A stretch of DNA of 64,000 nucleotides from Neoaquamicrobium sediminum. GTDB lineage: Bacteria > Pseudomonadota > Alphaproteobacteria > Rhizobiales > Rhizobiaceae. The stretch spans positions 2,170,001 through 2,234,000 of the forward strand of contig NZ_JABETK010000001.1 in assembly GCF_013240295.1 (NCBI RefSeq), read 5' to 3'. Each line of letters starts with the position of its first letter. The first letter of the stretch is position 1. A program made the position numbers and the translations under genes. The notes below the pieces were generated by a model. The model searched no databases. It worked only from the letters and a program-made list of their open reading frames with translations, and was not told the DNA's origin. This document shows positions 1-64,000 of this stretch, in pieces.

Positions 1-2
1 GC

Positions 3-1733
3 TCGTCCTACATGCACATTTATCAGCGCACGGGCAGCAGTTTCGCCGAGATTCCCGCACCTGTGACCCCGAGCACCATCCAAGGGGCAGCGTTCTCACC
101 CGATGGCGTTCATCTTGCCATCACCGGAGCGGGGGTGGGGCACCTTGAAATATACAAGCGCTCGGGATCGACCTTCACCAAGCTTCCCGACCCCGCAGTG
201 ATGCCGACGCGCATCGGGTGGGAATGCCGGTTCTCCCCGGATGGGGAACATTTGGTCGTCACCGGAGGGACCGGCACGGGTGACTATCTCACGCTCTACA
301 CGGTCTCGGGCGACACGTTCACTCATCAGGCCGGGGCGTTCGACTTCATCCCGAACTCTCAGACGCGCCTTGCCGCCTTCACGTCTGACTCGCAATGCCT
401 GTTCGTCTTCTCGGACACCGAGCGATTGAAGGCGTACCGGCGAAACGGTGACAGCTATGAAGTCCTGCCCGACTCCTCACCTGCGTCGGCAACGGCGCAG
501 CCGAACATCCTGTCTCTCGATGGAGCGGACACCTTCCTTGCGGTGAATAGCTACGCCTCGTCGCACGAGATTATCATCTACAAGTATGTCGGCCTCGGCG
601 ATGCGTGGACCTACGAGCAGATTGCGATCCTCGGGACCGATGGGGCTTTTCATGAGCTTTGGGGCTTCTCGCCCGACAGCGCGATCATGCACTACGGCGC
701 GGGAACCTCCTACGCCCACCGCGACCCTGAAAACCCCACTGTCGATCTGTCGACCGTACCTTTCGACACCGAGTATGCGGCCAGCCAGATCAACGATGTT
801 ATGTGGAGCCGAAGCGGCAATTTCGTGCTCTACAGCAACCCCGATGGCCCGAGCGTGTCGGTCAAAACTGGCGAGGCTGACGACTTCACGATGGCGAAGA
901 ACCTGAACGGGTTGTTTGTTTCGAAGTACGTTCGCGACGGGGACCAGTTGGTCGAAACCGAGTACGTGATGCACGACATCAATGCGGTTCTTACGAACCC
1001 GACCTACTCCGCAACCGGGCTGGCGTTCAGTTACTTCCTGATGGACGAGCCTGGCACCAGTGGCCGGTACATCTATGACAGTGCGGATGACAAGTTCGAT
1101 CTCAAGGGGATCGACTACGACCCTCGGATGCAGGCGTCCTACATCGGTTTCTCGCCGCATGAAACGCACTTCGTCGTCACCTATCAGATGAGCGATGATG
1201 CTCACGAAATCAGGTTGTTTTCGTTCGGCAGCAACCGCGTTTACAACCTCCATGACACCGAGCTTACACCGTTCGGGCCGGTGGATATGTCGAAGTGCGA
1301 TGATGTGCTCGTTGCCAACGGTGGACTGGTCAATCCCTTCACGCTGTTCTCGATTACGGACATGGAACTGACGCAGGAGCCTTTTCCTATCACGAATTGG
1401 GACAAGGAAGGCTTCATTTTCGACGTGCTGTGGATGGACGATTGCAGCGGCTTCTATGGTGTTCTCCCCGAGGAAATTATCGTGGTCGATGAAGAGGGGG
1501 AAATCATCGACGAAAGTCCCATCGAACCGCCTATCGACGAGGATGATGACCCGGAACTCGACTACATCGACGACGAGGAAGATGAGGATGATGAGCGCAT
1601 CCGGTTTGACGACGGGGGCGATGGTGACGATGGGGGCGACGGCGGCGGAGTCTATCGCCCAACACCGGGCGGGCCGATCATCGACGTGACGTACCTGAAC
1701 TACTCGACAGTTCATGTGAGCTATCGCCGTTAG
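3..1733 (+). CDS. Beta-propeller tail protein, 5' partial
   Basis: The reading frame is open from the window edge (residues SSY precede the first Met at 12), so the gene starts upstream. The protein is made of WD40/YVTN-like blades with recurring SPDG..L.V and IYKRSG-type strands, as in the two propeller genes that follow. Residues about 490-550 form a very acidic Asp/Glu/Gly linker, and a short C-terminal segment ends in SYRR. It lies at the head of a row of tail-tip genes just before the lysis cassette. By position it is probably a distal tail or receptor-binding protein, but no catalytic motif is visible. Confidence 0.7.
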   Translation, partial: SSYMHIYQRTGSSFAEIPAPVTPSTIQGAAFSPDGVHLAITGAGVGHLEIYKRSGSTFTKLPDPAVMPTRIGWECRFSPDGEHLVVTGGTGTGDYLTLYTVSGDTFTHQAGAFDFIPNSQTRLAAFTSDSQCLFVFSDTERLKAYRRNGDSYEVLPDSSPASATAQPNILSLDGADTFLAVNSYASSHEIIIYKYVGLGDAWTYEQIAILGTDGAFHELWGFSPDSAIMHYGAGTSYAHRDPENPTVDLSTVPFDTEYAASQINDVMWSRSGNFVLYSNPDGPSVSVKTGEADDFTMAKNLNGLFVSKYVRDGDQLVETEYVMHDINAVLTNPTYSATGLAFSYFLMDEPGTSGRYIYDSADDKFDLKGIDYDPRMQASYIGFSPHETHFVVTYQMSDDAHEIRLFSFGSNRVYNLHDTELTPFGPVDMSKCDDVLVANGGLVNPFTLFSITDMELTQEPFPITNWDKEGFIFDVLWMDDCSGFYGVLPEEIIVVDEEGEIIDESPIEPPIDEDDDPELDYIDDEEDEDDERIRFDDGGDGDDGGDGGGVYRPTPGGPIIDVTYLNYSTVHVSYRR

Positions 1734-1741
1734 CGTATTGA

Positions 1742-1787
1742 GAATTTCCACTTTTTAGGGTAGTGACCACATAGGGTTGAAAAGGAG
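1742..1787 (+). promoter_or_regulatory. Late-type copy of the phage operon-head motif
   Basis: TTTCCAC and GACCACA are separated by exactly 13 bases, followed by an AT-rich stretch and the AAGGAG ribosome site of the next gene. The same arrangement lies at 5921, and it aligns with the TTTCAAC-N13-GACCA elements in front of the early operons. This version lacks the TTGACA part. It is probably a promoter or operator for the tail genes. Confidence 0.5.
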
Positions 1788-1793
1788 ACTCCT

Positions 1794-2222
1794 ATGGCTG
1801 TCAGAATTTCTATTGCCGCAGCAATCGCAGCTTGCGATTCTATTGTGGCATCGATCGACGAGGGTGCGGGCGCAAACGGTACGCTGGTGATTTATGAGGG
1901 TGCGCGCCCCGCAACCGTCGACACGGCAATTGGCGCACAAGTCGCACTCGTCACTTTCGCCTTGGCGAACCCGTCCTTCGCGGCTGCACAGGACGTGTCC
2001 AACAGCGGCCATGCAACCGCCAACACTATCGACCCGGTTCAGGCCGACGCGAACGGCACCGCGCAATTCTTCCGTGTTTTCGACGCGGACGGCAACGCGG
2101 TCTTCGACGGCTCGGTCACTGACACGGGCGGCAACGGCGACCTCAAGCTGTCTTCGACGGCAATCATCGAGAACATCGACGTGACCGTGGTCTCGCTCAC
2201 CGCCTCCATGCCTACGGCTTGA
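1794..2222 (+). CDS. Phage structural protein of unknown function
   Basis: A 142-residue protein with a strong AAGGAG ribosome site seven bases before the ATG. It is rich in Ala, Thr, Asp and small residues and ends in alternating beta-like segments (about residues 85-135: QFFRVFDADGNAVFDG, then SDTGG-type loops). Small proteins of this composition are common between tail-tip genes of alphaproteobacterial phages. No recognised enzymatic motif is present. By position it is a virion or tail-associated protein. Confidence 0.55.
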   Translation: MAVRISIAAAIAACDSIVASIDEGAGANGTLVIYEGARPATVDTAIGAQVALVTFALANPSFAAAQDVSNSGHATANTIDPVQADANGTAQFFRVFDADGNAVFDGSVTDTGGNGDLKLSSTAIIENIDVTVVSLTASMPTA

Positions 2223-2226
2223 TCCG

Positions 2227-3657
2227 ATGGCGCAGGGCCGCACCCGACTCGCCGCCTGGTCGGCGGATGACACGCTCCGCTTCTATGAACTGACGGAGAC
2301 AGGATTCTCCCAGGTCGGGGCGGTCGGCATGGCGCACGACGCAACGGCTGTCTCCGAGGGTCGTCCGCCGATCCTCGGTTTCATCAAAGACGGTCGGTTC
2401 CTCTCCGCACTGTGGCAGGTTGCCCCCACTTCGTCGGTGCGGCTCTCAGCCTTCAATATGGTTCCCGCCGAGGTCAGCAATTCCGCGTACTCGCTAAGCG
2501 GAATTTCGTTCCGAGTGGTGTCAGACTGGAATGAGCCATTCGGCTATCGGCCCTTGTTGCGTGGGGACAACACATCCGGCTACGGGTTCGCAATTGACGA
2601 CGCCGCCGCCGTTACGAATACCGGCACCGAGTCCGGTTTCTCTGTCGCAAGCCGCCGCTCGCTCGCGTTCTCCCCGGATGGGCAGTTGGCGGTTCTCGGT
2701 GCCGACAGCGGGCAGAGTTCAATCCACATCGTGGATAGCCCGACTATTGGGAACCCGGCTTTCGTCCCCCTTACGACTCTGTCGGAACATCTTGCGCCGG
2801 TTGATGCCGTCTATTGGTCGGACGATGGAAACTTCTTTTTCGCGGTCGACCGTAGCGCAGGTGGGAAGGTGACGGTGTTCCGTCGTGGCACCGCAAACGC
2901 CTTCGACGCGGTGTGGGAAATCAGTTCCGCTCACGGCGATCCACACGCTGTCGCCGTGTCGAGGGACCGCCGCCACGTCGCCGTGTCGTTCGTCGGTTCC
3001 GGGGTTTATACGACGGTGGTCTATCGTCGCCTCGCGAACGTCTTCCAGCCCATCCAGACTCTCGCTCAGCCTATGGGACGGCTGCTCGGCTTCTCGGGTG
3101 ACGGGGCATTGCTCATCGACGCAAATGCCAAGGTGGCCTATCGGAACGTCGAGGGCGTGTTCGAAGAACAAGTTGGCCTGTTTACCAACGTCGCGGGCAC
3201 CGTCATGGCGCAGGCCGTCAGTCCGCACATGGATCAGATCGTCTCGACATCCTCGTTCTACGATGGTGCTCTTGCGGCGTTGGTGACTGACACAGTTGAT
3301 CTTCAAGCCCTCAAGGTCGTCCTTCTGTCTGACGCCGCAGAGTTCGACCCCAACGCCAGCACTCTCGCTGAGGTCACGAACGGCGGCGCATACGAGGTTC
3401 ACGGCAATGGATGGACCGAAGGCGGTGAACCGCTGACCTCAGTCGCGAATAGCGAAGTCAACGGAAACTTAGTTGCGCTCGTCGCGGACGACATTAGCCG
3501 GATCATTTTCGGCGGCGGGATCGAGTTCCGCTACGCGGTGATTGTGGAAGGCTCGACGCCTCGCATCTTCACCGATTTCAGCCAGCCGGTCATCGTCGGA
3601 GCGGACAAGGAACTCGGGTTCGACTTCTCCAACGGTCTCGTCGTCTACAGTCTATAG
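2227..3657 (+). CDS. Second beta-propeller tail protein
   Basis: 476 residues, starting four bases after the preceding stop, so probably translationally coupled. It shows the same WD40-like blades as its neighbours (AFSPDGQLAVLGAD, VYWSDDGNFFFAVD, AVSRDRRHVAVSF, GFSGDGALLIDA). The last 130 residues no longer look like blades and may form an attachment domain. It probably belongs to the tail tip or side fibres. A 13-base regulatory-type site lies inside the gene at 3464. Sequence divergence from the other two propellers is large, so this is an old family expansion and not a recent duplication. Confidence 0.65.
   Translation: MAQGRTRLAAWSADDTLRFYELTETGFSQVGAVGMAHDATAVSEGRPPILGFIKDGRFLSALWQVAPTSSVRLSAFNMVPAEVSNSAYSLSGISFRVVSDWNEPFGYRPLLRGDNTSGYGFAIDDAAAVTNTGTESGFSVASRRSLAFSPDGQLAVLGADSGQSSIHIVDSPTIGNPAFVPLTTLSEHLAPVDAVYWSDDGNFFFAVDRSAGGKVTVFRRGTANAFDAVWEISSAHGDPHAVAVSRDRRHVAVSFVGSGVYTTVVYRRLANVFQPIQTLAQPMGRLLGFSGDGALLIDANAKVAYRNVEGVFEEQVGLFTNVAGTVMAQAVSPHMDQIVSTSSFYDGALAALVTDTVDLQALKVVLLSDAAEFDPNASTLAEVTNGGAYEVHGNGWTEGGEPLTSVANSEVNGNLVALVADDISRIIFGGGIEFRYAVIVEGSTPRIFTDFSQPVIVGADKELGFDFSNGLVVYSL
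3464..3476. promoter_or_regulatory. Dispersed 13-mer site (GAAACTTAGTTGC)
   Basis: An exact copy of the 13-mer also found at 25634, here within the coding sequence of a propeller gene. It has the AACTWAGTT core shared by at least nine sites in the phage region. A candidate repressor-binding site acting inside an operon. Confidence 0.5.
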
Positions 3658-3668
3658 GGGGCGCGGCA

Positions 3669-4735
3669 ATGCCGATCGAGATACGGAAGCAGGCGAACCC
3701 CGCAACGTTGCCTACCGCACAGGCTTACGTGGTCGCGGTCTCGCGCGACGGACAATATGTTGCAGTTGGGTTCGAGGCGGCACCCTACTTCCACTGCTAC
3801 CGGAAGGTCGACGGATCGTGGGTGAAACTCGCCAATCCTGCGATCCTCCCTCCGGGGGTGTGCAGGGGAATATCCTTCTCGCCCGATGGTTCGCTGCTGG
3901 CGGTGTCCCACTCCCCATCGCCTCGGGTGTCGATGTATATCCTGTCAGGAGATACGCTCACCAAGACGAACGACCTCTCCCCGCTCCCGCCGAGCAATTG
4001 TAGGGGGTCCGCATTCTCCCCTGACGGGGCCTATTTCGGCGTGGCGCACGTCAATCCGCCCCGCTTCTCAGTCTATGCGATTGACGGGACCACGTTCACC
4101 AAGATTGCGGACCCGGTCGAACTGCCTCCGAACCACGGAGAGTCTTTCGCATGGGGGAAGCAGGCGACATCGTAGCTGTCGGTTCGGCGAACCAGAGCGG
4201 ACAGGCGAACGGCTACGTCTACACGTTCGATCCGGTCTCCGACAGCCTAACCAAGATGGCCGACCTCGACACTCGCCTGTTTAGCTCGGGCTATGGGGCG
4301 GCTGTGCGTCCTGACAACGCGCACGTAGCCTTCTCCCATCCGGGAGTTCCCTACGTTTCCATCTATGACGTTACCAGCGGCTCGCCCACGAAGTTGGCTG
4401 ACCCCGCCGTCCTGCCGACAACGAACGCTCGCGGTTGCGCCTATGATCCGAGCGGGCGGTTCCTTGCGGTGGCCTACGGGGCTGCACCATACGTGATTGT
4501 CTATGAGTATGACGGCGCGAACTACGTGAAGGTTGACGACCCTGACATCCCTCCCACGGGAAGCGGGATGGGTGTTGCCTTCTCGGCGGACGGAACGATT
4601 ATGGCCGTCTCCCACAACACTGCGCCATACCTGTCGATCTATGAGGTAGGTGAGTCCATTAACGCCGAAGGTGCCCCCTATTCCCCGCATTCGTCGCGGC
4701 GGGCGAGGGGAGATTATCGAGCCTACGGAGTATGA
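3669..4735 (+). CDS. Third beta-propeller tail protein, single frameshift
   Basis: Two overlapping frames join into one propeller of about 355 residues. The first frame stops at 4175 and the second carries the homologous continuation from 4151. The break lies in a run of five G (4153-4157); a sixth G gives an unbroken blade (SFAWGEAGDIVAVG). Blades repeat at about 45 residues with the pattern P..LP....G..FSPDG..LAVSH..SP...IY. The break is most simply a sequencing error; a -1 ribosomal slip on GGG is possible but unsupported. The end overlaps the next gene's GTG start by 86 bases. Probably a tail fibre or receptor-binding component. Confidence 0.65.
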
Positions 4736-5645
4736 CATCGAAGGCGACTTGGCCTTCCCGAGATTCACGGTCTCAGGCGAACTTGCCGAGTTCGAGCTTG
4801 AGCCGATCTGGTCCCCTCCCGTCATCTTCGGTCCTGCGCCCATTCTGCTCAGCGGCCCCGACATCCCTGTGTCGATCAGCGACCCGCCACAGTTCGGATA
4901 TGCGGAAATCGCGCTCCCGACGTTTGGAGTAGCGGGAACCGCAGCATTCCCCATCCCGGTCGATGGTGAGGCGGTTTTCCCCGCATTCACCGCTGAAGGT
5001 ATTGCTGATCAGGAGCAACCCGAGCCCGTCGACGTTGAAGGCGCGTTCTCCTTCCCGAGTTTCAATGCGACCGGTGAGCTTAGCGCCCCCATCGGCGCGA
5101 TTTTCGAAGGGCAGTTCCCGAGCCTCGCGGCTGATGGCCTCGTTTTCGTCGACGTTTTGGTCGAGGCGGACGCGCTCTTCCCCGCCTTCTCCGTATCGGG
5201 CCAGTTCGACATTCCGATCACCGTGGAGGCTGACGCGCGGTTCCCGGCGTTTGCGCTGCAGGGCTTCGCCGCGCCCGACACCATGGCCGATGGCAACCCC
5301 ATCTTCCCACGCTTCGCCACGGCAGGTCTCATCGCCCCGGATACCGTGGTCGACAGCGGCTTCGTTTTCCCGCGCTTCACTGCCAGCGGTACGGCTCGCC
5401 GACCATTGGTCGTGGACGCGAATTTTGCCTTTCCGGGTTTCGGCGCTCAGGGAAGCGCCGCTGTTCAGTACCGGGCCAGCGGCGATCTGGCTTTCCCGCG
5501 ATTCCGCGTCAGCGGCTACGACGAGGGCGGCGGATCGAGCTACGCCGGGATCTCAGCCGCAAGCCTCGGCGGCGGGATCAGCGCCACATTCCTGCCGATT
5601 GCATCCGTGCGGATCGGCTTCGGCAACAACATAACCATAGGATGA
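4650..5645 (+). CDS. FPxFxxxG-repeat tail protein
   Basis: 331 residues from a GTG start that overlaps the end of the third propeller gene. After about 30 residues the protein consists of ten or eleven copies of a 24-28 residue unit with the signature FPxFxxxG (for example FPRFTVSG, FPAFTAEG, FPRFATAG, FPRFRVSG), each linked by an acidic or small-residue segment. It ends in a Gly/Ser-rich segment. The regular spacing suggests a beta-rich fibrous or solenoid protein, likely a structural part of the tail tip. I do not recognise a named family. Confidence 0.6.
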   Translation: MSPLTPKVPPIPRIRRGGRGEIIEPTEYDIEGDLAFPRFTVSGELAEFELEPIWSPPVIFGPAPILLSGPDIPVSISDPPQFGYAEIALPTFGVAGTAAFPIPVDGEAVFPAFTAEGIADQEQPEPVDVEGAFSFPSFNATGELSAPIGAIFEGQFPSLAADGLVFVDVLVEADALFPAFSVSGQFDIPITVEADARFPAFALQGFAAPDTMADGNPIFPRFATAGLIAPDTVVDSGFVFPRFTASGTARRPLVVDANFAFPGFGAQGSAAVQYRASGDLAFPRFRVSGYDEGGGSSYAGISAASLGGGISATFLPIASVRIGFGNNITIG

Positions 5646-5651
5646 AGCATC

Positions 5652-5918
5652 ATGGCGAGCACCCTGGCACACACGATCGACGAAGAATGGACCCTCGTGG
5701 CAACGGGTATGCGCAACGTTGCGATCCAGCTTTCCCGACAGGGGCAGTTCGAAGTCCACGTCGCCGATAGCGAACCCGACGAGAGCGCCGTTGGTATCGA
5801 AATTGGTAACACGCTCACGGGTATGCCTTCGACCTTCGCAATCGCCGCGCTCGGGGAATCCACAAGCGTTTGGGTTCGGAGCGTCAGGGGCGCGCAGATC
5901 GTGGTGCTTGCTTATTGA
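5652..5918 (+). CDS. Small phage protein, probably structural
   Basis: 88 residues, six bases after the preceding stop. Contains a beta-strand-rich core (WTLVATGMRNVAIQLSRQGQ; VWVRSVRGAQIVVLAY) like small virion decoration or tail-associated proteins. Homologues of such proteins usually sit beside tail-fibre genes. No specific family recognised. Confidence 0.5.
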   Translation: MASTLAHTIDEEWTLVATGMRNVAIQLSRQGQFEVHVADSEPDESAVGIEIGNTLTGMPSTFAIAALGESTSVWVRSVRGAQIVVLAY

Positions 5919-5920
5919 GT

Positions 5921-5962
5921 GAGTTTCCACTTTCTGTTATCAAGACCACAATAAATTGAATC
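5921..5962 (+). promoter_or_regulatory. Late-type copy of the phage operon-head motif
   Basis: Directly after a stop codon: TTTCCAC, 13 bases, GACCACA, then AATAAATTGAATC. It matches the copy at 1742 in spacing and sequence and aligns with the early element at 8586. It precedes the lysis genes and probably contains their promoter. Confidence 0.5.
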
Positions 5963-5981
5963 AAATCGAAGGAGCACTACC

Positions 5982-6185
5982 ATGTCGATGCGCGAAGTCA
6001 CCGACCGTTTCGGTTTCGCCAAGTGGGTTTTCGGCTTCGTCAAGATGAAGCAGGCGTGGGAGCAGGCCGCTCCCGTGATCGACGCCCACCTTCTCCCACC
6101 TTTCACCGCCGACGACATCGGCAAGACGCTCGTGATCGAGGACGACGGCGAAGGTAATCCCGTCCTCGCGTGGTCTGCCGCTTAA
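5982..6185 (+). CDS. Small phage protein upstream of endolysin
   Basis: 67 residues with a GAAGGAG ribosome site. An amphipathic N-terminal half (residues 8-30, rich in Phe, Trp and Lys) is followed by an acidic tail with a DDIGKTLVIEDDG turn. No transmembrane segment is obvious. It heads the lysis transcript, so a role in lysis timing or particle assembly is possible but unproven. Confidence 0.5.
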   Translation: MSMREVTDRFGFAKWVFGFVKMKQAWEQAAPVIDAHLLPPFTADDIGKTLVIEDDGEGNPVLAWSAA

Positions 6186-6209
6186 TCCCCTAGCGCCAGG
6201 AGAACGGCC

Positions 6210-7295
6210 ATGCAGCTTACAGAGGCTGAAAAGAAGCTCATCGCGGGAATCGCGCAGATGCACAATCTGCCGACCGCGACCGCTATGGCCGTGATCGAGG
6301 TCGAGAGCGCGGGCCACACCTACACCGTGATCGACGGACGCAAGGAGCCGTTGATCCGGTGGGAAGGTCACTACTTCGACAAGCTCGTTGACCCCAAGAA
6401 GCGGGAACAGGCGCGCAAGGCCGGTCTCGCCAGCCCCAAGGTCGGCGGTATCAAGAACCCGTCCTCGCAGGCCAAGCGCTATGCCATGCTCCATCGTGCC
6501 ATGCAGATCGACCGGGACGCCGCTATTATGTCCTGCTCGTGGGGCGTGGGGCAGGTGATGGGCTCCCACTGGAAGACCCTCGGCTACAAGTCGGCGGTCG
6601 ACTTCTACAACAAGGTCTCCGAGAACGTCATCGGCCAGGTCGATGCGATGTTCCGCTACATCGTCAAGTTCGGCCTCGTCGACGAGTTGCAGCGCTACGA
6701 TTGGGCCGGGTTCGCGCGCGGCTACAACGGCCCGCTCTATGCGAAGTACGGCTACCACACCAAGCTCGAACGCGCATTCTCGCGTTACAACGGTGCCGCA
6801 GCGCCAGTGTCGTCCGCCTCGGGGATGCTGCGCATGGGCTCGAAGGGCAAGCGTGTCCGCGAGCTTCAACAGCTTCTCGTGCGCTCGGGCGCGGCCATCA
6901 AGGTCGACGGTGACTTCGGTCCCGCCACGAAGGACGCCGTTCTCGCCTTCCAGCGTTCGCACGGACTCACGGTCGACGGTGTCGCCGGTCCTGAGACGTT
7001 GAACGCGCTCGCGCTCTTCCGCCCTGACCCTGAAGAGGATGTCGGCGCGATCCCGCCCACTGAGGTCAAGGAAGTGACCGACGCTGCCAAGGGCCTCGGC
7101 CCGGTCGCGGTCGTTATCGGCATTCGTGACCAGGTCGCCGAACTTGCCTACGGACTGCTCGGAGTCGAGTTCGAGACTGCGCAGACCGTCGCCAATGTGT
7201 TGCTGGCAGGATCGTCCGCCATCGGCGTCGGATTGGCCGTCTATGCCGCCTACGGGTGGTGGAAGTCGGGCAAGACCTACGAAGGCGTAAGCTGA
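6210..7295 (+). CDS. Endolysin: N-acetylmuramidase with peptidoglycan-binding domain
   Basis: 361 residues. Residues about 10-195 match the N-acetylmuramidase family (PF11860/DUF3380), with the probable catalytic Glu in AVIEVESAG and conserved WEGHYF and SWGVGQVMG segments. Residues about 205-265 form a PG_binding_1 domain (MGSKGKRVRELQQLL ... VDGDFGPATKDAVLAFQ). The C-terminal 60 residues contain a hydrophobic stretch, so the enzyme may be membrane-tethered. It cleaves the glycan backbone of peptidoglycan for host lysis. It is followed at a TGATG overlap by the spanin genes. No N-terminal signal peptide, so export needs a holin, which is not clearly identified. Confidence 0.9.
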   Translation: MQLTEAEKKLIAGIAQMHNLPTATAMAVIEVESAGHTYTVIDGRKEPLIRWEGHYFDKLVDPKKREQARKAGLASPKVGGIKNPSSQAKRYAMLHRAMQIDRDAAIMSCSWGVGQVMGSHWKTLGYKSAVDFYNKVSENVIGQVDAMFRYIVKFGLVDELQRYDWAGFARGYNGPLYAKYGYHTKLERAFSRYNGAAAPVSSASGMLRMGSKGKRVRELQQLLVRSGAAIKVDGDFGPATKDAVLAFQRSHGLTVDGVAGPETLNALALFRPDPEEDVGAIPPTEVKEVTDAAKGLGPVAVVIGIRDQVAELAYGLLGVEFETAQTVANVLLAGSSAIGVGLAVYAAYGWWKSGKTYEGVS

Positions 7296-7624
7296 TGTTC
7301 GACTGGCTGCGCGAGAGCGTCATCTACTCGACCCCGTGGTGGGTGTGGGCGGCCCCTGCGATTGGGGCGGGCGCAGCCATGCTCGTGACAGTCAGCCGCG
7401 TCGTGGGGCTGCGCAACGCGCTCCTGGCAGGGGTTGCCTACGCGGTGGTCGTTCTGACCGCCATGAGCCACCTGAGAGGCCGTCAAGCCGGGTGGGAAGA
7501 TCGCGCGAGGAAGGATGCCCGCGATGCTGAGAAGTTGGTTCAACGGATCAAAAACGCTCGCCGCAACAACGCTGCTCGTCCTGCTGGCAGGCTGCGCGAC
7601 GACGACGGCTATAAGCGTCGATGA
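7295..7624 (+). CDS. Inner-membrane lysis protein (i-spanin or holin candidate)
   Basis: 109 residues starting at an ATG that overlaps the endolysin stop by one base. Two hydrophobic segments (about residues 14-37 and 41-60) are followed by a basic, helical C-terminal tail rich in Arg, Lys and Asp. The lipoprotein gene downstream begins inside this gene in another frame, the classic Rz/Rz1 layout. A typical i-spanin has only one N-terminal membrane segment, so this could instead be a holin or a holin-spanin hybrid. Confidence 0.6.
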   Translation: MFDWLRESVIYSTPWWVWAAPAIGAGAAMLVTVSRVVGLRNALLAGVAYAVVVLTAMSHLRGRQAGWEDRARKDARDAEKLVQRIKNARRNNAARPAGRLRDDDGYKRR

Positions 7625-7763
7625 GAAGCTGCTTTGCGGCGACCCGGAGTCGGGGTTCGAGGGGCTTGTCAGGCCCTTCCACTGGCACGAGGACGATACC
7701 TCGGAGTCGATAGCGCAAGCTAAAGAGCGCAACGCCGAATACGAAGCGACCTGCAAGAAATGA
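7515..7763 (+). CDS. Outer-membrane lipoprotein o-spanin (Rz1-like)
   Basis: 82 residues with a type II signal peptide: basic start, hydrophobic core, and lipobox LLAGC near residue 27. The mature part is short and polar. The gene overlaps the upstream membrane protein by 110 bases in a different frame, as Rz1 genes do. It should insert in the outer membrane and act with an inner-membrane partner to disrupt it after the endolysin has worked. ATGs at 7515 and 7524 are both possible starts. Confidence 0.75.
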   Translation: MPAMLRSWFNGSKTLAATTLLVLLAGCATTTAISVDEKLLCGDPESGFEGLVRPFHWHEDDTSESIAQAKERNAEYEATCKK

Positions 7764-8221
7764 CCGACGAGAAGAGCATCGAGATCCACACGCAGCTTGC
7801 CTCACTCGGCGCTACGATCGAGGCCGTGGGTAAGCGCGTGGTGGAAAGCGACCAACAGCGCCAGGAGGCCGAGCGGCGGGCGCAGGAGAGCCGTGGCAGG
7901 CTCTATGAGAAGGTCGAGGATGTTGCGAAGGGGTTCCACGGCTTGCAGATCGTCAGCGCCCGCATGGAGGCGCAGATGGCCGCTCAGGCGCACGAGTTCA
8001 AAGCCTTCGCCAAAGACATGGAAACCCGTGTGGCAGCGGTCGAGGAAGAGCAGCGAGCCGCGAGAGCCGATCTGAACACCATGAAGCCCAAGGTCGACCT
8101 GTTCAGCAAATGGGAACAGCGGGGCATTGGCATCGGGATCGCTCTCACGGTTCTAGGCACCCTCTTCGGCGCACTGCTAGTGACGTTTCGGGACAAGCTG
8201 CTCAGAATGTTCGTCGGCTGA
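7760..8221 (+). CDS. Coiled-coil protein with C-terminal membrane anchor
   Basis: 153 residues; the ATG overlaps the o-spanin stop (ATGA). Residues 1-120 form a long polar helix with heptad-like Leu/Val/Ala spacing. Residues about 125-145 are a hydrophobic segment (GIGIALTVLGTLFGALLV) before a basic end. The layout resembles DUF1515-type proteins at the end of lysis cassettes in rhizobial phages. It may help membrane fusion or regulate lysis. Function not established. Confidence 0.6.
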   Translation: MTDEKSIEIHTQLASLGATIEAVGKRVVESDQQRQEAERRAQESRGRLYEKVEDVAKGFHGLQIVSARMEAQMAAQAHEFKAFAKDMETRVAAVEEEQRAARADLNTMKPKVDLFSKWEQRGIGIGIALTVLGTLFGALLVTFRDKLLRMFVG

Positions 8222-8515
8222 TCCGACAATCATCGAAGCGATCCCCGACATAAAACCTACGCTGATACCGCTGAGGTCCGCCGAGGGCTCCATGTCGTTG
8301 AAGATGCGGCGCACCATCATCGGGCTACCGTCCTCACTCAGGTAATCACGAAGCTCAAGCGCCAGCTTCTTCCCGGCTGCGACATCGGCATCCCAATTGT
8401 CGGTTGGCGCTACGTTCCAGAATGATTTCTTACCCGGCCCACAGGCCGATACGAATGACAGGCCCTCGCGCCCCACTACCACTTTGCTCAACTTCTGCTC
8501 CTTACTCGCAAGCAT
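8177..8515 (-). CDS. Hypothetical phage protein
   Basis: 112 residues from the ATG preceded by GAGGG; the frame is open further upstream but that extension is Lys/Arg-rich and unconvincing. It contains a short beta-rich start (SKVVVGREGLSFV), a conserved-looking LELRDYLSEDGSPMMVRR helix and a hydrophobic MSGIASMIVG segment. Its 3' end overlaps the convergent + strand gene by 45 bases. Function unknown. Confidence 0.5.
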   Translation of the reverse strand: MLASKEQKLSKVVVGREGLSFVSACGPGKKSFWNVAPTDNWDADVAAGKKLALELRDYLSEDGSPMMVRRIFNDMEPSADLSGISVGFMSGIASMIVGSADEHSEQLVPKRH

Positions 8516-8585
8516 TTCCTTACCCTCGGGCTTTCTGTTTCTCCGTTTCTCACCCGACGTTTCAGCCTGTAACATCTGCACAGGG

Positions 8586-8615
8586 GTTTCAACTTTTCTT
8601 TGACATGACCACAAT
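8586..8615 (+). promoter_or_regulatory. Operon-head motif, + orientation
   Basis: TTTCAAC, 13 bases including TTGACAT, then GACCACA. The TCAAC-N5-TTTGA half-dyad is imperfect here. It points toward a short non-coding stretch and not toward a protein gene. A second copy follows at 8641. Confidence 0.5.
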
Positions 8616-8640
8616 TCCTTAACCATTGCCTGTGGATAAC

Positions 8641-8667
8641 TTTCAACCACGTGTTGAGAGGACTATT
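8641..8667 (+). promoter_or_regulatory. Operon-head motif, second tandem copy
   Basis: TTTCAAC, 13 bases (with GTTGAGAG), then GACTATT. The dyad TCAAC-CACGT-GTTGA is intact. Same orientation as the copy at 8586 and 55 bases away. Confidence 0.45.
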
Positions 8668-8772
8668 TTCCTATTTCTCTGTCAACCCCTGGACCAATCC
8701 CGAATCTCTACGCTAGCAGCCCCATTAGGCACCGACCGGTGAGGGGGTGGATAAACCCCCGATGCACTTTTT
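8668..8772 (+). ncRNA. Possible small phage RNA ending in a hairpin
   Basis: The 328 bases between the hypothetical gene (8515) and the methylase stop (8844) carry no convincing + strand protein gene. Two + oriented operon-head motifs lead into a stretch with a CACC-GACC-GGTG hairpin and then a GGGGG/CCCCC hairpin followed by five T. This is the layout of a small RNA with its own terminator. No RNA family recognised; expression is inferred only. Confidence 0.25.
8743..8772 (+). terminator. Hairpin with T-run
   Basis: GGGGG (8743-8747) pairs with CCCCC (8756-8760) around an eight-base loop; GTG/CAC can extend the stem across a small internal loop. Five T follow at 8768-8772. A weak intrinsic terminator in the + direction. 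Confidence 0.4.
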
Positions 8773-8781
8773 GCGTCTGGC

Positions 8782-8794
8782 GTAACTAAGTTTC
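8782..8794. promoter_or_regulatory. Dispersed 13-mer site (GTAACTAAGTTTC)
   Basis: AACTAAGTT core in the intergenic space between the methylase stop and the hypothetical gene on the same strand. One of nine exact-core sites in the phage region. Confidence 0.45.
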
Positions 8795-8843
8795 ACATCC
8801 GTGCCGCTGCGTAAGGCACGTCGCCCCTCGCGGAGCCGTCCAT

Positions 8844-10127
8844 CTAAATCAACTCTGATGAGTCTTGACTCGCGAAAGTTGAAATAATGGCGCGCAAATA
8901 TTCGTCCGCGATCGACGGATCGACCATGGGAAGTTTGAACCGCCGCCTGATGTCATCAGCGTGGTCGGGCTCGCGCTCTACAAGCAGCGCATTCATTCCC
9001 TCGGCGAGTGCTGCCGCACCTGTCGTCCCCGAGCCAGCAAATGCGTCGAGGACCGTGCCACCGGCAGGCGTGGTGAGCCTTACAAAATGTCGAAGGAGAC
9101 CGACAGGCTTTACCGTAGGGTGAGACGATCCGTCTCGGTCAGCCTTCTTTGCCTTGCCGTGGTAGGTGATCGCGTCGATGTCGGGCGGGAAGCAGTTGAA
9201 GAACCGAGCAGCCGATCCGGCGTCCGACCGCCTTGCCGAGGGCACTCGGCCCTTGAACTCGTTGTAGATGCCGTTGGTGACGCCCGAGGGCTCGTTGCCC
9301 TTCACGTCGCCTTTTTGCCCCTTGCTGGCGGGGAACAGCCCCACGACATCATCGCTACCGTCATGCAGGAGGTTCGCGGGCCAGCGTCCCTCGGGCTGAA
9401 CAAATTCGAGGCCCTGATCGCGGCGGAAGCTGTTGTTCTCGCCCCATTCGTCGTCCCGTGCCTGGCCGCTCTTGGCGTAGGCACCGCCGTTCAGATCGTC
9501 CTCAGTCGGCACAAGGCACTTCTTGATGTTAAGTGCGCCGACGCCGTGCGTCAGAACGTTGCGAAAGCCGGTCTTCGTGTCGAACGGCTTCTGGCCGATG
9601 TAGACAGGTTCAATCGCAGGCTTCGTGCTTTGGGTGCCGTAGTACCAGCCTTCCCATGCAATCAGTTCAGCCTCGGGGACCCCCGCCTTACGTGCGAGCC
9701 GCGTTACGCTATGGGCCTTCGGGAAACCCGAGCCGTACACCCATCCGGTGAACGGGTGCATGATGAAGCCTGCAAGCTCCATTGCTGCCGCTTGCCAATG
9801 GCCGGTGCGCGGCGACGAGAAGGCGAGGCAGTAACCGCCAGGGAGCAGCAGATCGTAGACCAGTGACCAGAACTCGGGGTCATGGGCGATCCGGTATCCG
9901 CTCTCGTCGGCGGCGTCCCACACACGGCCCATGAACCCCTTTGACTGGCGGGTGAAGCGCCCGTCTGATCCCGCCTTCGCCGGGGCCGATCCACGTTTGC
10001 CGAAGCGCTTTGCCACGCTCTCAAGGTAGTAGGGCGGGTCCATGAGGGCCGTGTGGACCTTTCGGCCCTGCGCGACCAGTCGGCGCAGCACTTCGTTGGC
10101 GTCACCCTGATAGAACTCAACCGTCAT
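8844..10127 (-). CDS. DNA methyltransferase (N6-adenine or N4-cytosine type, beta order)
   Basis: 427 residues. Catalytic motif IV DPPY lies near residue 32 and the SAM-binding motif FAGSGTTG near residue 380, preceded by HPTVKPVGLLRH. Motif IV before motif I with a central target-recognition region defines the beta class (PF01555). DPPY favours adenine N6 methylation. The target is unknown; the central region does not look like CcrM. No partner restriction enzyme is nearby, so it is probably an orphan enzyme that protects phage DNA or affects regulation. Its start overlaps the upstream small gene (ATGA). The protein ends in SSELI, similar to the tails of several other phage proteins. Confidence 0.85.
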   Translation of the reverse strand: MTVEFYQGDANEVLRRLVAQGRKVHTALMDPPYYLESVAKRFGKRGSAPAKAGSDGRFTRQSKGFMGRVWDAADESGYRIAHDPEFWSLVYDLLLPGGYCLAFSSPRTGHWQAAAMELAGFIMHPFTGWVYGSGFPKAHSVTRLARKAGVPEAELIAWEGWYYGTQSTKPAIEPVYIGQKPFDTKTGFRNVLTHGVGALNIKKCLVPTEDDLNGGAYAKSGQARDDEWGENNSFRRDQGLEFVQPEGRWPANLLHDGSDDVVGLFPASKGQKGDVKGNEPSGVTNGIYNEFKGRVPSARRSDAGSAARFFNCFPPDIDAITYHGKAKKADRDGSSHPTVKPVGLLRHFVRLTTPAGGTVLDAFAGSGTTGAAALAEGMNALLVEREPDHADDIRRRFKLPMVDPSIADEYLRAIISTFASQDSSELI

Positions 10128-10330
10128 TTCATGTCCCTTGCGGCGCGCCGTATCTGCGCTCGAATATTCAGATGGGCTCGGCGGTCGCGGTCGCTTGCGC
10201 GGTTGTTATGCGGCAGGATGCCTACGAGCCGTGCGCCGAGATAGAGCTTGATGTGCTTGGTGCCGACGCTCGTGCTCCAAGGGAGGCCGGTTGCGTCGAG
10301 TTCGGGCCGTAAGGTCGATAAGAGGCTCAT
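10124..10330 (-). CDS. Small basic phage protein
   Basis: 68 residues from an ATG that overlaps the upstream stop (TGATG). The protein has a GTKHIKLYLGARLVGILP core and an Arg-rich end (IRAQIRRAARD). The pattern resembles a small dsRBD/HicA-like fold, but key HicA residues cannot be assigned with confidence. Part of a run of coupled genes leading into the methyltransferase. Confidence 0.55.
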   Translation of the reverse strand: MSLLSTLRPELDATGLPWSTSVGTKHIKLYLGARLVGILPHNNRASDRDRRAHLNIRAQIRRAARDMK

Positions 10331-10566
10331 CAGATCAAATCCTCGCTCGATCGACGAACGGGGCGGACTTCCTCCCGGCCCGTCTTCTGGTAGGTCGCCA
10401 AGACTGCGTCGAGTGCTTCGCCAGGTGTGTCGCCGTGCATGATGCGCCACGAGCCATCCGGGTTTTGGAAGTTGCCCTGCCAGCCCTTCGACTCGGTCTT
10501 CCAGATCGTGATGGCCTTGATCCGGTGCCGATGCGCAACGTGATCCAGGCGGTCGAAGTCGCTCAT
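10330..10566 (-). CDS. Small phage protein with SSEDLI tail
   Basis: 78 residues. A central NPDGSW.IMHGDTPGEALDAVLATY segment suggests a small alpha/beta fold. The C terminus RRSSEDLI resembles the ends of the next protein (RRSVDDLV) and of the ParB-like protein (RPSDDLV). ATGA overlap with the upstream gene and TGATG overlap with the downstream one. Function unknown. Confidence 0.55.
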   Translation of the reverse strand: MSDFDRLDHVAHRHRIKAITIWKTESKGWQGNFQNPDGSWRIMHGDTPGEALDAVLATYQKTGREEVRPVRRSSEDLI

Positions 10567-10832
10567 ACGAGGTCGTCCACGGATCGGCGCTTCGACTTGA
10601 CCTGGCGGGCGACGGGCGGCGGATTGTCCTTCGGCGGCTTCTGCCGCAGCGGACGCATGGCCTTTTCGATGGCGACGATGGGGTCTTCGTCCTCGACCGA
10701 GTCGTGCTTCCTGCCGCTGTCGTTGAGGTACGTGGCGATCCACATCTTCGGATTGGCGCTGCTCTTGTAGAGCGCGATGGATAGCAGCCCGCCGTGTTTG
10801 ATGGCCGTGCGCAGCTTCTCTTCGAGGTCCAT
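10563..10832 (-). CDS. Small phage protein with SVDDLV tail
   Basis: 89 residues. The N-terminal half has a beta-strand pattern (GLLSIALYKSSANPKMWIATYL), followed by a helix and a Pro/Lys-rich linker ending RRSVDDLV. Coupled to the GapR gene upstream (TGATG) and to the next small gene downstream. No family recognised; the fold could be a small nucleic-acid-binding domain. Confidence 0.55.
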   Translation of the reverse strand: MDLEEKLRTAIKHGGLLSIALYKSSANPKMWIATYLNDSGRKHDSVEDEDPIVAIEKAMRPLRQKPPKDNPPPVARQVKSKRRSVDDLV

Positions 10833-11133
10833 CAGACCATCCCCAACGCCGCCATATAGAGGTCGACGATGGCCTCTTCCTCCTGGCGCTCGGCGGCATC
10901 CTGTTTGCGCTTTTTCAGGATCGTGTTGATGGCCTTAAGGTCGAAGCCCGCCCCCTTGGCCTCTTGTTTGACCTCCTTGATGTCGTCGGACACCGTCTTC
11001 TTCTCTTCCTCAAGTCGCTCGATGCGCTCGATGAAGGATCGAAGCTGTCCAGCGGCGACCGTCTGTACGGATTCGCGGTTATGTCGTCACCGGAGTTGTG
11101 GCCGATCAGATCGTCATCGTCGCGCCGTGCCAT
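10832..11133 (-). CDS. gapR: GapR-family DNA-binding protein (DUF2312), single frameshift
   Basis: The main frame encodes [17 protein letters not shown] ... [16 protein letters not shown], a clear match to GapR/DUF2312. GapR proteins form tetramers that clamp overtwisted DNA ahead of replication forks and are specific to alphaproteobacteria and their phages. The N-terminal [15 protein letters not shown] segment lies in another frame; one missing base near 11058-11066 separates them. Restored length is about 100 residues. The N-terminal IGHNSG motif is common in phage copies. A 13-mer regulatory site lies just upstream at 11170. Confidence 0.8.
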
Positions 11134-11169
11134 GGTATCCCTCTTCTGTTGTCTAGATTGCCGGGGGTG

Positions 11170-11182
11170 GAAACTTAGTTTG
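11170..11182. promoter_or_regulatory. Dispersed 13-mer site overlapping a stop codon
   Basis: GAAACTTAGTTTG on the + strand. Read on the - strand it contains the TAA stop of the next gene upstream (AAC TAA) and lies about 37 bases before the gapR start. Position at a gene junction fits a transcription-blocking site. Confidence 0.5.
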
Positions 11183-11501
11183 CGCGAGCGCCGTAGCGCG
11201 CGGCCTCCTTCGCCCCGGAATGAGGAAGCCAACGGCTTCGCTCGAAGTAACGGTTGCCGCCGCCGTTGTAGCGGGGGTTCCTGCCGGGGTGAGACCCCCA
11301 ATGATCGCGAAACGCCGGATCGTCCATCTTCGAGACGTGGCGCACAACCGCCTTGCTCCGCGAGCGCTTCTTCTTGGGCGCGGGATCAGGTGCCATCACG
11401 TCGGCGAACCGGCGAGAAGGCTCGGCCCCGCCGCCGAACACGGCACCGAGACCTGACAGCGCCGCCGTAGCAGCCATGGCGAGAGAAGTGGAAAGACGCA
11501 T
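11175..11501 (-). CDS. Hypothetical exported or basic phage protein
   Basis: 108 residues. The N-terminal 28 residues (MRLSTSLAMAATAALSGLGAVFGGG) look like a signal peptide; the remainder is Lys/Arg/Pro-rich with a GGGNRYFERSRWLPHSG segment. An AGGA ribosome site overlaps the upstream stop. No homologous family recognised. Confidence 0.5.
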   Translation of the reverse strand: MRLSTSLAMAATAALSGLGAVFGGGAEPSRRFADVMAPDPAPKKKRSRSKAVVRHVSKMDDPAFRDHWGSHPGRNPRYNGGGNRYFERSRWLPHSGAKEAARYGARAN

Positions 11502-11505
11502 GGGA

Positions 11506-11937
11506 TCAGTCCTGTGGAAAGAGGGAGTCTTCGGGGTAAATCTCGCGACGGATCATCGCGATATAGGCTTCGAGCGCGGACACGAACTCGGTGCGAAACT
11601 TGGTCGACTTGCCCGCGATAACCCACCGTTCAAGCGCCAGTAGAACGCCATGTAGGTCGTCGGGGATTTGGTTGACCGAGATGAACTCGACCATGGAGAT
11701 TCCCTTCCGGCGATCCCGGTGGGGATGGTACTCTTCCATGTCCAGTTCGATCCGCTGACGGGCGTAGTGAAGGGACTTTTCGAGGTCGAGAAGGCCGTTC
11801 TTGTCACGCCAGCGGATCACGTATTTGAAGATGTTCTGCGCGAAGGCGTCCCAATTGTTCGCCGCGACGAAATGATTGGGCTGGATCGGGTACTTGACGT
11901 AGTGCCCACCGCCGACCTGATAGCTCAACGCGCTCAT
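11506..11937 (-). CDS. DUF3310 protein
   Basis: 143 residues. Residues 5-65 match DUF3310 (PF11753): GGGHYVKYPIQPNHFVAANN and NIFKYVIRWRDKNGLLDLEKSLHYA. This family is widespread in phages, often annotated as a nucleotide-kinase-like protein, and is linked with DNA metabolism. The C-terminal half (SVNQIPDDLHGVLLALERWVIA) is specific to this copy. It lies between the ParB-like gene and gapR in the early operon. Confidence 0.8.
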   Translation of the reverse strand: MSALSYQVGGGHYVKYPIQPNHFVAANNWDAFAQNIFKYVIRWRDKNGLLDLEKSLHYARQRIELDMEEYHPHRDRRKGISMVEFISVNQIPDDLHGVLLALERWVIAGKSTKFRTEFVSALEAYIAMIRREIYPEDSLFPQD

Positions 11938-11947
11938 CGGACTGACC

Positions 11948-12214
11948 TCAGACGGCAGCAGCCGCGCCGGTCGCGGCGGGTCGCTGATAGACCGGCGTCC
12001 GCTTCGTCGTTTCCTCGGACTGCTTGTTGATGTCGATGGACTGGTACTCGGCCCAAATGCGGCTGATGCGCAGCGCGTCTTCGGCCTCGAACTTTGAGCC
12101 GCCCTTGAGCTTGGTGATGGCGCGCAGATCGTTGTTCAGGACTTCCGCGAAAATCTTTGCGGCGTCTGCGTCCTGGGCGATGGTTGCGTTGTTGAGAATG
12201 CTGGAAATGCTCAT
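11948..12214 (-). CDS. Small hypothetical phage protein
   Basis: 88 residues, largely helical, with a polar start (SISSILNNATIAQDADAAKIF) and an Ala-rich end. It sits directly downstream of the ParB-like gene in the same orientation. No motif recognised. Confidence 0.5.
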   Translation of the reverse strand: MSISSILNNATIAQDADAAKIFAEVLNNDLRAITKLKGGSKFEAEDALRISRIWAEYQSIDINKQSEETTKRTPVYQRPAATGAAAAV

Positions 12215-12229
12215 GGTCGTTCTCCGTGG

Positions 12230-13111
12230 TTACACGAGGTCGTCAGACGGTCGTGCCTTGCTTTGGTCGAGGAATTTGAGTTCGCTCAGGCCGGTGATTT
12301 CGAAGATGGCGGCGATGTCGGCTGGGCCGAAGTGGACAACCACGTTGTCGCCGTCCTGATGCGCCCACACCCGTTCGAAGATTTCGGCGACAGCCTGCTT
12401 CACTGACTTCGCCGGGGCCTTCGGCTGCTTCTTCTCAGCGGCCTTTCGGACGTGCTTGGCAGTCGCGCGATCCTTGCCCGACTTCTTCGCCTCCTTCACG
12501 GCCTCCTTGAGTTCCTTGGCCGCAGCCTTGGCCTCGCCCTTGTGCTTGTTGAGCGTGGTGATCGCGAGCGTCGACGAAACCTCGCCCGAGCGAACCAGAT
12601 CGGTCAGCGTCTTCGGGGCCGCGACCAAGGCGATGAGGTTCGAGACGTGGACGCGGCTGATGCCCGCCTTCTTGGCGATGTTGGATTCCGTCCAGCCCAG
12701 GTCCGTGAGGCGCTTGAACACCTGCCCCTGCTCGATCGGCGTCAGCGGCTTGCCCGAATTTCGAACGATCATCGAGAACGTGCGCTCGGCCTCGTCGGCG
12801 TTGCGGTTCTCCGTCACGACAGGCACGAGCATTTCGCGGTCAGCGCCGAGGGTGTCGATGGCGTACATCGCGGCGGCGCGGCGACGGTGTCCGTCCGAGA
12901 CGAACGCCTTACCGTCTTCCCAATAGGCAGTGAGGGACTGTTTGACGCCGATTTCGGCGATGGACTGCGCCAGCGCGAGGTCTTCGATGTCCTCGGGGTT
13001 GAAGTCGTTCTCGCGGGCGTTCCAGCCCTCTTTCGTATGCAGATCGAAGGGGCTCAAGCGGTACTGATCCGACCGCCCCTTCGCCAGTTCCTTAATGCCG
13101 GTTGCCATCAT
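12230..13111 (-). CDS. ParB-like DNA-binding protein
   Basis: 293 residues. An N-terminal ParB/Srx-fold domain carries the VSDGHRRRAA box (residues 71-80), equivalent to the GERR/CTP-binding motif. A helix-turn-helix follows at about 140-165 (TESNIAKKAGISRVHVSNLI). The rest is Lys/Ala-rich. No parA is next to it, so it may regulate transcription or replication and need not partition DNA. The ribosome site AGGAG lies six bases before the first ATG. The operon-head motif at 13151-13178 is immediately upstream. The C terminus RPSDDLV matches the shared phage tail motif. Confidence 0.75.
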   Translation of the reverse strand: MMATGIKELAKGRSDQYRLSPFDLHTKEGWNARENDFNPEDIEDLALAQSIAEIGVKQSLTAYWEDGKAFVSDGHRRRAAAMYAIDTLGADREMLVPVVTENRNADEAERTFSMIVRNSGKPLTPIEQGQVFKRLTDLGWTESNIAKKAGISRVHVSNLIALVAAPKTLTDLVRSGEVSSTLAITTLNKHKGEAKAAAKELKEAVKEAKKSGKDRATAKHVRKAAEKKQPKAPAKSVKQAVAEIFERVWAHQDGDNVVVHFGPADIAAIFEITGLSELKFLDQSKARPSDDLV

Positions 13112-13150
13112 TCGTTCTCCTAAAATGATGGCGCACCGTAGACTCGTGTT

Positions 13151-13178
13151 TATGGTCGTGTCAACAGTGGGTTGAAAC
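13151..13178 (-). promoter_or_regulatory. Operon-head motif upstream of the ParB-like gene
   Basis: On the - strand: TTTCAAC, 13 bases with GTTGACAC, then GACCATA. The dyad TCAAC-CCACT-GTTGA is perfect. The 20-base core is the same as the one at 32043 in front of a + strand operon. Confidence 0.6.
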
Positions 13179-13186
13179 TAAGTTGA
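13174..13186. promoter_or_regulatory. Dispersed 13-mer site fused to the operon-head motif
   Basis: GAAACTAAGTTGA overlaps the edge of the dyad. On the - strand the TAG stop of the gene ending at 13178 falls inside it (ACT TAG). Confidence 0.5.
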
Positions 13187-13549
13187 CAGTTTATCGCCCT
13201 CGGTGATGCGAATCTGGTCCGCGATTGAACCCCGTGACGAGACCGACAACTCGAATGCGAGCCCCTGCCACGCATCGCCCTTCACGTCGTACTTGGCGGG
13301 GGTCAGGCGCACCTGGTCAATCTCGAAAGTGAACTGCTTCCCGACCGGGTTCTTCGGGACGAATTTGAAATCGACCTTCCGTTCGCCGCCGAAGAACATT
13401 TGCAGGTTTTCCATGCTGATGTTCTGGCAAATCATCAAAATCCGATACCGGGAATATTTGAACCCGAATTGCAGGAGGTCGGTGTTGCCGATGCAGCGCC
13501 CGTCAATCCAGACTTCGCCTCGCCCGATGGTGTAGTTGTTCTCAGTCAT
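13178..13549 (-). CDS. Tail-tube-like protein in the early region
   Basis: 123 residues. The start (YTIGRGEVWIDGRCIGNTD) and the end (NPVGKQFTFEIDQVRLTPA ... WQGLAFELSV) resemble the first and last strands of phage tail-tube proteins of the GRG..YF....IGNTPEF type, with the middle removed. It lies at the 3' end of an early operon, away from the tail genes. It may be a shortened paralogue with another role. Confidence in the homology is moderate and rests on sequence pattern only. Confidence 0.45.
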   Translation of the reverse strand: MTENNYTIGRGEVWIDGRCIGNTDLLQFGFKYSRYRILMICQNISMENLQMFFGGERKVDFKFVPKNPVGKQFTFEIDQVRLTPAKYDVKGDAWQGLAFELSVSSRGSIADQIRITEGDKLST

Positions 13550-14286
13550 CTTCCAATCCTTCTATGGTCTTTGGCGCTGCCCTGCAGGGCACTGTTGAGG
13601 GAAACGCGGTCGACGGCGGGTCCTCCCTGCAGGGCGCTGTTGAGGGAAACGCGCTCGCCCGCGATGAGGCCGCTCAGGTAGTCAGACTCGAAGTCCCGGC
13701 TGGATCGCATGTCGCGCTGCTTGATCTTCACCGGCATGGCCGCGTCGATGAGCTGGCCCCGCAACACGATTAGGCCGGTGCCGGTGGGCTCGGGCTGCTT
13801 GAGGGCGCGGATGCGGCGGGCGAGGGAGTCCGCCATGCCGTCCATGAAGGGGATGATCTTGCGGCGCTTGGCCGACAGGGTGAGCAGCCCGTATTCACGG
13901 TGGAGCCGTTCGAGGTTGTCGTTCATTGCCCTGGCGCAGATCGCGAGCAGATACTTCGAGACATCGACCTCGTGGGCGAACCCGAAGAAGTTGATTTCGA
14001 CCGGGCGGACGCCGATGGGCGAGGTCCAGTAGCGAGATCCAGTCAGATGCGCGATGGCGTCGGCCACCTTCCACAGCCGGTCGCCCACGAAGTCGTCATG
14101 GTGCTCGGTGTGGCGCTGGAACGGGGACTCGCGAAGCTGGACCTCGTCGACGGTGAGGTTGTATTTGGCGAGCATTTCCGCCGCCTTCGCGGCAGCGGCA
14201 ACCGCCTCGTCCTCGGTGCATCCGTTCTCGACCGTCTTGGCGAGTAGGGCGCGGATGCGCGCCGCGATCCTGTCACGGTCGTTCAC
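13546..14286 (-). CDS. DUF2786 protein
   Basis: 246 residues from a GTG start inside the end of the upstream gene. The N-terminal 50 residues match DUF2786 (PF10979): IRALLAKTVENGCTEDEAVAAAAKAAEMLAKYN. The following 130 residues fit the domain usually fused to it (FVGDRLWKVADAIAHLTGSRYW ... FFGFAHEVDVSKYLL). These proteins are common in phages and ICEs; the biochemical role is unknown. The C terminus holds two copies of VSLNSALQG from a 28-base direct repeat, probably a late expansion. Confidence 0.75.
   Translation of the reverse strand: MNDRDRIAARIRALLAKTVENGCTEDEAVAAAAKAAEMLAKYNLTVDEVQLRESPFQRHTEHHDDFVGDRLWKVADAIAHLTGSRYWTSPIGVRPVEINFFGFAHEVDVSKYLLAICARAMNDNLERLHREYGLLTLSAKRRKIIPFMDGMADSLARRIRALKQPEPTGTGLIVLRGQLIDAAMPVKIKQRDMRSSRDFESDYLSGLIAGERVSLNSALQGGPAVDRVSLNSALQGSAKDHRRIGR
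13581..13653. repeat. 28-base direct repeat inside the DUF2786 gene
   Basis: CCTGCAGGGC(A/G)CTGTTGAG plus ten further bases at 13581-13608 and 13626-13653: one mismatch, period 45. The unit keeps the reading frame. It contains a PstI-type palindrome CTGCAG. Confidence 0.8.
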
Positions 14287-14649
14287 GCTTCAACATCCCC
14301 TCAAGCTTCTTTACGATCGAGGCGACGGTGATCCCATCATCATAGTCGTCGTCTTCGGCCCATCGTTTGATGTTCGCGATTTCGGCGCGGATCGCCTGAG
14401 CCTTGGTCTTCGCGAGCTTCGGGGAGGCTTCTCGCCGACCCGCCATTTCGTGCGCCACATGGGGTCGATACTTGGGAGCCAGCCGTAGTCGCCATGTTTC
14501 TTCGAGAGCTTGCCCCATGTGCAAATGCTCTTCTGGATCGCGTGGACATAGCCGCCACGGATCGTCCGAACGATATGCTGTTCGAACGTTACCTTGCCGG
14601 TGCCGTCCGCGACGAAGCATTCCAGATATATGTCACCCACCTTCGCCAT
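14273..14649 (-). CDS. Hypothetical phage protein, single frameshift
   Basis: Start MAKVGDIYLECFVADG at 14649; the frame breaks near 14427-14429 where one missing base (GG reduced to G) separates it from the continuation ASPKLAKTKAQAIRAEIANI ... GMLKRERP. Restored length about 125 residues. The N-terminal half is beta-rich and includes a WGKLSKKHGDYGWLPSIDP segment. The end overlaps the GTG start of the DUF2786 gene. Function unknown. Confidence 0.5.
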
Positions 14650-14651
14650 GG

Positions 14652-14792
14652 TCAGTCCACCTTCGGTGCGACGACGAAACAGGCACAAGCGAAGAGCAAG
14701 GTCGGGTAGTCAATTGGGTGCCCGAAATAGTCCATGGCAACGGTTCCGCCGAGGACAATGGCGATCCAAAGGATATGTGGCATCACTCGCAT
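14652..14792 (-). CDS. Small two-span membrane protein
   Basis: 46 residues. Two hydrophobic segments: ILWIAIVLGGTVAM (residues 7-20) and TLLFACACFVVAP (31-43). The start overlaps the end of the upstream gene by ten bases. Such micro-membrane proteins are typical of phage early regions. Role unknown. Confidence 0.5.
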   Translation of the reverse strand: MRVMPHILWIAIVLGGTVAMDYFGHPIDYPTLLFACACFVVAPKVD

Positions 14793-15661
14793 GGCGCTGA
14801 CCTCCCGCCGCCAAAGACGTAGTCACGCCAGGCGATCCAGCACCACTTGCCGTCACGGTTCTTGAGGAAGCCCCACGGGCGACCGCCCTTGCCCCGCCAA
14901 ACCAGCGTGACGATAGCGCCGGGACCGTATGCGGCCCTGACCCCGTTCTTCTCGCACGGCTCGCCGCCGACGTATCGCCCGAGGACGCGATGCGTGTGCT
15001 CGGCGGGACGGAAGGTCCAGCGCCACGCACGAACGATCTGACGGCGCACTTCATAGCGCTCTTCGGTGTGGCCGAAATCAAAGGTTTCGTTGAGCGCGTC
15101 GACCGGCACCACATGATCGCTCACGCGAACGTTCCGGCGCTCCGTGACTTCCTCGACATATGGTGTCAGCGGGAACGTCCAGAAGTCCCAAGGATGGTCG
15201 TGCGGATCAGCGTCAAGGTCGCCCCGGTGGAAGATGTGGAGACGCAGCCGCCCGATCCACATGCGCGTCATGTAGGGCGAGCCGTCGTCACCGTGGATCG
15301 TGTGCCGTCCGAGGAAGCTTTCGCCCTTCTCCCTCTTCGCGCTGCGCCTGCTATCCCAATCCTCGGGTGGGCCAGGTGGCAAGTCTTCCAGGCTTTTGCC
15401 TTCTCGCATGAACTCGCGGATGTCCTCGGACAGCCATCCGCGCTTCAAAAGCTCGTCGACGAGAACCTTTTCCTTCCAGCAGACGCAGTCGTCAGGGTGG
15501 CGCGGACATCGTTCCTCGGGGTCGTCCTGACCCTCGCAAGTCAATGGGACGTGGACGGCGCTGCAAACCATGCAGACGTAGGAATCGATCCGCATGGTTT
15601 GGTGCCTGTAGTGCGGGAGCCAGTCGTGGTCCCGACCGAGTTCGGCGCAGTCGCGGGTCAT
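14783..15661 (-). CDS. Cupin-like phage protein with N-terminal Cys cluster
   Basis: 292 residues. Residues about 25-65 carry CMVCSA and CPRHPDDCVC, a possible zinc site. Residues about 130-270 contain HIFHRGD, DPHDHPWDFWTFPL and PAEHTHRV followed by WTL/TLVW-type strands, the His pattern of a cupin-like barrel seen in phage proteins with LHDHPW motifs. Such proteins are of unknown activity, possibly metal-dependent. ATGA overlap with the upstream gene. Confidence 0.55.
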   Translation of the reverse strand: MTRDCAELGRDHDWLPHYRHQTMRIDSYVCMVCSAVHVPLTCEGQDDPEERCPRHPDDCVCWKEKVLVDELLKRGWLSEDIREFMREGKSLEDLPPGPPEDWDSRRSAKREKGESFLGRHTIHGDDGSPYMTRMWIGRLRLHIFHRGDLDADPHDHPWDFWTFPLTPYVEEVTERRNVRVSDHVVPVDALNETFDFGHTEERYEVRRQIVRAWRWTFRPAEHTHRVLGRYVGGEPCEKNGVRAAYGPGAIVTLVWRGKGGRPWGFLKNRDGKWCWIAWRDYVFGGGRSAPCE

Positions 15662-15831
15662 TGTTCCTCACTCGCGCTGAGTAGGTCGAGAATTTCCGTC
15701 CGCATCAGCGACATGCGCGCGGCCAGTTCGAGCGGTGGCACCCGCTCGTCGCGGAAGTGGTTCGCCATGGTCTCGAAGCGCTGCGCGATCTTCTCGCGGA
15801 CGTTTCGGACGGGTTCTGCTTGCTGTGTCAT
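15658..15831 (-). CDS. Small helical phage protein
   Basis: 57 residues read directly from the sequence: starts MTQQAEPVRNVREK and ends LLSASEEQ. Amphipathic helices, no Cys. ATGA overlaps at both ends make it part of a coupled gene train. Confidence 0.5.
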   Translation of the reverse strand: MTQQAEPVRNVREKIAQRFETMANHFRDERVPPLELAARMSLMRTEILDLLSASEEQ

Positions 15832-16157
15832 TGGAACCTCTGTCCGGTGATCTGCATCGCGCGGACTCGAGACTGTTCGAGCGCGATCATGGGTTCGAGC
15901 ATCGACGACGGAACACCCGCCTGGACGAGTGAAATCACGTCGACATACTCTTCGTGAGCGTCGACCTCGACGAAGGCGAAGGTGGCGGGATCGCTATGGT
16001 TCGCCCAATTCTTGATGTGCTCCTGCGCCGCCGAAACGCTGCCGAAGCTGACCGCCTGGCTGTGTCCGACGCAGTCGAGCAACGAGAAGAAGCCGAAGCC
16101 CATGGCGTTGCCGAGGTAGACCCCCATCTGAGGGTGGGTGATGACGACACGCTTCAT
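15828..16157 (-). CDS. Hypothetical phage protein
   Basis: 109 residues, coupled on both sides by ATGA overlaps. Mixed alpha/beta with a Gly-rich start (GVYLGNAMGFGFFSLLDCVG) and an acidic centre (TFAFVEVDAHEEYVDVI). No family recognised. Confidence 0.5.
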   Translation of the reverse strand: MKRVVITHPQMGVYLGNAMGFGFFSLLDCVGHSQAVSFGSVSAAQEHIKNWANHSDPATFAFVEVDAHEEYVDVISLVQAGVPSSMLEPMIALEQSRVRAMQITGQRFQ

Positions 16158-16357
16158 GCCTGAACCCCCGTCACGGCCTTCACAAGCCAATTGTTGTCAT
16201 CCAAGAAGCGCCTCCGCAGCCTCCCTCTGCGGGTGGCGTAGTCGACGAGTGATCCGAGGTTTTCGCTCAGGTGGGTGCCCCGGTATTCGCCACGATAGAG
16301 CTTCGCGAGAACCCACCCCTTGTGCTCACGGGAATAGGAGATGCGGAACGGCTTCAT
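16154..16357 (-). CDS. Small basic phage protein
   Basis: 67 residues, pI clearly basic, starting FRISYSREHKGWVLAKLYRG and containing an Arg-rich TRRGRLRRRF stretch. A small DNA- or RNA-binding protein is plausible. ATGA overlaps on both sides. Confidence 0.5.
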   Translation of the reverse strand: MKPFRISYSREHKGWVLAKLYRGEYRGTHLSENLGSLVDYATRRGRLRRRFLDDNNWLVKAVTGVQA

Positions 16358-16539
16358 GCCTTCACCTGCCGCAGCGGATTGTCGCGTTGGAAGCGCATCC
16401 GCGCCTCGTGTTCCTCGCGCCGGTCGCGGTTGTTGAGATACCTGCGACCGGCCTCCATAAGCATGAATGAGGCCATCAGGTTCATGGTCACGAGGAACAC
16501 CACGAAGAGCATTCCGATCTTGTCGATAACTTCGATCAT
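16354..16539 (-). CDS. Small single-span membrane protein
   Basis: 61 residues with one hydrophobic segment (IGMLFVVFLVTMNLMASFML, residues 8-27) followed by an Arg/Glu-rich cytoplasmic tail. It is the first gene of an operon that starts after the operon-head motif at 16587-16614. Confidence 0.55.
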   Translation of the reverse strand: MIEVIDKIGMLFVVFLVTMNLMASFMLMEAGRRYLNNRDRREEHEARMRFQRDNPLRQVKA

Positions 16540-16549
16540 CGCTTCACCT

Positions 16550-16562
16550 GCAACTCAGTTTC
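16550..16562. promoter_or_regulatory. Degenerate 13-mer site (GCAACTCAGTTTC)
   Basis: One mismatch in the AACTWAGTT core. It lies between the operon-head motif and the first start codon of the operon. Confidence 0.35.
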
Positions 16563-16586
16563 AGGCTCGGACCCTAGCTCGGTTAT

Positions 16587-16614
16587 CTTGGTAATGTCAA
16601 CAGCAGGTTGAAAC
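16587..16614 (-). promoter_or_regulatory. Operon-head motif
   Basis: On the - strand TTTCAAC, 13 bases with GTTGACAT, then TACCAAG; dyad TCAAC-CTGCT-GTTGA is perfect. It precedes the operon 16539 to 13178. Confidence 0.6.
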
Positions 16615-16617
16615 TAA

Positions 16618-16752
16618 CTACCGCGAAATGACATAGGTGCCCGGTTGCGGGTTCGCCTGGGCGCGGTCGGGGGTGCCAGCGTTCGAGAAGATCATCATGC
16701 CGAGCACGACGGAGGCCGCGAGGCCAAACGGGATGAACGTGCGGAAAGTCAT
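16618..16752 (-). CDS. Small exported protein
   Basis: 44 residues: a signal-anchor or signal peptide (TFRTFIPFGLAASVVLGMMI) followed by a 20-residue polar part ending TYVISR. It is the last gene of the operon that begins near 20870. Confidence 0.5.
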   Translation of the reverse strand: MTFRTFIPFGLAASVVLGMMIFSNAGTPDRAQANPQPGTYVISR

Positions 16753-16799
16753 GGTGGTATCCTTCCTTTGAAAGGGAAACGCCCCACGCCCCGATGGGT

Positions 16800-16997
16800 T
16801 CAGCCCATGCCCTTCGACGGTTCGAGAAGGGCGAGCATTTCCTTTGCGCACTGGTCCGGTGCGTAACAGTCTACGGGGATGCTCAATTTCCATCCTTCGC
16901 CGCGTCTGTAGTTGGTCGCGCCGAGCGCCTTGCCACAGCGTTTGCAGGGCCAGTCTCCGTTCTTCACGGTGACGGTTACGGACGGAATCTCGTTCAT
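16800..16997 (-). CDS. Small zinc-ribbon-like protein
   Basis: 65 residues. WPCKRCGKALG (residues 15-25) and a later CYAPDQC give four Cys that may bind zinc, as in small phage zinc-ribbon proteins. Start at an ATG overlapping the upstream stop. 47 bases without a gene separate it from the next small gene. Confidence 0.5.
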   Translation of the reverse strand: MNEIPSVTVTVKNGDWPCKRCGKALGATNYRRGEGWKLSIPVDCYAPDQCAKEMLALLEPSKGMG

Positions 16998-17164
16998 CCT
17001 ACCAACTCTCGGATCTCGGGAGCCCGTCGCTCTTGCACCTGTAGCAGAATCTCGCGTGTGCCCGACCAACGCTGCTTCTCGTCGAGCATCCTGGCCGTGT
17101 TGTCGATGTAGTCGGCCCGCGCAATTTCGCGCTCGCAGTAGGCGATGGCGTCACTGAGTTTCAT
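16994..17164 (-). CDS. Small helical phage protein
   Basis: 56 residues (starts MKLSDAIAYCEREIARA). All-helical, charged. Its start lies inside the end of the upstream membrane-protein gene and its stop overlaps the next start (ATGA). Confidence 0.5.
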   Translation of the reverse strand: MKLSDAIAYCEREIARADYIDNTARMLDEKQRWSGTREILLQVQERRAPEIRELVG

Positions 17165-17332
17165 AGCCGCCGTCCTCGGTCTCGACGTAGCCGAGCGGCT
17201 TGCCGATTGGCGAAGGCCGCACTTCCCCCATTCGACCGGGTGGCCCTTGCCGGGTCGACGCGGTGCCAGGAGGCTAGCGGCGACGACACAGGCAAGCAGC
17301 ATGAGGAAATGCAGGATCAAGGTCAGCGTCAT
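17151..17332 (-). CDS. Small membrane protein, single frameshift
   Basis: N-terminal frame: MTLTLILHFLMLLACVVAAS and a basic linker. The continuation EVRPSPIGKPLGYVETEDGG lies one frame off. The break is in a run of five G on the - strand (17225-17229 as C on +); a sixth restores a 60-residue protein ending GGYETQ. The nine-base context TGGGGGAAG is identical to that of the frameshift at 4153. One membrane segment (residues 3-23). Confidence 0.5.
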
Positions 17333-17583
17333 GTCGGCCACTCCGCTGTCAGTTGCTCCCACGGAACGTGGTAGGCCCGAGCGATGTCGCGCATACACAG
17401 TTCCACATATTCCGCCATGTAGTAGGGGGCAGAAGGGGTGCTGATCATCACCGTTGGGCCGGGTAAGGTTTCGATGTCGACGACCGCGCTTGCCGCCTCA
17501 GACATGCCGAGCTTTGCGGGCAGCGGGATCGTGCTGGCGGCAACGGTGGCCGCTGATCCAAGAAGAAGCTGACGGCGGTTCAT
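17329..17583 (-). CDS. Small protein with twin-arginine-like signal
   Basis: 84 residues. The start MNRRQLLLGSAATVAAST is a Tat-type or Sec-type signal with RR. The C-terminal part (RDIARAYHVPWEQLTAEW) resembles a short stretch of lambda-type portal proteins, but the rest of a portal is absent. ATGA overlaps on both sides. Function unknown. Confidence 0.5.
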   Translation of the reverse strand: MNRRQLLLGSAATVAASTIPLPAKLGMSEAASAVVDIETLPGPTVMISTPSAPYYMAEYVELCMRDIARAYHVPWEQLTAEWPT

Positions 17584-17939
17584 TCTGACTCCTTCGGTCG
17601 ATAGGCCGCGATTGCCTCGTGCGCCAACGTGCGGGGGTCATTGTGCCCATCGGCGATCTGCTCAAGCACCTTGAAGAACCGAGGCCCCGCCCATTCCAGA
17701 CGCTGCTTGTTGTAGGCCGCTTTCTCTCGCTCGTCGGAAACGGCTTTGCGAGCCTCTACCTTCTCGGGGTCATGTTGTTTGCAATACGCCCCGTCTGGTC
17801 CGTGTCCGCGCTTTCGGGCGCACTGGCCGTAGTGGGGCCAGTTCCCGATATAGCGCGTGACCTCGACGCAGCAGCGCTCGAAGTCAGGGGCGGTTTTTCC
17901 ATGGTCCCCATAGGCCGCTTTATAGCGCCCGTTGTCCAT
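17580..17939 (-). CDS. Cys/His-rich phage protein
   Basis: 119 residues. RCCVEVTRYIGNWPHYGQCARKRGHGPDGAYCKQHDP contains Cys and His spaced as in a small zinc finger (written here across positions 20-60). A helical, charged C-terminal half follows. Coupled to neighbours at both ends. Probably a nucleic-acid-binding or regulatory protein. Confidence 0.5.
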   Translation of the reverse strand: MDNGRYKAAYGDHGKTAPDFERCCVEVTRYIGNWPHYGQCARKRGHGPDGAYCKQHDPEKVEARKAVSDEREKAAYNKQRLEWAGPRFFKVLEQIADGHNDPRTLAHEAIAAYRPKESE

Positions 17940-18409
17940 CACTCGACCTCTTCCGGCTTCACGCGCTCCATCTGGACCGGACGCCAACCATCGGGAATAT
18001 GCGGTTGCAGCATGTAGAACTGGTCCGTCATCTGCTCGGCGTTCTCAAGCGCCACGATGTCGAATCCGTCGACGGAAATCCAGTGGGGCCCACCCTCGGT
18101 GCCCTCGCTCGGTGCGATCTTGATCCACAGCGTTTCGAGGGGCTTGCCGCTGTTCTCGGGCAGGAGCCGCGCGACTCGCTTCCCGCGCCCGGTGATTTCG
18201 TACTCCCGAACTGCAGGGCCATCCTGCCGGATCGAAGTGGCGTTGGTGTCGTCGAGCAGGCCCCTCTTTGCCAGATCGAGCGTGACGTTGTGCGCTACGG
18301 TGTCGGCCTCGACGCGAATGCGCCCGTCCTCATTCCGATAGGCGGTGATCAGCGCGTCACGGGCGTTGAGGTCCAGCTTGCGGACAAGGGCTTCATCAGG
18401 TGTCGTCAT
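17939..18409 (-). CDS. Hypothetical phage protein, possible winged helix
   Basis: 156 residues. The N-terminal half (RKLDLNARDALITAYRNEDG ... AHNVTLDLAKRGLLDD ... YEITGRGKRVARLL) has the helix-helix-wing pattern of a winged-helix domain. The C-terminal half is beta-rich. TGATG overlap downstream, ATGA upstream. Confidence 0.5.
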   Translation of the reverse strand: MTTPDEALVRKLDLNARDALITAYRNEDGRIRVEADTVAHNVTLDLAKRGLLDDTNATSIRQDGPAVREYEITGRGKRVARLLPENSGKPLETLWIKIAPSEGTEGGPHWISVDGFDIVALENAEQMTDQFYMLQPHIPDGWRPVQMERVKPEEVE

Positions 18410-18960
18410 ATCAAGTCGTTCTCCCGGCAGCGGCGAGCGGCCTCAGCCATTCCATGATCATATCGTAGCTCATCGTTCCGCCGCCACGACTTGAGGGCCG
18501 TTTCGTAGCTGAGCGTGAGAGGGTGAAGGGGGTCGCCCGATGCCGTGAAACCCCAAACCAACACTGGCTTGCCCGAGACAAAGAGCATGTCCGCGAGGTT
18601 GTCGAAATGAAACCGCAGCGGCGCGGGAACCTTGTTTCGGCTCCCCCAACACGGCACGAGGATGTCCGCCTCGGCGATGATCTGCGCAAGGTACCGAGCG
18701 TTCTCGTGACCGACTGGATCGCCAGCCTTGGCGAGTTCTCGCACGTCCGTCGCCCGGTAGGCGAAAGCATTGCCGACGATGAACCGGGAGCCGCCGTTCT
18801 GAGCGGTGAAGCCTCGCCACTTCCTGACCGTGTGGTCATCCTCGTCGGCGTCGGCAGTCGAGCCGTTGACGCCGAAATAGGCATAGACCGGCCCGCTGTG
18901 GGACACGCCACGTTCGAGGCGGTAGCGGTAGCGGAAGCACGGAGAAAGCACGGTTCCCAT
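18406..18960 (-). CDS. DUF1643 protein
   Basis: 184 residues. Matches DUF1643 (PF07799): RLERGV, NGSTADADEDDHTVRKWRGF, NAFAYRAT, a PCWG segment and a final GDPLHPLTLSYE. The family occurs in phages and bacteria and its activity is unknown. The C terminus CRENDLI partly matches the DDLV/EDLI tails of other phage proteins. Overlaps both neighbours by 1-4 bases. Confidence 0.75.
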   Translation of the reverse strand: MGTVLSPCFRYRYRLERGVSHSGPVYAYFGVNGSTADADEDDHTVRKWRGFTAQNGGSRFIVGNAFAYRATDVRELAKAGDPVGHENARYLAQIIAEADILVPCWGSRNKVPAPLRFHFDNLADMLFVSGKPVLVWGFTASGDPLHPLTLSYETALKSWRRNDELRYDHGMAEAARRCRENDLI

Positions 18961-19163
18961 CACTCGACCCCGTCCAATCCGAGGGTGTGCATGGCGAGAT
19001 GCGTCTGAACACCGACGACCCGATGCCGCCCTGTCAGGGGGTTGCGAGCCGGGAAGCGGATGTGCATCCAGAAGAACACCCAATTACCGGCTGGCGCTTG
19101 GAAAGGTGCCTTGGGCCGGTGGCCGAACAGGCGCAGTCGCGCGAAGTGCCAGGGCCTCATCAT
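18960..19163 (-). CDS. Small basic phage protein
   Basis: 67 residues rich in Arg, His and aromatic residues (HFARLRLFGHRPKAPF; VFFWMHIRFPARN). Coupled by overlaps to both neighbours. No family recognised. Confidence 0.45.
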   Translation of the reverse strand: MMRPWHFARLRLFGHRPKAPFQAPAGNWVFFWMHIRFPARNPLTGRHRVVGVQTHLAMHTLGLDGVE

Positions 19164-19375
19164 GCCTTCGCCCCTCCATCCCGATTGGCGCGCTTCTGGC
19201 GGCGGATGGCCTCTCGAAGCGCGGCCTGTTCGCTGCTCTTGTGGTCGAGGCGGCGACCGTCCACGGTCACGTCGAACCCGCCCGTGGCGCAAGCCTGAAT
19301 GCCGAAGCAGGCGGCACCGTTGATCGCAACCGGGATGTCGTCGACGGTCAGTTTCTTCTCGGGGTGCTGGCTCAT
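19160..19375 (-). CDS. Small phage protein
   Basis: 71 residues. A beta-rich middle (PVAINGAACFGIQACATGGF) and a basic helical end. TAATG overlap with the upstream gene and ATGA with the downstream one. Confidence 0.45.
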   Translation of the reverse strand: MSQHPEKKLTVDDIPVAINGAACFGIQACATGGFDVTVDGRRLDHKSSEQAALREAIRRQKRANRDGGAKA

Positions 19376-19482
19376 TAGTGAAACACCGCAATCAAAAGGC
19401 AGATGAAGATCAGCCCGATAGCGCCAGCACCGACCCCCGTGAGAAATGAGGGCATGTGTACCGCGAACTCAATCACGCTCAT
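19375..19482 (-). CDS. Very small membrane protein
   Basis: 35 residues with one long hydrophobic segment (LTGVGAGAIGLIFICLLIAV). Its start overlaps the stop of the acyl carrier protein gene. It is too short for most gene finders but the coupling and the span support it. Confidence 0.5.
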   Translation of the reverse strand: MSVIEFAVHMPSFLTGVGAGAIGLIFICLLIAVFH

Positions 19483-19766
19483 GACTCCGCTCCTGCGCTG
19501 CGCAGGGTTCGTGCCTGCGAATCCGTTGCCGCACGTCGCGCGTCCACCGCCGCCGCGATGAGCAGCCCGACCGTTGTGCATTCGTCCCACTTCTCGTCGG
19601 GCACCGTGACGCCGAACTCCCGCTCGACGTGGATGACCAATTCCGTGCGGTCGAGGCTGTCGATCTGCAATTCGTCGATCGGCGTTTCCTGCGTGACGGT
19701 GACGCCGACAGGGTCGCCATAGAACCGCTGGACGTGCTCGATGATTTCCTTGGTGATGCTTCTCAT
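19479..19766 (-). CDS. Acyl carrier protein homologue
   Basis: 95 residues. Residues 25-75 match the phosphopantetheine-binding fold (PF00550): TPIDELQIDSLDRTELVIHV then EFGVTVPDE. The Ser of IDSL is the expected attachment point for 4'-phosphopantetheine. It has a C-terminal Ala/Arg extension absent from host AcpP. It lies among coupled phage early genes (ATGA overlaps), with no fatty-acid synthesis genes nearby. It may divert host acyl groups or modify a host protein. The assignment to the fold is fairly safe; the role is unknown. Confidence 0.75.
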   Translation of the reverse strand: MRSITKEIIEHVQRFYGDPVGVTVTQETPIDELQIDSLDRTELVIHVEREFGVTVPDEKWDECTTVGLLIAAAVDARRAATDSQARTLRSAGAES

Positions 19767-20143
19767 GGTCTGAAAACCCCGCCTGTGTGGAAGAACTTCC
19801 GGCCTTTTCGGCCTATAGGGAAAGTTGCCTCACCACGCTCCAATACGGCGACAGCTTCACGCTGATAGGGTTGCAACCCGAAGTGCCGAAGAGTGTCGTC
19901 TTCGAGCTTTTCTTTGAAGCGTTCGAGTATCTGAGCCTTCATGCGTTCGAGGATGTCCCCGAGGGCTGGCGGCAAGGGCTCGGCGCGCTCAATGTTCTCG
20001 ATCATAGCGATGTATTCGGGAGTCCGCGGTGTCTTGCGGAATGCCGGTGAAACCCGGTCTTCTACCTTGATGTTGATCACCACCGGGCGGGCCTCCATAT
20101 CGAGCTTCGCTCCCGGCATCAGGTGGGGAATGTATGTCGTCAC
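19763..20143 (-). CDS. Hypothetical phage protein
   Basis: 126 residues from a GTG that overlaps the upstream stop (GTGA). Contains a strand-rich start (ARPVVINIKVEDRVSP) and a long charged helix (residues 60-95, LGDILERMKAQILERFKEKL). No family recognised. Directly upstream of the acyl carrier protein gene and coupled to it. Confidence 0.5.
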   Translation of the reverse strand: MTTYIPHLMPGAKLDMEARPVVINIKVEDRVSPAFRKTPRTPEYIAMIENIERAEPLPPALGDILERMKAQILERFKEKLEDDTLRHFGLQPYQREAVAVLERGEATFPIGRKGRKFFHTGGVFRP

Positions 20144-20418
20144 AGTAGGCTCTCCTGGCGGGCCGGAAGCACGGCCTTGGGGTTGATCGACCAGACGGTC
20201 ATGAACTGGCGGACGCTCTCGCCGCGCACGAACACGCAATTGCCAGTCGGGCGCTTCTCGCGCTTGACGACGCCTTCCTTGCGCAGGATGCCGAGGCTCG
20301 CGGACACCCGCGAGACGTTCACGTCGGAGAAGTGCGTCTCAAGCGAACGCTGGATCATCTTGGCCGTCGCAGGCTGCACGGCGAGTGCGTCGATGATGGC
20401 CCACTGCAACCGTGTCAT
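20140..20418 (-). CDS. Winged-helix DNA-binding protein
   Basis: 92 residues: helices LQWAIIDALAVQPATAKMI and VNVSRVSASLGILRKEGVV followed by a wing KREKRPTGNCVFVR. The pattern is that of a small MarR/ArsR-like winged helix. A phage regulator of host or phage genes is likely. ATGA coupled to the GcrA-like gene. Confidence 0.65.
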   Translation of the reverse strand: MTRLQWAIIDALAVQPATAKMIQRSLETHFSDVNVSRVSASLGILRKEGVVKREKRPTGNCVFVRGESVRQFMTVWSINPKAVLPARQESLL

Positions 20419-20870
20419 TGCTCGGACCCTCGCGAGCGGATCGTGTGGTGCTGGCAGTAGCGCCCGTGCGCCGCGTGGCCGCAGAAGATGCCAGGGCGAA
20501 CCGGCCAACGGCACTCTTGGTCCGTCACGTCGAGCGGATAGACACCTGGCGCTGCGCTGTCGTAGGCGTGTGCCTCGTCCTCGGTGAAGCCGACGATCTG
20601 GACCGTCACCGGCTTCAAGCTCGGCGGTGCGTCCTCGGCGGAACCCTTTTCACGGATTCGTGCCATGGACACGTTGAGCGGATGAGTGCGGTCGAGGACC
20701 GGGTTTGCCCGATAGACATCCGCGACTTCCTGTCGGCGGACCTTCTCGCCCGTCGTGAGGCTGATGGACTCAGCAAGGCCCGAGGCCGTGTGTCCTTCCT
20801 CGTAGTGGCTTCTGATCAGGTCACATTGGGCGACCCGTGAAGCGCCTTTCCATGTTGGTCGTACAAGCAT
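20415..20870 (-). CDS. GcrA-like regulator
   Basis: 151 residues. An N-terminal helix-turn-helix (AQCDLIRSHYEEGHTASGLA ... VRRQEVADVYR) and a C-terminal CRWPVRPGIFCGHAAHGRYC-QHH cluster. GcrA proteins of alphaproteobacteria share the CxWP...FCG...YCxxH pattern and act with sigma70 at methylated GANTC promoters. This protein could redirect host transcription. The similarity is in pattern and order; residue-level proof needs an alignment. It is the first gene after the operon-head motif at 20911-20938. Confidence 0.6.
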   Translation of the reverse strand: MLVRPTWKGASRVAQCDLIRSHYEEGHTASGLAESISLTTGEKVRRQEVADVYRANPVLDRTHPLNVSMARIREKGSAEDAPPSLKPVTVQIVGFTEDEAHAYDSAAPGVYPLDVTDQECRWPVRPGIFCGHAAHGRYCQHHTIRSRGSEQ

Positions 20871-20910
20871 CCCGCTTCCTCTCGATGAGGTCGGCACACT
20901 TACACGGGAT

Positions 20911-20938
20911 ATTGGTCATGTCAACCGCTTGTTGAAAC
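20911..20938 (-). promoter_or_regulatory. Operon-head motif
   Basis: On the - strand TTTCAAC, 13 bases with GTTGACAT, then GACCAAT; dyad TCAAC-AAGCG-GTTGA perfect. It precedes the 15-gene operon 20870 to 16618. Confidence 0.6.
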
Positions 20939-20970
20939 TGGCTTTGCACTTGAAGAATCCGCTTCGCACT

Positions 20971-21014
20971 ATTCGTTTTGAGAAATTCGTTTTCGTTTGA
21001 ACGGATTCGTTTCG
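20971..21014. repeat. Three ATTCGTTT direct repeats
   Basis: ATTCGTTTT at 20971, ATTCGTTTTCG at 20985 and ATTCGTTTCG at 21005, in an AT-rich gap between the GcrA-like operon and the gene ending at 21126. Spacings 14 and 20. Could be a promoter-proximal binding array. Confidence 0.5.
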
Positions 21015-21096
21015 CGAGGAAGACATTCCTGGCTCAGTGCGGCAGGATCATTTTCCTAGGAAAAACATCCCATTCAAAGGCGCGGTCGTTTTGGGG

Positions 21097-21109
21097 TAAA
21101 CTTAGTTGC
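21097..21109. promoter_or_regulatory. Dispersed 13-mer site (TAAACTTAGTTGC)
   Basis: One base different from the copies at 3464 and 25634. It lies 17 bases beyond the stop of the gene at 21126, at the junction of two transcription units. Confidence 0.5.
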
Positions 21110-21125
21110 AGCCCTCGATCGTCGA

Positions 21126-21641
21126 TCAGTCGGTGAGCGATTGGCCGAGCTTGTTCATCCGGTATTGGTCATGCAGTTCGGCCCCGCGCTCTCGGCTGCA
21201 ACGGAGCATCCTGTCCCAATCCGTCCCGCCTCGCATGTTGCGATCGCGGCACTCGATCACACTGTTGATAAGCAGCTTCGCCAACTCAGGCGATGCCCCG
21301 CCCTCGGCGAAGTTTCGGAGCCCGGTCATCACTTCCCGCATTTCCTTGACGGCACTCGTTTGTCTCGACGAACAACGCTTCCATAACCGCGAGCCTCGGT
21401 CATAGCGGTTGGCGCACATCGCCTGAGAATGAGTTGTGGGATTGTCGGTGGTCATCGCGAGCGAGATCCTGAGTTCCCGCAACGCCGCATCCAGATCGGC
21501 GGAACCTCGTCTGACCTCGGCGGCACTCGCACTCATCACCGGCAGTGCGTCCACCGGGCTCGGTGTCGATGGCGTTTGGTGTCCGATGAAGTAGCCGGTC
21601 AGCAACGCCAGGCCGACCGCTGGCAGGATCATCAGTCGCAT
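21126..21641 (-). CDS. Hypothetical exported phage protein
   Basis: 171 residues. A signal peptide or anchor (MRLMILPAVGLALLTGYFIG) precedes a helical, polar mature part with six Cys (for example AMCANRYDRG, WKRCSSRQ, IECRDRN, MLRCSRERG), which could form disulphides in the periplasm. It may alter the envelope of the lysogen or block superinfection. No family recognised. Confidence 0.5.
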   Translation of the reverse strand: MRLMILPAVGLALLTGYFIGHQTPSTPSPVDALPVMSASAAEVRRGSADLDAALRELRISLAMTTDNPTTHSQAMCANRYDRGSRLWKRCSSRQTSAVKEMREVMTGLRNFAEGGASPELAKLLINSVIECRDRNMRGGTDWDRMLRCSRERGAELHDQYRMNKLGQSLTD

Positions 21642-22163
21642 TCGCGTTCTCCCCGCGCTTCTTGCAAGCTCTCGCGTTGTGTTCGCACACTCGGGTTAAG
21701 ATGCGCTCAACCGCGCGCACCCGCGAAAATTCCAGAAATGAAGTTGGAGTTCCAAGGTAAGAACTGAAGTTCAAGAGCCAAGGTAAGCAAGGTAGTGTGG
21801 CGCGGCCAGGCGTTTTTGTTTTTCGGGAGAGCCGCCGCGTTCTCCTGCGCCGGATATGGTTAACATCAACTTCGATTCAAATACGGTCTATTAGGGTTAA
21901 CCGTGCGGGCTGGACGGGTCGACGATCGACGACGGCGCGGCAACCGTGGCGACGATCCGCGCGCCGCTCAGGGAAGCTCAGGGACGGCAGTTAGAGCGCT
22001 GGACGGTCGACGGGTCGCGGGAAGCTCAGGCGCGGCGCTGGACCTCTTCCCCGTCGACGGGTCGCGGATCGTCACACGGTCGCCCAGGCGCGGCGCTGGC
22101 GTCCCTGCTAGGCCGCGTTGCGGATTGTCGCCACGGTCGCCCAGGCGGACGCCTAGACGCGGA
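21642..22163. repeat. Non-coding region with GC-rich direct repeats
   Basis: No convincing gene. The right half holds paired direct repeats: GTCGACGGGTCGCGG (22006, 22053), CAGGCGCGGCGCTGG (22027, 22085), ACGGTCGCCCAGGCG (22076, 22133) and GGGAAGCTCAGG (21971, 22019). The left half has two CCAAGGTAAG copies and two GTTAAC sites in an AT-rich strip. It is bounded by a strong hairpin at 22164. It may be a centromere-like, packaging or regulatory site. Confidence 0.5.
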
Positions 22164-22198
22164 AAAGCCGCGCCACGGGGAAACCGTGACGCGGCTTT
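22164..22198. terminator. Strong hairpin terminator
   Basis: AAAGCCGCG pairs with CGCGGCTTT, enclosing CACGG/CCGTG with a GGAAA loop. The outer T runs on both strands suit a two-way intrinsic terminator. It ends the operon 27780 to 22221. Confidence 0.75.
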
Positions 22199-22220
22199 GA
22201 TTGAGTGTGCGAACGGGTCC

Positions 22221-22340
22221 CTATTCGTAAAGGAAATGCGAGAAAAGCCAGTAGAGCGCTAGGCCGATGGCGATTGCCGTTCCCGTCGCGCCGTAGGATA
22301 TGACGCCAGCGGTTAGAGCTAGTGCGAAAAGCCCTTTCAT
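22221..22340 (-). CDS. Very small membrane protein
   Basis: 39 residues, nearly all hydrophobic (FALALTAGVISYGATGTA, then IGLALYWLFSHF). ATGA overlap with the DUF1640-like gene. Last gene before the terminator. Confidence 0.5.
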   Translation of the reverse strand: MKGLFALALTAGVISYGATGTAIAIGLALYWLFSHFLYE

Positions 22341-22585
22341 AGGCCGAAACGCTGCAACGCGACCAATGCGCCCACGCCTACCAGAACGAGTCCGCCAAGC
22401 CGCACGGTAAGCACAAGCGTTTGACGCTCTATCGTGTGCTTTAGTTCGGCGATGTCGGCTTTTGTCGCAAGTTCCGGCATGACAAATTCCCGAACGGCTT
22501 CCGCGTGTGCTTCCGCTTGCCGCTCATCAATGCCAGCGGCGCGAAGATGCTTCGTAAAAGCTAATGTATCCATTGCATGTGCCAT
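22337..22585 (-). CDS. DUF1640-like coiled-coil membrane protein
   Basis: 82 residues: DTLAFTKHLRAAGIDERQAE, LATKADIAELKHTIE and a C-terminal membrane segment (LTVRLGGLVLVGVGALVAL). This is the CCDC90/DUF1640 layout found in many alphaproteobacteria and phages. Function unknown. An AAGGA site lies before the ATG. Confidence 0.7.
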   Translation of the reverse strand: MAHAMDTLAFTKHLRAAGIDERQAEAHAEAVREFVMPELATKADIAELKHTIERQTLVLTVRLGGLVLVGVGALVALQRFGL

Positions 22586-22882
22586 TTACCAATCCTTTCC
22601 AGCCTGAATCGCCGCGACCATGTCCGCGCCATCTGAGCGCGCCGTGTAACCGTGCGATTGAATGTCACTGACAAGCGCGACCAATGCCGCGCCGTCGAAA
22701 TCTTGCGTATCGAGCGGACCCCCGTCGTCGCGGAAGGCTTCCAAGTCGACAAGGTCGCCGCGCGCGTCGAAATGTGCGACCACGCAAGCCAGTTCATCGG
22801 GGAAACGGTGGCATGGCCATTGCGCTTTGAAAGCTTCGATCATGTCGACGCCAGCGCCGAAAACTCCCGTGCGGCGGATCAT
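22586..22882 (-). CDS. Hypothetical phage protein
   Basis: 98 residues, acidic, with a beta-rich core (PDELACVVAHFDARGDLVDL) and the segment DFDGAALVALVSDIQSHGY. ATGA overlap with the upstream gene. No family recognised. Confidence 0.5.
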   Translation of the reverse strand: MIRRTGVFGAGVDMIEAFKAQWPCHRFPDELACVVAHFDARGDLVDLEAFRDDGGPLDTQDFDGAALVALVSDIQSHGYTARSDGADMVAAIQAGKDW

Positions 22883-23337
22883 CCGTGAATCCTCCCGTCG
22901 TCGCCGAGATACAAATCTACGTTGCCGAAGGCTTCCGCCGCTTTGTCGAGCGCGGACGCGGCAGGTTCCGGCCAATCGCCATCCCAAAAGCCCGCGCCAT
23001 GGCCGCACCTGGTTAGCCAGAAATCATGTCCAGCCATTGCAGCCTCTCGCGCCGCTATCGAGCCTTCAAACTCACGGGAAAGCGGTGCGCCGTCGCAATG
23101 GATATGCTCGGAATTGGCGACATAGAACGCGGCGCAATCCCTAAGCATGGCTTGTGCGGTCCACGGGGACAGGTCCGAAATATCGTGGTTCCTGTCCAGC
23201 GGTTCCCCGCCGCTTTCGTCCGACTCGTCGTTTGTGGACCAAAGCGCGGCCCCGACATAGGCGCGGAAAAAATGCCATTCGGCGCTATGCCCAGGATGCG
23301 GCGAGTCCGCGCGCATAAGCTCGATAACCTCAGCCAT
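22879..23337 (-). CDS. Hypothetical phage protein
   Basis: 152 residues starting MAEVIELMRADSP. Contains DISDLSPWTAQAMLRDCAAF and AMAGHDFWLTRCGHGAGFWD, segments seen in uncharacterised phage proteins that tolerate wide hosts. Acidic. Overlaps both neighbours. Confidence 0.5.
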   Translation of the reverse strand: MAEVIELMRADSPHPGHSAEWHFFRAYVGAALWSTNDESDESGGEPLDRNHDISDLSPWTAQAMLRDCAAFYVANSEHIHCDGAPLSREFEGSIAAREAAMAGHDFWLTRCGHGAGFWDGDWPEPAASALDKAAEAFGNVDLYLGDDGRIHG

Positions 23338-23650
23338 TGTCGGACTCCAGATATGAAAGGATGGCGGTTTGCGTGTCGCGCGGAAGGTCCGCCCATGCGA
23401 CACGCTTGCGGCGGTTGCGTTCCCGATAGGCGCGCATCTCGTGCGGCTTCAAAAAGAAATGACATCCGCGCGCGCCGTCGCGGTCGAAATCGAGACCGGA
23501 CATTTCCCCGCAATCAACGTCACGAAAGCACACGTCGAAATCTAGCGGCGCTGGCGGATCAATGCGGATCATGTCGATTATGCTTTTCCGCACTATCGAC
23601 GGCGCGCCTTCCATAAACCGCGCTGGCATTCCCCGTGGCACATAAGACAT
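23330..23650 (-). CDS. Hypothetical phage protein
   Basis: 106 residues. Acidic N-terminal half with DFDVCFRDVDCGEMSGLDFD and a basic helical second half (RAYRERNRRKRVAWADLP). No family recognised. Confidence 0.45.
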   Translation of the reverse strand: MSYVPRGMPARFMEGAPSIVRKSIIDMIRIDPPAPLDFDVCFRDVDCGEMSGLDFDRDGARGCHFFLKPHEMRAYRERNRRKRVAWADLPRDTQTAILSYLESDNG

Positions 23651-23686
23651 TGTGATAACCTCTTTCGGTTGACTGTAGGCGCGCGC

Positions 23687-24286
23687 CTACAGCCGGATTC
23701 GGATTAGCTTCGTGTGAACGCGAGCCGTTGCGAATGTGTCGACGGGCAACGTCTCTAAGGTCTCGGCGTCCCCGTGCTGGAATGTCACGGGGACAAGCGC
23801 GACAAGAGTCGGCGCTTCCGTGTGACCATTCCGCCCCATTAAGGAAACTGCCGCCGCGACGTGTTTGCGAACGTCGCTGAAAGGCGGGTTCATGATGACG
23901 CGCGGAAACTGGACCTTTCCAGCAACTTCGGCGGACCATTCCAAAAAGCAGCGGTTCACAACTGAGCCGAACTTGTCGAGACCAGCGGCGAGTCGAATAT
24001 GTCGCTCAACCTGGACAAGCTCAAAACGACTGTGGCCCGCAACTAGAAGAGCCTTCGAAAGCTGACCCGTTCCGGCGCTCGGCTCTAGCGTCAAGAAATC
24101 GCCTTGCCGCCCTAGATAGTCGACCATTCGCGCGGCCACGTCGTCAGGCGTGACGTGGCATTCCGTTGCACGGTCGACCCGCACGGGTTCGGCAATCTCG
24201 ACCTTTTCTAAGTCGCCGAAACGTTCCCGCCGCTGGACCGTAAGCACCATTGGCTTATTCGGTCGACGATACACCGCGCGTTTCAT
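23687..24286 (-). CDS. N6-adenine-type methyltransferase
   Basis: 199 residues. SAM-binding motif I LTLEPSAGTGQLSKAL near residue 73 and catalytic motif IV VIMNPPF near residue 130. Motif I before IV is the gamma-like order. NPPF points to adenine N6 methylation of DNA or possibly RNA. No target-recognition domain is visible, so it may depend on the DUF3560 protein encoded upstream, with which it overlaps (ATGA). Confidence 0.75.
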   Translation of the reverse strand: MKRAVYRRPNKPMVLTVQRRERFGDLEKVEIAEPVRVDRATECHVTPDDVAARMVDYLGRQGDFLTLEPSAGTGQLSKALLVAGHSRFELVQVERHIRLAAGLDKFGSVVNRCFLEWSAEVAGKVQFPRVIMNPPFSDVRKHVAAAVSLMGRNGHTEAPTLVALVPVTFQHGDAETLETLPVDTFATARVHTKLIRIRL

Positions 24287-25620
24287 TCTGCCGCCTCCGG
24301 CATGGCGTCTAGAACGCAATCGCTATCCGGCTTCGGATGAACCTTTGAGTCGGTCAGGAAAACCGCGCACCATCCCGCCATATAGCGCGGAACATCCGTG
24401 CGCGGGTTCGGGCAAACCTTGACGCGGAAAGTTCCGTCAGCGCTGAAAAACGTGCCGCGCTGCTCAGAATAGATTTTGCCGTATTCGGCTTTCGTCATCT
24501 CGACAACGGGCAGAATTTGCCGCTTGCCAAAACGGTTCACCATGATTCCGGCCGCCTTGACGTTGACGATTGACGGCTTTTCGTTCCGCTTCACGTCGGG
24601 AATCGAATAGCCACAATCGCGCATCAGGTCGCGCCATTCGTCGGGCGATAGCTCTAGCGTTTTTCCGCTGGCGATATGGGCGGGAAGCGGAACGGAAGAC
24701 TCGAGCACAAAGCCCATATCCGTTGCCGTCGCCTTCGGCTTGTGTGCGCCGTGCTCGCGAGCGAACATCTGAATTGCGGTCTCTCGCAACTCGCCTTCGT
24801 GGCGCGCGACCGTGCCGAGCAATTCCCTTTCATAGGAAAGCCGGTTGAGCGTGTGCGAGATCCAGCGTTCCCAATAACCGGAGTCGAGCGCCTTTTGATA
24901 GGCTTCGATACGCTCGGCACGGAGTCCTTGCGGCGTCTTTTCGCCACTCTGCAAAGCACCATAGTCGCCGAACTTCGTAAACTTGCCGTAGTTTGCGGCC
25001 TTCACGATTGTTGCGTCATCTGTCACGCGGTCCCAAAACGCAAGCGCCGCGTGGCAATCGTTCAACTTGCCTTGCAGGTCGCGAAGTTCGGCGAGTAGCG
25101 TTTTGATCCGCCGCGCTCTCACCTTCGGATCGTTCTTGCGGTTTGCGTGGCGCTCGACTCCTTCGGCTCGATAAAGCCAATAGTCGGCGAGCTTCGCGGC
25201 CTTGTTTGCCTTAGCCTGCGCGGAGTCCATCCGCTCTTTTGTTTTCATGGCTTTGCGCTCGGAATGGTGTCCGACAAGAATCGGCTGACCATGGGAAAAG
25301 GCTTCCGATAGTTGCTGCGCGGCGCGGTTGAATGCGTTCGCTTCCCGATGGCGCTTGTGTGCCAGGTCGTCGAGACGTTCCGCCTTTGCCTGCGCGCGCT
25401 CGGCAATCGTCATTTCTTCCGGCTCGATTTCGCCCGCTAGCTCAATCAACAAATCTTCACGGCGCGGCGACCATTTCGGCGCAACAAAAAGCTCTTGCTT
25501 TGGAGCCCATACGAAGCCCGTAGCTTTCACGCGGGCGAATGTTTCCGCGTCGAGACGCGAAGAGGCGTAGAGCCTGAGTTTGTTATCTTCCGGGCTGTAA
25601 GTGGCGGTATAGGTGATCAT
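24283..25620 (-). CDS. DUF3560 protein
   Basis: 445 residues. Residues about 80-200 match DUF3560 (PF12083): AERLDDLAHKRHREANAF, GQPILVGHHSERKAM and a long helical region. The family is common on plasmids, ICEs and phages and usually sits near methylase or antirestriction genes. Activity unknown. The N-terminal 75 residues form a separate beta-rich domain (YTATYSPEDNKLRLYASSRL). AAGGAG ribosome site; a 13-mer site lies directly upstream. Confidence 0.75.
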   Translation of the reverse strand: MITYTATYSPEDNKLRLYASSRLDAETFARVKATGFVWAPKQELFVAPKWSPRREDLLIELAGEIEPEEMTIAERAQAKAERLDDLAHKRHREANAFNRAAQQLSEAFSHGQPILVGHHSERKAMKTKERMDSAQAKANKAAKLADYWLYRAEGVERHANRKNDPKVRARRIKTLLAELRDLQGKLNDCHAALAFWDRVTDDATIVKAANYGKFTKFGDYGALQSGEKTPQGLRAERIEAYQKALDSGYWERWISHTLNRLSYERELLGTVARHEGELRETAIQMFAREHGAHKPKATATDMGFVLESSVPLPAHIASGKTLELSPDEWRDLMRDCGYSIPDVKRNEKPSIVNVKAAGIMVNRFGKRQILPVVEMTKAEYGKIYSEQRGTFFSADGTFRVKVCPNPRTDVPRYMAGWCAVFLTDSKVHPKPDSDCVLDAMPEAAE

Positions 25621-25633
25621 TGCGAGACTCCTT

Positions 25634-25646
25634 GAAACTTAGTTGC
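25634..25646. promoter_or_regulatory. Dispersed 13-mer site (GAAACTTAGTTGC)
   Basis: Exact match to the site at 3464. It lies between the ribosome site of the DUF3560 gene and the stop of the gene upstream. Confidence 0.5.
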
Positions 25647-25668
25647 AATGGCAAGTTTTGGTTGATTG

Positions 25669-26001
25669 TTAGGCCGCGCGCTTGCGGACGGATTGCGCCG
25701 TCTCGCGAAACACGATTGACATTCCCTCTCCGAATCCGCGTCCCGTGTATTCCCGCTCAGCTATCCGCGCGCGGAATTGGTACATGGTCGAGCCGATAAA
25801 GGACGCGACTCGCCATTTGGACGTGATGAACGCGCGGCCTAGCTCTAAGCCCGTCCAAACCGTGACAGGATGCGGGACTCCGCACTCATAGTTGCAAGCC
25901 TGCCGGTCAGCCTTGCCGATATACGCCACGAAAGCGCTAGGCGGGTTTGTCAGGATTTCGAATTGCTCGACACGTCCGCGTGTCGTTATTGCAAGCCGCA
26001 T
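25669..26001 (-). CDS. Hypothetical phage protein
   Basis: 110 residues. Beta-rich, with PPSAFVAYIGKADRQACNYE and SFIGSTMYQFRARIAEREYT. The start overlaps the upstream gene by 65 bases with no clear ribosome site, so the true start may be later or an indel may confuse the boundary. Confidence 0.45.
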   Translation of the reverse strand: MRLAITTRGRVEQFEILTNPPSAFVAYIGKADRQACNYECGVPHPVTVWTGLELGRAFITSKWRVASFIGSTMYQFRARIAEREYTGRGFGEGMSIVFRETAQSVRKRAA

Positions 26002-26152
26002 AGTCAGGGTGCGCGGCCTCTTCCGCAGTCAGATAATTGCGGACGCGCTTCCCGTTCGGCGACATGATGGACTCCGCGTAAGCGTGTGCCTTGTCGCAAA
26101 TCGCCCGCTCTATCGCGTAGGTCTCAGCGTCAAGCCGTGGGTTGAGTAGCAT
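25937..26152 (-). CDS. Small phage protein
   Basis: 71 residues, helical start (LDAETYAIERAICDKAHAYA) and several Cys near the end. The 3' part overlaps the next gene, which suggests either coupled genes or an indel. Confidence 0.4.
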   Translation of the reverse strand: MLLNPRLDAETYAIERAICDKAHAYAESIMSPNGKRVRNYLTAEEAAHPDYAACNNDTRTCRAIRNPDKPA

Positions 26153-26294
26153 TCTCAGACTCCTTGATTGTCAACTGATAGTGGAAAGTGTGCGCAAGCC
26201 ACGGCGCAAGCTTTGGCGTTCTGTCCAGCTTCGCGCGGCGCGGATCGTCGCGGTAATGGGACTCCGCGTCCCGTTGCCAAAGGTCGCCGCTCAT
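26130..26294 (-). CDS. Small phage protein
   Basis: 54 residues from the ATG overlapping the upstream stop. Aromatic and basic (SGDLWQRDAESHYRDDPRRA; LAPWLAHTFHYQL). No family recognised. Confidence 0.4.
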   Translation of the reverse strand: MSGDLWQRDAESHYRDDPRRAKLDRTPKLAPWLAHTFHYQLTIKESENATQPTA

Positions 26295-26635
26295 CCGTCC
26301 GACTCCCAGGAAAAGCGAAACCACGCATAGACGGACTCGCCATCGTTCGCGCCGTCGCTCTTGTCGGGTCGACCTTTGAAGGCCGCGCGCTTGTCAACAT
26401 CGCTAAAGCAATATTCAACGGCGCGGCGGACGGCTTGCGCGGTCACGCATTCGGGAAGCTTGTCGCCATAGGCGCGGACCTCATCAAGCACGGCGCGGAA
26501 AACGTCGCCATTGCGTGACGTGTGGTCGACGGGAACGCCGCAAAGCCATTCAGAGTCCCCGTTGCAATGGTCCGCCACATAGTCGGGCAAGCACGTGTCG
26601 ACGTGGCGAACACTCAGGCGAAACTTACTTTCCAT
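26291..26635 (-). CDS. Hypothetical phage protein
   Basis: 114 residues. Acidic with VRHVDTCLPDYVADHCNGD and a helix AVLDEVRAYGDKLPECV. A degenerate 13-mer (GAAACTTACTTTC, 26620-26632) overlaps its first codons. The start lies inside the end of the upstream gene. Confidence 0.45.
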   Translation of the reverse strand: MESKFRLSVRHVDTCLPDYVADHCNGDSEWLCGVPVDHTSRNGDVFRAVLDEVRAYGDKLPECVTAQAVRRAVEYCFSDVDKRAAFKGRPDKSDGANDGESVYAWFRFSWESDG

Positions 26636-27304
26636 CGGACGACTCCACGTTCAAGCGTTCGCAAAGCGCGTCGATTGCGTCCGCGTCCAGTGAGACCACG
26701 GAGTCGCCATTCGTCGCTATCTCGTGAATTGCGTTCGAACGGTTCCCAGGGTCGCCCATGCCGGACTCCTGATAGAACCTGAGCGCGGCAAGCACGGTCG
26801 CTAGTTCCTGAGCGTCCAGCGGCGCGCGCTTCACCATGTCCGCAAGCTTTGCCATGCGCTGCAATTCAACGCGCGCAATCCGCTTTCCCTCTTCCGTGCC
26901 GTTCTCAATCGCAAGCAAGAGCAACGGCAACGTGCCTTCCCAGGAAAGGGATATGGCAAGCGTTCCCGCCTGGACGGCTCCGGCTCTTCCGTGGTCGACG
27001 GGGACTCTTTGGTGCTGGCGTTGATTGCCTCTTGAACGTAGTTCGTGAACCAATCGGCAGACTCGCGCGCCTCAACTCTTGCGCGCTTCCCCATGTGCGA
27101 CACGTTCTCTTGATCCGTGAAGGCATTCCAGCGGAGAATAACGACGGTCGCGCCTTCACAGACTAGCGACACTTGCGGGCGAAACGTCGCGCCGTGGTCA
27201 TCCGTATAAATGCCCGACTCGGCATAGATCAAACGATCATGCTGGCGTGACACGTCGACCGCGTAAGCCGTCATATCGGCGAGATTGGCAAACCTCTTGA
27301 ACAT
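26625..27304 (-). CDS. Hypothetical phage protein, single frameshift
   Basis: Start MFKRFANLADMTAYAVDVSR after a GGGAG site. The first frame runs to about 26950-26990; the continuation GTLPLLLLAIENGTEEGKRI ... LCERLNVESSDGK is one frame off and one missing base (GGG read as GG) would join them. Restored length about 226 residues. Contains an SLVCEGATVVILRWNAF strand segment and a helical C-terminal half. Function unknown. Confidence 0.45.
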
Positions 27305-27317
27305 ATCCCCGACTCCC

Positions 27318-27545
27318 TTACTCAATCACAAGTTCGCACTGGACCGTGTCGCCACGGCGCAAGGCGCGAAGCTCTGTCCAATCGTCGCCGCGACCTTCCG
27401 TCACGATCAGCGACCCGACGCGGTAGGTCTCGATTGCGGCCATGCACTCGGAAGCCGTGAGTCCCTCATCGACGACGTAGGCGTCTCCCGCGCCGTCCGC
27501 GCCGAACATAACCGCCACAATTGCGAAGCTCTTAAGCATGGTCAT
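27318..27545 (-). CDS. Small exported protein
   Basis: 75 residues with a short signal-like start (MLKSFAIVAVMFGADGAG) and two Cys in the mature part (LTASECMAAIETYRVG; VQCELVIE). A periplasmic protein of unknown role. Confidence 0.45.
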   Translation of the reverse strand: MTMLKSFAIVAVMFGADGAGDAYVVDEGLTASECMAAIETYRVGSLIVTEGRGDDWTELRALRRGDTVQCELVIE

Positions 27546-27564
27546 ACCTCATCAAAGTTGAAAC

Positions 27565-27780
27565 TTAGGCCGCAAGAGCGGAAAGGATGGCGAACGCGGA
27601 CAAGCCAGATGCGACAAGCATCAAAAGCGATTGCGCAATGCCGTCGACCGTCTCACCTACGCTAGGGCGGACAGGCGCAAACATCGCCTTAGCCGCGCGT
27701 TCCCGAATGATCGTCTCTAGCGCCGTCGCTTTCGCCTTGCTCGTGTGCATCGTCATGCCTTCCGTTACCTCAAATCGCAT
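27565..27780 (-). CDS. Small tail-anchored membrane protein
   Basis: 71 residues with a C-terminal hydrophobic segment (LLMLVASGLSAFAILSALAA). First gene after the operon-head motif at 27800-27827. Its TAA stop lies in a degenerate 13-mer (GCGGCCTAAGTTTC on the - strand). Confidence 0.5.
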   Translation of the reverse strand: MRFEVTEGMTMHTSKAKATALETIIRERAAKAMFAPVRPSVGETVDGIAQSLLMLVASGLSAFAILSALAA

Positions 27781-27799
27781 TTCCTATATGGCACACTAA

Positions 27800-27827
27800 A
27801 CGGGACATATCAACAAACAGTTGAAAC
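27800..27827 (-). promoter_or_regulatory. Operon-head motif with plausible promoter
   Basis: On the - strand TTTCAAC, 13 bases with GTTGATAT, then GTCCCGT; dyad TCAAC-TGTTT-GTTGA perfect. TTGATA is followed after 17 bases by CATATA, a good -35/-10 pair. Drives the operon 27780 to 22221. Confidence 0.6.
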
Positions 27828-27828
27828 G

Positions 27829-27841
27829 CAAACTAAGTTTC
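27829..27841. promoter_or_regulatory. Dispersed 13-mer site (CAAACTAAGTTTC)
   Basis: Adjacent to the operon-head motif. One base different from the copies at 36064 and 39093. Confidence 0.5.
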
Positions 27842-27989
27842 AAACGGTCCCGACCGTCCAGGCTTGCGCCTATCGCTCGACGATCGTCGATTGAGTGCCA
27901 GCACGAAACCAAATCAGCGAAACGCTATCGCCAATCCCTATCCGTCTAGCCTGGTAGGCGCGCGGTCCCCTGCAGGTCGATTGACTGAG

Positions 27990-28116
27990 ACTAGGCGGGA
28001 CAGTGTGGCACGGCATGACATGCACTGAGACTATACGGGACGCCTTGCCATGCGTTGCCGTCATCATGCGGCGGACTAGGCGGGACCAACTCACACAACA
28101 TGGGACTAGGCGGGAC
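27990..28116. repeat. ACTAGGCGGGAC repeats (origin candidate, part 1)
   Basis: Exact 12-mers at 27990, 28075 and 28105 and a variant ACTATACGGGAC at 28030, all in the same direction, spaced 40, 45 and 30 bases. The first two are both preceded by CTGAG. They lie in a 690-base gap without a gene. Likely binding sites for a replication or regulatory protein. Confidence 0.65.
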
Positions 28117-28284
28117 AGGGACGCTCTAGCATATGGGAATATATGCCTATGGGGGTCGCTCCGGGTCCTTCCCACGGTATTTGTGTGACGCGGGGGCGCT
28201 GAGCGCGGTGAGCAAGAGTTTTCGGAAATTTTTTCAAAAGTGTTTAGGGGTGCCGCACTATAGCACGGGACAACCTGGGACACT

Positions 28285-28542
28285 AGTTCCGTAGTCAGGG
28301 TGACTACGGAACTGACTACGGAACTGACTACGGAACTAACAGGGAAAAAGATAATAAAAACAACAACCCTCTCTCTCCTTTACCAGTTTCGTAGTCACTT
28401 TTCCTAGACCCCCCACACCCCTCGGATTCTACCTCGAAAAGCCAAGAGAGGGGGTGGTCGAAAAAGTGACTACGGAACTGCCTCAAATCCTTAGCGCGCA
28501 AGGGTTTTATGCGTAGTCAGTTCCGTAGTCATTCCGTAGTCA
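28285..28542. repeat. TGACTACGGAAC iterons with AT-rich core (origin candidate, part 2)
   Basis: Three tandem 12-mers TGACTACGGAAC at 28301-28336 and a fourth at 28467; inverted copies at 28285, 28385 (one mismatch), 28519 and 28531. Between them is an AT-rich strip (28337-28368, AAAAAGATAATAAAAACAAC). Iterons flanking an AT-rich segment are the usual form of a replication origin. The last copies overlap the 3' end of the gene at 28529. Confidence 0.7.
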
Positions 28543-29074
28543 CCCCGTCGACGGAACCCGCATCTCGAAAATGCAGGTCGAACGATGGGTAGCGGTCGAC
28601 AAAGTGGTGGTGCATTGCCTGCAACTGATGCACCACTGCGTTGCTAAGAGTGTCGACAAGGACGCTCGCCTGTTCAAATTCGTTCCGCGAAAGAAGCGTA
28701 CCTTCTTGGAACCTCGGCGGCACTAGCACGGTGAACGGAAGTCCCGTGGTGTCCGTCCCGCGCATCACCCTGGGTTCGGAATGCTCAATCGCTGTGACAT
28801 CGCTATGTGCAAATATCTGGTTCCGCTTGTCGATCAGGCTATCATGCAGCTTTCTCACGAAAGGCGTTGGCTTTACCCCGAGCGCTCTGAAAGACAGTCG
28901 AGGAAGGCCACCTGTCGATTCGGAAAATGGACGGCAATAGGCGACGATCAGCGTGGTCTCGTAGCAAATGAAGCGGCGTAGTTCTGCGAGTGGGTACTTC
29001 GCGTCGAAATCGACATCCTCCCGAACGAAGACGATGGAACTGCGAGCATGGGAAAAATCGCGAAGTGACAACAT
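28529..29074 (-). CDS. Possible HEPN-type protein
   Basis: 181 residues, mostly helical. KLHDSLIDKRNQIFAHSD contains R-N-x4-H, the HEPN ribonuclease signature, on a helix after AELRRFICYETTLIVAYCRP. Many phage and host HEPN-like proteins with FAHSD motifs exist, some in defence, some inactive. The 3' end overlaps the iterons. It could be a cargo gene that protects the lysogen or a regulator of the origin. Only the motif supports the call. Confidence 0.45.
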   Translation of the reverse strand: MLSLRDFSHARSSIVFVREDVDFDAKYPLAELRRFICYETTLIVAYCRPFSESTGGLPRLSFRALGVKPTPFVRKLHDSLIDKRNQIFAHSDVTAIEHSEPRVMRGTDTTGLPFTVLVPPRFQEGTLLSRNEFEQASVLVDTLSNAVVHQLQAMHHHFVDRYPSFDLHFRDAGSVDGVTTE

Positions 29075-29284
29075 GAGCCGTTGGAACAGGGCGAAATCTT
29101 TCAGGCGGCTCTCGGGAAATTTTGTCAGGTCGGGGGTGGAAAGGCCCTAATGCTGTAGCTGACGAGTGATCCGTTGGCCTCCGAATAGAACCATTCTTCA
29201 GGAAACCCGTAGGGATGTGGCTGAGCGTTCTCGTTCACTGTCTGCCCCGTCATTGATAGGGCATATTGATAGAATGTTCGCCAA

Positions 29285-29309
29285 AGAAAAACCCCGCCGA
29301 AGCGGGGCT
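29285..29309 (-). terminator. Intrinsic terminator of the primase gene
   Basis: CCCCGC/GCGGGG stem with a CGAA loop; on the - strand the stem is followed by TTTTTC. Nine bases past the primase stop. A textbook rho-independent terminator. Confidence 0.85.
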
Positions 29310-29318
29310 CTGTCTCAA

Positions 29319-31664
29319 TCAGTCTCGCGTTCGAGGCGCGACGTAGGCTTTTCGTTTTCGCCCGTTGTTGTCGCGGCCCTCTTTCACGATGTCGATGAAG
29401 GCGACACCATAGTCCGTCTTGAGGCGTGAGAGCACTTCGTCGCGGAAACGACGATCGAGGCGCTTAAAGCCGCGACAATGAAGGACGATGTCCCGTTCCG
29501 TCGCGCCCTGTTTGCCTCCCTTCTTGACCACGTCGAACGCAGCTTCGGCAACGGCTTCCAATTCGCTGCGACCGATGTTCGCCGAGAAGTGTTCGGCCAT
29601 CTGCCGGTGATAGAAGAACACGTAGTCCCGCGCCCATTCCAGATGCTTGGGCCGGATACGCCGCGCGCCGTCACTGACTGCCACGATCAGTGCCACGCGC
29701 ATTGCGATTTCGATCGTGCGTCCGAAAAGCTCGGCCATGCCGTGCGCGTCGAGCGCGTCCATGTCCTTGAGGATTTCGATTTCCATTTGACGCAGGATCT
29801 CGTCACACTCGGGCGCGAACGGCACGGTGATCGGTTCCGTCACCATCTGCGGTTCGAGCTTGGCTCGGACATCGCTCATGTCGTCCTCTTCGGACGCAGC
29901 GTTCAGCCAGGCGTGGTCCTTCACCCACTGGATCAGGCGCGACGGCGGCTTCGACAGATGGGTGCCCCGGCTCAACTGGCGCTCGACCGGGCTGTTGACG
30001 ATCAGGAAGCGATTCAGGAAGCCGTCCTTAACGTCGATGCCGCTCAGGGCCTCGTAGAAGGTCGTCGGCGTCGTCATGCCGAGGATCGTGAGTGCGGGCC
30101 GGATGATCTTCCGGTCCTTCACAGCCTTCGCCTGATCTGCGGTCATGCCGTGTGTCGAGTAGCCGGTGCCACGATAGATGCCGTCGAGCCGACCGAAGAT
30201 TTCCATGAACGCGCTCTGCACGTCCTGCTTGTTCGCGTTGCCCGACGCGCGCGATGAAGCGAGGTAGCGGCCCAACTCGTCGGCAACGCTGATGTGACGC
30301 GGCTGCATGAGCAGCGCTGACATGACACCAGCTTCCGACGTGTACGCCTTCGGGCCGACCAGATCGGCTTCGCCCGACTCTTCGAGAATGCGTTCGACGA
30401 CGCGCTTCGAGTGCTCCTTACCGCTGGATGTCGGCGCGATGTTCAGGAGGTAGAGCGAAGTGAAGTTGTCGCGGTCGGTGCGCCAGTTACGTCCGAGAAC
30501 GACGGAGCCGAGCGCCAGGGCGGTTTGCACGGCGAACTGTGGCTGCGGCTTCTTGGCGGTCTTGTTGTAGTAGGCGACAGCGTCACCGAGGACGCCGTCT
30601 ATGTCGAGCAGGTGCCTCGGGACACCCTTGAGCTTCGGTGCCGCGTTCTGCAGGGGCGGGAGGTCTTCAAATTCGTCCGCGATGTTGGCTTGTTGAGGCA
30701 CCGCGGATTCGGGCTCATCCTCTACGTCGTCGAACTCATCAGGGATATGCTCCCACTCGCGCGCTCGGATTTCTTCGTTGGCGACATCGACGACGGTGCG
30801 GAACGTGACGGGCCGTCCGGTCATCTTCCGGTCGAACGACTTCCACTGGTATTTCAGGTCGGCGAGGTCGAACTTGCGGCTCTGCTTCGAGAAGTCGCGC
30901 CACACGGCGAGAGCTTCCTTGGAGCCTTCGAACTCATGATGCAGCGCCATGCCGACCGTGATCCATCCTTCACGGTCTTCGCACCAATGGTCGAGGTCCA
31001 GTTCTTTCAGGTAGTCTTCGGCTTCCTTGTAGCTGATGCCGAGCGGATCAACTTCGGCGTCCTCGTCGACCGCTTCTTCCTCGCCATAGATCAGGTCGGC
31101 GATGAGGTCCGCGTCGACTTCCGGGTAGCGACCCGACAGGTCGAACTCGCGTTCCCACTCATAAAGCTTGCCGGTGTCGGGATGCACGGACGGCGGGATC
31201 GCCACCTGCTTGCCGGTGCCGAATAGCTCGATTTCCCACGTCCAGTGCTTCTTGCCGTCATCGCCGACGAACTTGCGCCCGCTGTTGGCGAGCTTCTTCG
31301 ACTGGAACGGCTCCGTCGTGACGAAGTAGATATGCCGGGACGCGCCGCCCGAGCCGGATTTGACGCGCGGGAATTTCCAAATGTCGATGCCTGAGAACAG
31401 GTCTTCTAGCGCCGCTTCCGCGTCGTCGGCTTCCTCGGCCACGCGGATGTCTAGATCGAGCACATGCAGATAGAAGCCGTCCACCTGCGACCATTTGCCG
31501 AGGCGGACGCCGATGTTGTTGCCGTCGCGGTATCGCTTCTCAAGCTGTGCGAGAGTGGCGACCGGCTGCTGCGACCAGTCATCACCAATCGGTCGTTTTG
31601 ACCGTGGGTGGAGCCAAAGCAGCGCAAAGCCTGCCATGGCGAGTTTCTTGTTGATAGAGTCCAA
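29319..31664 (-). CDS. Primase-polymerase fused to a helicase-type ATPase
   Basis: About 781 residues from a TTG start with GAGG seven bases upstream (an ATG at 31637 would remove nine residues). Residues about 1-200: bifunctional primase/polymerase (PF09250) with LHPRSKRPIGDDW, VLDLDIR and ELFGTGKQVAIPPSVHP. Residues about 225-290: PriCT-like domain. Residues about 370-600: P-loop ATPase related to DUF3987, with APTSSGKEH as the Walker A variant and SVADELGRYL near Walker B. The end looks like a winged helix (GATERDIVLHC). It primes and unwinds DNA at the phage origin. It is a single-gene unit on the opposite strand from the rest of the replication module. Confidence 0.85.
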   Translation of the reverse strand: MDSINKKLAMAGFALLWLHPRSKRPIGDDWSQQPVATLAQLEKRYRDGNNIGVRLGKWSQVDGFYLHVLDLDIRVAEEADDAEAALEDLFSGIDIWKFPRVKSGSGGASRHIYFVTTEPFQSKKLANSGRKFVGDDGKKHWTWEIELFGTGKQVAIPPSVHPDTGKLYEWEREFDLSGRYPEVDADLIADLIYGEEEAVDEDAEVDPLGISYKEAEDYLKELDLDHWCEDREGWITVGMALHHEFEGSKEALAVWRDFSKQSRKFDLADLKYQWKSFDRKMTGRPVTFRTVVDVANEEIRAREWEHIPDEFDDVEDEPESAVPQQANIADEFEDLPPLQNAAPKLKGVPRHLLDIDGVLGDAVAYYNKTAKKPQPQFAVQTALALGSVVLGRNWRTDRDNFTSLYLLNIAPTSSGKEHSKRVVERILEESGEADLVGPKAYTSEAGVMSALLMQPRHISVADELGRYLASSRASGNANKQDVQSAFMEIFGRLDGIYRGTGYSTHGMTADQAKAVKDRKIIRPALTILGMTTPTTFYEALSGIDVKDGFLNRFLIVNSPVERQLSRGTHLSKPPSRLIQWVKDHAWLNAASEEDDMSDVRAKLEPQMVTEPITVPFAPECDEILRQMEIEILKDMDALDAHGMAELFGRTIEIAMRVALIVAVSDGARRIRPKHLEWARDYVFFYHRQMAEHFSANIGRSELEAVAEAAFDVVKKGGKQGATERDIVLHCRGFKRLDRRFRDEVLSRLKTDYGVAFIDIVKEGRDNNGRKRKAYVAPRTRD

Positions 31665-31708
31665 GGTCGCGCCTCGTGATCTGGAATGGCAGGTGAGCCG
31701 AGGCCGAC

Positions 31709-31984
31709 TCAGTCTTCCAGAACGAAGGCGAGCAAAGCATCCATCGTAAGGGTGGAACCGGGCAGGCCCATCAGGGGCTTGACCTTCTTGGGCGGGACCG
31801 ACTGACGGTCGAACCAACGGTAAATCGCCTTGTCGCTGATCCCGAGGTCGTCCCCGAGCTTGCGGCAGTCGAGAACGCCTTCGTTCGTCTGGCTGCGGTG
31901 CGCGGGGAGCCCGTCATGCAGAACCTTGTAGAGTGGTGTGGATCGGCTCGTCTCGCCGCCGACGAGATCGCTGTTGTCGCCCAT
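31709..31984 (-). CDS. Small helix-turn-helix protein
   Basis: 91 residues. CRKLGDDLGISDKAIYRWFD (residues 40-59) is a helix-turn-helix with a Trp-Phe in the recognition helix, as in YdaS/Cro-like proteins. Placed divergently from the operon at 32134, so it could act as the Cro-type antagonist of the repressor at 39232. A GAGGG site precedes the start. Confidence 0.6.
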   Translation of the reverse strand: MGDNSDLVGGETSRSTPLYKVLHDGLPAHRSQTNEGVLDCRKLGDDLGISDKAIYRWFDRQSVPPKKVKPLMGLPGSTLTMDALLAFVLED

Positions 31985-32042
31985 TTTTCTGCCCTCGTGG
32001 ATGGAAGCTAAGGAGCCTGGACCTTATCGGTCTCCCCAAATA

Positions 32043-32070
32043 GTTTCAACCCACTGTTGACACTGCCAAG
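32043..32070 (+). promoter_or_regulatory. Operon-head motif upstream of the replication operon
   Basis: TTTCAAC, 13 bases with GTTGACAC, then TGCCAAG; dyad TCAAC-CCACT-GTTGA perfect. The core is identical to the site at 13159-13178. Confidence 0.6.
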
Positions 32071-32133
32071 TGAAAGTGGTCTTTTCGCCGACAGCCGAAA
32101 CGGCACCCACTTCACCCAAACAGGAGAACCAGC

Positions 32134-32622
32134 ATGTCCCTCGAAGAACGTCTTGACGCTCTGACCACCGCCCTGAACCGCAACAGCGACCTTCTGGAAG
32201 GTCTGACGGCCAAGGCGAAGGCCGGTGCCGCCGCTGCCGCCGACAAGGGCGACGACAAACCGGCGCGCGGGAAAGACAAGGACGACGACAAGCCTGCTCG
32301 CGGCAAGGGCAAGGCCACCAAGGAGAAGGCTCCGACCGTCGCCGAAATGAAGAAGCTGGCGGAAGACTATCTCGATGTGTCGGACGAGGACGAATACAAC
32401 GAGCGCCGCACCCTGATCCGCGCCATCGTCGACCACTTCGGCGCTGAGAAGTTCACCGCCATCGAGAGCAAAGACCGACTGGTCGCTTCGAAGCTCGTTT
32501 CCATGGCGGCGGACGGCGAGAACGTCGATCCCGAAGACATCGCAGGCGCGATCGAGGAACTGGACGGCGGCTCGAACGACGAGGCCGAGAAGCCCTCGCG
32601 CCGTCGCTCCGACGACATCTGA
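32134..32622 (+). CDS. Hypothetical phage protein of the replication operon
   Basis: 162 residues. A coiled start (SLEERLDALTTALNRNSDLL), a Lys/Asp/Ala-rich linker with two DDKPARGK copies, and a helical domain (residues 70-140) ending in KPSRRRSDDI. The C-terminal RRRSDDI matches the shared tail of several phage proteins. Good GGAG site. It starts the + strand replication operon; possibly an accessory DNA-binding protein. Confidence 0.6.
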   Translation: MSLEERLDALTTALNRNSDLLEGLTAKAKAGAAAAADKGDDKPARGKDKDDDKPARGKGKATKEKAPTVAEMKKLAEDYLDVSDEDEYNERRTLIRAIVDHFGAEKFTAIESKDRLVASKLVSMAADGENVDPEDIAGAIEELDGGSNDEAEKPSRRRSDDI

Positions 32623-32642
32623 TCCAGGCGGACCTCTGGAAG

Positions 32643-32668
32643 CCTCGGCCTTCGGGCCGGGGTTTCTG
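32643..32668 (+). terminator. GC-rich hairpin with short T-run
   Basis: CCTCGGCC pairs with GGCCGGGG around a TTCG loop, then TTTCT. A weak terminator or attenuator after the first gene of the operon. Confidence 0.5.
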
Positions 32669-32761
32669 GCGATCAGCGTGTTCGGTGAACCCCAAGCCCC
32701 CGCTTACCTCGCCGCCGAATGCGCTGATCACCCGAAACCCCGAGCGAAAAGGAGAACTGCA

Positions 32762-33016
32762 ATGGGTACGAAGATTGAACTTGGCCTGACCTACAAGGAC
32801 TCGATCACCGGGTTCGAGGGCGTGGCTACCGGCCACTGCGAATACATCAGCGGGTGCAATCAGACGCTCTTGGTGCCGAAGGTCGACGAGAAGGGCGCAC
32901 ATCGCGACAGCTATTGGTTCGACGATCAGCGGATGGTGCTCATTCCCGACGCCACGAAGATCGTCCTCGACAATGGTGCAACCCCCGGCTCGGACAAGCC
33001 TGCTCCGATCCGCTGA
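32762..33016 (+). CDS. Small conserved phage protein
   Basis: 84 residues. The pattern LTYKDSITGFEGVATGHCEY, then SGCNQTLLVP and YWFDDQRM, is seen in many siphophage genomes next to replication genes; function unknown. It has an AAGGAG site and is followed after two bases by the DUF2800 gene. Confidence 0.65.
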   Translation: MGTKIELGLTYKDSITGFEGVATGHCEYISGCNQTLLVPKVDEKGAHRDSYWFDDQRMVLIPDATKIVLDNGATPGSDKPAPIR

Positions 33017-33018
33017 CC

Positions 33019-34193
33019 ATGGCCCCTACGTCCCACGCTCGTCTTTCTCCATCCTCGGCGAGCCGGTGGCTGCGATGCCCCGGCTCGGTGAATTTCCTTG
33101 CGGATGTAGAAGACGAGGGTGGGATACCGGCTGCTGAGGGAACCATCCTTCACAGCTTTTGCGAAGACTGCCTGCGCGATGACCGCGAGGCCCACGAGTT
33201 CGTCGGCGAGGTACGTGAGCACGACGGCTACAAGCTCGAACTCACCGAGGAACTGGCCGATCTGATCCAAGACGGCCTCGACGAAATCGACACCATTCCC
33301 GGCAAGCTCTACATCGAACGGCGGGTCGACCTCGGGCGCTGGATGCCCGGTCAGTTTGGCACCCTCGACGTAGGGATCATCGGTCGACGGATCATCCACA
33401 TTTGGGACTGGAAGTGGGGATACCTGCCGGTCAGCCCCGTGTGGAACGAGCAAGAAATGCTCTACGGCCTGGGCTTTTGGGACAAGATCGCCCGCCATAT
33501 CACCGACGCCACCGACTTCCGGCTCCACATCTTCCAGCCCCGTGCGCCAGGCGGCGGGGGTCGTGGGACGTGACACTCGACCAACTTCTTGAGTTTGGTC
33601 GCGAGGCGAAGAAGAAGGCCCGCGCAACCTATGACGAAGACGCACCGCGCATCCCCGGCCCGAAACAGTGCATCTACTGCGACGGCGCGAAGTCGCTCAC
33701 CTGCCCCGAATACAACGAATACCACCTGAAGCTCATCGTTGACGAGTTCGACGAAATGGACGAGCGGATCGAGCTTGGCGTTGGCCCCCGACTCCCCTCG
33801 TCGAACCAGATGACCCCCGAGCGGCGCAGCTTCATCCTTGAGAACTGGCCCTCCCTCGTGAAGTGGCACGAACGTCTTCACGCGGACGCCCTCGACGACG
33901 CGATGAAGGGTCTGCCGGTGCCGGGGCTCAAGGCGGTGATGGGACGCAACCCGCCGCGCAAATGGAAAGACGCCGAGGCCGTGCAACCGGCATTGGTGCG
34001 CGCCCTCGACGACGACGCCTATACCAAGAAGCTCGTGTCACCGACGCAAGCAGAAGCCCTCCTGCCGCCGAAGCTCTACTCGAAGCTGGCGAATGAGCAC
34101 CTTGCGAAGCAGGAGCCCAAGCCCACGCTCGTTTCCGAGCACGACAACCGGGAGCCGGTCGCCACCATCATCGACCTGTTTGACGACGACTAA
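33019..34193 (+). CDS. DUF2800 Cas4-like nuclease, single frameshift
   Basis: Restored length about 391 residues, typical of DUF2800 (PF10926). The N-terminal frame has LSPSSASRWLRCPGSVNFL, AAEGTILH, GQFGTLDVGII and IWDWKWG (the PD-(D/E)XK motif). The continuation holds PGPKQCIYC...C, the Cys cluster. The break is in a run of five G (33556-33560); a sixth joins LHIFQPRAPGGGG to SWDVTLDQLLEFG. Proteins of this family resemble Cas4/RecB-type exonucleases and always sit beside DUF2815 and a DNA polymerase. Likely role: recombination or end processing in phage replication. Confidence 0.8.
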
Positions 34194-34220
34194 GTGTCAA
34201 CCAAAAGTTGACATTAACAA
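34194..34220 (+). promoter_or_regulatory. Operator-like perfect dyad before the DUF2815 gene
   Basis: TGTCAAC-CAAAA-GTTGACA (34195-34213) is a perfect 7-5-7 inverted repeat, starting two bases after the DUF2800 stop. It fits the operon-head family (N13 then TAACAAT). It may divide the replication operon into two regulated parts. Confidence 0.6.
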
Positions 34221-34243
34221 TGATGCCGTGAAAGGAGATTCCA

Positions 34244-35280
34244 ATGGCTGATAACGAACGTGATCCCCGAAGGGTCCAACTCAAGGATGTCCGTATCGGC
34301 CATCCGCAACTCTTCAACGCCCGAGGGTTCGGCAAGAGCAACAGCGGTGAGAAGGCATACAGCGCGCAGTTCTACATCGACCTGTCCACCAAGCAGGGTA
34401 AGGCGCAGGAAGACGCCATTCTGGACGCCGAAGAGGCCGCAATGGAGCGGGAGTTCGGTGAGGACCGGAAGAAGTGGCGAAGATCAAGAAGGACAACAAG
34501 CCATATTTCTACGGCGACGATGTCGACGAGGACGAGCGCAAGCCCGAGTGGGAAGGAATGCTCGTCGTGAAGTCGCGGAACAAGAAGCGGCCCCGCGTCC
34601 TCGACCGTGACAAGACCGACCTCGACGAGGCGGACGGCCTGCCCTACGGCGGCTGCTACGTCGACGCTATCGTGCAACTGTGGGGCCAGACCTACGAGGG
34701 CATCCCCCGACTGAACAACGCCCTCGAAGCTGTTCGCTTCCGTCGCGACGGTGAGGCGTTCGGCGCTGCCCCGGTCGACCCTGACGAGTTCGACGACCTG
34801 GATGACGAGGATGATGATCGCGGTTCCCGTCGCCGTGGCCGCGACCGTGATGACGAGGATGACGACCGAGGCTCGCGCCGCCGTGGCCGTGACCGCGACG
34901 ATGAGGACGATGATCGCGGATCGCGCCGCTCCCGCAGCCGCGACGATGACGACGATGACCGTGGCTCGCGTCGGGGCAGGGGTCGGGACCGGGACGACGA
35001 GGATGATGATCGCGGCTCCCGGCGCTCCCGAGACCGCGATGACGATGATCGTGGATCTCGCCGTTCGCGCGATCGCGATGATGAGGACCGGGATGATGAT
35101 CGCGGTTCCCGTCGTGGCCGAGACCGGGATGACGATGACGGGGACCGCCGCTCGCGCCGTAGCCGCGACAGCGAGGATGACGACGTGGACCGTCCGAGCC
35201 GGAACAGCCGAGCCCGCGACCGCGACGACAGGGACGATGACCGCCGTTCCCGCCGTCGACGCGACCACGACGACATCTGA
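34244..35280 (+). CDS. DUF2815 ssDNA-binding-type protein with long R/S/D repeat tail, single frameshift
   Basis: Restored length 345 residues. Residues 1-180 match DUF2815 (PF10991): VQLKDVRIGHPQLFNARGFG, GEKAYSAQFYID, PEWEGMLVV, LPYGGCYVDAIVQLW and GIPRLNNALEAVRFRRDGE. One missing G near 34476 (TGGCG for TGGGCG) breaks the frame. Residues about 183-345 are a low-complexity tail of some ten units such as DDDRGSRRRGRDRDDE, seven with DRGSRR, ending RRDHDDI. DUF2815 proteins act as phage ssDNA-binding proteins. The tail is far longer than normal and should be disordered; it may bind nucleic acid, recruit partners or drive condensation. Confidence 0.8.
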
Positions 35281-35288
35281 GCCAAGGG

Positions 35289-35310
35289 AGGGCCGGGGAA
35301 ACCCGGCCCT
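35289..35310 (+). promoter_or_regulatory. Perfect hairpin before the polymerase start
   Basis: AGGGCCGGG pairs with CCCGGCCCT around a GAAA loop, nine bases before the polymerase ATG and nine after the DUF2815 stop. No T-run, so not a normal terminator. It could be a translational control site, for example for autoregulation by polymerase or ssDNA-binding protein. Confidence 0.45.
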
Positions 35311-35318
35311 CACCACCT

Positions 35319-37241
35319 ATGCGCCGCACCCTCGTATTCGACATAGAAGTCTACAGGAATTTTTTTTCCTCATCGTGTTCATGGATGTGAACACGGGGAA
35401 GTTCTTCTCGTGGGAAATGGCCGAGGGTGAAAAACTCGAAATCGCCAGCCTCAAGCGGTTCGTTCGCAAACATCTGATCATCGGTTTCAACAGCCGGAAT
35501 TACGACCTCCCGGTCCTCTTCGCCGCCCTGGCGGGCTTCTCGACGAGCAAGATCAAGGACGTCTCGGACGACATCATTCAGGGCAACATGAAGCCGTGGG
35601 ACATCGAGCGGGAGTACCGCTTCTCGATCCCGCGCGATCTGGACCACATCGACCTCTACGAGCTTCCCAAGGGGCAACTCAGCCTCAAGCTCTATAACGG
35701 CAGGCTCCACGGCAAGCGGATGCAGGACTTGCCGATTGAACCTGACGCGATCCTCACGCCTCGTCAGATGGACGACATCTACGACTACTGCTGCAACGAC
35801 CTGTCGGCGACCAAGCTTCTCTACACGACGCTGCTCCCGCAGATCGAGCTTCGTAAGAAGATGAGCAAGGAATACGGCATCGACCTCCGCTCGAAGTCGG
35901 ATGCTCAGGTGGCCGAGGCGGTCATCAAGTCGGAAGTCGCCGACATTCTCGGGCGCGACGTAAAGCGACCGGAAATCACCCCGGCACCGCCTATCCGTAC
36001 AACATCCCTGATTTCATCCAGTTCAAGGACAAGGGCCTGAACGACATCCTCGACACGATTGAGGAAACTAAGTTTCGCATCGGCAACAACGGCGCGATGA
36101 TCCTGCCGAAGGCTCTGTCTGAGGCCAAAATCAAGATCGGTCGCGGCGTCTATCGCCTCGGGATCGGCGGGCTGCATAGCTCCGAGAAGTCCACATGCCA
36201 CGTTGCCGGGGATGATTATATCCTCGTCGACCGCGACGTGGCGTCCTACTACCCCGCCATCATCATCAACCAGAACCTTCACCCCAAGCAGATGGGGTTC
36301 GCCTTCCAGAAGGTCTACCGGAGCATCGTCGCGCGCCGCCTCAATGCGAAGAAGGACGCGAAGCTCGCCAAGGAGGAAATTAAGCAGCTTAAGGAAGCCC
36401 TCAAGGGCTCCAATAGCAATGGCGGGCCGTCGCTCATGGAAGAGCGCCTGGCCGAACTCTTGGCAGTCGCCGACGAGGCTACGGTCAGCGCGGACTCCCT
36501 CAAGATCACCATCAACGGATCGTTCGGCAAATTCGGCAGCAAGTGGTCAGCGCTCTATGCGCCGCAACTGCTGATCCAGACGACTATCACCGGACAGCTT
36601 TCGCTCCTGATGCTGATCCATCGCCTTGAGCGCGCGGGGATCGAGGTTGTCAGCGCCAATACGGACGGCATCGTGATCAAGTGCCATCGGGACGATGTAG
36701 AACTGATGGAGCGGATCATCCGCAAATGGGAGGCGGATACCCGCTTTGAAACGGAGGCGACCGAATACGCCGCGCTCTATTCGCGCGATGTGAACAACTA
36801 CATCGCCGTCAAGCCCGATGGATCAGCGAAACGGAAGGGCGTCTACGGCACCACCACCCTCGATAAGAACCCGCAGAACGAAATCTGCGCGGACGCGGTG
36901 GTCGCATTCCTGACCAAGAAAACACCCCTTCACAAGACCATTCGCGACTGTCGGGACATCACCAAGTTCGTGACTGTGAGGACCGTTCAGGGGGAGCGAT
37001 TAAGGGCCGTGCGTACCTCGGCAAGGCGATCCGCTGGTACTACTCGAACGAAGCCGAGGGGATCATCACCTATCGTAAACCCACGGCCAAGGGGACGCTC
37101 AAAAAGGTCCCCCGCACCGAGGGCGCTCGCCCGCTTATGGGGCTTCCCGACGAGTTTCCCGATGACATCGACTATCAATGGTATGTCCGCGAGGCGCGCT
37201 CGATCCTCGAAGACATCGGCTATCAGAAGGCACTCTTCTGA
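35319..37241 (+). CDS. Family B DNA polymerase with 3'-5' exonuclease, three frameshifts
   Basis: Restored length about 641 residues. Exonuclease motifs: LVFDIEVYRNF, IIGFNSRNYDLPVL and IYDYCCNDLSATKLL. Polymerase motif A: DRDVASYYPAIIINQNLHP; motif B: KITINGSFGKFG; motif C: SANTDGIVIK. Breaks: T8 run at 35360-35367 (nine T expected), GG at 35983 (GGG expected), and five G at 36990-36994 (six expected); each is one missing base. No stop codons occur other than those the shifts create, which argues against decay. This is the replicative polymerase of the phage. A perfect 13-mer site lies in the gene at 36064. TGATG overlap with the VRR-NUC gene. Confidence 0.85.
36064..36076. promoter_or_regulatory. 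Dispersed 13-mer site, perfect palindrome
   Basis: GAAACTAAGTTTC, symmetrical about the central A/T, inside the polymerase coding sequence (codons E-T-K-F-R). Identical to the site at 39093. Confidence 0.55.
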
Positions 37242-37531
37242 TGCTCGAATCCTACATCGAGCGGAAGGTCTGTGAATACGCGAAGAAGCTAGGATGGCTC
37301 GTCCGCAAACTGCAATGGGTGGGCCGTCATGGCGCGCCCGACCGGCTTTTCATCCGCGCTGGCCGTGTCGTCTTTATTGAGTTCAAGGCACCTGGCAAGA
37401 AGCCGACCGAGCATCAGCGTCTAGAGCTTGAACGCCTTCGTGAGCAGGGCATGGAAGCCTACGTCGTGGACGACATCGACGAGGGCAAGTTTATCCTGTC
37501 GAGCGGGCGGAACCACGAGGCGCTGATATGA
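37241..37531 (+). CDS. VRR-NUC nuclease
   Basis: 96 residues. ESYIERKVCEYAKKLGW, GRHGAPDRLFI and VVFIEFKAPGKKPTEHQ are the VRR-NUC (PF08774) motifs: D of APD and ExK of EFK are the metal ligands. Stand-alone VRR-NUC proteins resolve branched or flap DNA, including Holliday junctions. Coupled to polymerase (TGATG) and helicase (ATGA), as in many siphophage replication modules. Confidence 0.9.
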   Translation: MLESYIERKVCEYAKKLGWLVRKLQWVGRHGAPDRLFIRAGRVVFIEFKAPGKKPTEHQRLELERLREQGMEAYVVDDIDEGKFILSSGRNHEALI

Positions 37532-39100
37532 GCGCCGTTCTCGACCTCTACGGGATCGGCCACAACGGCGGACCCTCGATCGACGATGACGTGCTGCCGC
37601 CAGCCAAGCGCAAGCGGTCTGATCTGAGGCGCTACCAGCGCATCTTCGTCAACAAGATCAAGCGGCTCCCCTACCTGATCTTGGCGCTCCCGATGGGGTC
37701 GGGAAAGTCCGCTACGACGCTGACCGCGATGCTTGATCTTCTCGACGATCGAGAGGTCAAGCGGGTGCTCATCGTTGCGCCCCTGCTTGTGGCCTCGGCG
37801 ACGTGGCCCGATGAGATCGAAGAATGGGAGCACACCCGGCTTCTCGACTGGACTCTCATCCGCGCCGAGGACGATGACGACGACATCTCTGATGCCAGGC
37901 ACCGGGCCTACCGCACCGCTCGCGATCTGATCGGCCTCGATCCGAAGGAGTCGCAGCGCTTCGCCGGTCGCCGCGCCACCGTCGCGAAGGAGTGGAAGCG
38001 GGTCCGCCTGGCCAGGACCGACAGTGAAGTTCACATCATCAACCGCGAGGCACTTCCTTGGCTGTGGGACTTCTTCGGAAAGGGCAAGCGGTGGCCCTAT
38101 GACATGATCGTCGTCGATGAGGCGTCGATGTTCAAGAACGGTAAGATGCGGACGCCGAAGAAGCAGCTTACCCGCTTCGGTGTCATGGCGAAGGCTCGCA
38201 AATACGCCGACCGCGTCGTGCTGCTCACCGGCACCCCCGCGCCGAAGGGTCTGCAAAATCTGTGGGGCCTTGCGTACATCGCCGACCTCGGGGACCGGCT
38301 CGGCTCCAAGAAGAAGAACTTTGAGGACCGCTGGTTCAACAAGGACTTCATGGGCTGGAACCTTGAGCCAAAGCCGAAGGCCAAGGCGCAAATCATGGAT
38401 CGCCTCGGCGACATCATGTTCAGCCTGGCCGAAGAAGACTGCGTCGATCTTCCGCCGATGAACCCGGTCGAAGTGAAAGTTAGTTTACGCCCACGAGTCC
38501 TTGCCGAATATCGGCGGTTCGAGGAAACGCTGTATTCCGAAACCTATGACATCGAGGCCGTCAACAAGGGGGTCCTTCACGGGAAGCTGCTGCAATTTGC
38601 TAACGGCAGCATGTATAATGAGGACGGCAAGGACGTATGGATTCACGACGAGAAGCTTGAGGCACTTGAGCAGATCGTCGAGGATTCTGAATGGCGCGCC
38701 GGTCCTTGTCGGATACACGTTTCAATTCGACATGGCACGAATCCTTCGCCGCTTCCCGAAAGCGGTCATCTTCGGTCGTGGCGACGTTCGGAAAACAAAG
38801 GCGTCATGGAATCGTGGGGAAATCGACCTCATGTTGGCGCACCCGGCGTCGATAGGCCACGGACAGAATATTCAAGACGGCGGAAACATAAGCGTTTGGT
38901 ATGGGCTGACGCCCGACCTCGAACTCTATCAACAGTTCAATAAGAGGCTTCATCGGTCTGGTCAGAAGCTCACCGTTTGGAACCACCATATCATCGCCCG
39001 TGGAACCTATGATGAGAAGCTACTTCCGTTGCTGAGCAGCCGGGATGCCGACCAAAGCGAAATCCTTGAGTCAGTCCGCGTCCACCTGCAACGAAACTAA
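37528..39100 (+). CDS. SNF2-type helicase, single frameshift
   Basis: Restored length about 523 residues. Walker A: ALPMGSGKSATTL near residue 55; Walker B: IVVDEASMF; motif III: LLTGTPAPKGLQNLW; C-terminal lobe: GHGQNIQDGGNISVWYGL and FNKRLHRSGQ. The frame shifts near 38685-38692, here by one extra base (or two missing), between KLEALEQIVEDSE and VLVGYTFQFDMARIL. Phage SNF2-like helicases of this kind lie beside VRR-NUC and DUF2815 genes. The last codons AAC TAA fall within the 13-mer at 39093. Confidence 0.85.
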
Positions 39101-39105
39101 GTTTC
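39093..39105. promoter_or_regulatory. Dispersed 13-mer site, perfect palindrome at a stop codon
   Basis: GAAACTAAGTTTC containing the TAA stop of the helicase gene. Identical to the site at 36064. Confidence 0.55.
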
Positions 39106-39161
39106 GGGGAGCACCGGAACGAATCCTTTAACCCATTAGGAATTGAATCCTTTGGGCCAGA

Positions 39162-39208
39162 TTGACAGTTCCACTGCAAAACCTTACCTCTTCAACATAA
39201 CGTTGACA
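39162..39208 (+). promoter_or_regulatory. Promoter and operator of the repressor gene
   Basis: TTGACA (39162) and TACCTC (39185) spaced 17 bases form a possible promoter. Immediately after it lies the dyad TCAAC-ATAAC-GTTGA (39192-39206) with GTTGACAT. An operator at the transcription start fits autoregulation. AAAACCTT and AAGGTTT flank the dyad as an inverted repeat. Confidence 0.5.
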
Positions 39209-39231
39209 TTGCAAGGTTTGGGGTGAAACAA

Positions 39232-39924
39232 ATGAGCAGGCCGAAAACGGCAAATAATCCGATCATCGAGAAGGCGCTTGCCCGCCGCATCGAAGAGGCT
39301 TGCAACCTCGCAGATCACATCCCCGAGTATAATTTCGGTCGCATCCGGTGGATGGTGGACGAACTCGCCAAACACGGCGTAACGGCCAGCAAGGAGTCGG
39401 TGCGTAAGTGGTTCGCGGGTGAATCCCGTCCACGACCCGACAAGCTTCGAATCCTTGCCAAAATTCTCAAGGTCGATGAAGCATGGCTGGCCTTCGGCAG
39501 CAAGCCCGCTATGACCACTGAGAAAGAGCAGCTTGCCAACGTCGATGGTGCGGTGAACCTCGTTGCGGGCCTGTTCGCAATGAACGGGATCAACTACGGG
39601 TGGGCCAACGGTAAGGACAACGTCCACTTCCACGCCATCGTTAAGGGGCAGTCGCGCGCCATCTTCGTGGCCTCGGGCACCGTTACTAAATCCGGTGTCA
39701 CCTTTGCCCTGCCGATCCAATCGGAAGAGAGCATCATCATTGGTGTTGTGAAGCGGGGGATGTTGAGTTACGACCTCTATCGACTTCCCTACGCCATGAT
39801 TTCGAAGAGCGGCCTCAGCAAGGGCGGCTATGTCGAACTCACCGCTACTGACCACGGGGATTGGCTCCTGGCGTCGGGCAATCGGGCACCCAAGCTCAGC
39901 GATCTTGCTGAACTGGATCAGTAA
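39232..39924 (+). CDS. Phage repressor candidate (helix-turn-helix)
   Basis: 230 residues from the ATG (233 from a GTG at 39223). Residues about 35-90 form a helix-turn-helix of the XRE type: FGRIRWMVDELAKHGVTASK-ESVRKWFAGESRPRPDKLRI-LAKILKVDEAWLAFG. The C-terminal 130 residues are beta-rich (AIFVASGTVTKSGVTFALPI; GGYVELTATDHGDWLLASG) and show no LexA Ser-Lys dyad, so SOS self-cleavage is unlikely. Position next to the tRNA fragment and an operator upstream make it the best immunity repressor in view and the likely reader of the dispersed motifs. Confidence 0.65.
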   Translation: MSRPKTANNPIIEKALARRIEEACNLADHIPEYNFGRIRWMVDELAKHGVTASKESVRKWFAGESRPRPDKLRILAKILKVDEAWLAFGSKPAMTTEKEQLANVDGAVNLVAGLFAMNGINYGWANGKDNVHFHAIVKGQSRAIFVASGTVTKSGVTFALPIQSEESIIIGVVKRGMLSYDLYRLPYAMISKSGLSKGGYVELTATDHGDWLLASGNRAPKLSDLAELDQ

Positions 39925-39957
39925 CTTTGTCAGTAACTGCCGCAGGGGCGTCCTGAT

Positions 39958-39990
39958 TCCGTCATATAAATCAACCGCTTAAATGACGGA
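39958..39990. repeat. Inverted repeat beside the attachment core
   Basis: TCCGTCAT (39958) and ATGACGGA (39983) with a 17-base spacer, ending exactly where the tRNA fragment begins. It may be an integrase arm or core site or the terminator of the repressor gene. Confidence 0.5.
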
Positions 39991-40013
39991 TTCGATCCCG
40001 GCCAGGGGCACCA
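39991..40013 (+). other. tRNA 3'-end fragment, probable attachment core (attR)
   Basis: TTCGATCCCGGCC followed by AGGGGCACCA: a T-loop, the 3' T-stem, the acceptor 3' strand and an encoded CCA. The bases 5' of it do not pair to form a T-arm, D-arm or acceptor stem, so no complete tRNA exists here. Phages that integrate in tRNA genes leave exactly such a fragment at one end. The intact gene would have a GCCCCTG acceptor strand. Confidence 0.65.
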
Positions 40014-40089
40014 ACGGTCTCGCAGCAGCCTGATCTTTTGAGATTGGCACGCTTCGAACTCCGCTTCGTCAGTGCCTGTTTCAGAAGTG

Positions 40090-40281
40090 TCAGGTCTTGG
40101 CGCCCTTGCCGTTGGCGCTTTCCGCGCGCTCCTCAAACCGGTCGGCGCCCTTTTTGAGGTCACTTCCTTTTCGAGCTTCTACCTTGCGCTCCTCCTTCGC
40201 CGCAGCGGTGCGGAGATGCTTGCCGGCTTCGCTTCCCTTCTTCGAAAGTGCGTCCTTCCCACCTGCTTTAGTCGTTGCCAT
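40090..40281 (-). CDS. Small Lys/Ala/Glu-rich protein
   Basis: 63 residues with an AGGAG site. Highly charged (GGKDALSKKGSEAGKHLRTA; RKVEARKGSDLKKGADRFEE), all-helical or disordered. First host-side gene after the element. Rhizobial genomes carry similar small basic proteins, possibly DNA-binding. 40282-40662 (380 bases) shows no further gene I can support. Confidence 0.55.
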   Translation of the reverse strand: MATTKAGGKDALSKKGSEAGKHLRTAAAKEERKVEARKGSDLKKGADRFEERAESANGKGAKT

Positions 40282-40662
40282 GGTTTTGCTCCTCATGGAT
40301 ATCGCCCTCCCGACTAGAACGGGCCGCGAGGCGCCCGGTTGCGCGCCTCGGAATGTATTTTCGCTCCGCCGATTCAGGTTGCGTGCCCGAAATCCAAGAG
40401 AAAGCACCCAGGCAAGGTTGCAGGCCGACATCTAATGTCATGGGTGCCGGCAGGAACCGCGGCGGCGCTGGTGCATTTTGTGGCGCATCCCCTGCGGATG
40501 TTCTCAGGTGACTGCCCGTCGTCTGCCATCAGGCGGCGGGCTCACTTTGCTGTTTTTTCAGCTCTGCGTCAGGGCACTGGAAATCATGCCGCTTTTTTGC
40601 ATGATGCAGTGCAATACAGCCATCGTCTGGTGCGCTGGTGGATCCGGCCGGAGCGCGACCTC

Positions 40663-42294
40663 ATGCTAGAACGAAACGATAGCTACGAAGCTCTGGCTTC
40701 CGGCTTCCGCTGGGAAATTCCAGCACGTTTCAATATCGGCGTTGCGGTCTGCGATCGCTGGGCGCAGGCGGAGCCGGATCGTGCCGCCCTCTTCGCCTAT
40801 CGGCCCGAAGGCAAGCCCGACGTTCTCACCTATGGCGAAATGGAGCGTCGGTCGAACGCCTTCGCCAATGCGCTGCGCAAACTGGGCGTCATGCGCGGCG
40901 ACCGGGTGGCGCTGCTGCTGCCGCAGGGTTTCGAGACGGCCATCGCCCACATCGCCATCTACAAGCTCGGCGCGATAGCGGTGCCACTGGCCCTGCTGTT
41001 CGGCGTCGAGGCGCTGGAATACAGGTTGCAGACCGCCGGCGTGAAGGCCGTGGTGACGACCGAGGCGGGTGCCGTGAAGCTTGCCGGCATCCGCGCGCGC
41101 CTGCCGCTGCTGGAGGCGGTCGTGTCGATTGACGGTGCGGGTGCGGGCGCGCTCGGTTTCGATGCCCTGCTTGCCGATCACGCCCCGGACTTCAAAGCGG
41201 AATCTACCTCGCCCGACGACCCGGCGATGATGATCTTTACCTCTGGCACGACCGGCCCGCCCAAGGGCGCGTTGCATGGGCATCGCGTGCTGCTCGGCCA
41301 CCTGCCGGGCGTGCAGATGCCGCACGAGTTCCTGCCGCAGCAAGGCGACAGGCTGTGGACGCCTGCCGACTGGGCATGGGCCGGCGGGCTGCTCAACGTG
41401 CTTTTGCCGGGCCTCTATTTCGGCGTGCCGGTGGTAGCCGGCCGCTTCGAGCGTTTCGAACCCGAGGCGGCGCTGGGGCTGATGGAAAAGATGGCGGTCC
41501 GTAACGCCTTCATTCCACCGACGGCGCTGCGGATGCTGAAATCGGCGAGCGGCATCGCCAGCCGCTTCGACCTGAAGCTGCGCACGATTGGTTCCGGCGG
41601 CGAGGCACTCGGCCGCGAGACTTATGACTGGGCGAAGGCCGAGCTGGGGCTGACCATCAACGAGTTCTACGGCCAGACGGAATGCAACCTGGTGCTCGCC
41701 TCCTGTGCCGCGCTGGGGGTCAGCCGCGGCGGTGCGATCGGCAAGGCCGTGCCGGGCCACGAGGTGGCGGTGATCGATGGTGACGGCCGGCGGCTCAAGA
41801 CCGGAGAGCCTGGCCAGATCGCTGTGAGGCGTCCCGATCCGGTGATGTTCCTCGAATACTGGCGGAACCCGGAGGCCACGGCCAGGAAGTTCATCGGCGA
41901 CTGGATGGTGACGGGCGATCAGGGCATCGAGGACGGCGACGGCTACGTGCATTTCTTTGGCCGCGACGACGACGTCATCACGTCGGCCGGCTACCGCATC
42001 GGCCCCGGCGAGATCGAGGATTGCCTGACCGGGCATCCGGCGGTGGCGCTCGCAGCCGTCGTCGGCAAGCCCGATCCGCTGCGCACAGAGATCGTCAAGG
42101 CCTATGTCGTGCTGAAGGATGGCGTCGAACGCAACGAGGAGCTGGCCGGCGACATAAGCCTGTGGGTGCGTGAGCGGCTCTCCGCCCACGAATATCCGCG
42201 CGAGGTGGAGTTCGTCGATTCCATGCCCCTCACGACGACCGGCAAGGTCATCCGCCGCATCTTCCGCGACCGGGCGAGGGCCGAGGCGGGGTAG
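40663..42294 (+). CDS. AMP-forming acyl-CoA synthetase
   Basis: 543 residues. AMP-binding signature MIFTSGTTGPPKGALHGH near residue 195; A5 motif NEFYGQTECN; A7/A8 GDWMVTGDQG and FFGRDDDVITSAGYRIGPGE; final catalytic Lys in LTTTGKVIRR. It activates acetate, propionate or a medium-chain acid with ATP and CoA. The layout is closest to AcsA/medium-chain (ACSM-type) synthetases; the substrate cannot be read from sequence. The ATG at 40663 gives a standard N terminus; the frame is open further upstream but that part is not protein-like. Confidence 0.85.
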   Translation: MLERNDSYEALASGFRWEIPARFNIGVAVCDRWAQAEPDRAALFAYRPEGKPDVLTYGEMERRSNAFANALRKLGVMRGDRVALLLPQGFETAIAHIAIYKLGAIAVPLALLFGVEALEYRLQTAGVKAVVTTEAGAVKLAGIRARLPLLEAVVSIDGAGAGALGFDALLADHAPDFKAESTSPDDPAMMIFTSGTTGPPKGALHGHRVLLGHLPGVQMPHEFLPQQGDRLWTPADWAWAGGLLNVLLPGLYFGVPVVAGRFERFEPEAALGLMEKMAVRNAFIPPTALRMLKSASGIASRFDLKLRTIGSGGEALGRETYDWAKAELGLTINEFYGQTECNLVLASCAALGVSRGGAIGKAVPGHEVAVIDGDGRRLKTGEPGQIAVRRPDPVMFLEYWRNPEATARKFIGDWMVTGDQGIEDGDGYVHFFGRDDDVITSAGYRIGPGEIEDCLTGHPAVALAAVVGKPDPLRTEIVKAYVVLKDGVERNEELAGDISLWVRERLSAHEYPREVEFVDSMPLTTTGKVIRRIFRDRARAEAG

Positions 42295-42318
42295 CCGGCA
42301 GACAAGGAATCGACCGCC

Positions 42319-43599
42319 TCAAGCCTTACCGAACGCCTTCTTGACCTTGTTGCGCAGGATGCGCGCCATGTTGCGCGTCTGGCGGTCACGCAGGAGCTGC
42401 GAGGCAGCGCGACGCGTCAACGCTTCGGAGCCGGGCGTCAGGCCGATGACCATGGTGCCCAGCGAGCGCCGTTCGCTCCACAGACGGCTGAGAACCGGAT
42501 GATCCGGCACCGCGCAGGAATCGGTCGCGTCGATGTTCGGGTCCTCGAGATGCGTCTTGGTGGTCTCTATCATCAGCAGCATGCCGGGCGAGAAACGCGC
42601 GTATTCCTCGTCATAGGCGGTTTTCCAGGTATAGGCGCAGCCGGATTCGACGAAGACCACAAGGCTCGCGATCGGTCGGCCGTCGAGATAAAGCGCATGC
42701 ACGCGGCACAGGTCCTTTTCCGCCAGCCGGTGCGCCGCCTCGCGCGCGAAGGCCGCCCGGAAGCGATCGATCGCCATGGCGGTACGTGCCCGACCCTTCC
42801 AGCCCGAGGCCTCGAGTGCGAGGAATTCCTCAACCCCGCGCCGGACCTCGTCGGGCTGGCGGGCGATGCGGTATTCGAGCTGGCCAAGATCGGAGAGCCG
42901 CCTGCGCAGGCGGCGGAATTCGCCGGCATGGTGATTGCTGAGCGTGGACTTCACGTAGTCGTCGCCGCCGAGATCGCTGTGCAGATATGGCCGCTCCATC
43001 CTGTTGGTGATCTCCAGCGGCAGGTTGCGGCTTTCGGCAAGCGCGTTGACCATTGCCGCGAACGGGCCGTCGAGGCGCACTTCGGGCATGACGAACACCT
43101 TCGGCAGGTTCAGATGCGGGCGCGCCAGCATGCCGAAGAAGTCCTCGATCACCCCGGCCGGATCGTCGCTGTCGACGAGCGGTGTTCCAAGGGGGCCGAA
43201 CGGGTGCGACCAAGTGCGCAGGATTGGCACGCCGAAAGGCGTCGTGGGCTTCTCGATGGTGAACGGCACCAGAAGGCGCAGGCGGCTGCGATATTCGGTG
43301 CCGTCGCGGATCACCGCGAGGCGGACGTCGCGATCCTCGAGGCGCGGCATGGCCGGCGCCAGGAAACGCGGATTGAAGAAGATGTTCGGCTCGACCGAGC
43401 GCGCGCAAAGATAATCGAGTTCCTCGACCAGTTCGAACCCGGCGGAAGCGGGGTAGATCGCCAGCTTGCGCGGTGGACGGCTGTCCATCTGCTCGATGAG
43501 GGCAGCGGGAACGCCTTCGGGTGTGTACTCGGCGAACTCCCCGATCATGCGGCCGGATGCGCTGCCGCTCAGTTCTTCAAGCAGGGGGACTGCGGCCAT
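42319..43599 (-). CDS. CelD/BcsL-type acetyltransferase
   Basis: 426 residues. A central GNAT-like double domain with YRSRLRLLVPF, LSNHHAGEFRRLRRRLSDLG, FLALEASGWKGRARTA and LYLDGRPIASLVVF-type strands, as in CelD/BcsL (PF13480) proteins linked to polysaccharide synthesis or modification. The start directly abuts the stop of the flippase gene upstream, so the two form one operon. Likely role: modification of an exopolysaccharide precursor. Confidence 0.75.
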   Translation of the reverse strand: MAAVPLLEELSGSASGRMIGEFAEYTPEGVPAALIEQMDSRPPRKLAIYPASAGFELVEELDYLCARSVEPNIFFNPRFLAPAMPRLEDRDVRLAVIRDGTEYRSRLRLLVPFTIEKPTTPFGVPILRTWSHPFGPLGTPLVDSDDPAGVIEDFFGMLARPHLNLPKVFVMPEVRLDGPFAAMVNALAESRNLPLEITNRMERPYLHSDLGGDDYVKSTLSNHHAGEFRRLRRRLSDLGQLEYRIARQPDEVRRGVEEFLALEASGWKGRARTAMAIDRFRAAFAREAAHRLAEKDLCRVHALYLDGRPIASLVVFVESGCAYTWKTAYDEEYARFSPGMLLMIETTKTHLEDPNIDATDSCAVPDHPVLSRLWSERRSLGTMVIGLTPGSEALTRRAASQLLRDRQTRNMARILRNKVKKAFGKA

Positions 43600-45012
43600 C
43601 TAGGCGACTCCCATATTGTTTCGTCCCGGAAACGGAACGATCATGACGATTCCCAGCCTGCGCCAGACGGTGAATGACAGCATCGCCGCCTCGCACGCCA
43701 TGGCGACCGCGGTGGAGATCGCCGCGCCCCACAAGCCGTAGAGCGGGATCAGGAACACGTTGAGGATGACGTTGAGGGCTAGGGTGGCGCCGTAGACGAC
43801 GGCGCAGATGTTCTGGTTGCCGCTCATCGTCAGCAGGCTTTCCGCCGGGCCTACGGAGGCGCGGGCAACCACGCCCGCCACTAGCACGAACAGCAGCGGG
43901 TAGCCGGCATCGAAGCCCGGGCCGAACAGGGCCAGCATCGGCTTGCCGATGACCAGCACCGCCGCGCCCATGGCCAGCGACGGCCAGAAGGTCCACGCGA
44001 CGGTTTCGCGGGCGAACGCCGCCAGCTTCTCGGGGTTGCCGCCATGTGCGTACTGCGCATAACGTTGCGCGACGCCCGCCTTGACGGCGAAATAGACGAA
44101 ATGAACCAGCGCCAGCGTCTTGACCGTGGCGAAATACACGGCGACGTCGTCAGGGTTCATGAACCAGCCGACCATCAGCACGTCGGCATTGGTCAGCATG
44201 AAGAAGAAGCCTTCCACGAGGAAGATCGGCAGCGACACCACCACCCATTCGCGGATGCGGAACAATGGCGGCACGTCGCGCACTTCGCGGCCCGTCTGCG
44301 GAGCGATGGCGGCAAGCTGGAACAGGGTCGTCGCATAGGTCGCGACGATGGCGACGACGATGCCCGTCTTTGCGTCGGGCAGATAGCCTGCGAAGATCGC
44401 CGCGCCCATCAGCGCGAGGATCAGCACTGGGCGCAGCAGGTAGATCGGCGCCAAAGCCAGTATGGCCCAGGAGTTCGCGCGCGCGGTGCCCTCGAGCGTA
44501 TCTGAAAGCGCGATCATCGGCAGGCAGACGATGCCGAGATAGAACGGCACGACGTAGTAGCTCTCGACGGCGTCGGAGAACAGCCACAGGCCGATAAGGC
44601 CGGCAGCGGCGAATAGCGTCGAGGTGGCGAGCACGAAGGCGCGGCTTGCCGCCATCACGCCGCGCAGTTCGCCGAGGCGACCGCGCTCCCGGTATTCGGG
44701 TATGTAGCGCACGATGGAGGTGTGGAAGCCGAGGCACGAGAGGTTGCCGACGATGATCATCGTCGTCCAGACCAGCACGAAGATGCCGTATTCGAAGCCA
44801 CCCATCCACCGGGCCATCATGATCTGGCTGATGAGCGCTATCGCTGCACTGACAATGCGGATTGCAAAGGCGGTCAGCGAGGTACGGCTTGCCTGACCGC
44901 GGTCGTCTGCGGTGAAGACCACGGAATCGAGCCGATCAAGGAACGGGCGTGCCCGTGCAGCCAGAGGCTCCGGCAGTAGCCGGTCGGCCGTCGATGCAGC
45001 GGAAAATCGCAA
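43600..45012 (-). CDS. Polysaccharide flippase (MOP/Wzx family)
   Basis: 470 residues with about 12-14 membrane segments (for example GAAIFAGYL, VLILALMGAA, MGAAVLVIGKPMLALFGPGF). The SQIMMARWMGGFEYGIFVLV segment is typical of PST/MATE-related flippases that move lipid-linked sugars across the inner membrane. TTG start, as no earlier ATG fits. Operon with the CelD-like gene. Confidence 0.8.
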   Translation of the reverse strand: MRFSAASTADRLLPEPLAARARPFLDRLDSVVFTADDRGQASRTSLTAFAIRIVSAAIALISQIMMARWMGGFEYGIFVLVWTTMIIVGNLSCLGFHTSIVRYIPEYRERGRLGELRGVMAASRAFVLATSTLFAAAGLIGLWLFSDAVESYYVVPFYLGIVCLPMIALSDTLEGTARANSWAILALAPIYLLRPVLILALMGAAIFAGYLPDAKTGIVVAIVATYATTLFQLAAIAPQTGREVRDVPPLFRIREWVVVSLPIFLVEGFFFMLTNADVLMVGWFMNPDDVAVYFATVKTLALVHFVYFAVKAGVAQRYAQYAHGGNPEKLAAFARETVAWTFWPSLAMGAAVLVIGKPMLALFGPGFDAGYPLLFVLVAGVVARASVGPAESLLTMSGNQNICAVVYGATLALNVILNVFLIPLYGLWGAAISTAVAMACEAAMLSFTVWRRLGIVMIVPFPGRNNMGVA

Positions 45013-45185
45013 CCCGATACACTCCGTCTCTTCGCGATGGTCACGGAACCCATAGCGCGGAGTCTTTAAGAAACGGTGAGACGGCGGCCGTCGAGCCCGG
45101 GCCGGAGGTGCTGCAACCGCTTCGAATCACGCCGAATGCCTGCTATTGGTTGCATCTCGGTACAACCTCCCGACGAGCGCCCGGT

Positions 45186-45956
45186 ATGAACATTCTGGAC
45201 AGGTTCACCCTCAAGGGGCAGATCGCGATGGTTACCGGCGCAGGGCGCGGTCTCGGCTTCGAGATGGCGCGCGCATTCGCAGACGCCGGTGCGCATGTCT
45301 TTGTGACCGGCCGCACCACTGAAACCCTTGAAGCGGCGGCTCATTCAATCGTAGAGGCGGGCGGCAGTGCGGAGGCCGTAGCCTTCGACCTTACGGATGC
45401 GTCCGCGCGCGGCTCGGCCATTGACAGGATCGTGGGCAGGCATGGACGGCTCGACATCCTCGTGAACAATGTCGGTGCGCGGGACCGTCGCCCTCTCACC
45501 GACTTCGAAGACAGGCATATCGCGGCGCTGCTCGACACGGATCTGCTTGCCGCCATCTCGCTGTCGCGCGATGCGGTCAAGGTTATGGCTGCACAGGGCA
45601 GGGGCAGGCTGATCTTCGTCACCTCCATCGTGGGCGAGATGGCGATGCCGGGCGATGCCGTCTATCCGGTCGCCAAACAAGGGCTGACCGGGCTGATGCG
45701 CAGCCTCGCGGTCGAATGCGGGGCGCACGGCATTACCAGCAATGCTATCGCGCCCGGCATGTTCGCCACCGAGACCAACGCAGCGCTGGCCGAGAACCCC
45801 GACATGGTCGCCTTCGCACGTCAGCGCGTGCCGCTGCAACGATGGGGGCGGCCCGACGAGATCGCGGGCGCCGCACTCTTCCTTGCCAGCGATGCAGCTT
45901 CCTTCGTCAACGGCCATGTGCTGACCGTGGACGGTGGCATGTCGGTGCGGATGTAG
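45186..45956 (+). CDS. Short-chain dehydrogenase/reductase
   Basis: 257 residues. Classical SDR: TGAGRGLG cofactor motif (residues 17-24), NNVG, catalytic Ser in VTSIVGEM and the YPVAKQG motif. Ends GGMSVRM. Closest in form to gluconate 5-dehydrogenase/3-oxoacyl-ACP reductase-like enzymes. Substrate unknown. Starts divergently from the flippase gene. Confidence 0.85.
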   Translation: MNILDRFTLKGQIAMVTGAGRGLGFEMARAFADAGAHVFVTGRTTETLEAAAHSIVEAGGSAEAVAFDLTDASARGSAIDRIVGRHGRLDILVNNVGARDRRPLTDFEDRHIAALLDTDLLAAISLSRDAVKVMAAQGRGRLIFVTSIVGEMAMPGDAVYPVAKQGLTGLMRSLAVECGAHGITSNAIAPGMFATETNAALAENPDMVAFARQRVPLQRWGRPDEIAGAALFLASDAASFVNGHVLTVDGGMSVRM

Positions 45957-45959
45957 CGA

Positions 45960-46607
45960 TCGCTTCAGGAGGTTCGGGGCGGGGCCGGTAGGGATCATCG
46001 CGGCGACAGTGCGGTCGCCGGCTTTCTCGCTCTCAGCAAGGCCCGCCGCGACGCCGATACGATCGGTTTCCGGCCGATTTTGGCTCATCTTGCGTTTGCC
46101 CTGCAGACGCGCGATCGGCAGGCGCAGGCCAACGATGCCGCGAAGCTGCGCACCGATGAAGGCGTCCGGCGCGTCTGTCACCGCCCATGGCTGCTCGCGC
46201 GATTTTTCGTGAAGCACCGTCAGGCGGGTTACCACGTCGCGCAGACGCGCCTCATCCTCGAAGAACTCTACCGGCCCATAGGCATGCACGGCCTCGTAGT
46301 TCCATGTCGGCACGACCTTGCCGTGTTCCTGCTTGGTCGCATACCAGGAGGGGGTGACGTAGGCCTCGGCCCCGGAAAAGACGACCAGGGCGTCCTGAGC
46401 CGTGGGCAGCTTCCACTGCGGATTGGCTTTGGCGACATGGCCGTAGAGCGTACCCAACTCGCCTTCGGTTTCGGCGAGCAGCAAGGGCAGGGGCGTTGCG
46501 ACGAGCCCTTCCTCTGTGGCCGTTATCAACGTCGAAAGCCGCGCGTCGCGTATGATCCGGCGGAGGGTTGCGGGGTCGTCTTCGCGAAAAGCTGGTGGCG
46601 TATACAT
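45960..46607 (-). CDS. PaiB-like FMN-binding protein, 3' end uncertain
   Basis: The first ~205 residues match the FMN-binding negative regulator family (PaiB): MYTPPAFREDD, AHAYGPVEFFED, LHEKSREQPWAVTDAP and KRKMSQNRPETDR. In the given sequence no stop follows MIP (about 45985); the frame runs on to 45345 over the opposite strand of the SDR, which is not protein-like. The normal family end lies at 45960-45985, and a single-base indel in the CCGGCCCCGCCCCG stretch would bring in a stop. I give 45960 as the likely end. Confidence 0.65.
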
Positions 46608-46829
46608 GAGGCCAGACTATCAGCCTCCCGCGTGTCAGCATAAGGCGGCTGCGCGGAGGCGTTGATGGGCCAGCTTCGGGCTTAGACCGCGCGGTCCATC
46701 CCCGGACCAAGCGCCTCGGGGATTTGTCTCGGGCCTTCTGCGCGCGGTCCTTGATGTCGCCGTCGCGACAGACGCTCTGCGGTGCGACAGGATTGCCCGC
46801 TGCGGTTGTATCAACTATAACATGTACCC

Positions 46830-47912
46830 ATGGGGTTTTTGGGGCGAGTAGCGATCACGCTTCTGGTGCTGGTTTTTGCGATGTCCGCGCGGGCGGACAC
46901 GTATCGGCGCGATTCGATTGCGTTCGACCGCGCCGGGCTCAGTTACGATCACTGGAACAAGAAGCCGCCGGAAGACTGGACACCGGTTTTGAGCAGTGAG
47001 GCACGGCTGGGGCTTCGCCTTCCGCTCGACTGGGACGAGCACTACAGGGTCCGGTTCGAGCAGTATTTCCAGCCCAACGTCTTCTACATGAACTCGTCTC
47101 TCCTGTGCAATTTCGCGCGCAGGAACCGGGATAAGAGACGCGAAGCCGGGCGGCTGTTCCACGCCATGTATCTGCGGATGATGGAATTCGCCGAGAACGA
47201 GGATGGCCTGATCTTCATTCGCAGCGACTTTCCCTTTTCGCCCGGCGGCAACGCGCTATCCGGTACCGAGCAGGCTTTGGAAAGCGTGGCGAATTTCTTC
47301 GGTAAGACTCTCGTGCGCGATCACATGGAGGCGGGCTGGTCCAGCGCGATCGTCAACGGCTTCGTGATGGCGGGGCTCGTCAAGGCGCTCGATTGCTTCG
47401 ACCGACCGGAATATCGCGAGACGCTCAAGGGGCTGGCGGCAGCCTATTCCCGTTTGCGCGTGGCGGGCCAGCCGGCGCCGGAGCGCTGGATTTCCTATGT
47501 CGATGGAGACGGATATCTGTGGTTCGAGGAATACCCGCTGACGGATGGCCGCCCCACGCTTGTTCTCAACGGACACATTTTCGCATTATTCGGCCTCGTC
47601 CTGTATGCTGACAAGATCGGTGACGAGAGCGTCGTTCCCCTGATCGAGGGCGGCCTCACCACCTTGCGCGACAATGGCGAACGTTTTCGCCGCGAAGGCC
47701 AGATCAATGCGTATTCGCTGCGGATCAAGGACTATGCCGACTACTCTCCCGATCGCACAGTCAGGCAGCAGTGCCAGCTCTATGCGATGACGGGAGAAGA
47801 GACCTTCCGCCGCCTGGCCTATGCATTCCGCACCGACATCGAGGCGTCCGGCCGCCCGGTGTCCGATTGGACCGTACGTCTTTGCGTGCAAAGCGCTGAA
47901 CTCGCCGACTGA
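46830..47912 (+). CDS. Secreted C5-epimerase-like protein
   Basis: 360 residues with a Sec signal (MGFLGRVAITLLVLVFAMSARA). The C-terminal domain resembles D-glucuronyl C5-epimerase (PF06662): EYPLTDGRPTLVLNGHIFAL-FGLVLY and later helices. It should act on an acidic polysaccharide in the periplasm or outside. It may work with the flippase and acetyltransferase 2-3 kb away. 46608-46829 has no gene I can support. Confidence 0.7.
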   Translation: MGFLGRVAITLLVLVFAMSARADTYRRDSIAFDRAGLSYDHWNKKPPEDWTPVLSSEARLGLRLPLDWDEHYRVRFEQYFQPNVFYMNSSLLCNFARRNRDKRREAGRLFHAMYLRMMEFAENEDGLIFIRSDFPFSPGGNALSGTEQALESVANFFGKTLVRDHMEAGWSSAIVNGFVMAGLVKALDCFDRPEYRETLKGLAAAYSRLRVAGQPAPERWISYVDGDGYLWFEEYPLTDGRPTLVLNGHIFALFGLVLYADKIGDESVVPLIEGGLTTLRDNGERFRREGQINAYSLRIKDYADYSPDRTVRQQCQLYAMTGEETFRRLAYAFRTDIEASGRPVSDWTVRLCVQSAELAD

Positions 47913-47931
47913 GTGAACGCACTCGCTATCG

Positions 47932-48405
47932 CTATCCAGCTTCCAGCCCGATTTGGCTGGCAATCACCTCGACCAGCCGGTCGAAGCCCGAGCCTGTGCC
48001 GACGACGCGCTGGTGTCTGTCCTCCGCGCTGCCCAGAAAGGCAAGTTGCTCGGTGTAGAGCATGAGCGTCTTCGCGCCGGCGGGTTGAAACTCGACGGTG
48101 GCCAGTGAGACGGATTGCCGGGTGCCGCCAAAACTCATCTCGAAAGCATAGATGATCCGGCGTTGCGGCTCGATGTCGAAATAGCGTGCGGCGAAGGTCT
48201 GTTCGTGGCCTTCTAGCGTGCGCCAGCGGCGCGCTTCGGTGCCGCCGACATGGAACTCGAAGACGTCCTCCAGCACGGTCCAGTCCGGATGGCAGGCGTT
48301 CCAGCGCTGCTTCATCTCCGGGTCCGACCAGAAGCGGAACGCATGCTTCGGCCCGGTGGGCAACTCGCGCTCGACCACGAAGGTGGAATGGTGTGCTGCG
48401 CTCAT
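47932..48405 (-). CDS. AHSA1/SRPBCC domain protein
   Basis: 157 residues. START-like AHSA1 fold: FWSDPEMKQRWNACHPDW, EFHVGGTEARRW and YFDIEPQRRIIYAFEM. In many proteobacteria it is encoded with an ArsR regulator, as here. Binds a hydrophobic ligand or acts as a co-chaperone; specific role unknown. ATGA overlap with the ArsR gene. Confidence 0.85.
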   Translation of the reverse strand: MSAAHHSTFVVERELPTGPKHAFRFWSDPEMKQRWNACHPDWTVLEDVFEFHVGGTEARRWRTLEGHEQTFAARYFDIEPQRRIIYAFEMSFGGTRQSVSLATVEFQPAGAKTLMLYTEQLAFLGSAEDRHQRVVGTGSGFDRLVEVIASQIGLEAG

Positions 48406-48749
48406 GCCCCGTCTTCTCCTTCCGGGTTTTCGGCTATCGCCAGGACGAGGCGATCGAAGGCGGCGTTCATGGCGGTTTCGCGCTGGCGGACCCATGCGTT
48501 TATCGCGCCGAATGCCGCCGGATCGATGCGATAGGTCCGTGTTCGGCCGGCCTTTGTCGAGACGACGATGCCGCCCTTTTCGAGCACGCGGAGATGCTTG
48601 AGCGCCGAAGGCAGGCCCATGCCCGCCGGTTCCGCCAGTTCCTTGACCGTCGCCGGGCCGACGCTCAGCCGGTCGACCATCCCGCGCCGGCCCGGATCGG
48701 CCAACGCGGTGAAGATGTCGTCCAGCTTTCGTTCGCCCGTCCCCGTCAT
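48402..48749 (-). CDS. ArsR-family regulator
   Basis: 115 residues. Winged helix DIFTALADPGRRGMVDRLSV, VKELAEPAGMGLPSALKHLR and VLEKGGIVVSTKAGRTRTY. No metal-binding Cys, as in the subgroup paired with AHSA1 proteins. It probably represses its own operon through the two palindromes upstream of the GST gene. Confidence 0.85.
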   Translation of the reverse strand: MTGTGERKLDDIFTALADPGRRGMVDRLSVGPATVKELAEPAGMGLPSALKHLRVLEKGGIVVSTKAGRTRTYRIDPAAFGAINAWVRQRETAMNAAFDRLVLAIAENPEGEDGA

Positions 48750-49438
48750 GCTTTCCACTCGCCACGCAGGAAGTGCGCCGGCATGGCGTCGCGATAGGGG
48801 AACATCGAAAAATAGGGCAGGGCTCCGTCCAGCGTGCGGCTTACGGAGGCGCGCGCCAACAGCCGTTCGAAATAGGCTTGCAGGTTCGTATGGCCGGGCT
48901 CGAAGGGATGCACGATCGAGGCGAAGAATAGCGCAGGTGCAGCCGCGCAGTCTGCCATGGTGAAGCTGTCGCCGGTCGCCCACTCCCTTGCGGCCAGATG
49001 CGCGTCGGCCATGGCGTAGGCCGTATCCAGCGACTGCCGCGCATCCGCAACGCCTGTGGGGTCCGTCGCGCCATGCGGGCGGATGCGGTCGAGGACGATC
49101 TTCTGCATCGGTACGCTGACGTAGAGATCGAAGAACCGATCCCACAGCCGCACGTCCAGCGCACCTTCAGTGTCAGCCGGCAGAAGCGCTACCCGACCGG
49201 GATAGTGTTGCTGCAGATATTCGGTGATGATGCTCGTTTCCGGCACGACACGGTCGCGTGTCTGGTCGTGCAGCACCGGAATCTTGCCGACCGGCCACCG
49301 CGCCAGCAGCTCGGCTGCCGAGCCCGGATCGCCCAGATCGACAGTGACTGGTTCGAAAGCCGTACCGTTCTCGTAAAGCGCGATCAGCACCTTGTGGCAG
49401 AACGAAGCCAGCGGATGAAGATAGAGCGTCAGACCCAT
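48746..49438 (-). CDS. Glutathione S-transferase
   Basis: 230 residues from the ATG at 49438. N-terminal thioredoxin-fold domain: LTLYLHPLASFCHKVLIALY, VGKIPVLHD and ETSIITEYL; C-terminal helical domain with GDSFTMADCAAAPAL. Conjugates or reduces small electrophiles using glutathione. First gene of the GST-ArsR-AHSA1 operon; all three overlap by ATGA. Confidence 0.85.
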   Translation of the reverse strand: MGLTLYLHPLASFCHKVLIALYENGTAFEPVTVDLGDPGSAAELLARWPVGKIPVLHDQTRDRVVPETSIITEYLQQHYPGRVALLPADTEGALDVRLWDRFFDLYVSVPMQKIVLDRIRPHGATDPTGVADARQSLDTAYAMADAHLAAREWATGDSFTMADCAAAPALFFASIVHPFEPGHTNLQAYFERLLARASVSRTLDGALPYFSMFPYRDAMPAHFLRGEWKA

Positions 49439-49442
49439 GGAG

Positions 49443-49480
49443 TACCTCGATAGTTTCTGCTTGCGGAAACTATCGAGGTA
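49443..49480. promoter_or_regulatory. Perfect 15-base inverted repeat (operator 1)
   Basis: TACCTCGATAGTTTC and GAAACTATCGAGGTA with an eight-base spacer, five bases upstream of the GST start. The core AGTTTC-N8-GAAACT is shared with operator 2. Confidence 0.7.
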
Positions 49481-49498
49481 GAGATGTTCAGGCAAGCA

Positions 49499-49524
49499 GA
49501 AAGTTTCCGCAGATGGAAACTTTC
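49499..49524. promoter_or_regulatory. Perfect 10-base inverted repeat (operator 2)
   Basis: GAAAGTTTCC and GGAAACTTTC with a six-base spacer. Same AGTTTC-N8-GAAACT core as operator 1, 50 bases away. Two sites of one consensus suggest binding by the ArsR protein. Confidence 0.7.
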
Positions 49525-49590
49525 ATGCCGCTCTATCCGACGCGACGAACCGGGTGGCCCATTCGGTTACGCCGGAAAGCCGGTGCGTCG

Positions 49591-52320
49591 CTAGGCGAAC
49601 GCGCCGTGGCAGTGCTTGTACTTCTTGCCCGAGCCGCAGGGGCAGACCTCGTTGCGGCCGACCTTGCCCCAGGTAGAGGGATCGGCTGGATCGCGCTGCT
49701 CGGCCGGCACGATGCGGTTGTCGGCAGGTGCGAGCGCCAGTGCGGTCTCGCCGAAATCGTCCTCGCCGGTGGTGGCGTCGATGTGTTCGCCGCGCATTGC
49801 GGCAGGTGCCTGCGGCGGCGGGGCGTCGGCTGCCTCGCGCACCAGTTCCACGCGCATGAGCTGCGAGGTGACGACCTGGCGCAGATTGGCCAGCATCGCC
49901 TGGAACAGCTCGAAGGCCTCGGTCTTGTATTCCTGCAGCGGATCGCGCTGCGCATAGCCGCGGAAGCCGACGACCGAACGCAGGTGATCGAGATTGACCA
50001 GATGCTCGCGCCACAGGTGGTCGAGCGTCTGCAGCACGATCGACTTCTCGACATAGGCCATGATGTCGGGGCCGAACCGTTCCGCACGCTCGGCGGCGGC
50101 CTTGTCGGCGGCCTCCATGATGCGCTCGCGGATCTGCTCCTCGTCGATGCCTTCTTCGGCCGCCCATTCGGCAACCGGCAGGTCGAGGTTGAGGTAGGCG
50201 GTCACGCCTTCCTTCAGCCCGTCGAGGTCCCACTGTTCGGCATATGCGTTTTCGGGGATGTGCTTTGAAACGAGTTCCTCGACGACGTCTTGGCGCATCT
50301 CGGCGACGGTTTCGCCGAGGTTCTCGCCGTCCATCAGCTCGATGCGCTGCTCGAAGACGACCTTGCGCTGGTCGTTCATCACGTCATCGAACTTCAGCAG
50401 GTTCTTGCGGATGTCGAAGTTGCGCGCTTCGACCTTCTTCTGCGCCTTTTCAAGCGCCTTGTTGATCCAGGGATGGATGATGGCCTCGTCTTCCTTGAGG
50501 CCAAGCTTCTGCAGCATGCCGTCCATGCGGTCGGAGCCGAAGATGCGCATCAGGTCGTCCTGGAGCGACAGGAAGAATTTCGACCGGCCGGGGTCGCCCT
50601 GACGGCCTGAGCGACCGCGAAGCTGGTTGTCGATACGACGGCTTTCGTGGCGCTCGGTGGCGAGCACGTAGAGCCCGCCGGCGTCCAGCGCCTGCTGCTT
50701 GAGCTTCGCGATGTCCTCGCGGATCGCCTTTTCCTTCGCGTCGCGCTCTGGGCCCTCGGCCATGTCGGCGAGTTCCTGCGCGATGCGCATGTCGGCGTTG
50801 CCGCCAAGCTGGATGTCGGTGCCGCGGCCGGCCATGTTGGTGGCGATGGTGATCGAACCGGGACGGCCCGCCTGTGCGACGATAACGGCTTCCTGCTCAT
50901 GGTGGCGGGCGTTGAGCACCTGGAAGTCCTTGAAGCCCTCAGCGCGCAGGCGTTCGGCCAGATGCTCCGACTTTTCGATCGACGTGGTGCCGACCAGGGT
51001 CGGCTGGCCCTTGGCGTGCGCCTCGCGGATTTCACGCACGATCGCCTTGTATTTTTCCTCGACCGTCCGGTAGACCTCGTCGTCCTCGTCGATGCGGGAA
51101 ACGGGGAGGTTGGTCGGAATCTCGGAGACTTCCAGCCCATAGATGTTGCCGAACTCCTCCGCCTCCGTCAGCGCCGTGCCGGTCATGCCGGCCAGCTTGT
51201 CGTACATGCGGAAATAGTTCTGGAAGGTGATCGAGGCCAGCGTCTGGTTCTCGGGGTGGATCTTGACGTGTTCCTTGGCCTCAAGCGCCTGGTGGAGGCC
51301 TTCCGAGAAGCGGCGGCCAGGCATCATGCGGCCGGTGAACTCGTCGATGATGACCACCTCGCCGTTGCGGACGATGTAGTCCTTGTCGCGCTGGAACAAG
51401 CGATGCGCCTTCAGCGCGTTGTTGACGTGGTGCACGATGGCGACGTTCTCGACGTCGTATAGCGACTCGCCCTTGAGCATGCCGGCTTCGCGCAGCATGT
51501 TTTCGAGCTTTTCGGTGCCGTCCTCGGTAAAGGTTGCCGTGCGCTGCTTCTCGTCGATCTCGTAGTCGCCTTCGTCCAGCTTCGGGATGAAGGTGTCGAT
51601 CGAATTGTAAAGTTCCGATCGGTCATCGAGCGGGCCGGAAATGATGAGCGGCGTGCGCGCCTCGTCGATCAGGATCGAGTCCACCTCGTCGACGATGGCG
51701 TAGTTGTGGCCGCGCTGCACCATCTGGGCGCGATCGTATTTCATGTTGTCGCGCAGATAGTCGAAGCCGAGCTCGTTGTTGGTGGCGTAGGTCACGTCGC
51801 AGGCGTAGGCGGCCTTGCGTTCCTCGTCGGAAAGGCCGTGGACGATGACGCCGGTGCTCAGCCCGAGAAAGCCATAGACGCGGCCCATCCATTCGGCGTC
51901 GCGGCTGGCAAGGTAATCGTTGACAGTTACGACATGCACGCCTTTGCCCGACAGCGCGTTCAGATAGACGGGCAGGGTGGCGACCAGCGTCTTGCCCTCA
52001 CCGGTGCGCATCTCGGAAATGCCGCCGTCATTAAGAACCATGCCGCCGATAAGCTGAACGTCAAAGGGGCGCAGTCCGAGGGCGCGCCTTGCAGCTTCGC
52101 GGGCTACCGCGAAGGCCGGCACCAGAAGGTCGTCGAGCGACTTGCCGCCGGCGATTTCCTGCCGGAACTCTTCGGTCTTGGCCCGGAGCGCCTCATCGGA
52201 GAGGGCTTCCATCTCCTTTTCCAGCGCATTGATCGCCTCTACGCGAGGCCGGAAGCCCTTGATGCGACGGTCGTTGGACGAACCGAAAATCTTGCGGGCG
52301 AGAGAGCCAAAGCTGACCAT
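49591..52320 (-). CDS. secA: SecA preprotein translocase ATPase
   Basis: 909 residues from [13 protein letters not shown]. Walker A in [61 protein letters not shown]; and the C-terminal zinc motif [12 protein letters not shown]. Drives Sec-dependent export from the cytoplasmic face of the inner membrane. Length is normal for the family. An in-frame upstream extension is not supported. Divergent from the PPIase gene, a common rhizobial order. Confidence 0.97.
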
Positions 52321-52571
52321 CAAAGGTCCTTTCAGAACGGATTGCCGGGCGGTGCCTCGGCAAGGCCCGCTACGGACGGTGCTGGCGGGCCGGAAAACGG
52401 AGGAAAGCGCCTCAAATAGCTTCTGGACGCCAAGTCGAAGGACAGATAAGAGGGGCCACAACCGATGTCAACGTTGCTTCCCCGGCATGGAGCAAGCGGA
52501 AAATCGCCACATTTTGGCTGGTTGAAGGGGCAACGCCCCATACCTTCATTCCCCTCACTGGAGAGTTTCTG

Positions 52572-53471
52572 ATGAAGCACACGTCCCGTCGCCTGTCATT
52601 CGTTCGCCTCGGCGCGGCCGCAGCCATTCTGGCCCTTGCCGGCACTGCCGCCATGGCCCAGGAGAACGCAGTCGTTGCAACGGTGAACGGACAGCCCATC
52701 ACGGAGACCGATCTGGAGATCGCGATTTCCGATCTGGAGCAGCAGTTCGCGCAGCTGCCCGCCGAGCAGCGTCGCGCCGCCGCACTCTCCGCCGTGATCG
52801 AAATCAGGCTGCTGGCGGCAGAGGCCGAGGGCAAGGGCCTTGCAGACGGTGATGATTTTGCGCGCCGCATGGACATGCTGCGCCAGCGCGCGCTCCACAG
52901 CGCCTATATTGAGCAGGAAGTTGCCGCGCTCGTCACCGATGAGGCAGTCCGCGCCCGCTATGACGAGGAGATCGCCAAGATCCCGGCCAGCGAAGAAGTG
53001 CGCGCCCGCCATATTCTCGTCGAGACCGAGGAAGAAGCCCGCGAAATCATCAAGCAGCTCGACGAGGGTGGCGATTTCGAGGCGATTGCCAAGGAGAAGT
53101 CGACCGACGGCGCAGCCGCCCAAGGTGGCGACCTGGGCTATTTCGGCGCCGGCCAAATGGTGCCCGAATTCGAGACGGCCGCGTTTGCGATGGAAGTCGG
53201 CGCGCATTCCGCCGAGCCGGTCAAGTCGCAGTTCGGCTGGCACGTCATCAAGCTCGAGGACAAGCGCGCCAAGCAGCCGCCGGCATTCGAGCAGGTTTCT
53301 GGCCAGCTCCGCTCGGTGCTTTTGCGCGACGCCTATATGAAGGTCGTCAACGACCTGCGTGCTGCCGCCGATGTCGAGATCGAGGACGAGGCGTTGAAGG
53401 CCATGCTCGAGCCCGCCGCGGGTGAAGATGCTGCCGAGGGCGCCACGCCTGCCGAAAAGCCGGCCGAATAG
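52572..53471 (+). CDS. Periplasmic parvulin-type peptidyl-prolyl isomerase
   Basis: 299 residues. Signal peptide (MKHTSRRLSFVRLGAAAAIL, cleaved after AMA). SurA-like N-terminal helices (VNGQPITETDLEIAISDL), then a parvulin domain at about 140-235 (RARHILVETEEEAREII, GGDLGYFGAGQMVPEFETAA, SQFGWHVIKL). Assists folding of exported proteins. Divergent from secA, with which it is functionally linked. Confidence 0.9.
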   Translation: MKHTSRRLSFVRLGAAAAILALAGTAAMAQENAVVATVNGQPITETDLEIAISDLEQQFAQLPAEQRRAAALSAVIEIRLLAAEAEGKGLADGDDFARRMDMLRQRALHSAYIEQEVAALVTDEAVRARYDEEIAKIPASEEVRARHILVETEEEAREIIKQLDEGGDFEAIAKEKSTDGAAAQGGDLGYFGAGQMVPEFETAAFAMEVGAHSAEPVKSQFGWHVIKLEDKRAKQPPAFEQVSGQLRSVLLRDAYMKVVNDLRAAADVEIEDEALKAMLEPAAGEDAAEGATPAEKPAE

Positions 53472-53503
53472 CGCGCAAGCGGATCTGATCTGAAATGAGG
53501 TGA

Positions 53504-53530
53504 GGGGCGCATTGAGGCGCCCCTTGCTGC
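53504..53530. terminator. Intrinsic terminator
   Basis: AGGGGCGC pairs with GCGCCCCT around ATTGAG; lies between the convergent PPIase and TetR genes. The T-run is short, but the stem is perfect and could serve both directions. Confidence 0.7.
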
Positions 53531-54151
53531 TTAAGGCAGCGTTTCCGCTGAGGATTGGCTGCCTGACTTGACGATTCCGCAGAGCATCACCCTCGCGGCG
53601 GCGCGCACGGCCTCGTCCGTCTCGTCCAGCCTGCCGGTCAGGAGGTGTGACCAGGCGTATGCGGAGATCAGGTCGGCCACCACCAGCGGGTCGACCTCGC
53701 TGCCGACCTCCCCACGGCGCTGCGCGCGCGCGATCATGCCTCCGGTCTGCACGCGGCGATCCCGCGCGTAGCCGGCAAGCGCCTCGGCTGCCTTCTCGTC
53801 GGACTGGGCCTCGGCGATGATGGATCGAAAGATGCTGCCCGACGGTGTGTCGCGCCAGTGGCTCAGAAGCCGCTTCAGGAAACGCACGATGTCCTCCTCA
53901 ACCGAGCCTGTATCGGGATAGACGACATCGCGCTTCTGCCGCTGGTAAACGTCGAGCAGCAGCGCGGCCTTGCTCGGCCACCAGCGGTAGATAGTCGGCT
54001 TGCCCGCCCGCGCCCGACGCGCCACGGCCTCGATCGAAAAGCCGCGATGACCTTCCTCCATGAGCACGCTTTCAGCTGCCTCCAGAATGGCCTCGGCGCT
54101 TTTCGGGTTTCTCCTGGCGCCTATCGAACGGCGCACTTCGTCTTCGGTCAC
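53531..54151 (-). CDS. TetR-family regulator
   Basis: 206 residues. TetR helix-turn-helix: AILEAAESVLMEEGHRGFSI-EAVARRARAGKPTIYRWWPSKAALL. C-terminal domain of the TetR_C type. Divergent from a small membrane-protein gene; the palindrome at 54215 lies in their shared promoter and is the probable operator. Confidence 0.9.
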   Translation of the reverse strand: MTEDEVRRSIGARRNPKSAEAILEAAESVLMEEGHRGFSIEAVARRARAGKPTIYRWWPSKAALLLDVYQRQKRDVVYPDTGSVEEDIVRFLKRLLSHWRDTPSGSIFRSIIAEAQSDEKAAEALAGYARDRRVQTGGMIARAQRRGEVGSEVDPLVVADLISAYAWSHLLTGRLDETDEAVRAAARVMLCGIVKSGSQSSAETLP

Positions 54152-54185
54152 TGGCAGTCCTCCTGCACGCAGGATAGCAGGCCTC

Positions 54186-54230
54186 TTGACAAAACGAAAC
54201 GGCCCGTTTTATATAACGGAACGTTCCGTT
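54186..54230 (+). promoter_or_regulatory. Promoter with TetR-type operator
   Basis: TTGACA (54186), 17 bases, TTATAT (54209), then the perfect palindrome AACGGAACGTTCCGTT (54215-54230) at the expected transcription start. A textbook repressible promoter for the gene at 54322. Confidence 0.8.
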
Positions 54231-54321
54231 CCTATTAAAGCGCTCCAAAGTTGCCCGCCGTGTCACAGGCGGGGTCTTTCAATCGTCTTCCATCGACATC
54301 CGCAAAACCCGGAGAAATGAC

Positions 54322-54591
54322 ATGACCTTGACCGCCGATAACCCTGCATCCATCCCAACCGCCACGCAGGCGGCTTCGCGCTTTTCCCGTCCGCGCTTCG
54401 CCGTTCTGGTTGCGCTCGGCGTCTATCCGCTCATTACGGGCCTGCTCTACCTGATCTTCCCGCTTACGGACGGCTGGCTGCTATGGCAGCGCACCCTCCT
54501 CATCGTCCCGATCATGGTGACTACCATGGTGTGGGGTTTGATCCCCGGCGTGCAGAAGCATTTCCGCGGCTTTCTCAACCCGCAAAGTTAG
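54322..54591 (+). CDS. Small two-span membrane protein
   Basis: 89 residues with two hydrophobic segments ([19 protein letters not shown] and [15 protein letters not shown]) after a polar N terminus. Controlled by the TetR promoter. Similar small proteins in proteobacteria are of unknown function. Confidence 0.7.
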
Positions 54592-54683
54592 CGCGTCGGG
54601 ACCTGCGGCGGTGCAAAACGCCTTGCGCCGCCGGGACATATCAGGCAAACGACGCCTTTCTCACCCTTGCTCATCGAGTTGCC

Positions 54684-55925
54684 ATGTCGGACACCGTTTC
54701 GCCCCTCGCACCCCGCAAGCAACCCAGGATGCCGGCGGTGTCCGGCGTTCGTATCGCGACCGCCCAGGCTGGCATCAAGTACAAGGGTCGTACCGATCTG
54801 CTGGCCATGGTGTTCGACGAGGGCACGACCGCGGCGGGCGTCTTCACCCGCTCCAAATGCCCGTCCGCACCGGTGGAATTCTGCCGCGCCAATCTGCCCG
54901 GCGGCAGCGCTCGCATCCTCGTCGTCAATTCCGGTAATGCCAACGCCTTCACCGGCAAGCGCGGCCGCGAGACGACGGCGGCGACCGCCGCGGCGGCCGG
55001 CAAGGCCACGGGCTGTTCGGAAAGCGAGGTGTTCCTCGCTTCGACCGGCGTGATCGGCGAGCCGCTCGATCCGGCTAGGTTCGCCCATCTTCTCGGCGAC
55101 CTCGTCGACCGGGCCGAGCCAGCCATGTGGGCCGAGGCCGGCAAGGCGATCATGACCACCGATACCTATCCGAAATATGCCACGGCCAAGGTGCTGCTGG
55201 GCGATGTCGAGGTGACCATCAACGGCATCGCCAAGGGTGCCGGCATGATCGCGCCCGATATGGCGACGATGCTGTCCTTCGTCGCCACCGATGCGCCGAT
55301 CGATGCGCCGGTGCTGCAGGACATGCTGTCGAAGGGCGTCGGCAAAACCTTCAACGCGGTGACAGTCGACAGCGATACGTCGACCAGCGACACGCTGATG
55401 CTGTTTGCCACGGGGGCTGCCGAGAAGTCCGGTGCGCCGCGCATCAGCGATCCCAAGGATGCGCGGCTTTCGCAGTTCCGCCGCGCGCTGAACCGCATGC
55501 TCAAAAATCTTGCGCTGCAGGTGGTGCGCGACGGCGAGGGCGCGCGCAAGCAGGTCGAAGTGACCGTTACCGGGGCTAAGTCGGCGCGCTCGGCCAAGCG
55601 CGTGGCGCTGTCGATCGCCAATTCGCCGCTGGTCAAGACGGCGATTGCCGGCGAGGACGCCAATTGGGGCCGTGTCGTCATGGCCGTCGGCAAGGCCGGC
55701 GAACCCGCCGACCGCGACCTTCTCGCGATCTGGTTCGGCGACATTCGCGTTGCGCACGAAGGCGAGCGCGATCCTGCCTATTCAGAGGCGGAGACCTCCG
55801 CCTACATGAAGCAGGACGAGATCGTGATCCGCGTCGATCTAGGGCTCGGGCGCGGCAAGGCCACGGTGTGGACCTGCGATCTGACCAAGGAATATGTCGC
55901 CATCAACGGCGACTACAGGAGCTGA
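54684..55925 (+). CDS. argJ: Glutamate N-acetyltransferase / bifunctional ornithine acetyltransferase
   Basis: 413 residues. ArgJ family: [16 protein letters not shown], the [14 protein letters not shown] self-cleavage site (Ala-Thr), DSDTSTSDT and [14 protein letters not shown]. Transfers acetyl from N-acetylornithine to glutamate in the arginine pathway. Normal length. Conserved near secA and the Nudix gene in rhizobia. Confidence 0.97.
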
Positions 55926-55938
55926 GGCACGCCGCTTG

Positions 55939-56724
55939 ATGGAAACCGGACGCCCATCCCCGGCAGACCTGCCCACCGTGCGGCGGTTCGAGGCCGCCGG
56001 TTTCAGGGCCTGGCCGGCGACGACCGTCTATTACGACGGAGCGTGGGCGGTAAGGCTGACCGGCGGGCATCCGGCCAAGCGTCTCAATTCCGTCAATCCG
56101 CTGGACCCGGGCGACGATGCACGTGTTCCCGAACGCGTCGCACGTGCGGCACGACGCTTCGCCGCCTACGGCCGGCCGCTGACGTTCCGCATGTCGCCAC
56201 TTGCCGGTCGGGAGGTTACGAAGCATTTCGATGACGAGGGCTGGAGCAGCTTCTCCACTTCGCTTGTCATGCGGGCAAAGCTTGAAGACCGTTTGCTGCG
56301 CGACGCCATGCATCAGATTCCGCTGAAGGACATCGGCCGGTTCATCAATGCGGCGATCGCCATTCGCAATCTCGATCCGGTGCTGCAAGCCGGGGCTGTC
56401 CGAAATCATAGGTTCGATCCAGCCTCAGGTGGGATTGTTCGTGCTCGAAGAGAACGGGACGCCGGTCTCGACCGCAATCTGCGTGCGAGATGGCGATCTT
56501 GCCGGCCTGTTCGAGGTGGCGACCGAGGAGAGCCAGCGCGGCAAGGGTTACGGCCGGCGCACACTGCTGTCGGCACTGAAATGGGCGCGCGCGCAGGGTG
56601 CCCGCAGCGCTTGGCTGCAGGTCGAGGCGGATAACGACCAGGCCATCGGGCTCTATCGATCGATGGGCTTCGGCGACCTCTACAGCTATCATTACCGCCA
56701 GCCCCCGCGTCGGAGACCGCATGA
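55939..56724 (+). CDS. GNAT acetyltransferase, two frameshifts
   Basis: The first frame (METGRPSPADLPTVRRFEAA ... AIRNLDPVLQAG) continues one frame off as LSEIIGSIQPQVGLFVLEEN and GLFEVATEESQRGKGYGRR, the GNAT acetyl-CoA loop, then LYRSMGFGDLYSYHYRQ. Breaks: four G at 56392-56395 where three are needed, and five C at 56702-56706 where six are needed. With both fixed the gene ends at a TGA overlapping the mutT start. Length about 261 residues. Substrate unknown. Operon argJ-GNAT-mutT. Confidence 0.75.
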
Positions 56725-57140
56725 GCCAGCCGGAGGAATCGAAGCGGCTGCTGCTGGTCGCGGCCTGCGCGCTGGTCGATGGCGACGGGCGGGTGCTGAT
56801 AGCGCAGCGCCCGGAAGGCAAGCAACTCGCCGGCATGTGGGAATTTCCCGGCGGCAAGGTCGAACCGGGCGAGACGCCCGAGGAAACTGTCGTGCGCGAG
56901 TTGCGCGAGGAGCTGGGCATCGAGACCAAGGTCGCCTGTCTCGCGCCGCTGACCTTTGCCAGCCACGCCTATGAGAGCTTCAACCTGCTGATGCCGCTTT
57001 TCGTCTGCCGCCGCTACTGGGGCATTCCGCAGGCGCAGGAAGGGCAGGCGCTGAAATGGGTGCGCCCGAACAAGCTGCGCGACTATCAGATGCCGCCGGC
57101 GGACGAGCCGCTCATCCCCTTCCTGATCGACCTTCTTTAG
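56721..57140 (+). CDS. mutT: Nudix hydrolase, MutT type
   Basis: 139 residues. Nudix box GGKVEPGETPEETVVRELRE-ELGIE at about residues 44-68, after LIAQRPEGKQLAGMWEFP. MutT removes 8-oxo-dGTP from the nucleotide pool. The ATG overlaps the preceding stop. Position next to argJ is typical for rhizobia. Confidence 0.9.
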   Translation: MSQPEESKRLLLVAACALVDGDGRVLIAQRPEGKQLAGMWEFPGGKVEPGETPEETVVRELREELGIETKVACLAPLTFASHAYESFNLLMPLFVCRRYWGIPQAQEGQALKWVRPNKLRDYQMPPADEPLIPFLIDLL

Positions 57141-57250
57141 CTGACCGCCTCGCCGCGGATCGTTAATCAATCCTTCAGAGCCATATGAAATTTTGAGTAA
57201 ACGGGCGGGCTTTCCGTCCCGTCACCTGGCCTTTGGCAGGAAGGAAAGCG

Positions 57251-57574
57251 ATGTCGTTTCGTGACGATTGGGAAGCGCCGCGCCAAGCGCGTGGATGGAA
57301 CATCGGTCCGGCGGGCATGGGCGCGCTGCGCGTCGCGCTGCTGTTCGGGTCGGCTGCTGTCGCTCTCGCGCTCATCCTGACACCGATGCTCGAAGACCGG
57401 ACGCGCAACATGGCCTATTCGGCCTATCCCGGCGGCCTCGACATGATGCCGACAGGCTCCATCGGCCAGCGTTCCAATCCAGGCGAATATACGATCCGCC
57501 GCAGCGTCCTGCAGCCGTCGCCCAACGCCGTCTGCATCATTCGCGGCAACGGCATGCGCACGGGCGATTGTTGA
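57251..57574 (+). CDS. Small membrane-anchored protein
   Basis: 107 residues with an AAGGAAAG site. One membrane segment (ALRVALLFGSAAVALALILT, residues 24-43) and a polar outer part with two Cys (AVCIIRGNGMRTGDC). Conserved hypothetical in Rhizobiales, function unknown. Confidence 0.65.
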   Translation: MSFRDDWEAPRQARGWNIGPAGMGALRVALLFGSAAVALALILTPMLEDRTRNMAYSAYPGGLDMMPTGSIGQRSNPGEYTIRRSVLQPSPNAVCIIRGNGMRTGDC

Positions 57575-57662
57575 TCTGCCGTTAACCCTGCCGGTTAACG
57601 GTTTGGTTCAAGCCCCGACGTATAGTGACCGCATCGACCCCCAGCCAACTGGACACGAGGCG

Positions 57663-57836
57663 ATGCTGGTCAGATTTATCAAGGACGAATGCGGCGCGAC
57701 CGCAATCGAATACGGCCTCATCGTGGCGGTTCTGTCGCTCGCGATTGTGGGCAGCCTCGGCTTGTTGATGAACAACATCGAAAACAACTTCGATTACATC
57801 AGCAATATCGTCACCGATTCCAGCAGCGGCAATTAG
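57663..57836 (+). CDS. Flp-type pilin
   Basis: 57 residues. Flp/Fap pilin (PF04964): short basic leader, then GATAIEYGLIVAVLSLAIVG with the G|xxxxEY processing motif and a hydrophobic helix. The mature pilin forms tight-adherence pili. No cpa/tad assembly genes are in this window. Confidence 0.9.
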   Translation: MLVRFIKDECGATAIEYGLIVAVLSLAIVGSLGLLMNNIENNFDYISNIVTDSSSGN

Positions 57837-57846
57837 CCCCTAACGC

Positions 57847-58719
57847 TCAGCCATCCTTTTCTTCGCCAAGCACCTTTGCCAGCGAAACCGTCGCGCTGCC
57901 GGGTTTCAGGGGCTTCTGCTGCGATGAATGCGGCGCCCAACCTGAAAGCCAGATCGTCGAGAAGGTCGCCCGAATGCGCCCGTCCGGGTCCGAAAACCGT
58001 TCCGCGTAGATTTCGGCCGCGCGCATGAACAGCGCGCGCGTTGCCGGCTTGCGGCTGCGTCCAGCAAGTGCATTGGTCGCGCCCATAGCCCGCAGGTCGC
58101 GCATCAGTGCAAACATGGAATCGTAGCGCACCGTCACCGTTTCGAGGTCTGCGACCGGCAGCGCGAAACCGGCCCGCTGCAATAAAGCGCCGGCATCGCG
58201 GACATCGGTGAAGGGAGAGACCCGCGGGCTCGCGCCGCCGTGAAGCTCGGTCTCGGCCGCCAGCAGTGTCTCACGCAGTTCGCCCAGCGTCCCGGCGCCC
58301 GCCATGCAACCCAGAAACAGCCCGTCGGGCCGCAACGCCCGGCGGATCTGCACCAGCATGCCAGGCACGTCGTTCATGTCTTGCAGCGCATAGAGCGAGA
58401 CGACGAGGTCGAGGCTTTCAGGTTCGAAGGGCAGGGTCTCCTGCGGAGCGACCTCGCCCGCGCCCTGCGCGAGCAGGGCCGCGTCGGCCTCCACACGTCC
58501 GATCGTTTCGGCCTTGCCGCTTGCCGAGACGGCGTCCGATGCCTCGGAGGTCATCGAGAAAAGCGACACGGCGCGGTCGAAACGGCGTTCCACGGCCGCC
58601 AGCCGGTCTTCGAGATCGCCCGCCGCGCGTTGCATCAGGAAGCCGGCGCCCGCATCGGCGATGCGCAGCGCACGGCGCTTCTTCGCCAGCAGGCTGTCAT
58701 GATCGAAGATCGGTTCCAT
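57847..58719 (-). CDS. SAM-dependent methyltransferase
   Basis: 290 residues. MEPIFDHDSLLAKKRRALRI start, a Rossmann core with ESLDLVVSLYALQDMNDVPG (motif IV/post-I region) and RALRPDGLFLGCMAGAGTLG. The form matches the BioC/NDUFAF5-like family of alphaproteobacteria, which may hydroxylate or methylate an arginine of complex I. Divergent from comF. Confidence 0.8.
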   Translation of the reverse strand: MEPIFDHDSLLAKKRRALRIADAGAGFLMQRAAGDLEDRLAAVERRFDRAVSLFSMTSEASDAVSASGKAETIGRVEADAALLAQGAGEVAPQETLPFEPESLDLVVSLYALQDMNDVPGMLVQIRRALRPDGLFLGCMAGAGTLGELRETLLAAETELHGGASPRVSPFTDVRDAGALLQRAGFALPVADLETVTVRYDSMFALMRDLRAMGATNALAGRSRKPATRALFMRAAEIYAERFSDPDGRIRATFSTIWLSGWAPHSSQQKPLKPGSATVSLAKVLGEEKDG

Positions 58720-58782
58720 GAAACTCCTCGGTGCAACCGGATGGTGCCGGATCGCCGGCATCTCTGATATGGTGCCGGCGGG

Positions 58783-59580
58783 GTGGGATTTCTCGTGGCC
58801 GATCGCGGGGCGGAGTTCAAGAGGTGGAAGGAAGTGCTGGCGAATTTGCCGGCGCGCATCCTGTTTCCGCCCGTATGCGCCGGCTGCCGAAGGCTGGTCG
58901 CCGCGCCTGGCACGCTGTGCGGCCAGTGCTGGCCGACGCTTCGCTTCATCGAGCGGCCATGGTGCGAGGTACTTGGAACACCGTTCTCGCACGAGATCGG
59001 CGAGGGCATCCTGTCTGCGGACGCCATCGCGAATCCGCCGCCATTCGCGCGCGCCCGCTCGGCGGTCGTCTATGAAGGGGCGGCGCGGCAGATGGCGCTG
59101 GGGCTCAAGTTCCGCGACCGCACCGAGCTCGGTCCCTGGATGGCGCGCTGGATGATGCGGGCCGGCGGCGAGCTTGTCGCCGATGCCGATGTCATCGTGC
59201 CGGTGCCGCTGCATCGCAGGCGCTTCTTCTGGCGCCGCTTCAACCAGTCGGCCGAGCTTGCGCGTGCGATCGGCGTCCAGTCCGGCAAGCCGTTCGCGCC
59301 CGACGCGGTCATTCGCGTGCGGCCGACGCGCCAGCAGGTCGGGCTTGGCGCGCGGGAGCGCGAAACCAATGTGCGCGGTGCATTTCGTGTGCCCACGGAG
59401 GCCGAGATTCTGGTGCGCGGGCGCAGGGTCCTGCTGGTCGACGATGTCTATACGACCGGGACCACGGTTTCAGCCGTCACCCGCGCGCTCAAGCGCGGCG
59501 GTGCCGCCGAGGTCGACGTGCTGACCTTCGCGCGGGTTCTGCCGGGGGACTTCCGGCCGGACGAAGCCGGGACTATATGA
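58783..59580 (+). CDS. comF: ComF-family phosphoribosyltransferase-like protein
   Basis: 265 residues from a GTG. Zinc motif CAGCRRLV...CGQCW (residues 32-55), VPVPLHRRRFFWRRFNQ and the PRPP-loop VLLVDDVYTTGTT. ComF proteins act in DNA uptake or purine salvage-like steps. ATGA at its stop leads to the glutaredoxin gene. Confidence 0.9.
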   Translation: MGFLVADRGAEFKRWKEVLANLPARILFPPVCAGCRRLVAAPGTLCGQCWPTLRFIERPWCEVLGTPFSHEIGEGILSADAIANPPPFARARSAVVYEGAARQMALGLKFRDRTELGPWMARWMMRAGGELVADADVIVPVPLHRRRFFWRRFNQSAELARAIGVQSGKPFAPDAVIRVRPTRQQVGLGARERETNVRGAFRVPTEAEILVRGRRVLLVDDVYTTGTTVSAVTRALKRGGAAEVDVLTFARVLPGDFRPDEAGTI

Positions 59581-59606
59581 AGGTTACAAGACAAACAGGA
59601 CCGACC

Positions 59607-59873
59607 ATGGCCGAAGTCACGATCTATACGCGCATGATGTGCGGCTACTGTGCCGCCGCCAAGCGCCTGCTCGACAACAAGGGCGTTGCCTATACCGAAC
59701 ACGACGCAAGTTTCTCGCCGGATCTGCGGCAGGAAATGATCAGCCGTGCCAACGGGGGCAGCACGTTTCCGCAGATATTCATTGGCGATACCCATGTCGG
59801 CGGCTCCGACGATCTTCATGCGCTGGAGCGCAGCGGCCGGCTCGATGCGCTTCTCGCAGGTGGGCAGGACTAG
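59607..59873 (+). CDS. grxC: Glutaredoxin 3
   Basis: 88 residues from the ATG preceded by AGGA (an earlier ATG at 59577 lacks a site). Dithiol active site CGYC (residues 11-14) and STFPQIFIGDTHVGGSDDL. Reduces disulphides with glutathione. Operon with comF, nitrilase and DUF1178 genes, a standard rhizobial order. Confidence 0.93.
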   Translation: MAEVTIYTRMMCGYCAAAKRLLDNKGVAYTEHDASFSPDLRQEMISRANGGSTFPQIFIGDTHVGGSDDLHALERSGRLDALLAGGQD

Positions 59874-59882
59874 GAGGGCGGC

Positions 59883-60743
59883 ATGGAGACTGTGAGGGTT
59901 GCAGCGTTGCAGATGCGCTCGGGCATGGACCCGGCGCGCAATGCCGCGGATTTCGAGGCGCTTGTGCGCGAGGCGGCTGGCAAGGGCGCGGTCTATGTGC
60001 AGTCGCCGGAGATGACCGGCGCGCTAGTGCGCGACCGGGCAGCGCTGGAGGTGCTGCTAAAACCCGAGGCCGACGACATCATCGCACGCAAGGCCGCGGC
60101 ACTGGCTGGCGAACTCGGTATTTTCGTCCATGTCGGCTCGACCGCGATAGCACGGCCGGACGGCAAGGTCGCCAATCGGGGCTTCGTCTTCGGGCCGGAT
60201 GGCTCGAAGCTCGCCACCTATGACAAGATCCACATGTTCGACGTCGACCTCGACAATGGCGAAAGCTGGCGCGAGTCGGCCACCTACGAGCCGGGTAAGG
60301 TCAGCACCGTTGTCGACCTGCCCTTCGGCCGGCTCGGCATGGCGGTGTGCTACGATCTGCGCTTTCCGCAGCTTTTCCGCGCCCAGGCACTGGAAGGCGC
60401 GCAAATCCTCACCGTGCCGGCCGCCTTCACGCGACAGACGGGCGAGGCGCACTGGCATGTGCTGCAGCGGGCGCGGGCGATCGAGAACGGCGCGTTCGTC
60501 ATCGCCGCCGCGCAGGGCGGCGTTCACGAGGATGGCCGCGAGACCTATGGCCACTCGCTCATCGTCGATCCGTGGGGCCGCGTGCTTGCCGAGGCCGATC
60601 ATGACGAGCCCGCCGTGGTGATTGCCGATCTCGACATCGCGGCGTCCGCCGCGGCGCGCGCCAAGGTGCCCAATCTCAAGAACGGGCGCGAGTTCCGCGT
60701 CGAGGCATCGGGTGCGCAGACGCAGCAGAGGCAGGCGTCATGA
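59883..60743 (+). CDS. Carbon-nitrogen hydrolase (Nit1-like)
   Basis: 286 residues. Nitrilase fold with catalytic Glu (QSPEMTGAL), Lys (TYDKIHMFDVD) and Cys (MAVCYDLRFPQLF). Closest in form to Nit1/deaminated-glutathione amidase, which fits the neighbouring glutaredoxin. Ends with ATGA into the DUF1178 gene. Confidence 0.88.
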   Translation: METVRVAALQMRSGMDPARNAADFEALVREAAGKGAVYVQSPEMTGALVRDRAALEVLLKPEADDIIARKAAALAGELGIFVHVGSTAIARPDGKVANRGFVFGPDGSKLATYDKIHMFDVDLDNGESWRESATYEPGKVSTVVDLPFGRLGMAVCYDLRFPQLFRAQALEGAQILTVPAAFTRQTGEAHWHVLQRARAIENGAFVIAAAQGGVHEDGRETYGHSLIVDPWGRVLAEADHDEPAVVIADLDIAASAAARAKVPNLKNGREFRVEASGAQTQQRQAS

Positions 60744-61165
60744 TCCGCTTCCAGCTCTGCTGCGACGCCGATCACGAATTCGATGGCTGGTTCCGCAACG
60801 GCGACGATTTCGACGTCCAGAAGAAGCGCGGGCTCGTGTCCTGTCCGGTTTGCCACTCGGCCAAGGTCGAGAAAATGCTGATGGCGCCTGCCGTCTCGAC
60901 CGGCCGCAAGAAGGAAACCATGGCGCTTGCCATGGGCGAGCAGCAGCGCAAGGCGATCGCGCAGCTCAAAGCGCTGGCCGAGAAGGTGCGCGAGAACGCC
61001 GATTATGTGGGCGACAAGTTCGCCGAGGAGGCCCGCAAGATCCATTTCGGCGAGACCGAGGCGCGCGGCATCTATGGCGAAGCGACGCCGGACGAAGCGC
61101 GCGAGCTGGTCGAGGATGGCGTAGAGTTTATGCCGATCCCGGTGTTCCCGGACGACCAGAACTAG
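60740..61165 (+). CDS. DUF1178 protein
   Basis: 141 residues. MIRFQLCCDADHEFDGWFRN and VSCPVCHSAKVEKMLMAP with two Cys pairs for zinc. Conserved alphaproteobacterial family next to nitrilase and grxC; function unknown. Confidence 0.9.
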   Translation: MIRFQLCCDADHEFDGWFRNGDDFDVQKKRGLVSCPVCHSAKVEKMLMAPAVSTGRKKETMALAMGEQQRKAIAQLKALAEKVRENADYVGDKFAEEARKIHFGETEARGIYGEATPDEARELVEDGVEFMPIPVFPDDQN

Positions 61166-61177
61166 AGTGCAGCGACC

Positions 61178-61927
61178 CTACTGCGCCGTCTTCTCGGCTA
61201 GCACCATGTAGTTGACGTCCATGTCCTTCGAGCGCTGCCAGCGGTCGGAGAGGGGGTTGTAGGTCACGCCGGTGCGGTCGATCACCCCCATGCCGGCGGC
61301 GGTCAGCGCGCGTTCCAGCTCTTCCGGCCGCACCAGCTTGCCATATTGGTGGGTGCCGCGCGGCAGCCAGCGCAGCACGTATTCCGCGCCGACGATGGCC
61401 AGCCCCAGCGCCTTGAGCGTGCGGTTGATGGTGGCCACGAACATGATGCCGCCCGGCTTGACGAGATCGGCGCATTTGTCGACGAAAAAGTCGACGTCGG
61501 TGACGTGCTCGACCACTTCCATGTTGAGCACGACGTCGAACTGCTCGCCGGCATCCGCCAGAGCCTCGGCTGTGGTGGCACGATAGTCGATCGTCACGCC
61601 GCTTTCGGCCGCGTGCAGCTTCGCAACCTCGATATTGGTTTCCGACGCGTCCGCGCCGACTACCTCGGCCCCCAGCCGCGCCATCGGCTCGCACAGGAGC
61701 CCGCCGCCGCAACCGATGTCGAGGATGCGAAGGCCGCTGAAGGGCTTTGCGGCGCGGGGATCGCGGCCAAATCTGGTCGCCACATGATCGCGGATATAGG
61801 CGAGGCGGACGGGATTGAACTTGTGCAGCGGACGGAACTTGCCGTTGGGGTTCCACCATTCCTGCGCAAGCGCGGAGAAGCGCTCCACTTCGGCGGAATC
61901 AATGGTCGTTCGTCGGGCTTCTGGCAT
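61178..61927 (-). CDS. ubiG: Ubiquinone biosynthesis O-methyltransferase
   Basis: 249 residues. [23 protein letters not shown] motif [26 protein letters not shown] and a [14 protein letters not shown] segment. Methylates the O-5 and O-6 positions of the ubiquinone ring. In rhizobia it is usually divergent from lysC; here an ABC transporter lies between them. Confidence 0.95.
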
Positions 61928-62125
61928 CGGTTGGTCTCCCTCTCGAGGCAATCAAGTCGGGCGCAAGGGCCAGAATGTCAAGCCGCGATGACGTCACGCA
62001 GGGGCTCCCGCCATATCCATGGCGGTTCATGTCAGTAGGGTGGCCGGGGCGTGCGGCGAAGGATTGCGCTCGCGCGGTACGAACCTATATGCGCAGTTCC
62101 CGCCTGCCTTATTTGAGGCTTTTTC

Positions 62126-63048
<923 letters not shown>

Positions 63049-63052
<4 letters not shown>

Positions 63053-63810
63053 ACCTGCACGCCGTCAAGTCGATCTACATGTTCGAGATGGCGCGGACGT
63101 TCCGCACCGTCATGCAGTCGATCATCTCTCCGGTCATCTCGACCTCGCTCTATTTCGTCGTGTTCGGGGCGGCCATCGGCTCGCGCATCGAGCAGATCGG
63201 CGGCGTCAGCTACGGCGCCTTCATCGTGCCCGGCCTCATCATGATGTCGCTGCTGACGCTGTCGATCTCCAACGCGTCCTTCGGCATCTATTTCCCGAAA
63301 TTCACCGGCACCATCTACGAGGTGCTGTCGGCGCCGATCTCTTATGGCGAGATCGTGCTCGCCTATGTGGGGGCGGCGGCTACCAAGTCGATCATGATCG
63401 GGCTGGTGATCCTGGCCACCGCCGCGTTCTTTGTCGATCTGCGCATCGAACATCCGTTCATGATGCTGCTTTTCCTGGTGCTGACGGCCGTCACCTTCTC
63501 GCTGTTCGGTTTCATCATCGGCATCTGGGCCGACGGGTTCGAGAAGCTGCAGATCGTGCCGCTGCTGATCGTCATGCCGCTCGCTTTCCTTGGCGGCACC
63601 TTCTATTCGATCGACATGCTGCCGCCCGTCTGGCAGACGATTTCGCTCGGCAATCCGGTGGTCTATCTCGTCAGCGGCTTCCGCTGGAGCTTCATCGGCA
63701 CGTCGGACGTCAATATCGGCATCAGCCTGGCGATGACGCTGTTCTTCCTCGTCGCATGCCTCGCGATCGTCGCGTGGATATTCCGGACCGGATACAAGCT
63801 GAAGACCTGA
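63049..63810 (+). CDS. ABC-2 transporter permease
   Basis: 253 residues with six membrane segments; ABC-2 type (PF01061), including [20 protein letters not shown] and [20 protein letters not shown]. Forms the membrane part of the exporter with the preceding ATPase. Confidence 0.92.
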
Positions 63811-63819
63811 TCGGCCGCC

Positions 63820-63837
63820 GCCGCTCCAAGGGGCGGC
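63820..63837 (+). terminator. Hairpin after the ABC operon
   Basis: GCCGCTCC pairs with GGGGCGGC (one G-T pair) over a very short loop. No clear T-run. A weak terminator; 63811-63967 has no gene. Confidence 0.35.
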
Positions 63838-63967
63838 ATGTCCTTGCGCGGCAACCCGCTTTTCGCTATGGAACGCGCGCACTTCCAGCCCTTCGTTTCC
63901 GGGGCTCTCATCTTGACGGCGAGGGGCATTGCCGCCCCGCGTCACTTCGCAGGGACTGATCGCTTCC

Positions 63968-64000
63968 ATGGCGCGCATCGTGATGAAATTCGGCGGGACT
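63968..64000 (+). CDS. lysC: Aspartate kinase, 5' end only
   Basis: Eleven codons are visible: MARIVMKFGGT, the first beta strand and KFGG ATP-binding motif of aspartokinase. The gene runs out of the window. Position close to ubiG agrees with rhizobial order. Confidence 0.85.
   Translation, partial: MARIVMKFGGT

What the first reader, a model, noticed from the sequence alone, without database searches (positions are those of the whole stretch)
3464..39105. Dispersed 13-mer sites (core AACTWAGTT) across the phage, in genes and on stop codons
By eye I find the nine-base core AACTWAGTT at 3464, 8782, 11170, 13174, 21097, 25634, 27829, 36064 and 39093, with degenerate copies at 16550, 26620 and 27560 and none seen after 40 kb. 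About 0.5 copies would be expected in 64 kb of random balanced sequence. GAAACTTAGTTGC is exact at 3464 and 25634; the palindrome GAAACTAAGTTTC is exact at 36064 and 39093. Two sites lie inside coding sequence. In at least three cases (11170, 13174, 39093) the stop codon TAA/TAG of a gene is part of the site. Spread over operon interiors and ends, this is how the stoperators of mycobacteriophage L5 are arranged, where the repressor blocks elongation across the prophage. I know of no such system in rhizobial phages.
Basis: partly seen in the sequence, partly recalled or inferred. Interest (0 to 1): 0.82.

Follow-up and report, generated by a model that had tools for sequence, protein, structure and literature searches.

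The report
Dispersed phage sites for a ParB-like protein
A bacterial prophage carries a short DNA palindrome a dozen times along its own 67 kb and nowhere else in its host's assembled genome; related phages carry counterpart palindromes mainly when they also carry a gene for a ParB-like protein, so these sites are likely where that protein loads onto phage DNA, rather than roadblocks for the phage repressor.

Summary
The motif is real. AACTWAGTT occurs 9 times in the window (shuffles 0.04) and 12 times in the 6.14-Mb genome, all inside one 66.8-kb prophage.

The stoperator reading is not the best one. The sites are palindromic. The HTH repressor (39232-39924) has a better candidate operator, TCAAC-N5-GTTGA: 8 copies here, 6 over TTGACA, and 9 in AchV4, which lacks the first motif.

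The first motif follows an orphan ParB/KorB-like gene (12230-13111, minus). It is the only gene here with relatives in both AH2 and BcepNazgul and in none of four phages without such arrays. Two further phages found to have the gene were predicted to carry counterparts: Nazgul does (GAAGTNACTTC 18 times, expected 0.1), SS2019XI does not. No repressor match exists in Nazgul. In terminase-related records over 40 kb, 5 of 6 with the gene and 0 of 20 without have at least four counterpart sites. Against it: most of 49 other viral loci with ParB-like genes show no such array.

Likely mechanism: a ParB-family protein loads at dispersed sites, as KorB or Noc do. Binding is untested. The closest precedent is the unexplained repeat array of Corndog phages.

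The parts
3464..3476 (.). A site GAAACTTAGTTGC, inside a 476-aa virion protein gene
8782..8794 (.). A site between convergent genes, about 50 bp past the methyltransferase stop
11170..11182 (.). A site on the stop codon of a weakly supported minus-strand ORF
13174..13186 (.). A site upstream of the ParB-like gene; core abuts repressor-type operator B
16550..16562 (.). A site with C at the centre (AACTCAGTT), about 10 bp before a minus-strand ORF start
21097..21109 (.). A site
25634..25646 (.). A site just upstream of the 445-aa ORF start (25620, minus)
26620..26632 (.). degenerate A site GAAACTTACTTTC, 17.4 bits
27829..27841 (.). A site, 4 bp from operator B at 27810-27824
36064..36076 (.). 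A site GAAACTAAGTTTC inside the DNA polymerase frame
38475..38487 (.). degenerate A site GAAAGTTAGTTTA, 16.1 bits
39093..39105 (.). A site GAAACTAAGTTTC; its TAA ends the helicase-like ORF
12230..13111 (-). orphan ParB/KorB-like gene (293 aa), proposed binder of the A sites
   Evidence: Pfam HTH_ParB 39.4 bits (cut-off 22.6), KorB 19.4 (cut-off 22.3); PHROG 1033; AlphaFold pLDDT 90; best PDB fold KorB 8qa9; co-occurrence
39232..39924 (+). HTH_3 repressor, last gene before attR
8643..8657 (.). operator B TCAAC-N5-GTTGA (no TTGACA)
13161..13175 (.). operator B over a minus-strand TTGACA, upstream of the ParB-like gene
16597..16611 (.). operator B over a minus-strand TTGACA
20921..20935 (.). operator B over a minus-strand TTGACA
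27810..27824 (.). operator B (no TTGACA)
32046..32060 (.). operator B over a plus-strand TTGACA
34197..34211 (.). operator B with TTGACA on both strands
39192..39206 (.). operator B over a plus-strand TTGACA, just upstream of the repressor gene
39991..40013 (.). attR: 23-bp direct repeat of the 3' end of tRNA-Leu(caa) at C1:2143222-2143244

Best explanation
The dispersed 13-bp palindromes (GAAACTWAGTTTC and variants) are likely the DNA loading sites of the prophage's own orphan ParB/KorB-like protein (window 12230-13111), which is predicted to sit on or slide from them along the phage genome, rather than stoperators of the phage repressor. Shown: the exact motif is confined to the prophage in this genome; among terminase-related phages, those with the ParB-like gene mostly carry a counterpart odd-centre palindrome array (half-site AACT or AAGT), and those without it do not; the predicted fold is that of ParB/KorB with an HTH. 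Inferred: that the protein binds the sites; that half-site changes track changes in its HTH; that, like KorB, ParB and Noc, it closes a nucleotide-dependent clamp and spreads, so that about 18 sites would load it over the whole phage genome. Least certain is the consequence: I favour phage-wide control or organisation of DNA during lytic growth (KorB-like silencing or Noc/ParB-like packing), because an array persists in a phage with no detected repressor, sites lie inside genes, and no ParA-type gene was found in the prophage.
For: All 12 exact sites in 6.14 Mb lie in the prophage. A matrix trained on 13 prophage sites finds those plus 5 more at 12 bits or above, and 0 in 37 kb of host flank. 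Of prophage ORFs of 45 aa or more, the ParB-like gene alone has matches (E<=1e-3) in both AH2 and BcepNazgul and in none of AchV4, KPN133, RHph_X2_30, RcCWillis; it also matches in the array-bearing partial contigs G479, G482, G078, G086, G103. AH2: 4 AACTWAGTT and 1 AACTCAGTT (corrected E 5e-3). Two phages then newly found to have the gene were expected to carry an array: Nazgul has GAAGT-N-ACTTC x18, expected 0.096, corrected E 7e-31; SS2019XI has none. Whole-record AAGTNACTT (reversed control): G479 8(0), G482 14(2), G078 13(1), Nazgul 18(0), G103 5(0). Records over 40 kb: 5 of 6 with the gene and 0 of 20 without have at least 4 sites, Fisher p 9e-5; without a threshold, Mann-Whitney p 0.001. 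The closest terminase relative found, G476 (76%), lacks gene and array but has the repressor; G479 (73%) has all three. Three of five AH2 sites map within 32-111 bp of Nazgul sites. Sites flank Nazgul's parB (15168, 16480; gene 15308-16474), and one precedes it here (13174). Fold: KorB, ParB, Noc. No PF13614 match in the prophage.
Against: No binding was measured; the link is co-occurrence. One of the two predictions failed: SS2019XI has a divergent ParB-like gene (29% over 95 aa) and no array. Of 49 viral loci fetched by the ParB-like protein, 9 reach per-gap E<0.05 for an odd-centre (N1) word, three of them marginal (two CTCG words, one at 0.045); gaps 3 and 5 do so in 16 and 14 loci, so N1 is not special in that set. 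Relatives close in sequence (48-59%) show no A-type word; nine of them counted whole have 0 AACTWAGTT and 0-3 AAGTNACTT. Having the gene is thus not enough. Eta, Mica, MD8 and FoX1 (31-33% ParB) show no A-type array (MD8 has a GC-rich N1 word at E 0.025). No prophage site maps within 500 bp of an AH2 or Nazgul site. AH2 has no site near its parB. The threshold of 4 and the 111-bp radius were set after seeing the data, and AH2 is exactly at 4. AAGTNACTT was chosen after G479, G482, G078 and G103 hits. Fifteen of the 20 negative records are contigs that may be incomplete; 15 of 40 records (14 contigs under 40 kb, one bacterial genome) were left out, among them array fragments L111 and L182 with no ParB found. 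Phages without the gene have other N1 words: RHph_X2_30 CTCG x18, RcCWillis GTCAAC x4, KPN133 GATG x9. The CTP motif is only partly canonical.
Confidence: 0.7

Rival explanations
1. Stoperators: the 39232 HTH repressor binds the 13-mers and blocks elongation across the prophage.
For: Sites are confined to the prophage and spread over operon interiors and ends; sites at 13174 and 27829 lie beside operator B; in cluster A phages site sequence also differs between related phages (PMC6550527 passages). AH2, G479 and G482, which have arrays, also have the repressor.
Against: Palindromic, not asymmetric. The repressor family has another repeated operator, though AH2, RcCWillis and SS2019XI have it only in looser or changed form (0, 0 and 1 exact). 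AchV4, KPN133, RHph_X2_30 and G476 have the repressor without the array. Nazgul has 18 sites and no repressor match.
Confidence: 0.11
2. A different phage DNA-binding protein (the Cro-like 31709-31984 ORF or a small accessory protein) binds the palindromes, and the ParB-like gene is only a fellow traveller.
For: AH2 and Nazgul share a gene annotated Cro in AH2. Many small genes have no family assignment. SS2019XI breaks the ParB link.
Against: The prophage's 91-aa ORF matches KPN133, AchV4 and RcCWillis (no array), not AH2, Nazgul or the part of G479 held. The ParB-like gene is the only prophage ORF with the required distribution among the fully read phages.
Confidence: 0.11
3. The sites serve classical partition (parS with ParA) of a plasmid-like state of the phage.
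For: ParB-family fold.
Against: No PF13614 match in the prophage (other ParA models not searched). The phage is integrated at tRNA-Leu. BcepNazgul's annotated products in 1-50,000 name no ParA, integrase or repressor, though many are hypothetical.
Confidence: 0.04
4. The palindromes are not regulator sites but elements for DNA modification, replication, recombination or packaging.
For: A DNA methyltransferase gene lies at 8844-10127. Sites lie inside genes.
Against: From general knowledge, methyltransferase sites are not expected to be enriched, and arrays of 5-18 sites are too many for origins or cos. The co-occurrence with the ParB-like gene would be unexplained.
Confidence: 0.04

Closest known systems
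17-bp dispersed palindromes of cluster O (Corndog) mycobacteriophages (PMC4351075; sections 8 and 13 read, passages elsewhere)
   Same: Array of 34 palindromes (TGTTCGGNNNCCGAACA) between and within genes, mostly not at predicted promoters, absent from M. smegmatis and M. tuberculosis; phages encode a ParB-like domain protein (gp90) and no ParAB system; function unknown.
   Different: Different site sequence and length; the ParB-like protein of the relative NiebruSaylor (502 aa) matches ours only over 130 columns of the N domain and HTH (28%) and has no Pfam HTH_ParB match; the authors do not assign a binder.
KorB and its O_B operators (plasmid RK2)
   Same: ParB-family repressor; best fold match to our model (8qa9, 8qa8); acts locally and at a distance by a CTP sliding clamp from O_B sites (PMC11790492, 12 of 20 passages).
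   Different: KorB domain model below Pfam cut-off here; no KorA partner sought; phage, not plasmid; O_B number and sequence are recalled, from no call.
Noc and its NBS sites
   Same: ParB paralogue with many sites dispersed over a replicon (recalled); among the top folds (7nfu).
   Different: Acts on cell division through a membrane helix (recalled); not examined here.
Cluster A (L5) stoperators
   Same: Phage-wide sites mostly not at promoters; site sequence differs between related phages (PMC6550527 passages).
   Different: Asymmetric, aligned with transcription, bound by the immunity repressor.
ParB-CTPase fold proteins of phages and prophages (PMC12704722, 12 of 23 passages)
   Same: Survey places ParB-fold proteins widely in phages and prophages.
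   Different: The word 'dispersed' does not occur, and the passages seen report no cognate site arrays.

Membership tests
L5-type stoperator | asymmetric site in one orientation relative to transcription | tested here: not met
   near-perfect palindromes
L5-type stoperator | bound by the immunity repressor | not testable with these tools
   indirect evidence against: separate operator B; array in Nazgul without a repressor match
L5-type stoperator | many sites outside promoters, across operons | tested here: met
ParB family | ParB N-domain and HTH fold | tested here: met
   HTH_ParB over cut-off; fold matches to KorB, ParB, Noc, Spo0J
ParB family | CTP binding and clamp closure | not testable with these tools
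   GHRR and Asn/Glu positions kept, the Gln-Arg of ENxQR changed (motif recalled)
KorB/O_B system | global repressor with multiple dispersed palindromic operators | tested here: inconclusive
   array and ParB-like gene co-occur; repression not tested
KorB/O_B system | KorA clamp-locking partner | not tested
   no search made
parABS partition | ParA ATPase beside ParB | tested here: not met
   no PF13614 match in the prophage; 16 matches elsewhere in the genome
Corndog-type repeat array | dispersed palindromes in and between genes of a phage with a ParB-like gene and no ParA | tested here: met
   for Corndog from PMC4351075 and NiebruSaylor annotation
Corndog-type repeat array | sequence TGTTCGGNNNCCGAACA | tested here: not met

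The most novel reading that the evidence does not exclude
Several unrelated phage lineages (Casjensviridae here, Corndog-type mycobacteriophages, perhaps the Agrobacterium phages Milano and 7-7-1) share a phage-wide ParB coat: an orphan ParB-family clamp loaded at 5-35 palindromes scattered through the genome, genes included, that controls or organises phage DNA during infection, with site and protein specificity diverging together between phages.
Probability: 0.38. Interest if true: 0.9.

Novelty: new variant of a known kind. Interest (0 to 1): 0.73.

Why it matters
Arrays of short palindromes scattered through phage genomes, such as Corndog's 34 copies, had no assigned binding protein in the paper that describes them. 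This case ties such an array to one gene within one phage family, gave a prediction that came out strikingly in one of two phages, and separates the array from the repressor's likely operators. It makes the question directly testable with one purified protein and one palindrome. If right, ParB-family clamps would be phage-wide regulators or organisers with fast-evolving specificity, outside plasmid and chromosome partition.

Tried and rejected
Repressor stoperators: set aside once operator B appeared and Nazgul showed an array with no repressor match. Conservation through the 445-aa protein (L005-L023): its neighbours align to the prophage mostly around that gene only, so it looks mobile and was no test. 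ParB as binder was first dropped when its 50-59% relatives showed no AACTWAGTT, and taken up again when variant half-sites appeared in terminase relatives. The idea that A half-sites abut operator B: AGTT beside B occurs in 4 of 8 copies and may belong to B. Milano's TACAAA-N3-TTTGTA was first taken for a ParB site; in 7-7-1 two related sites fall in annotated promoters (27265-27291, 30173-30199), so it looks like a promoter operator. Regular spacing of sites: not supported. Codon statistics (p 0.0006-0.04 per site in the prophage) are conditional on having chosen the sites and only show that the motif is not forced by protein sequence. Rfam and tRNA scans of the window: nothing. Same-family host genomes: 1 of 388 has the ParB-like gene at E<=1e-30, its own. 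The 68% repressor / 73% ParB relative on a 69,413-bp contig (P0002, P0054) could not be fetched: viral-contig scans found neither. Papers: searches (20 of 135 listed; 10 of 30; 12 of 45) listed no title or abstract start that ties a ParB-like protein to dispersed sites in phages; PMC2248197 passages hold no ParB.

Full report
Observation. AACTWAGTT occurs nine times in the window at the stated positions, against 0.04 expected from dinucleotide shuffles. In the whole 6,135,496-base assembly it occurs 12 times, and all 12 lie between C1:2143414 and C1:2209103. A 23-bp direct repeat of the 3' end of tRNA-Leu(caa) bounds this region (C1:2143222-2143244 and window 39991-40013), so the motif belongs to one integrated prophage of 66.8 kb that starts 26.8 kb left of the window. 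Three sites lie left of the window (-26586, -24618, -1242 in window numbering). A palindromic weight matrix trained on the 13 AACTNAGTT sites of the prophage recovers those 13 plus five degenerate ones (-21650, -14093, -7844, 26622, 38477) at 12 bits or more, and none in 37 kb of host flank. The 27560 copy was not recovered.

The phage. Terminase, portal, capsid and tail genes match Casjensviridae such as Achromobacter phage AchV4 in order, with the repressor as last gene before attR. Several core genes are split by apparent frameshifts relative to AchV4 (portal, major tail, tape measure, exonuclease, polymerase, helicase, integrase); assembly error and decay were not told apart. The site at 36064 is inside the polymerase frame, and sites at -24618, -1242 and 3466 are also inside genes, in two different frames.

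Two motifs, not one. A de novo palindrome scan finds a second array, TCAAC-N5-GTTGA (motif B), 8 exact copies here and 9 in AchV4 (expected 0.06 and 0.04). Six of the eight overlap a TTGACA box, on either strand. Of six other named phages with a repressor homologue, three have B (AchV4 9, KPN133 6, RHph_X2_30 11) and three have it only in looser or changed form (AH2 0, RcCWillis 0 but TCAC-N7-GTGA 15, SS2019XI 1 but CAAC-N5-GTTG 12); Nazgul, with no repressor match, has 1. The repressor's HTH region is strongly conserved between this phage and AchV4. So the repressor most likely binds B. AchV4, KPN133 and RHph_X2_30 lack the array of motif A.

Who binds motif A? Burkholderia phage AH2 has 4 AACTWAGTT and 1 AACTCAGTT. 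Scans showed odd-centre palindromes with changed half-sites in terminase relatives L106 (AAAGT-N-ACTTT), L110 (AAGT-N-ACTT) and L182 (GAAAC-N-GTTTC), the same half-site in L111 (AACT-N-AGTT), and others in ParB-fetched loci L074, L084 and L101. A profile of the ParB-like protein 12230-13111 matched 6 of 40 terminase- or repressor-related records: G479 (L106), G482 (L110, partial match), AH2, BcepNazgul, SS2019XI, and somewhere in the Stutzerimonas genome of L034. I then expected arrays in Nazgul and SS2019XI. Nazgul has GAAGT-N-ACTTC 18 times; SS2019XI has none. Whole-record counts of AAGTNACTT are 8, 14, 18, 13 and 5 in G479, G482, Nazgul, G078 and G103, and 0-2 in the 20 ParB-negative records over 40 kb. 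Of those over 40 kb, 5 of 6 with the gene and 0 of 20 without have at least four sites (threshold set afterwards). In an all-ORF comparison the ParB-like gene is the only prophage ORF with matches in both AH2 and Nazgul and in none of four array-free phages. Three of five AH2 sites map within 32-111 bp of Nazgul sites (binomial p 0.003 with the radius taken from the data), but no prophage site maps within 500 bp of a site in either.

Limits of the link. SS2019XI is an exception. Of 49 viral loci with ParB-like relatives, 9 show an N1 word at per-gap E<0.05, three of them marginal, and gaps 3 and 5 do so in more loci; the relatives close in sequence show none of A type. Milano and 7-7-1 (about 51% identity) have 6 and 5 AAGTNACTT (0.6 expected in Milano), which is only suggestive. 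G078, G103 and G086 were found through ParB, so their arrays support but do not test the link independently.

The protein. It carries Pfam HTH_ParB (over cut-off) and a sub-threshold KorB match. Its profile finds Spo0J, ParB, KorB and Noc in the PDB. The AlphaFold model (pLDDT 90) matches KorB from the KorB-KorA-DNA complex best (8qa9). No PF13614 match lies in the prophage.

Mechanism. Most likely the ParB-like protein loads at these palindromes and, by analogy with KorB, ParB and Noc, may close as a clamp and spread. Binding, clamp action and effect are all untested. Sites inside genes, 11 of 18 wholly within the annotated genes examined in Nazgul (genes up to 50,885), and an array in a phage with no repressor match argue for a role in the lytic cycle rather than in repression of the prophage.

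Known systems. The closest precedent is the unexplained array of 34 palindromes in Corndog-type mycobacteriophages, which also encode a ParB-like protein without ParAB (PMC4351075, sections 8 and 13). The ParB-like protein of a Corndogvirus aligns with ours over 130 columns at 28%. L5 stoperators differ in being asymmetric, oriented and repressor-bound. No listing in my searches tied a ParB-like protein to such arrays in phages.

Noticed in passing
prophage core genes, e.g. window 32854-39100 and left of the window: Integrase, portal, major tail, tape measure, exonuclease, polymerase and helicase genes are each split by apparent frameshifts relative to AchV4; assembly error or decay not resolved.
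   Followed up: partly
window 8643, 13161, 16597, 20921, 27810, 32046, 34197, 39192: Second dispersed palindrome TCAAC-N5-GTTGA, 6 of 8 over TTGACA; changed forms TCACC-N5-GGTGA (L179, L157) and TCAC-N7-GTGA (RcCWillis, L122, L145) suggest changed repressor specificity.
   Followed up: partly
window 1794-5645: Three ORFs resemble ORFs of the Agrobacterium phage Milano annotated as virion-associated (53%, 30%, 21%), suggesting a swapped virion cassette.
   Followed up: no
window 24283-25620: 445-aa protein of unknown function, 97% identical to one in a viral contig (L005) that otherwise aligns little; looks like a recently moved accessory gene.
   Followed up: no
L038/L039 (Milano) and L040/L041 (7-7-1): TACAAA-N3-TTTGTA repeated 7 and 5 times; in 7-7-1 related sites fall in annotated promoters: an operator-like element of unknown binder.
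   Followed up: partly
L091:6721-7771: TAGCG-N3-CGCTA four times, about 2-3 kb from a ParB-like gene, resembling the KorB operator as recalled.
   Followed up: no
BcepNazgul (L199-L201) 21740, 43850, 48762: Three of the 11 wholly in-gene sites start exactly 40 bp from the gene start.
   Followed up: no
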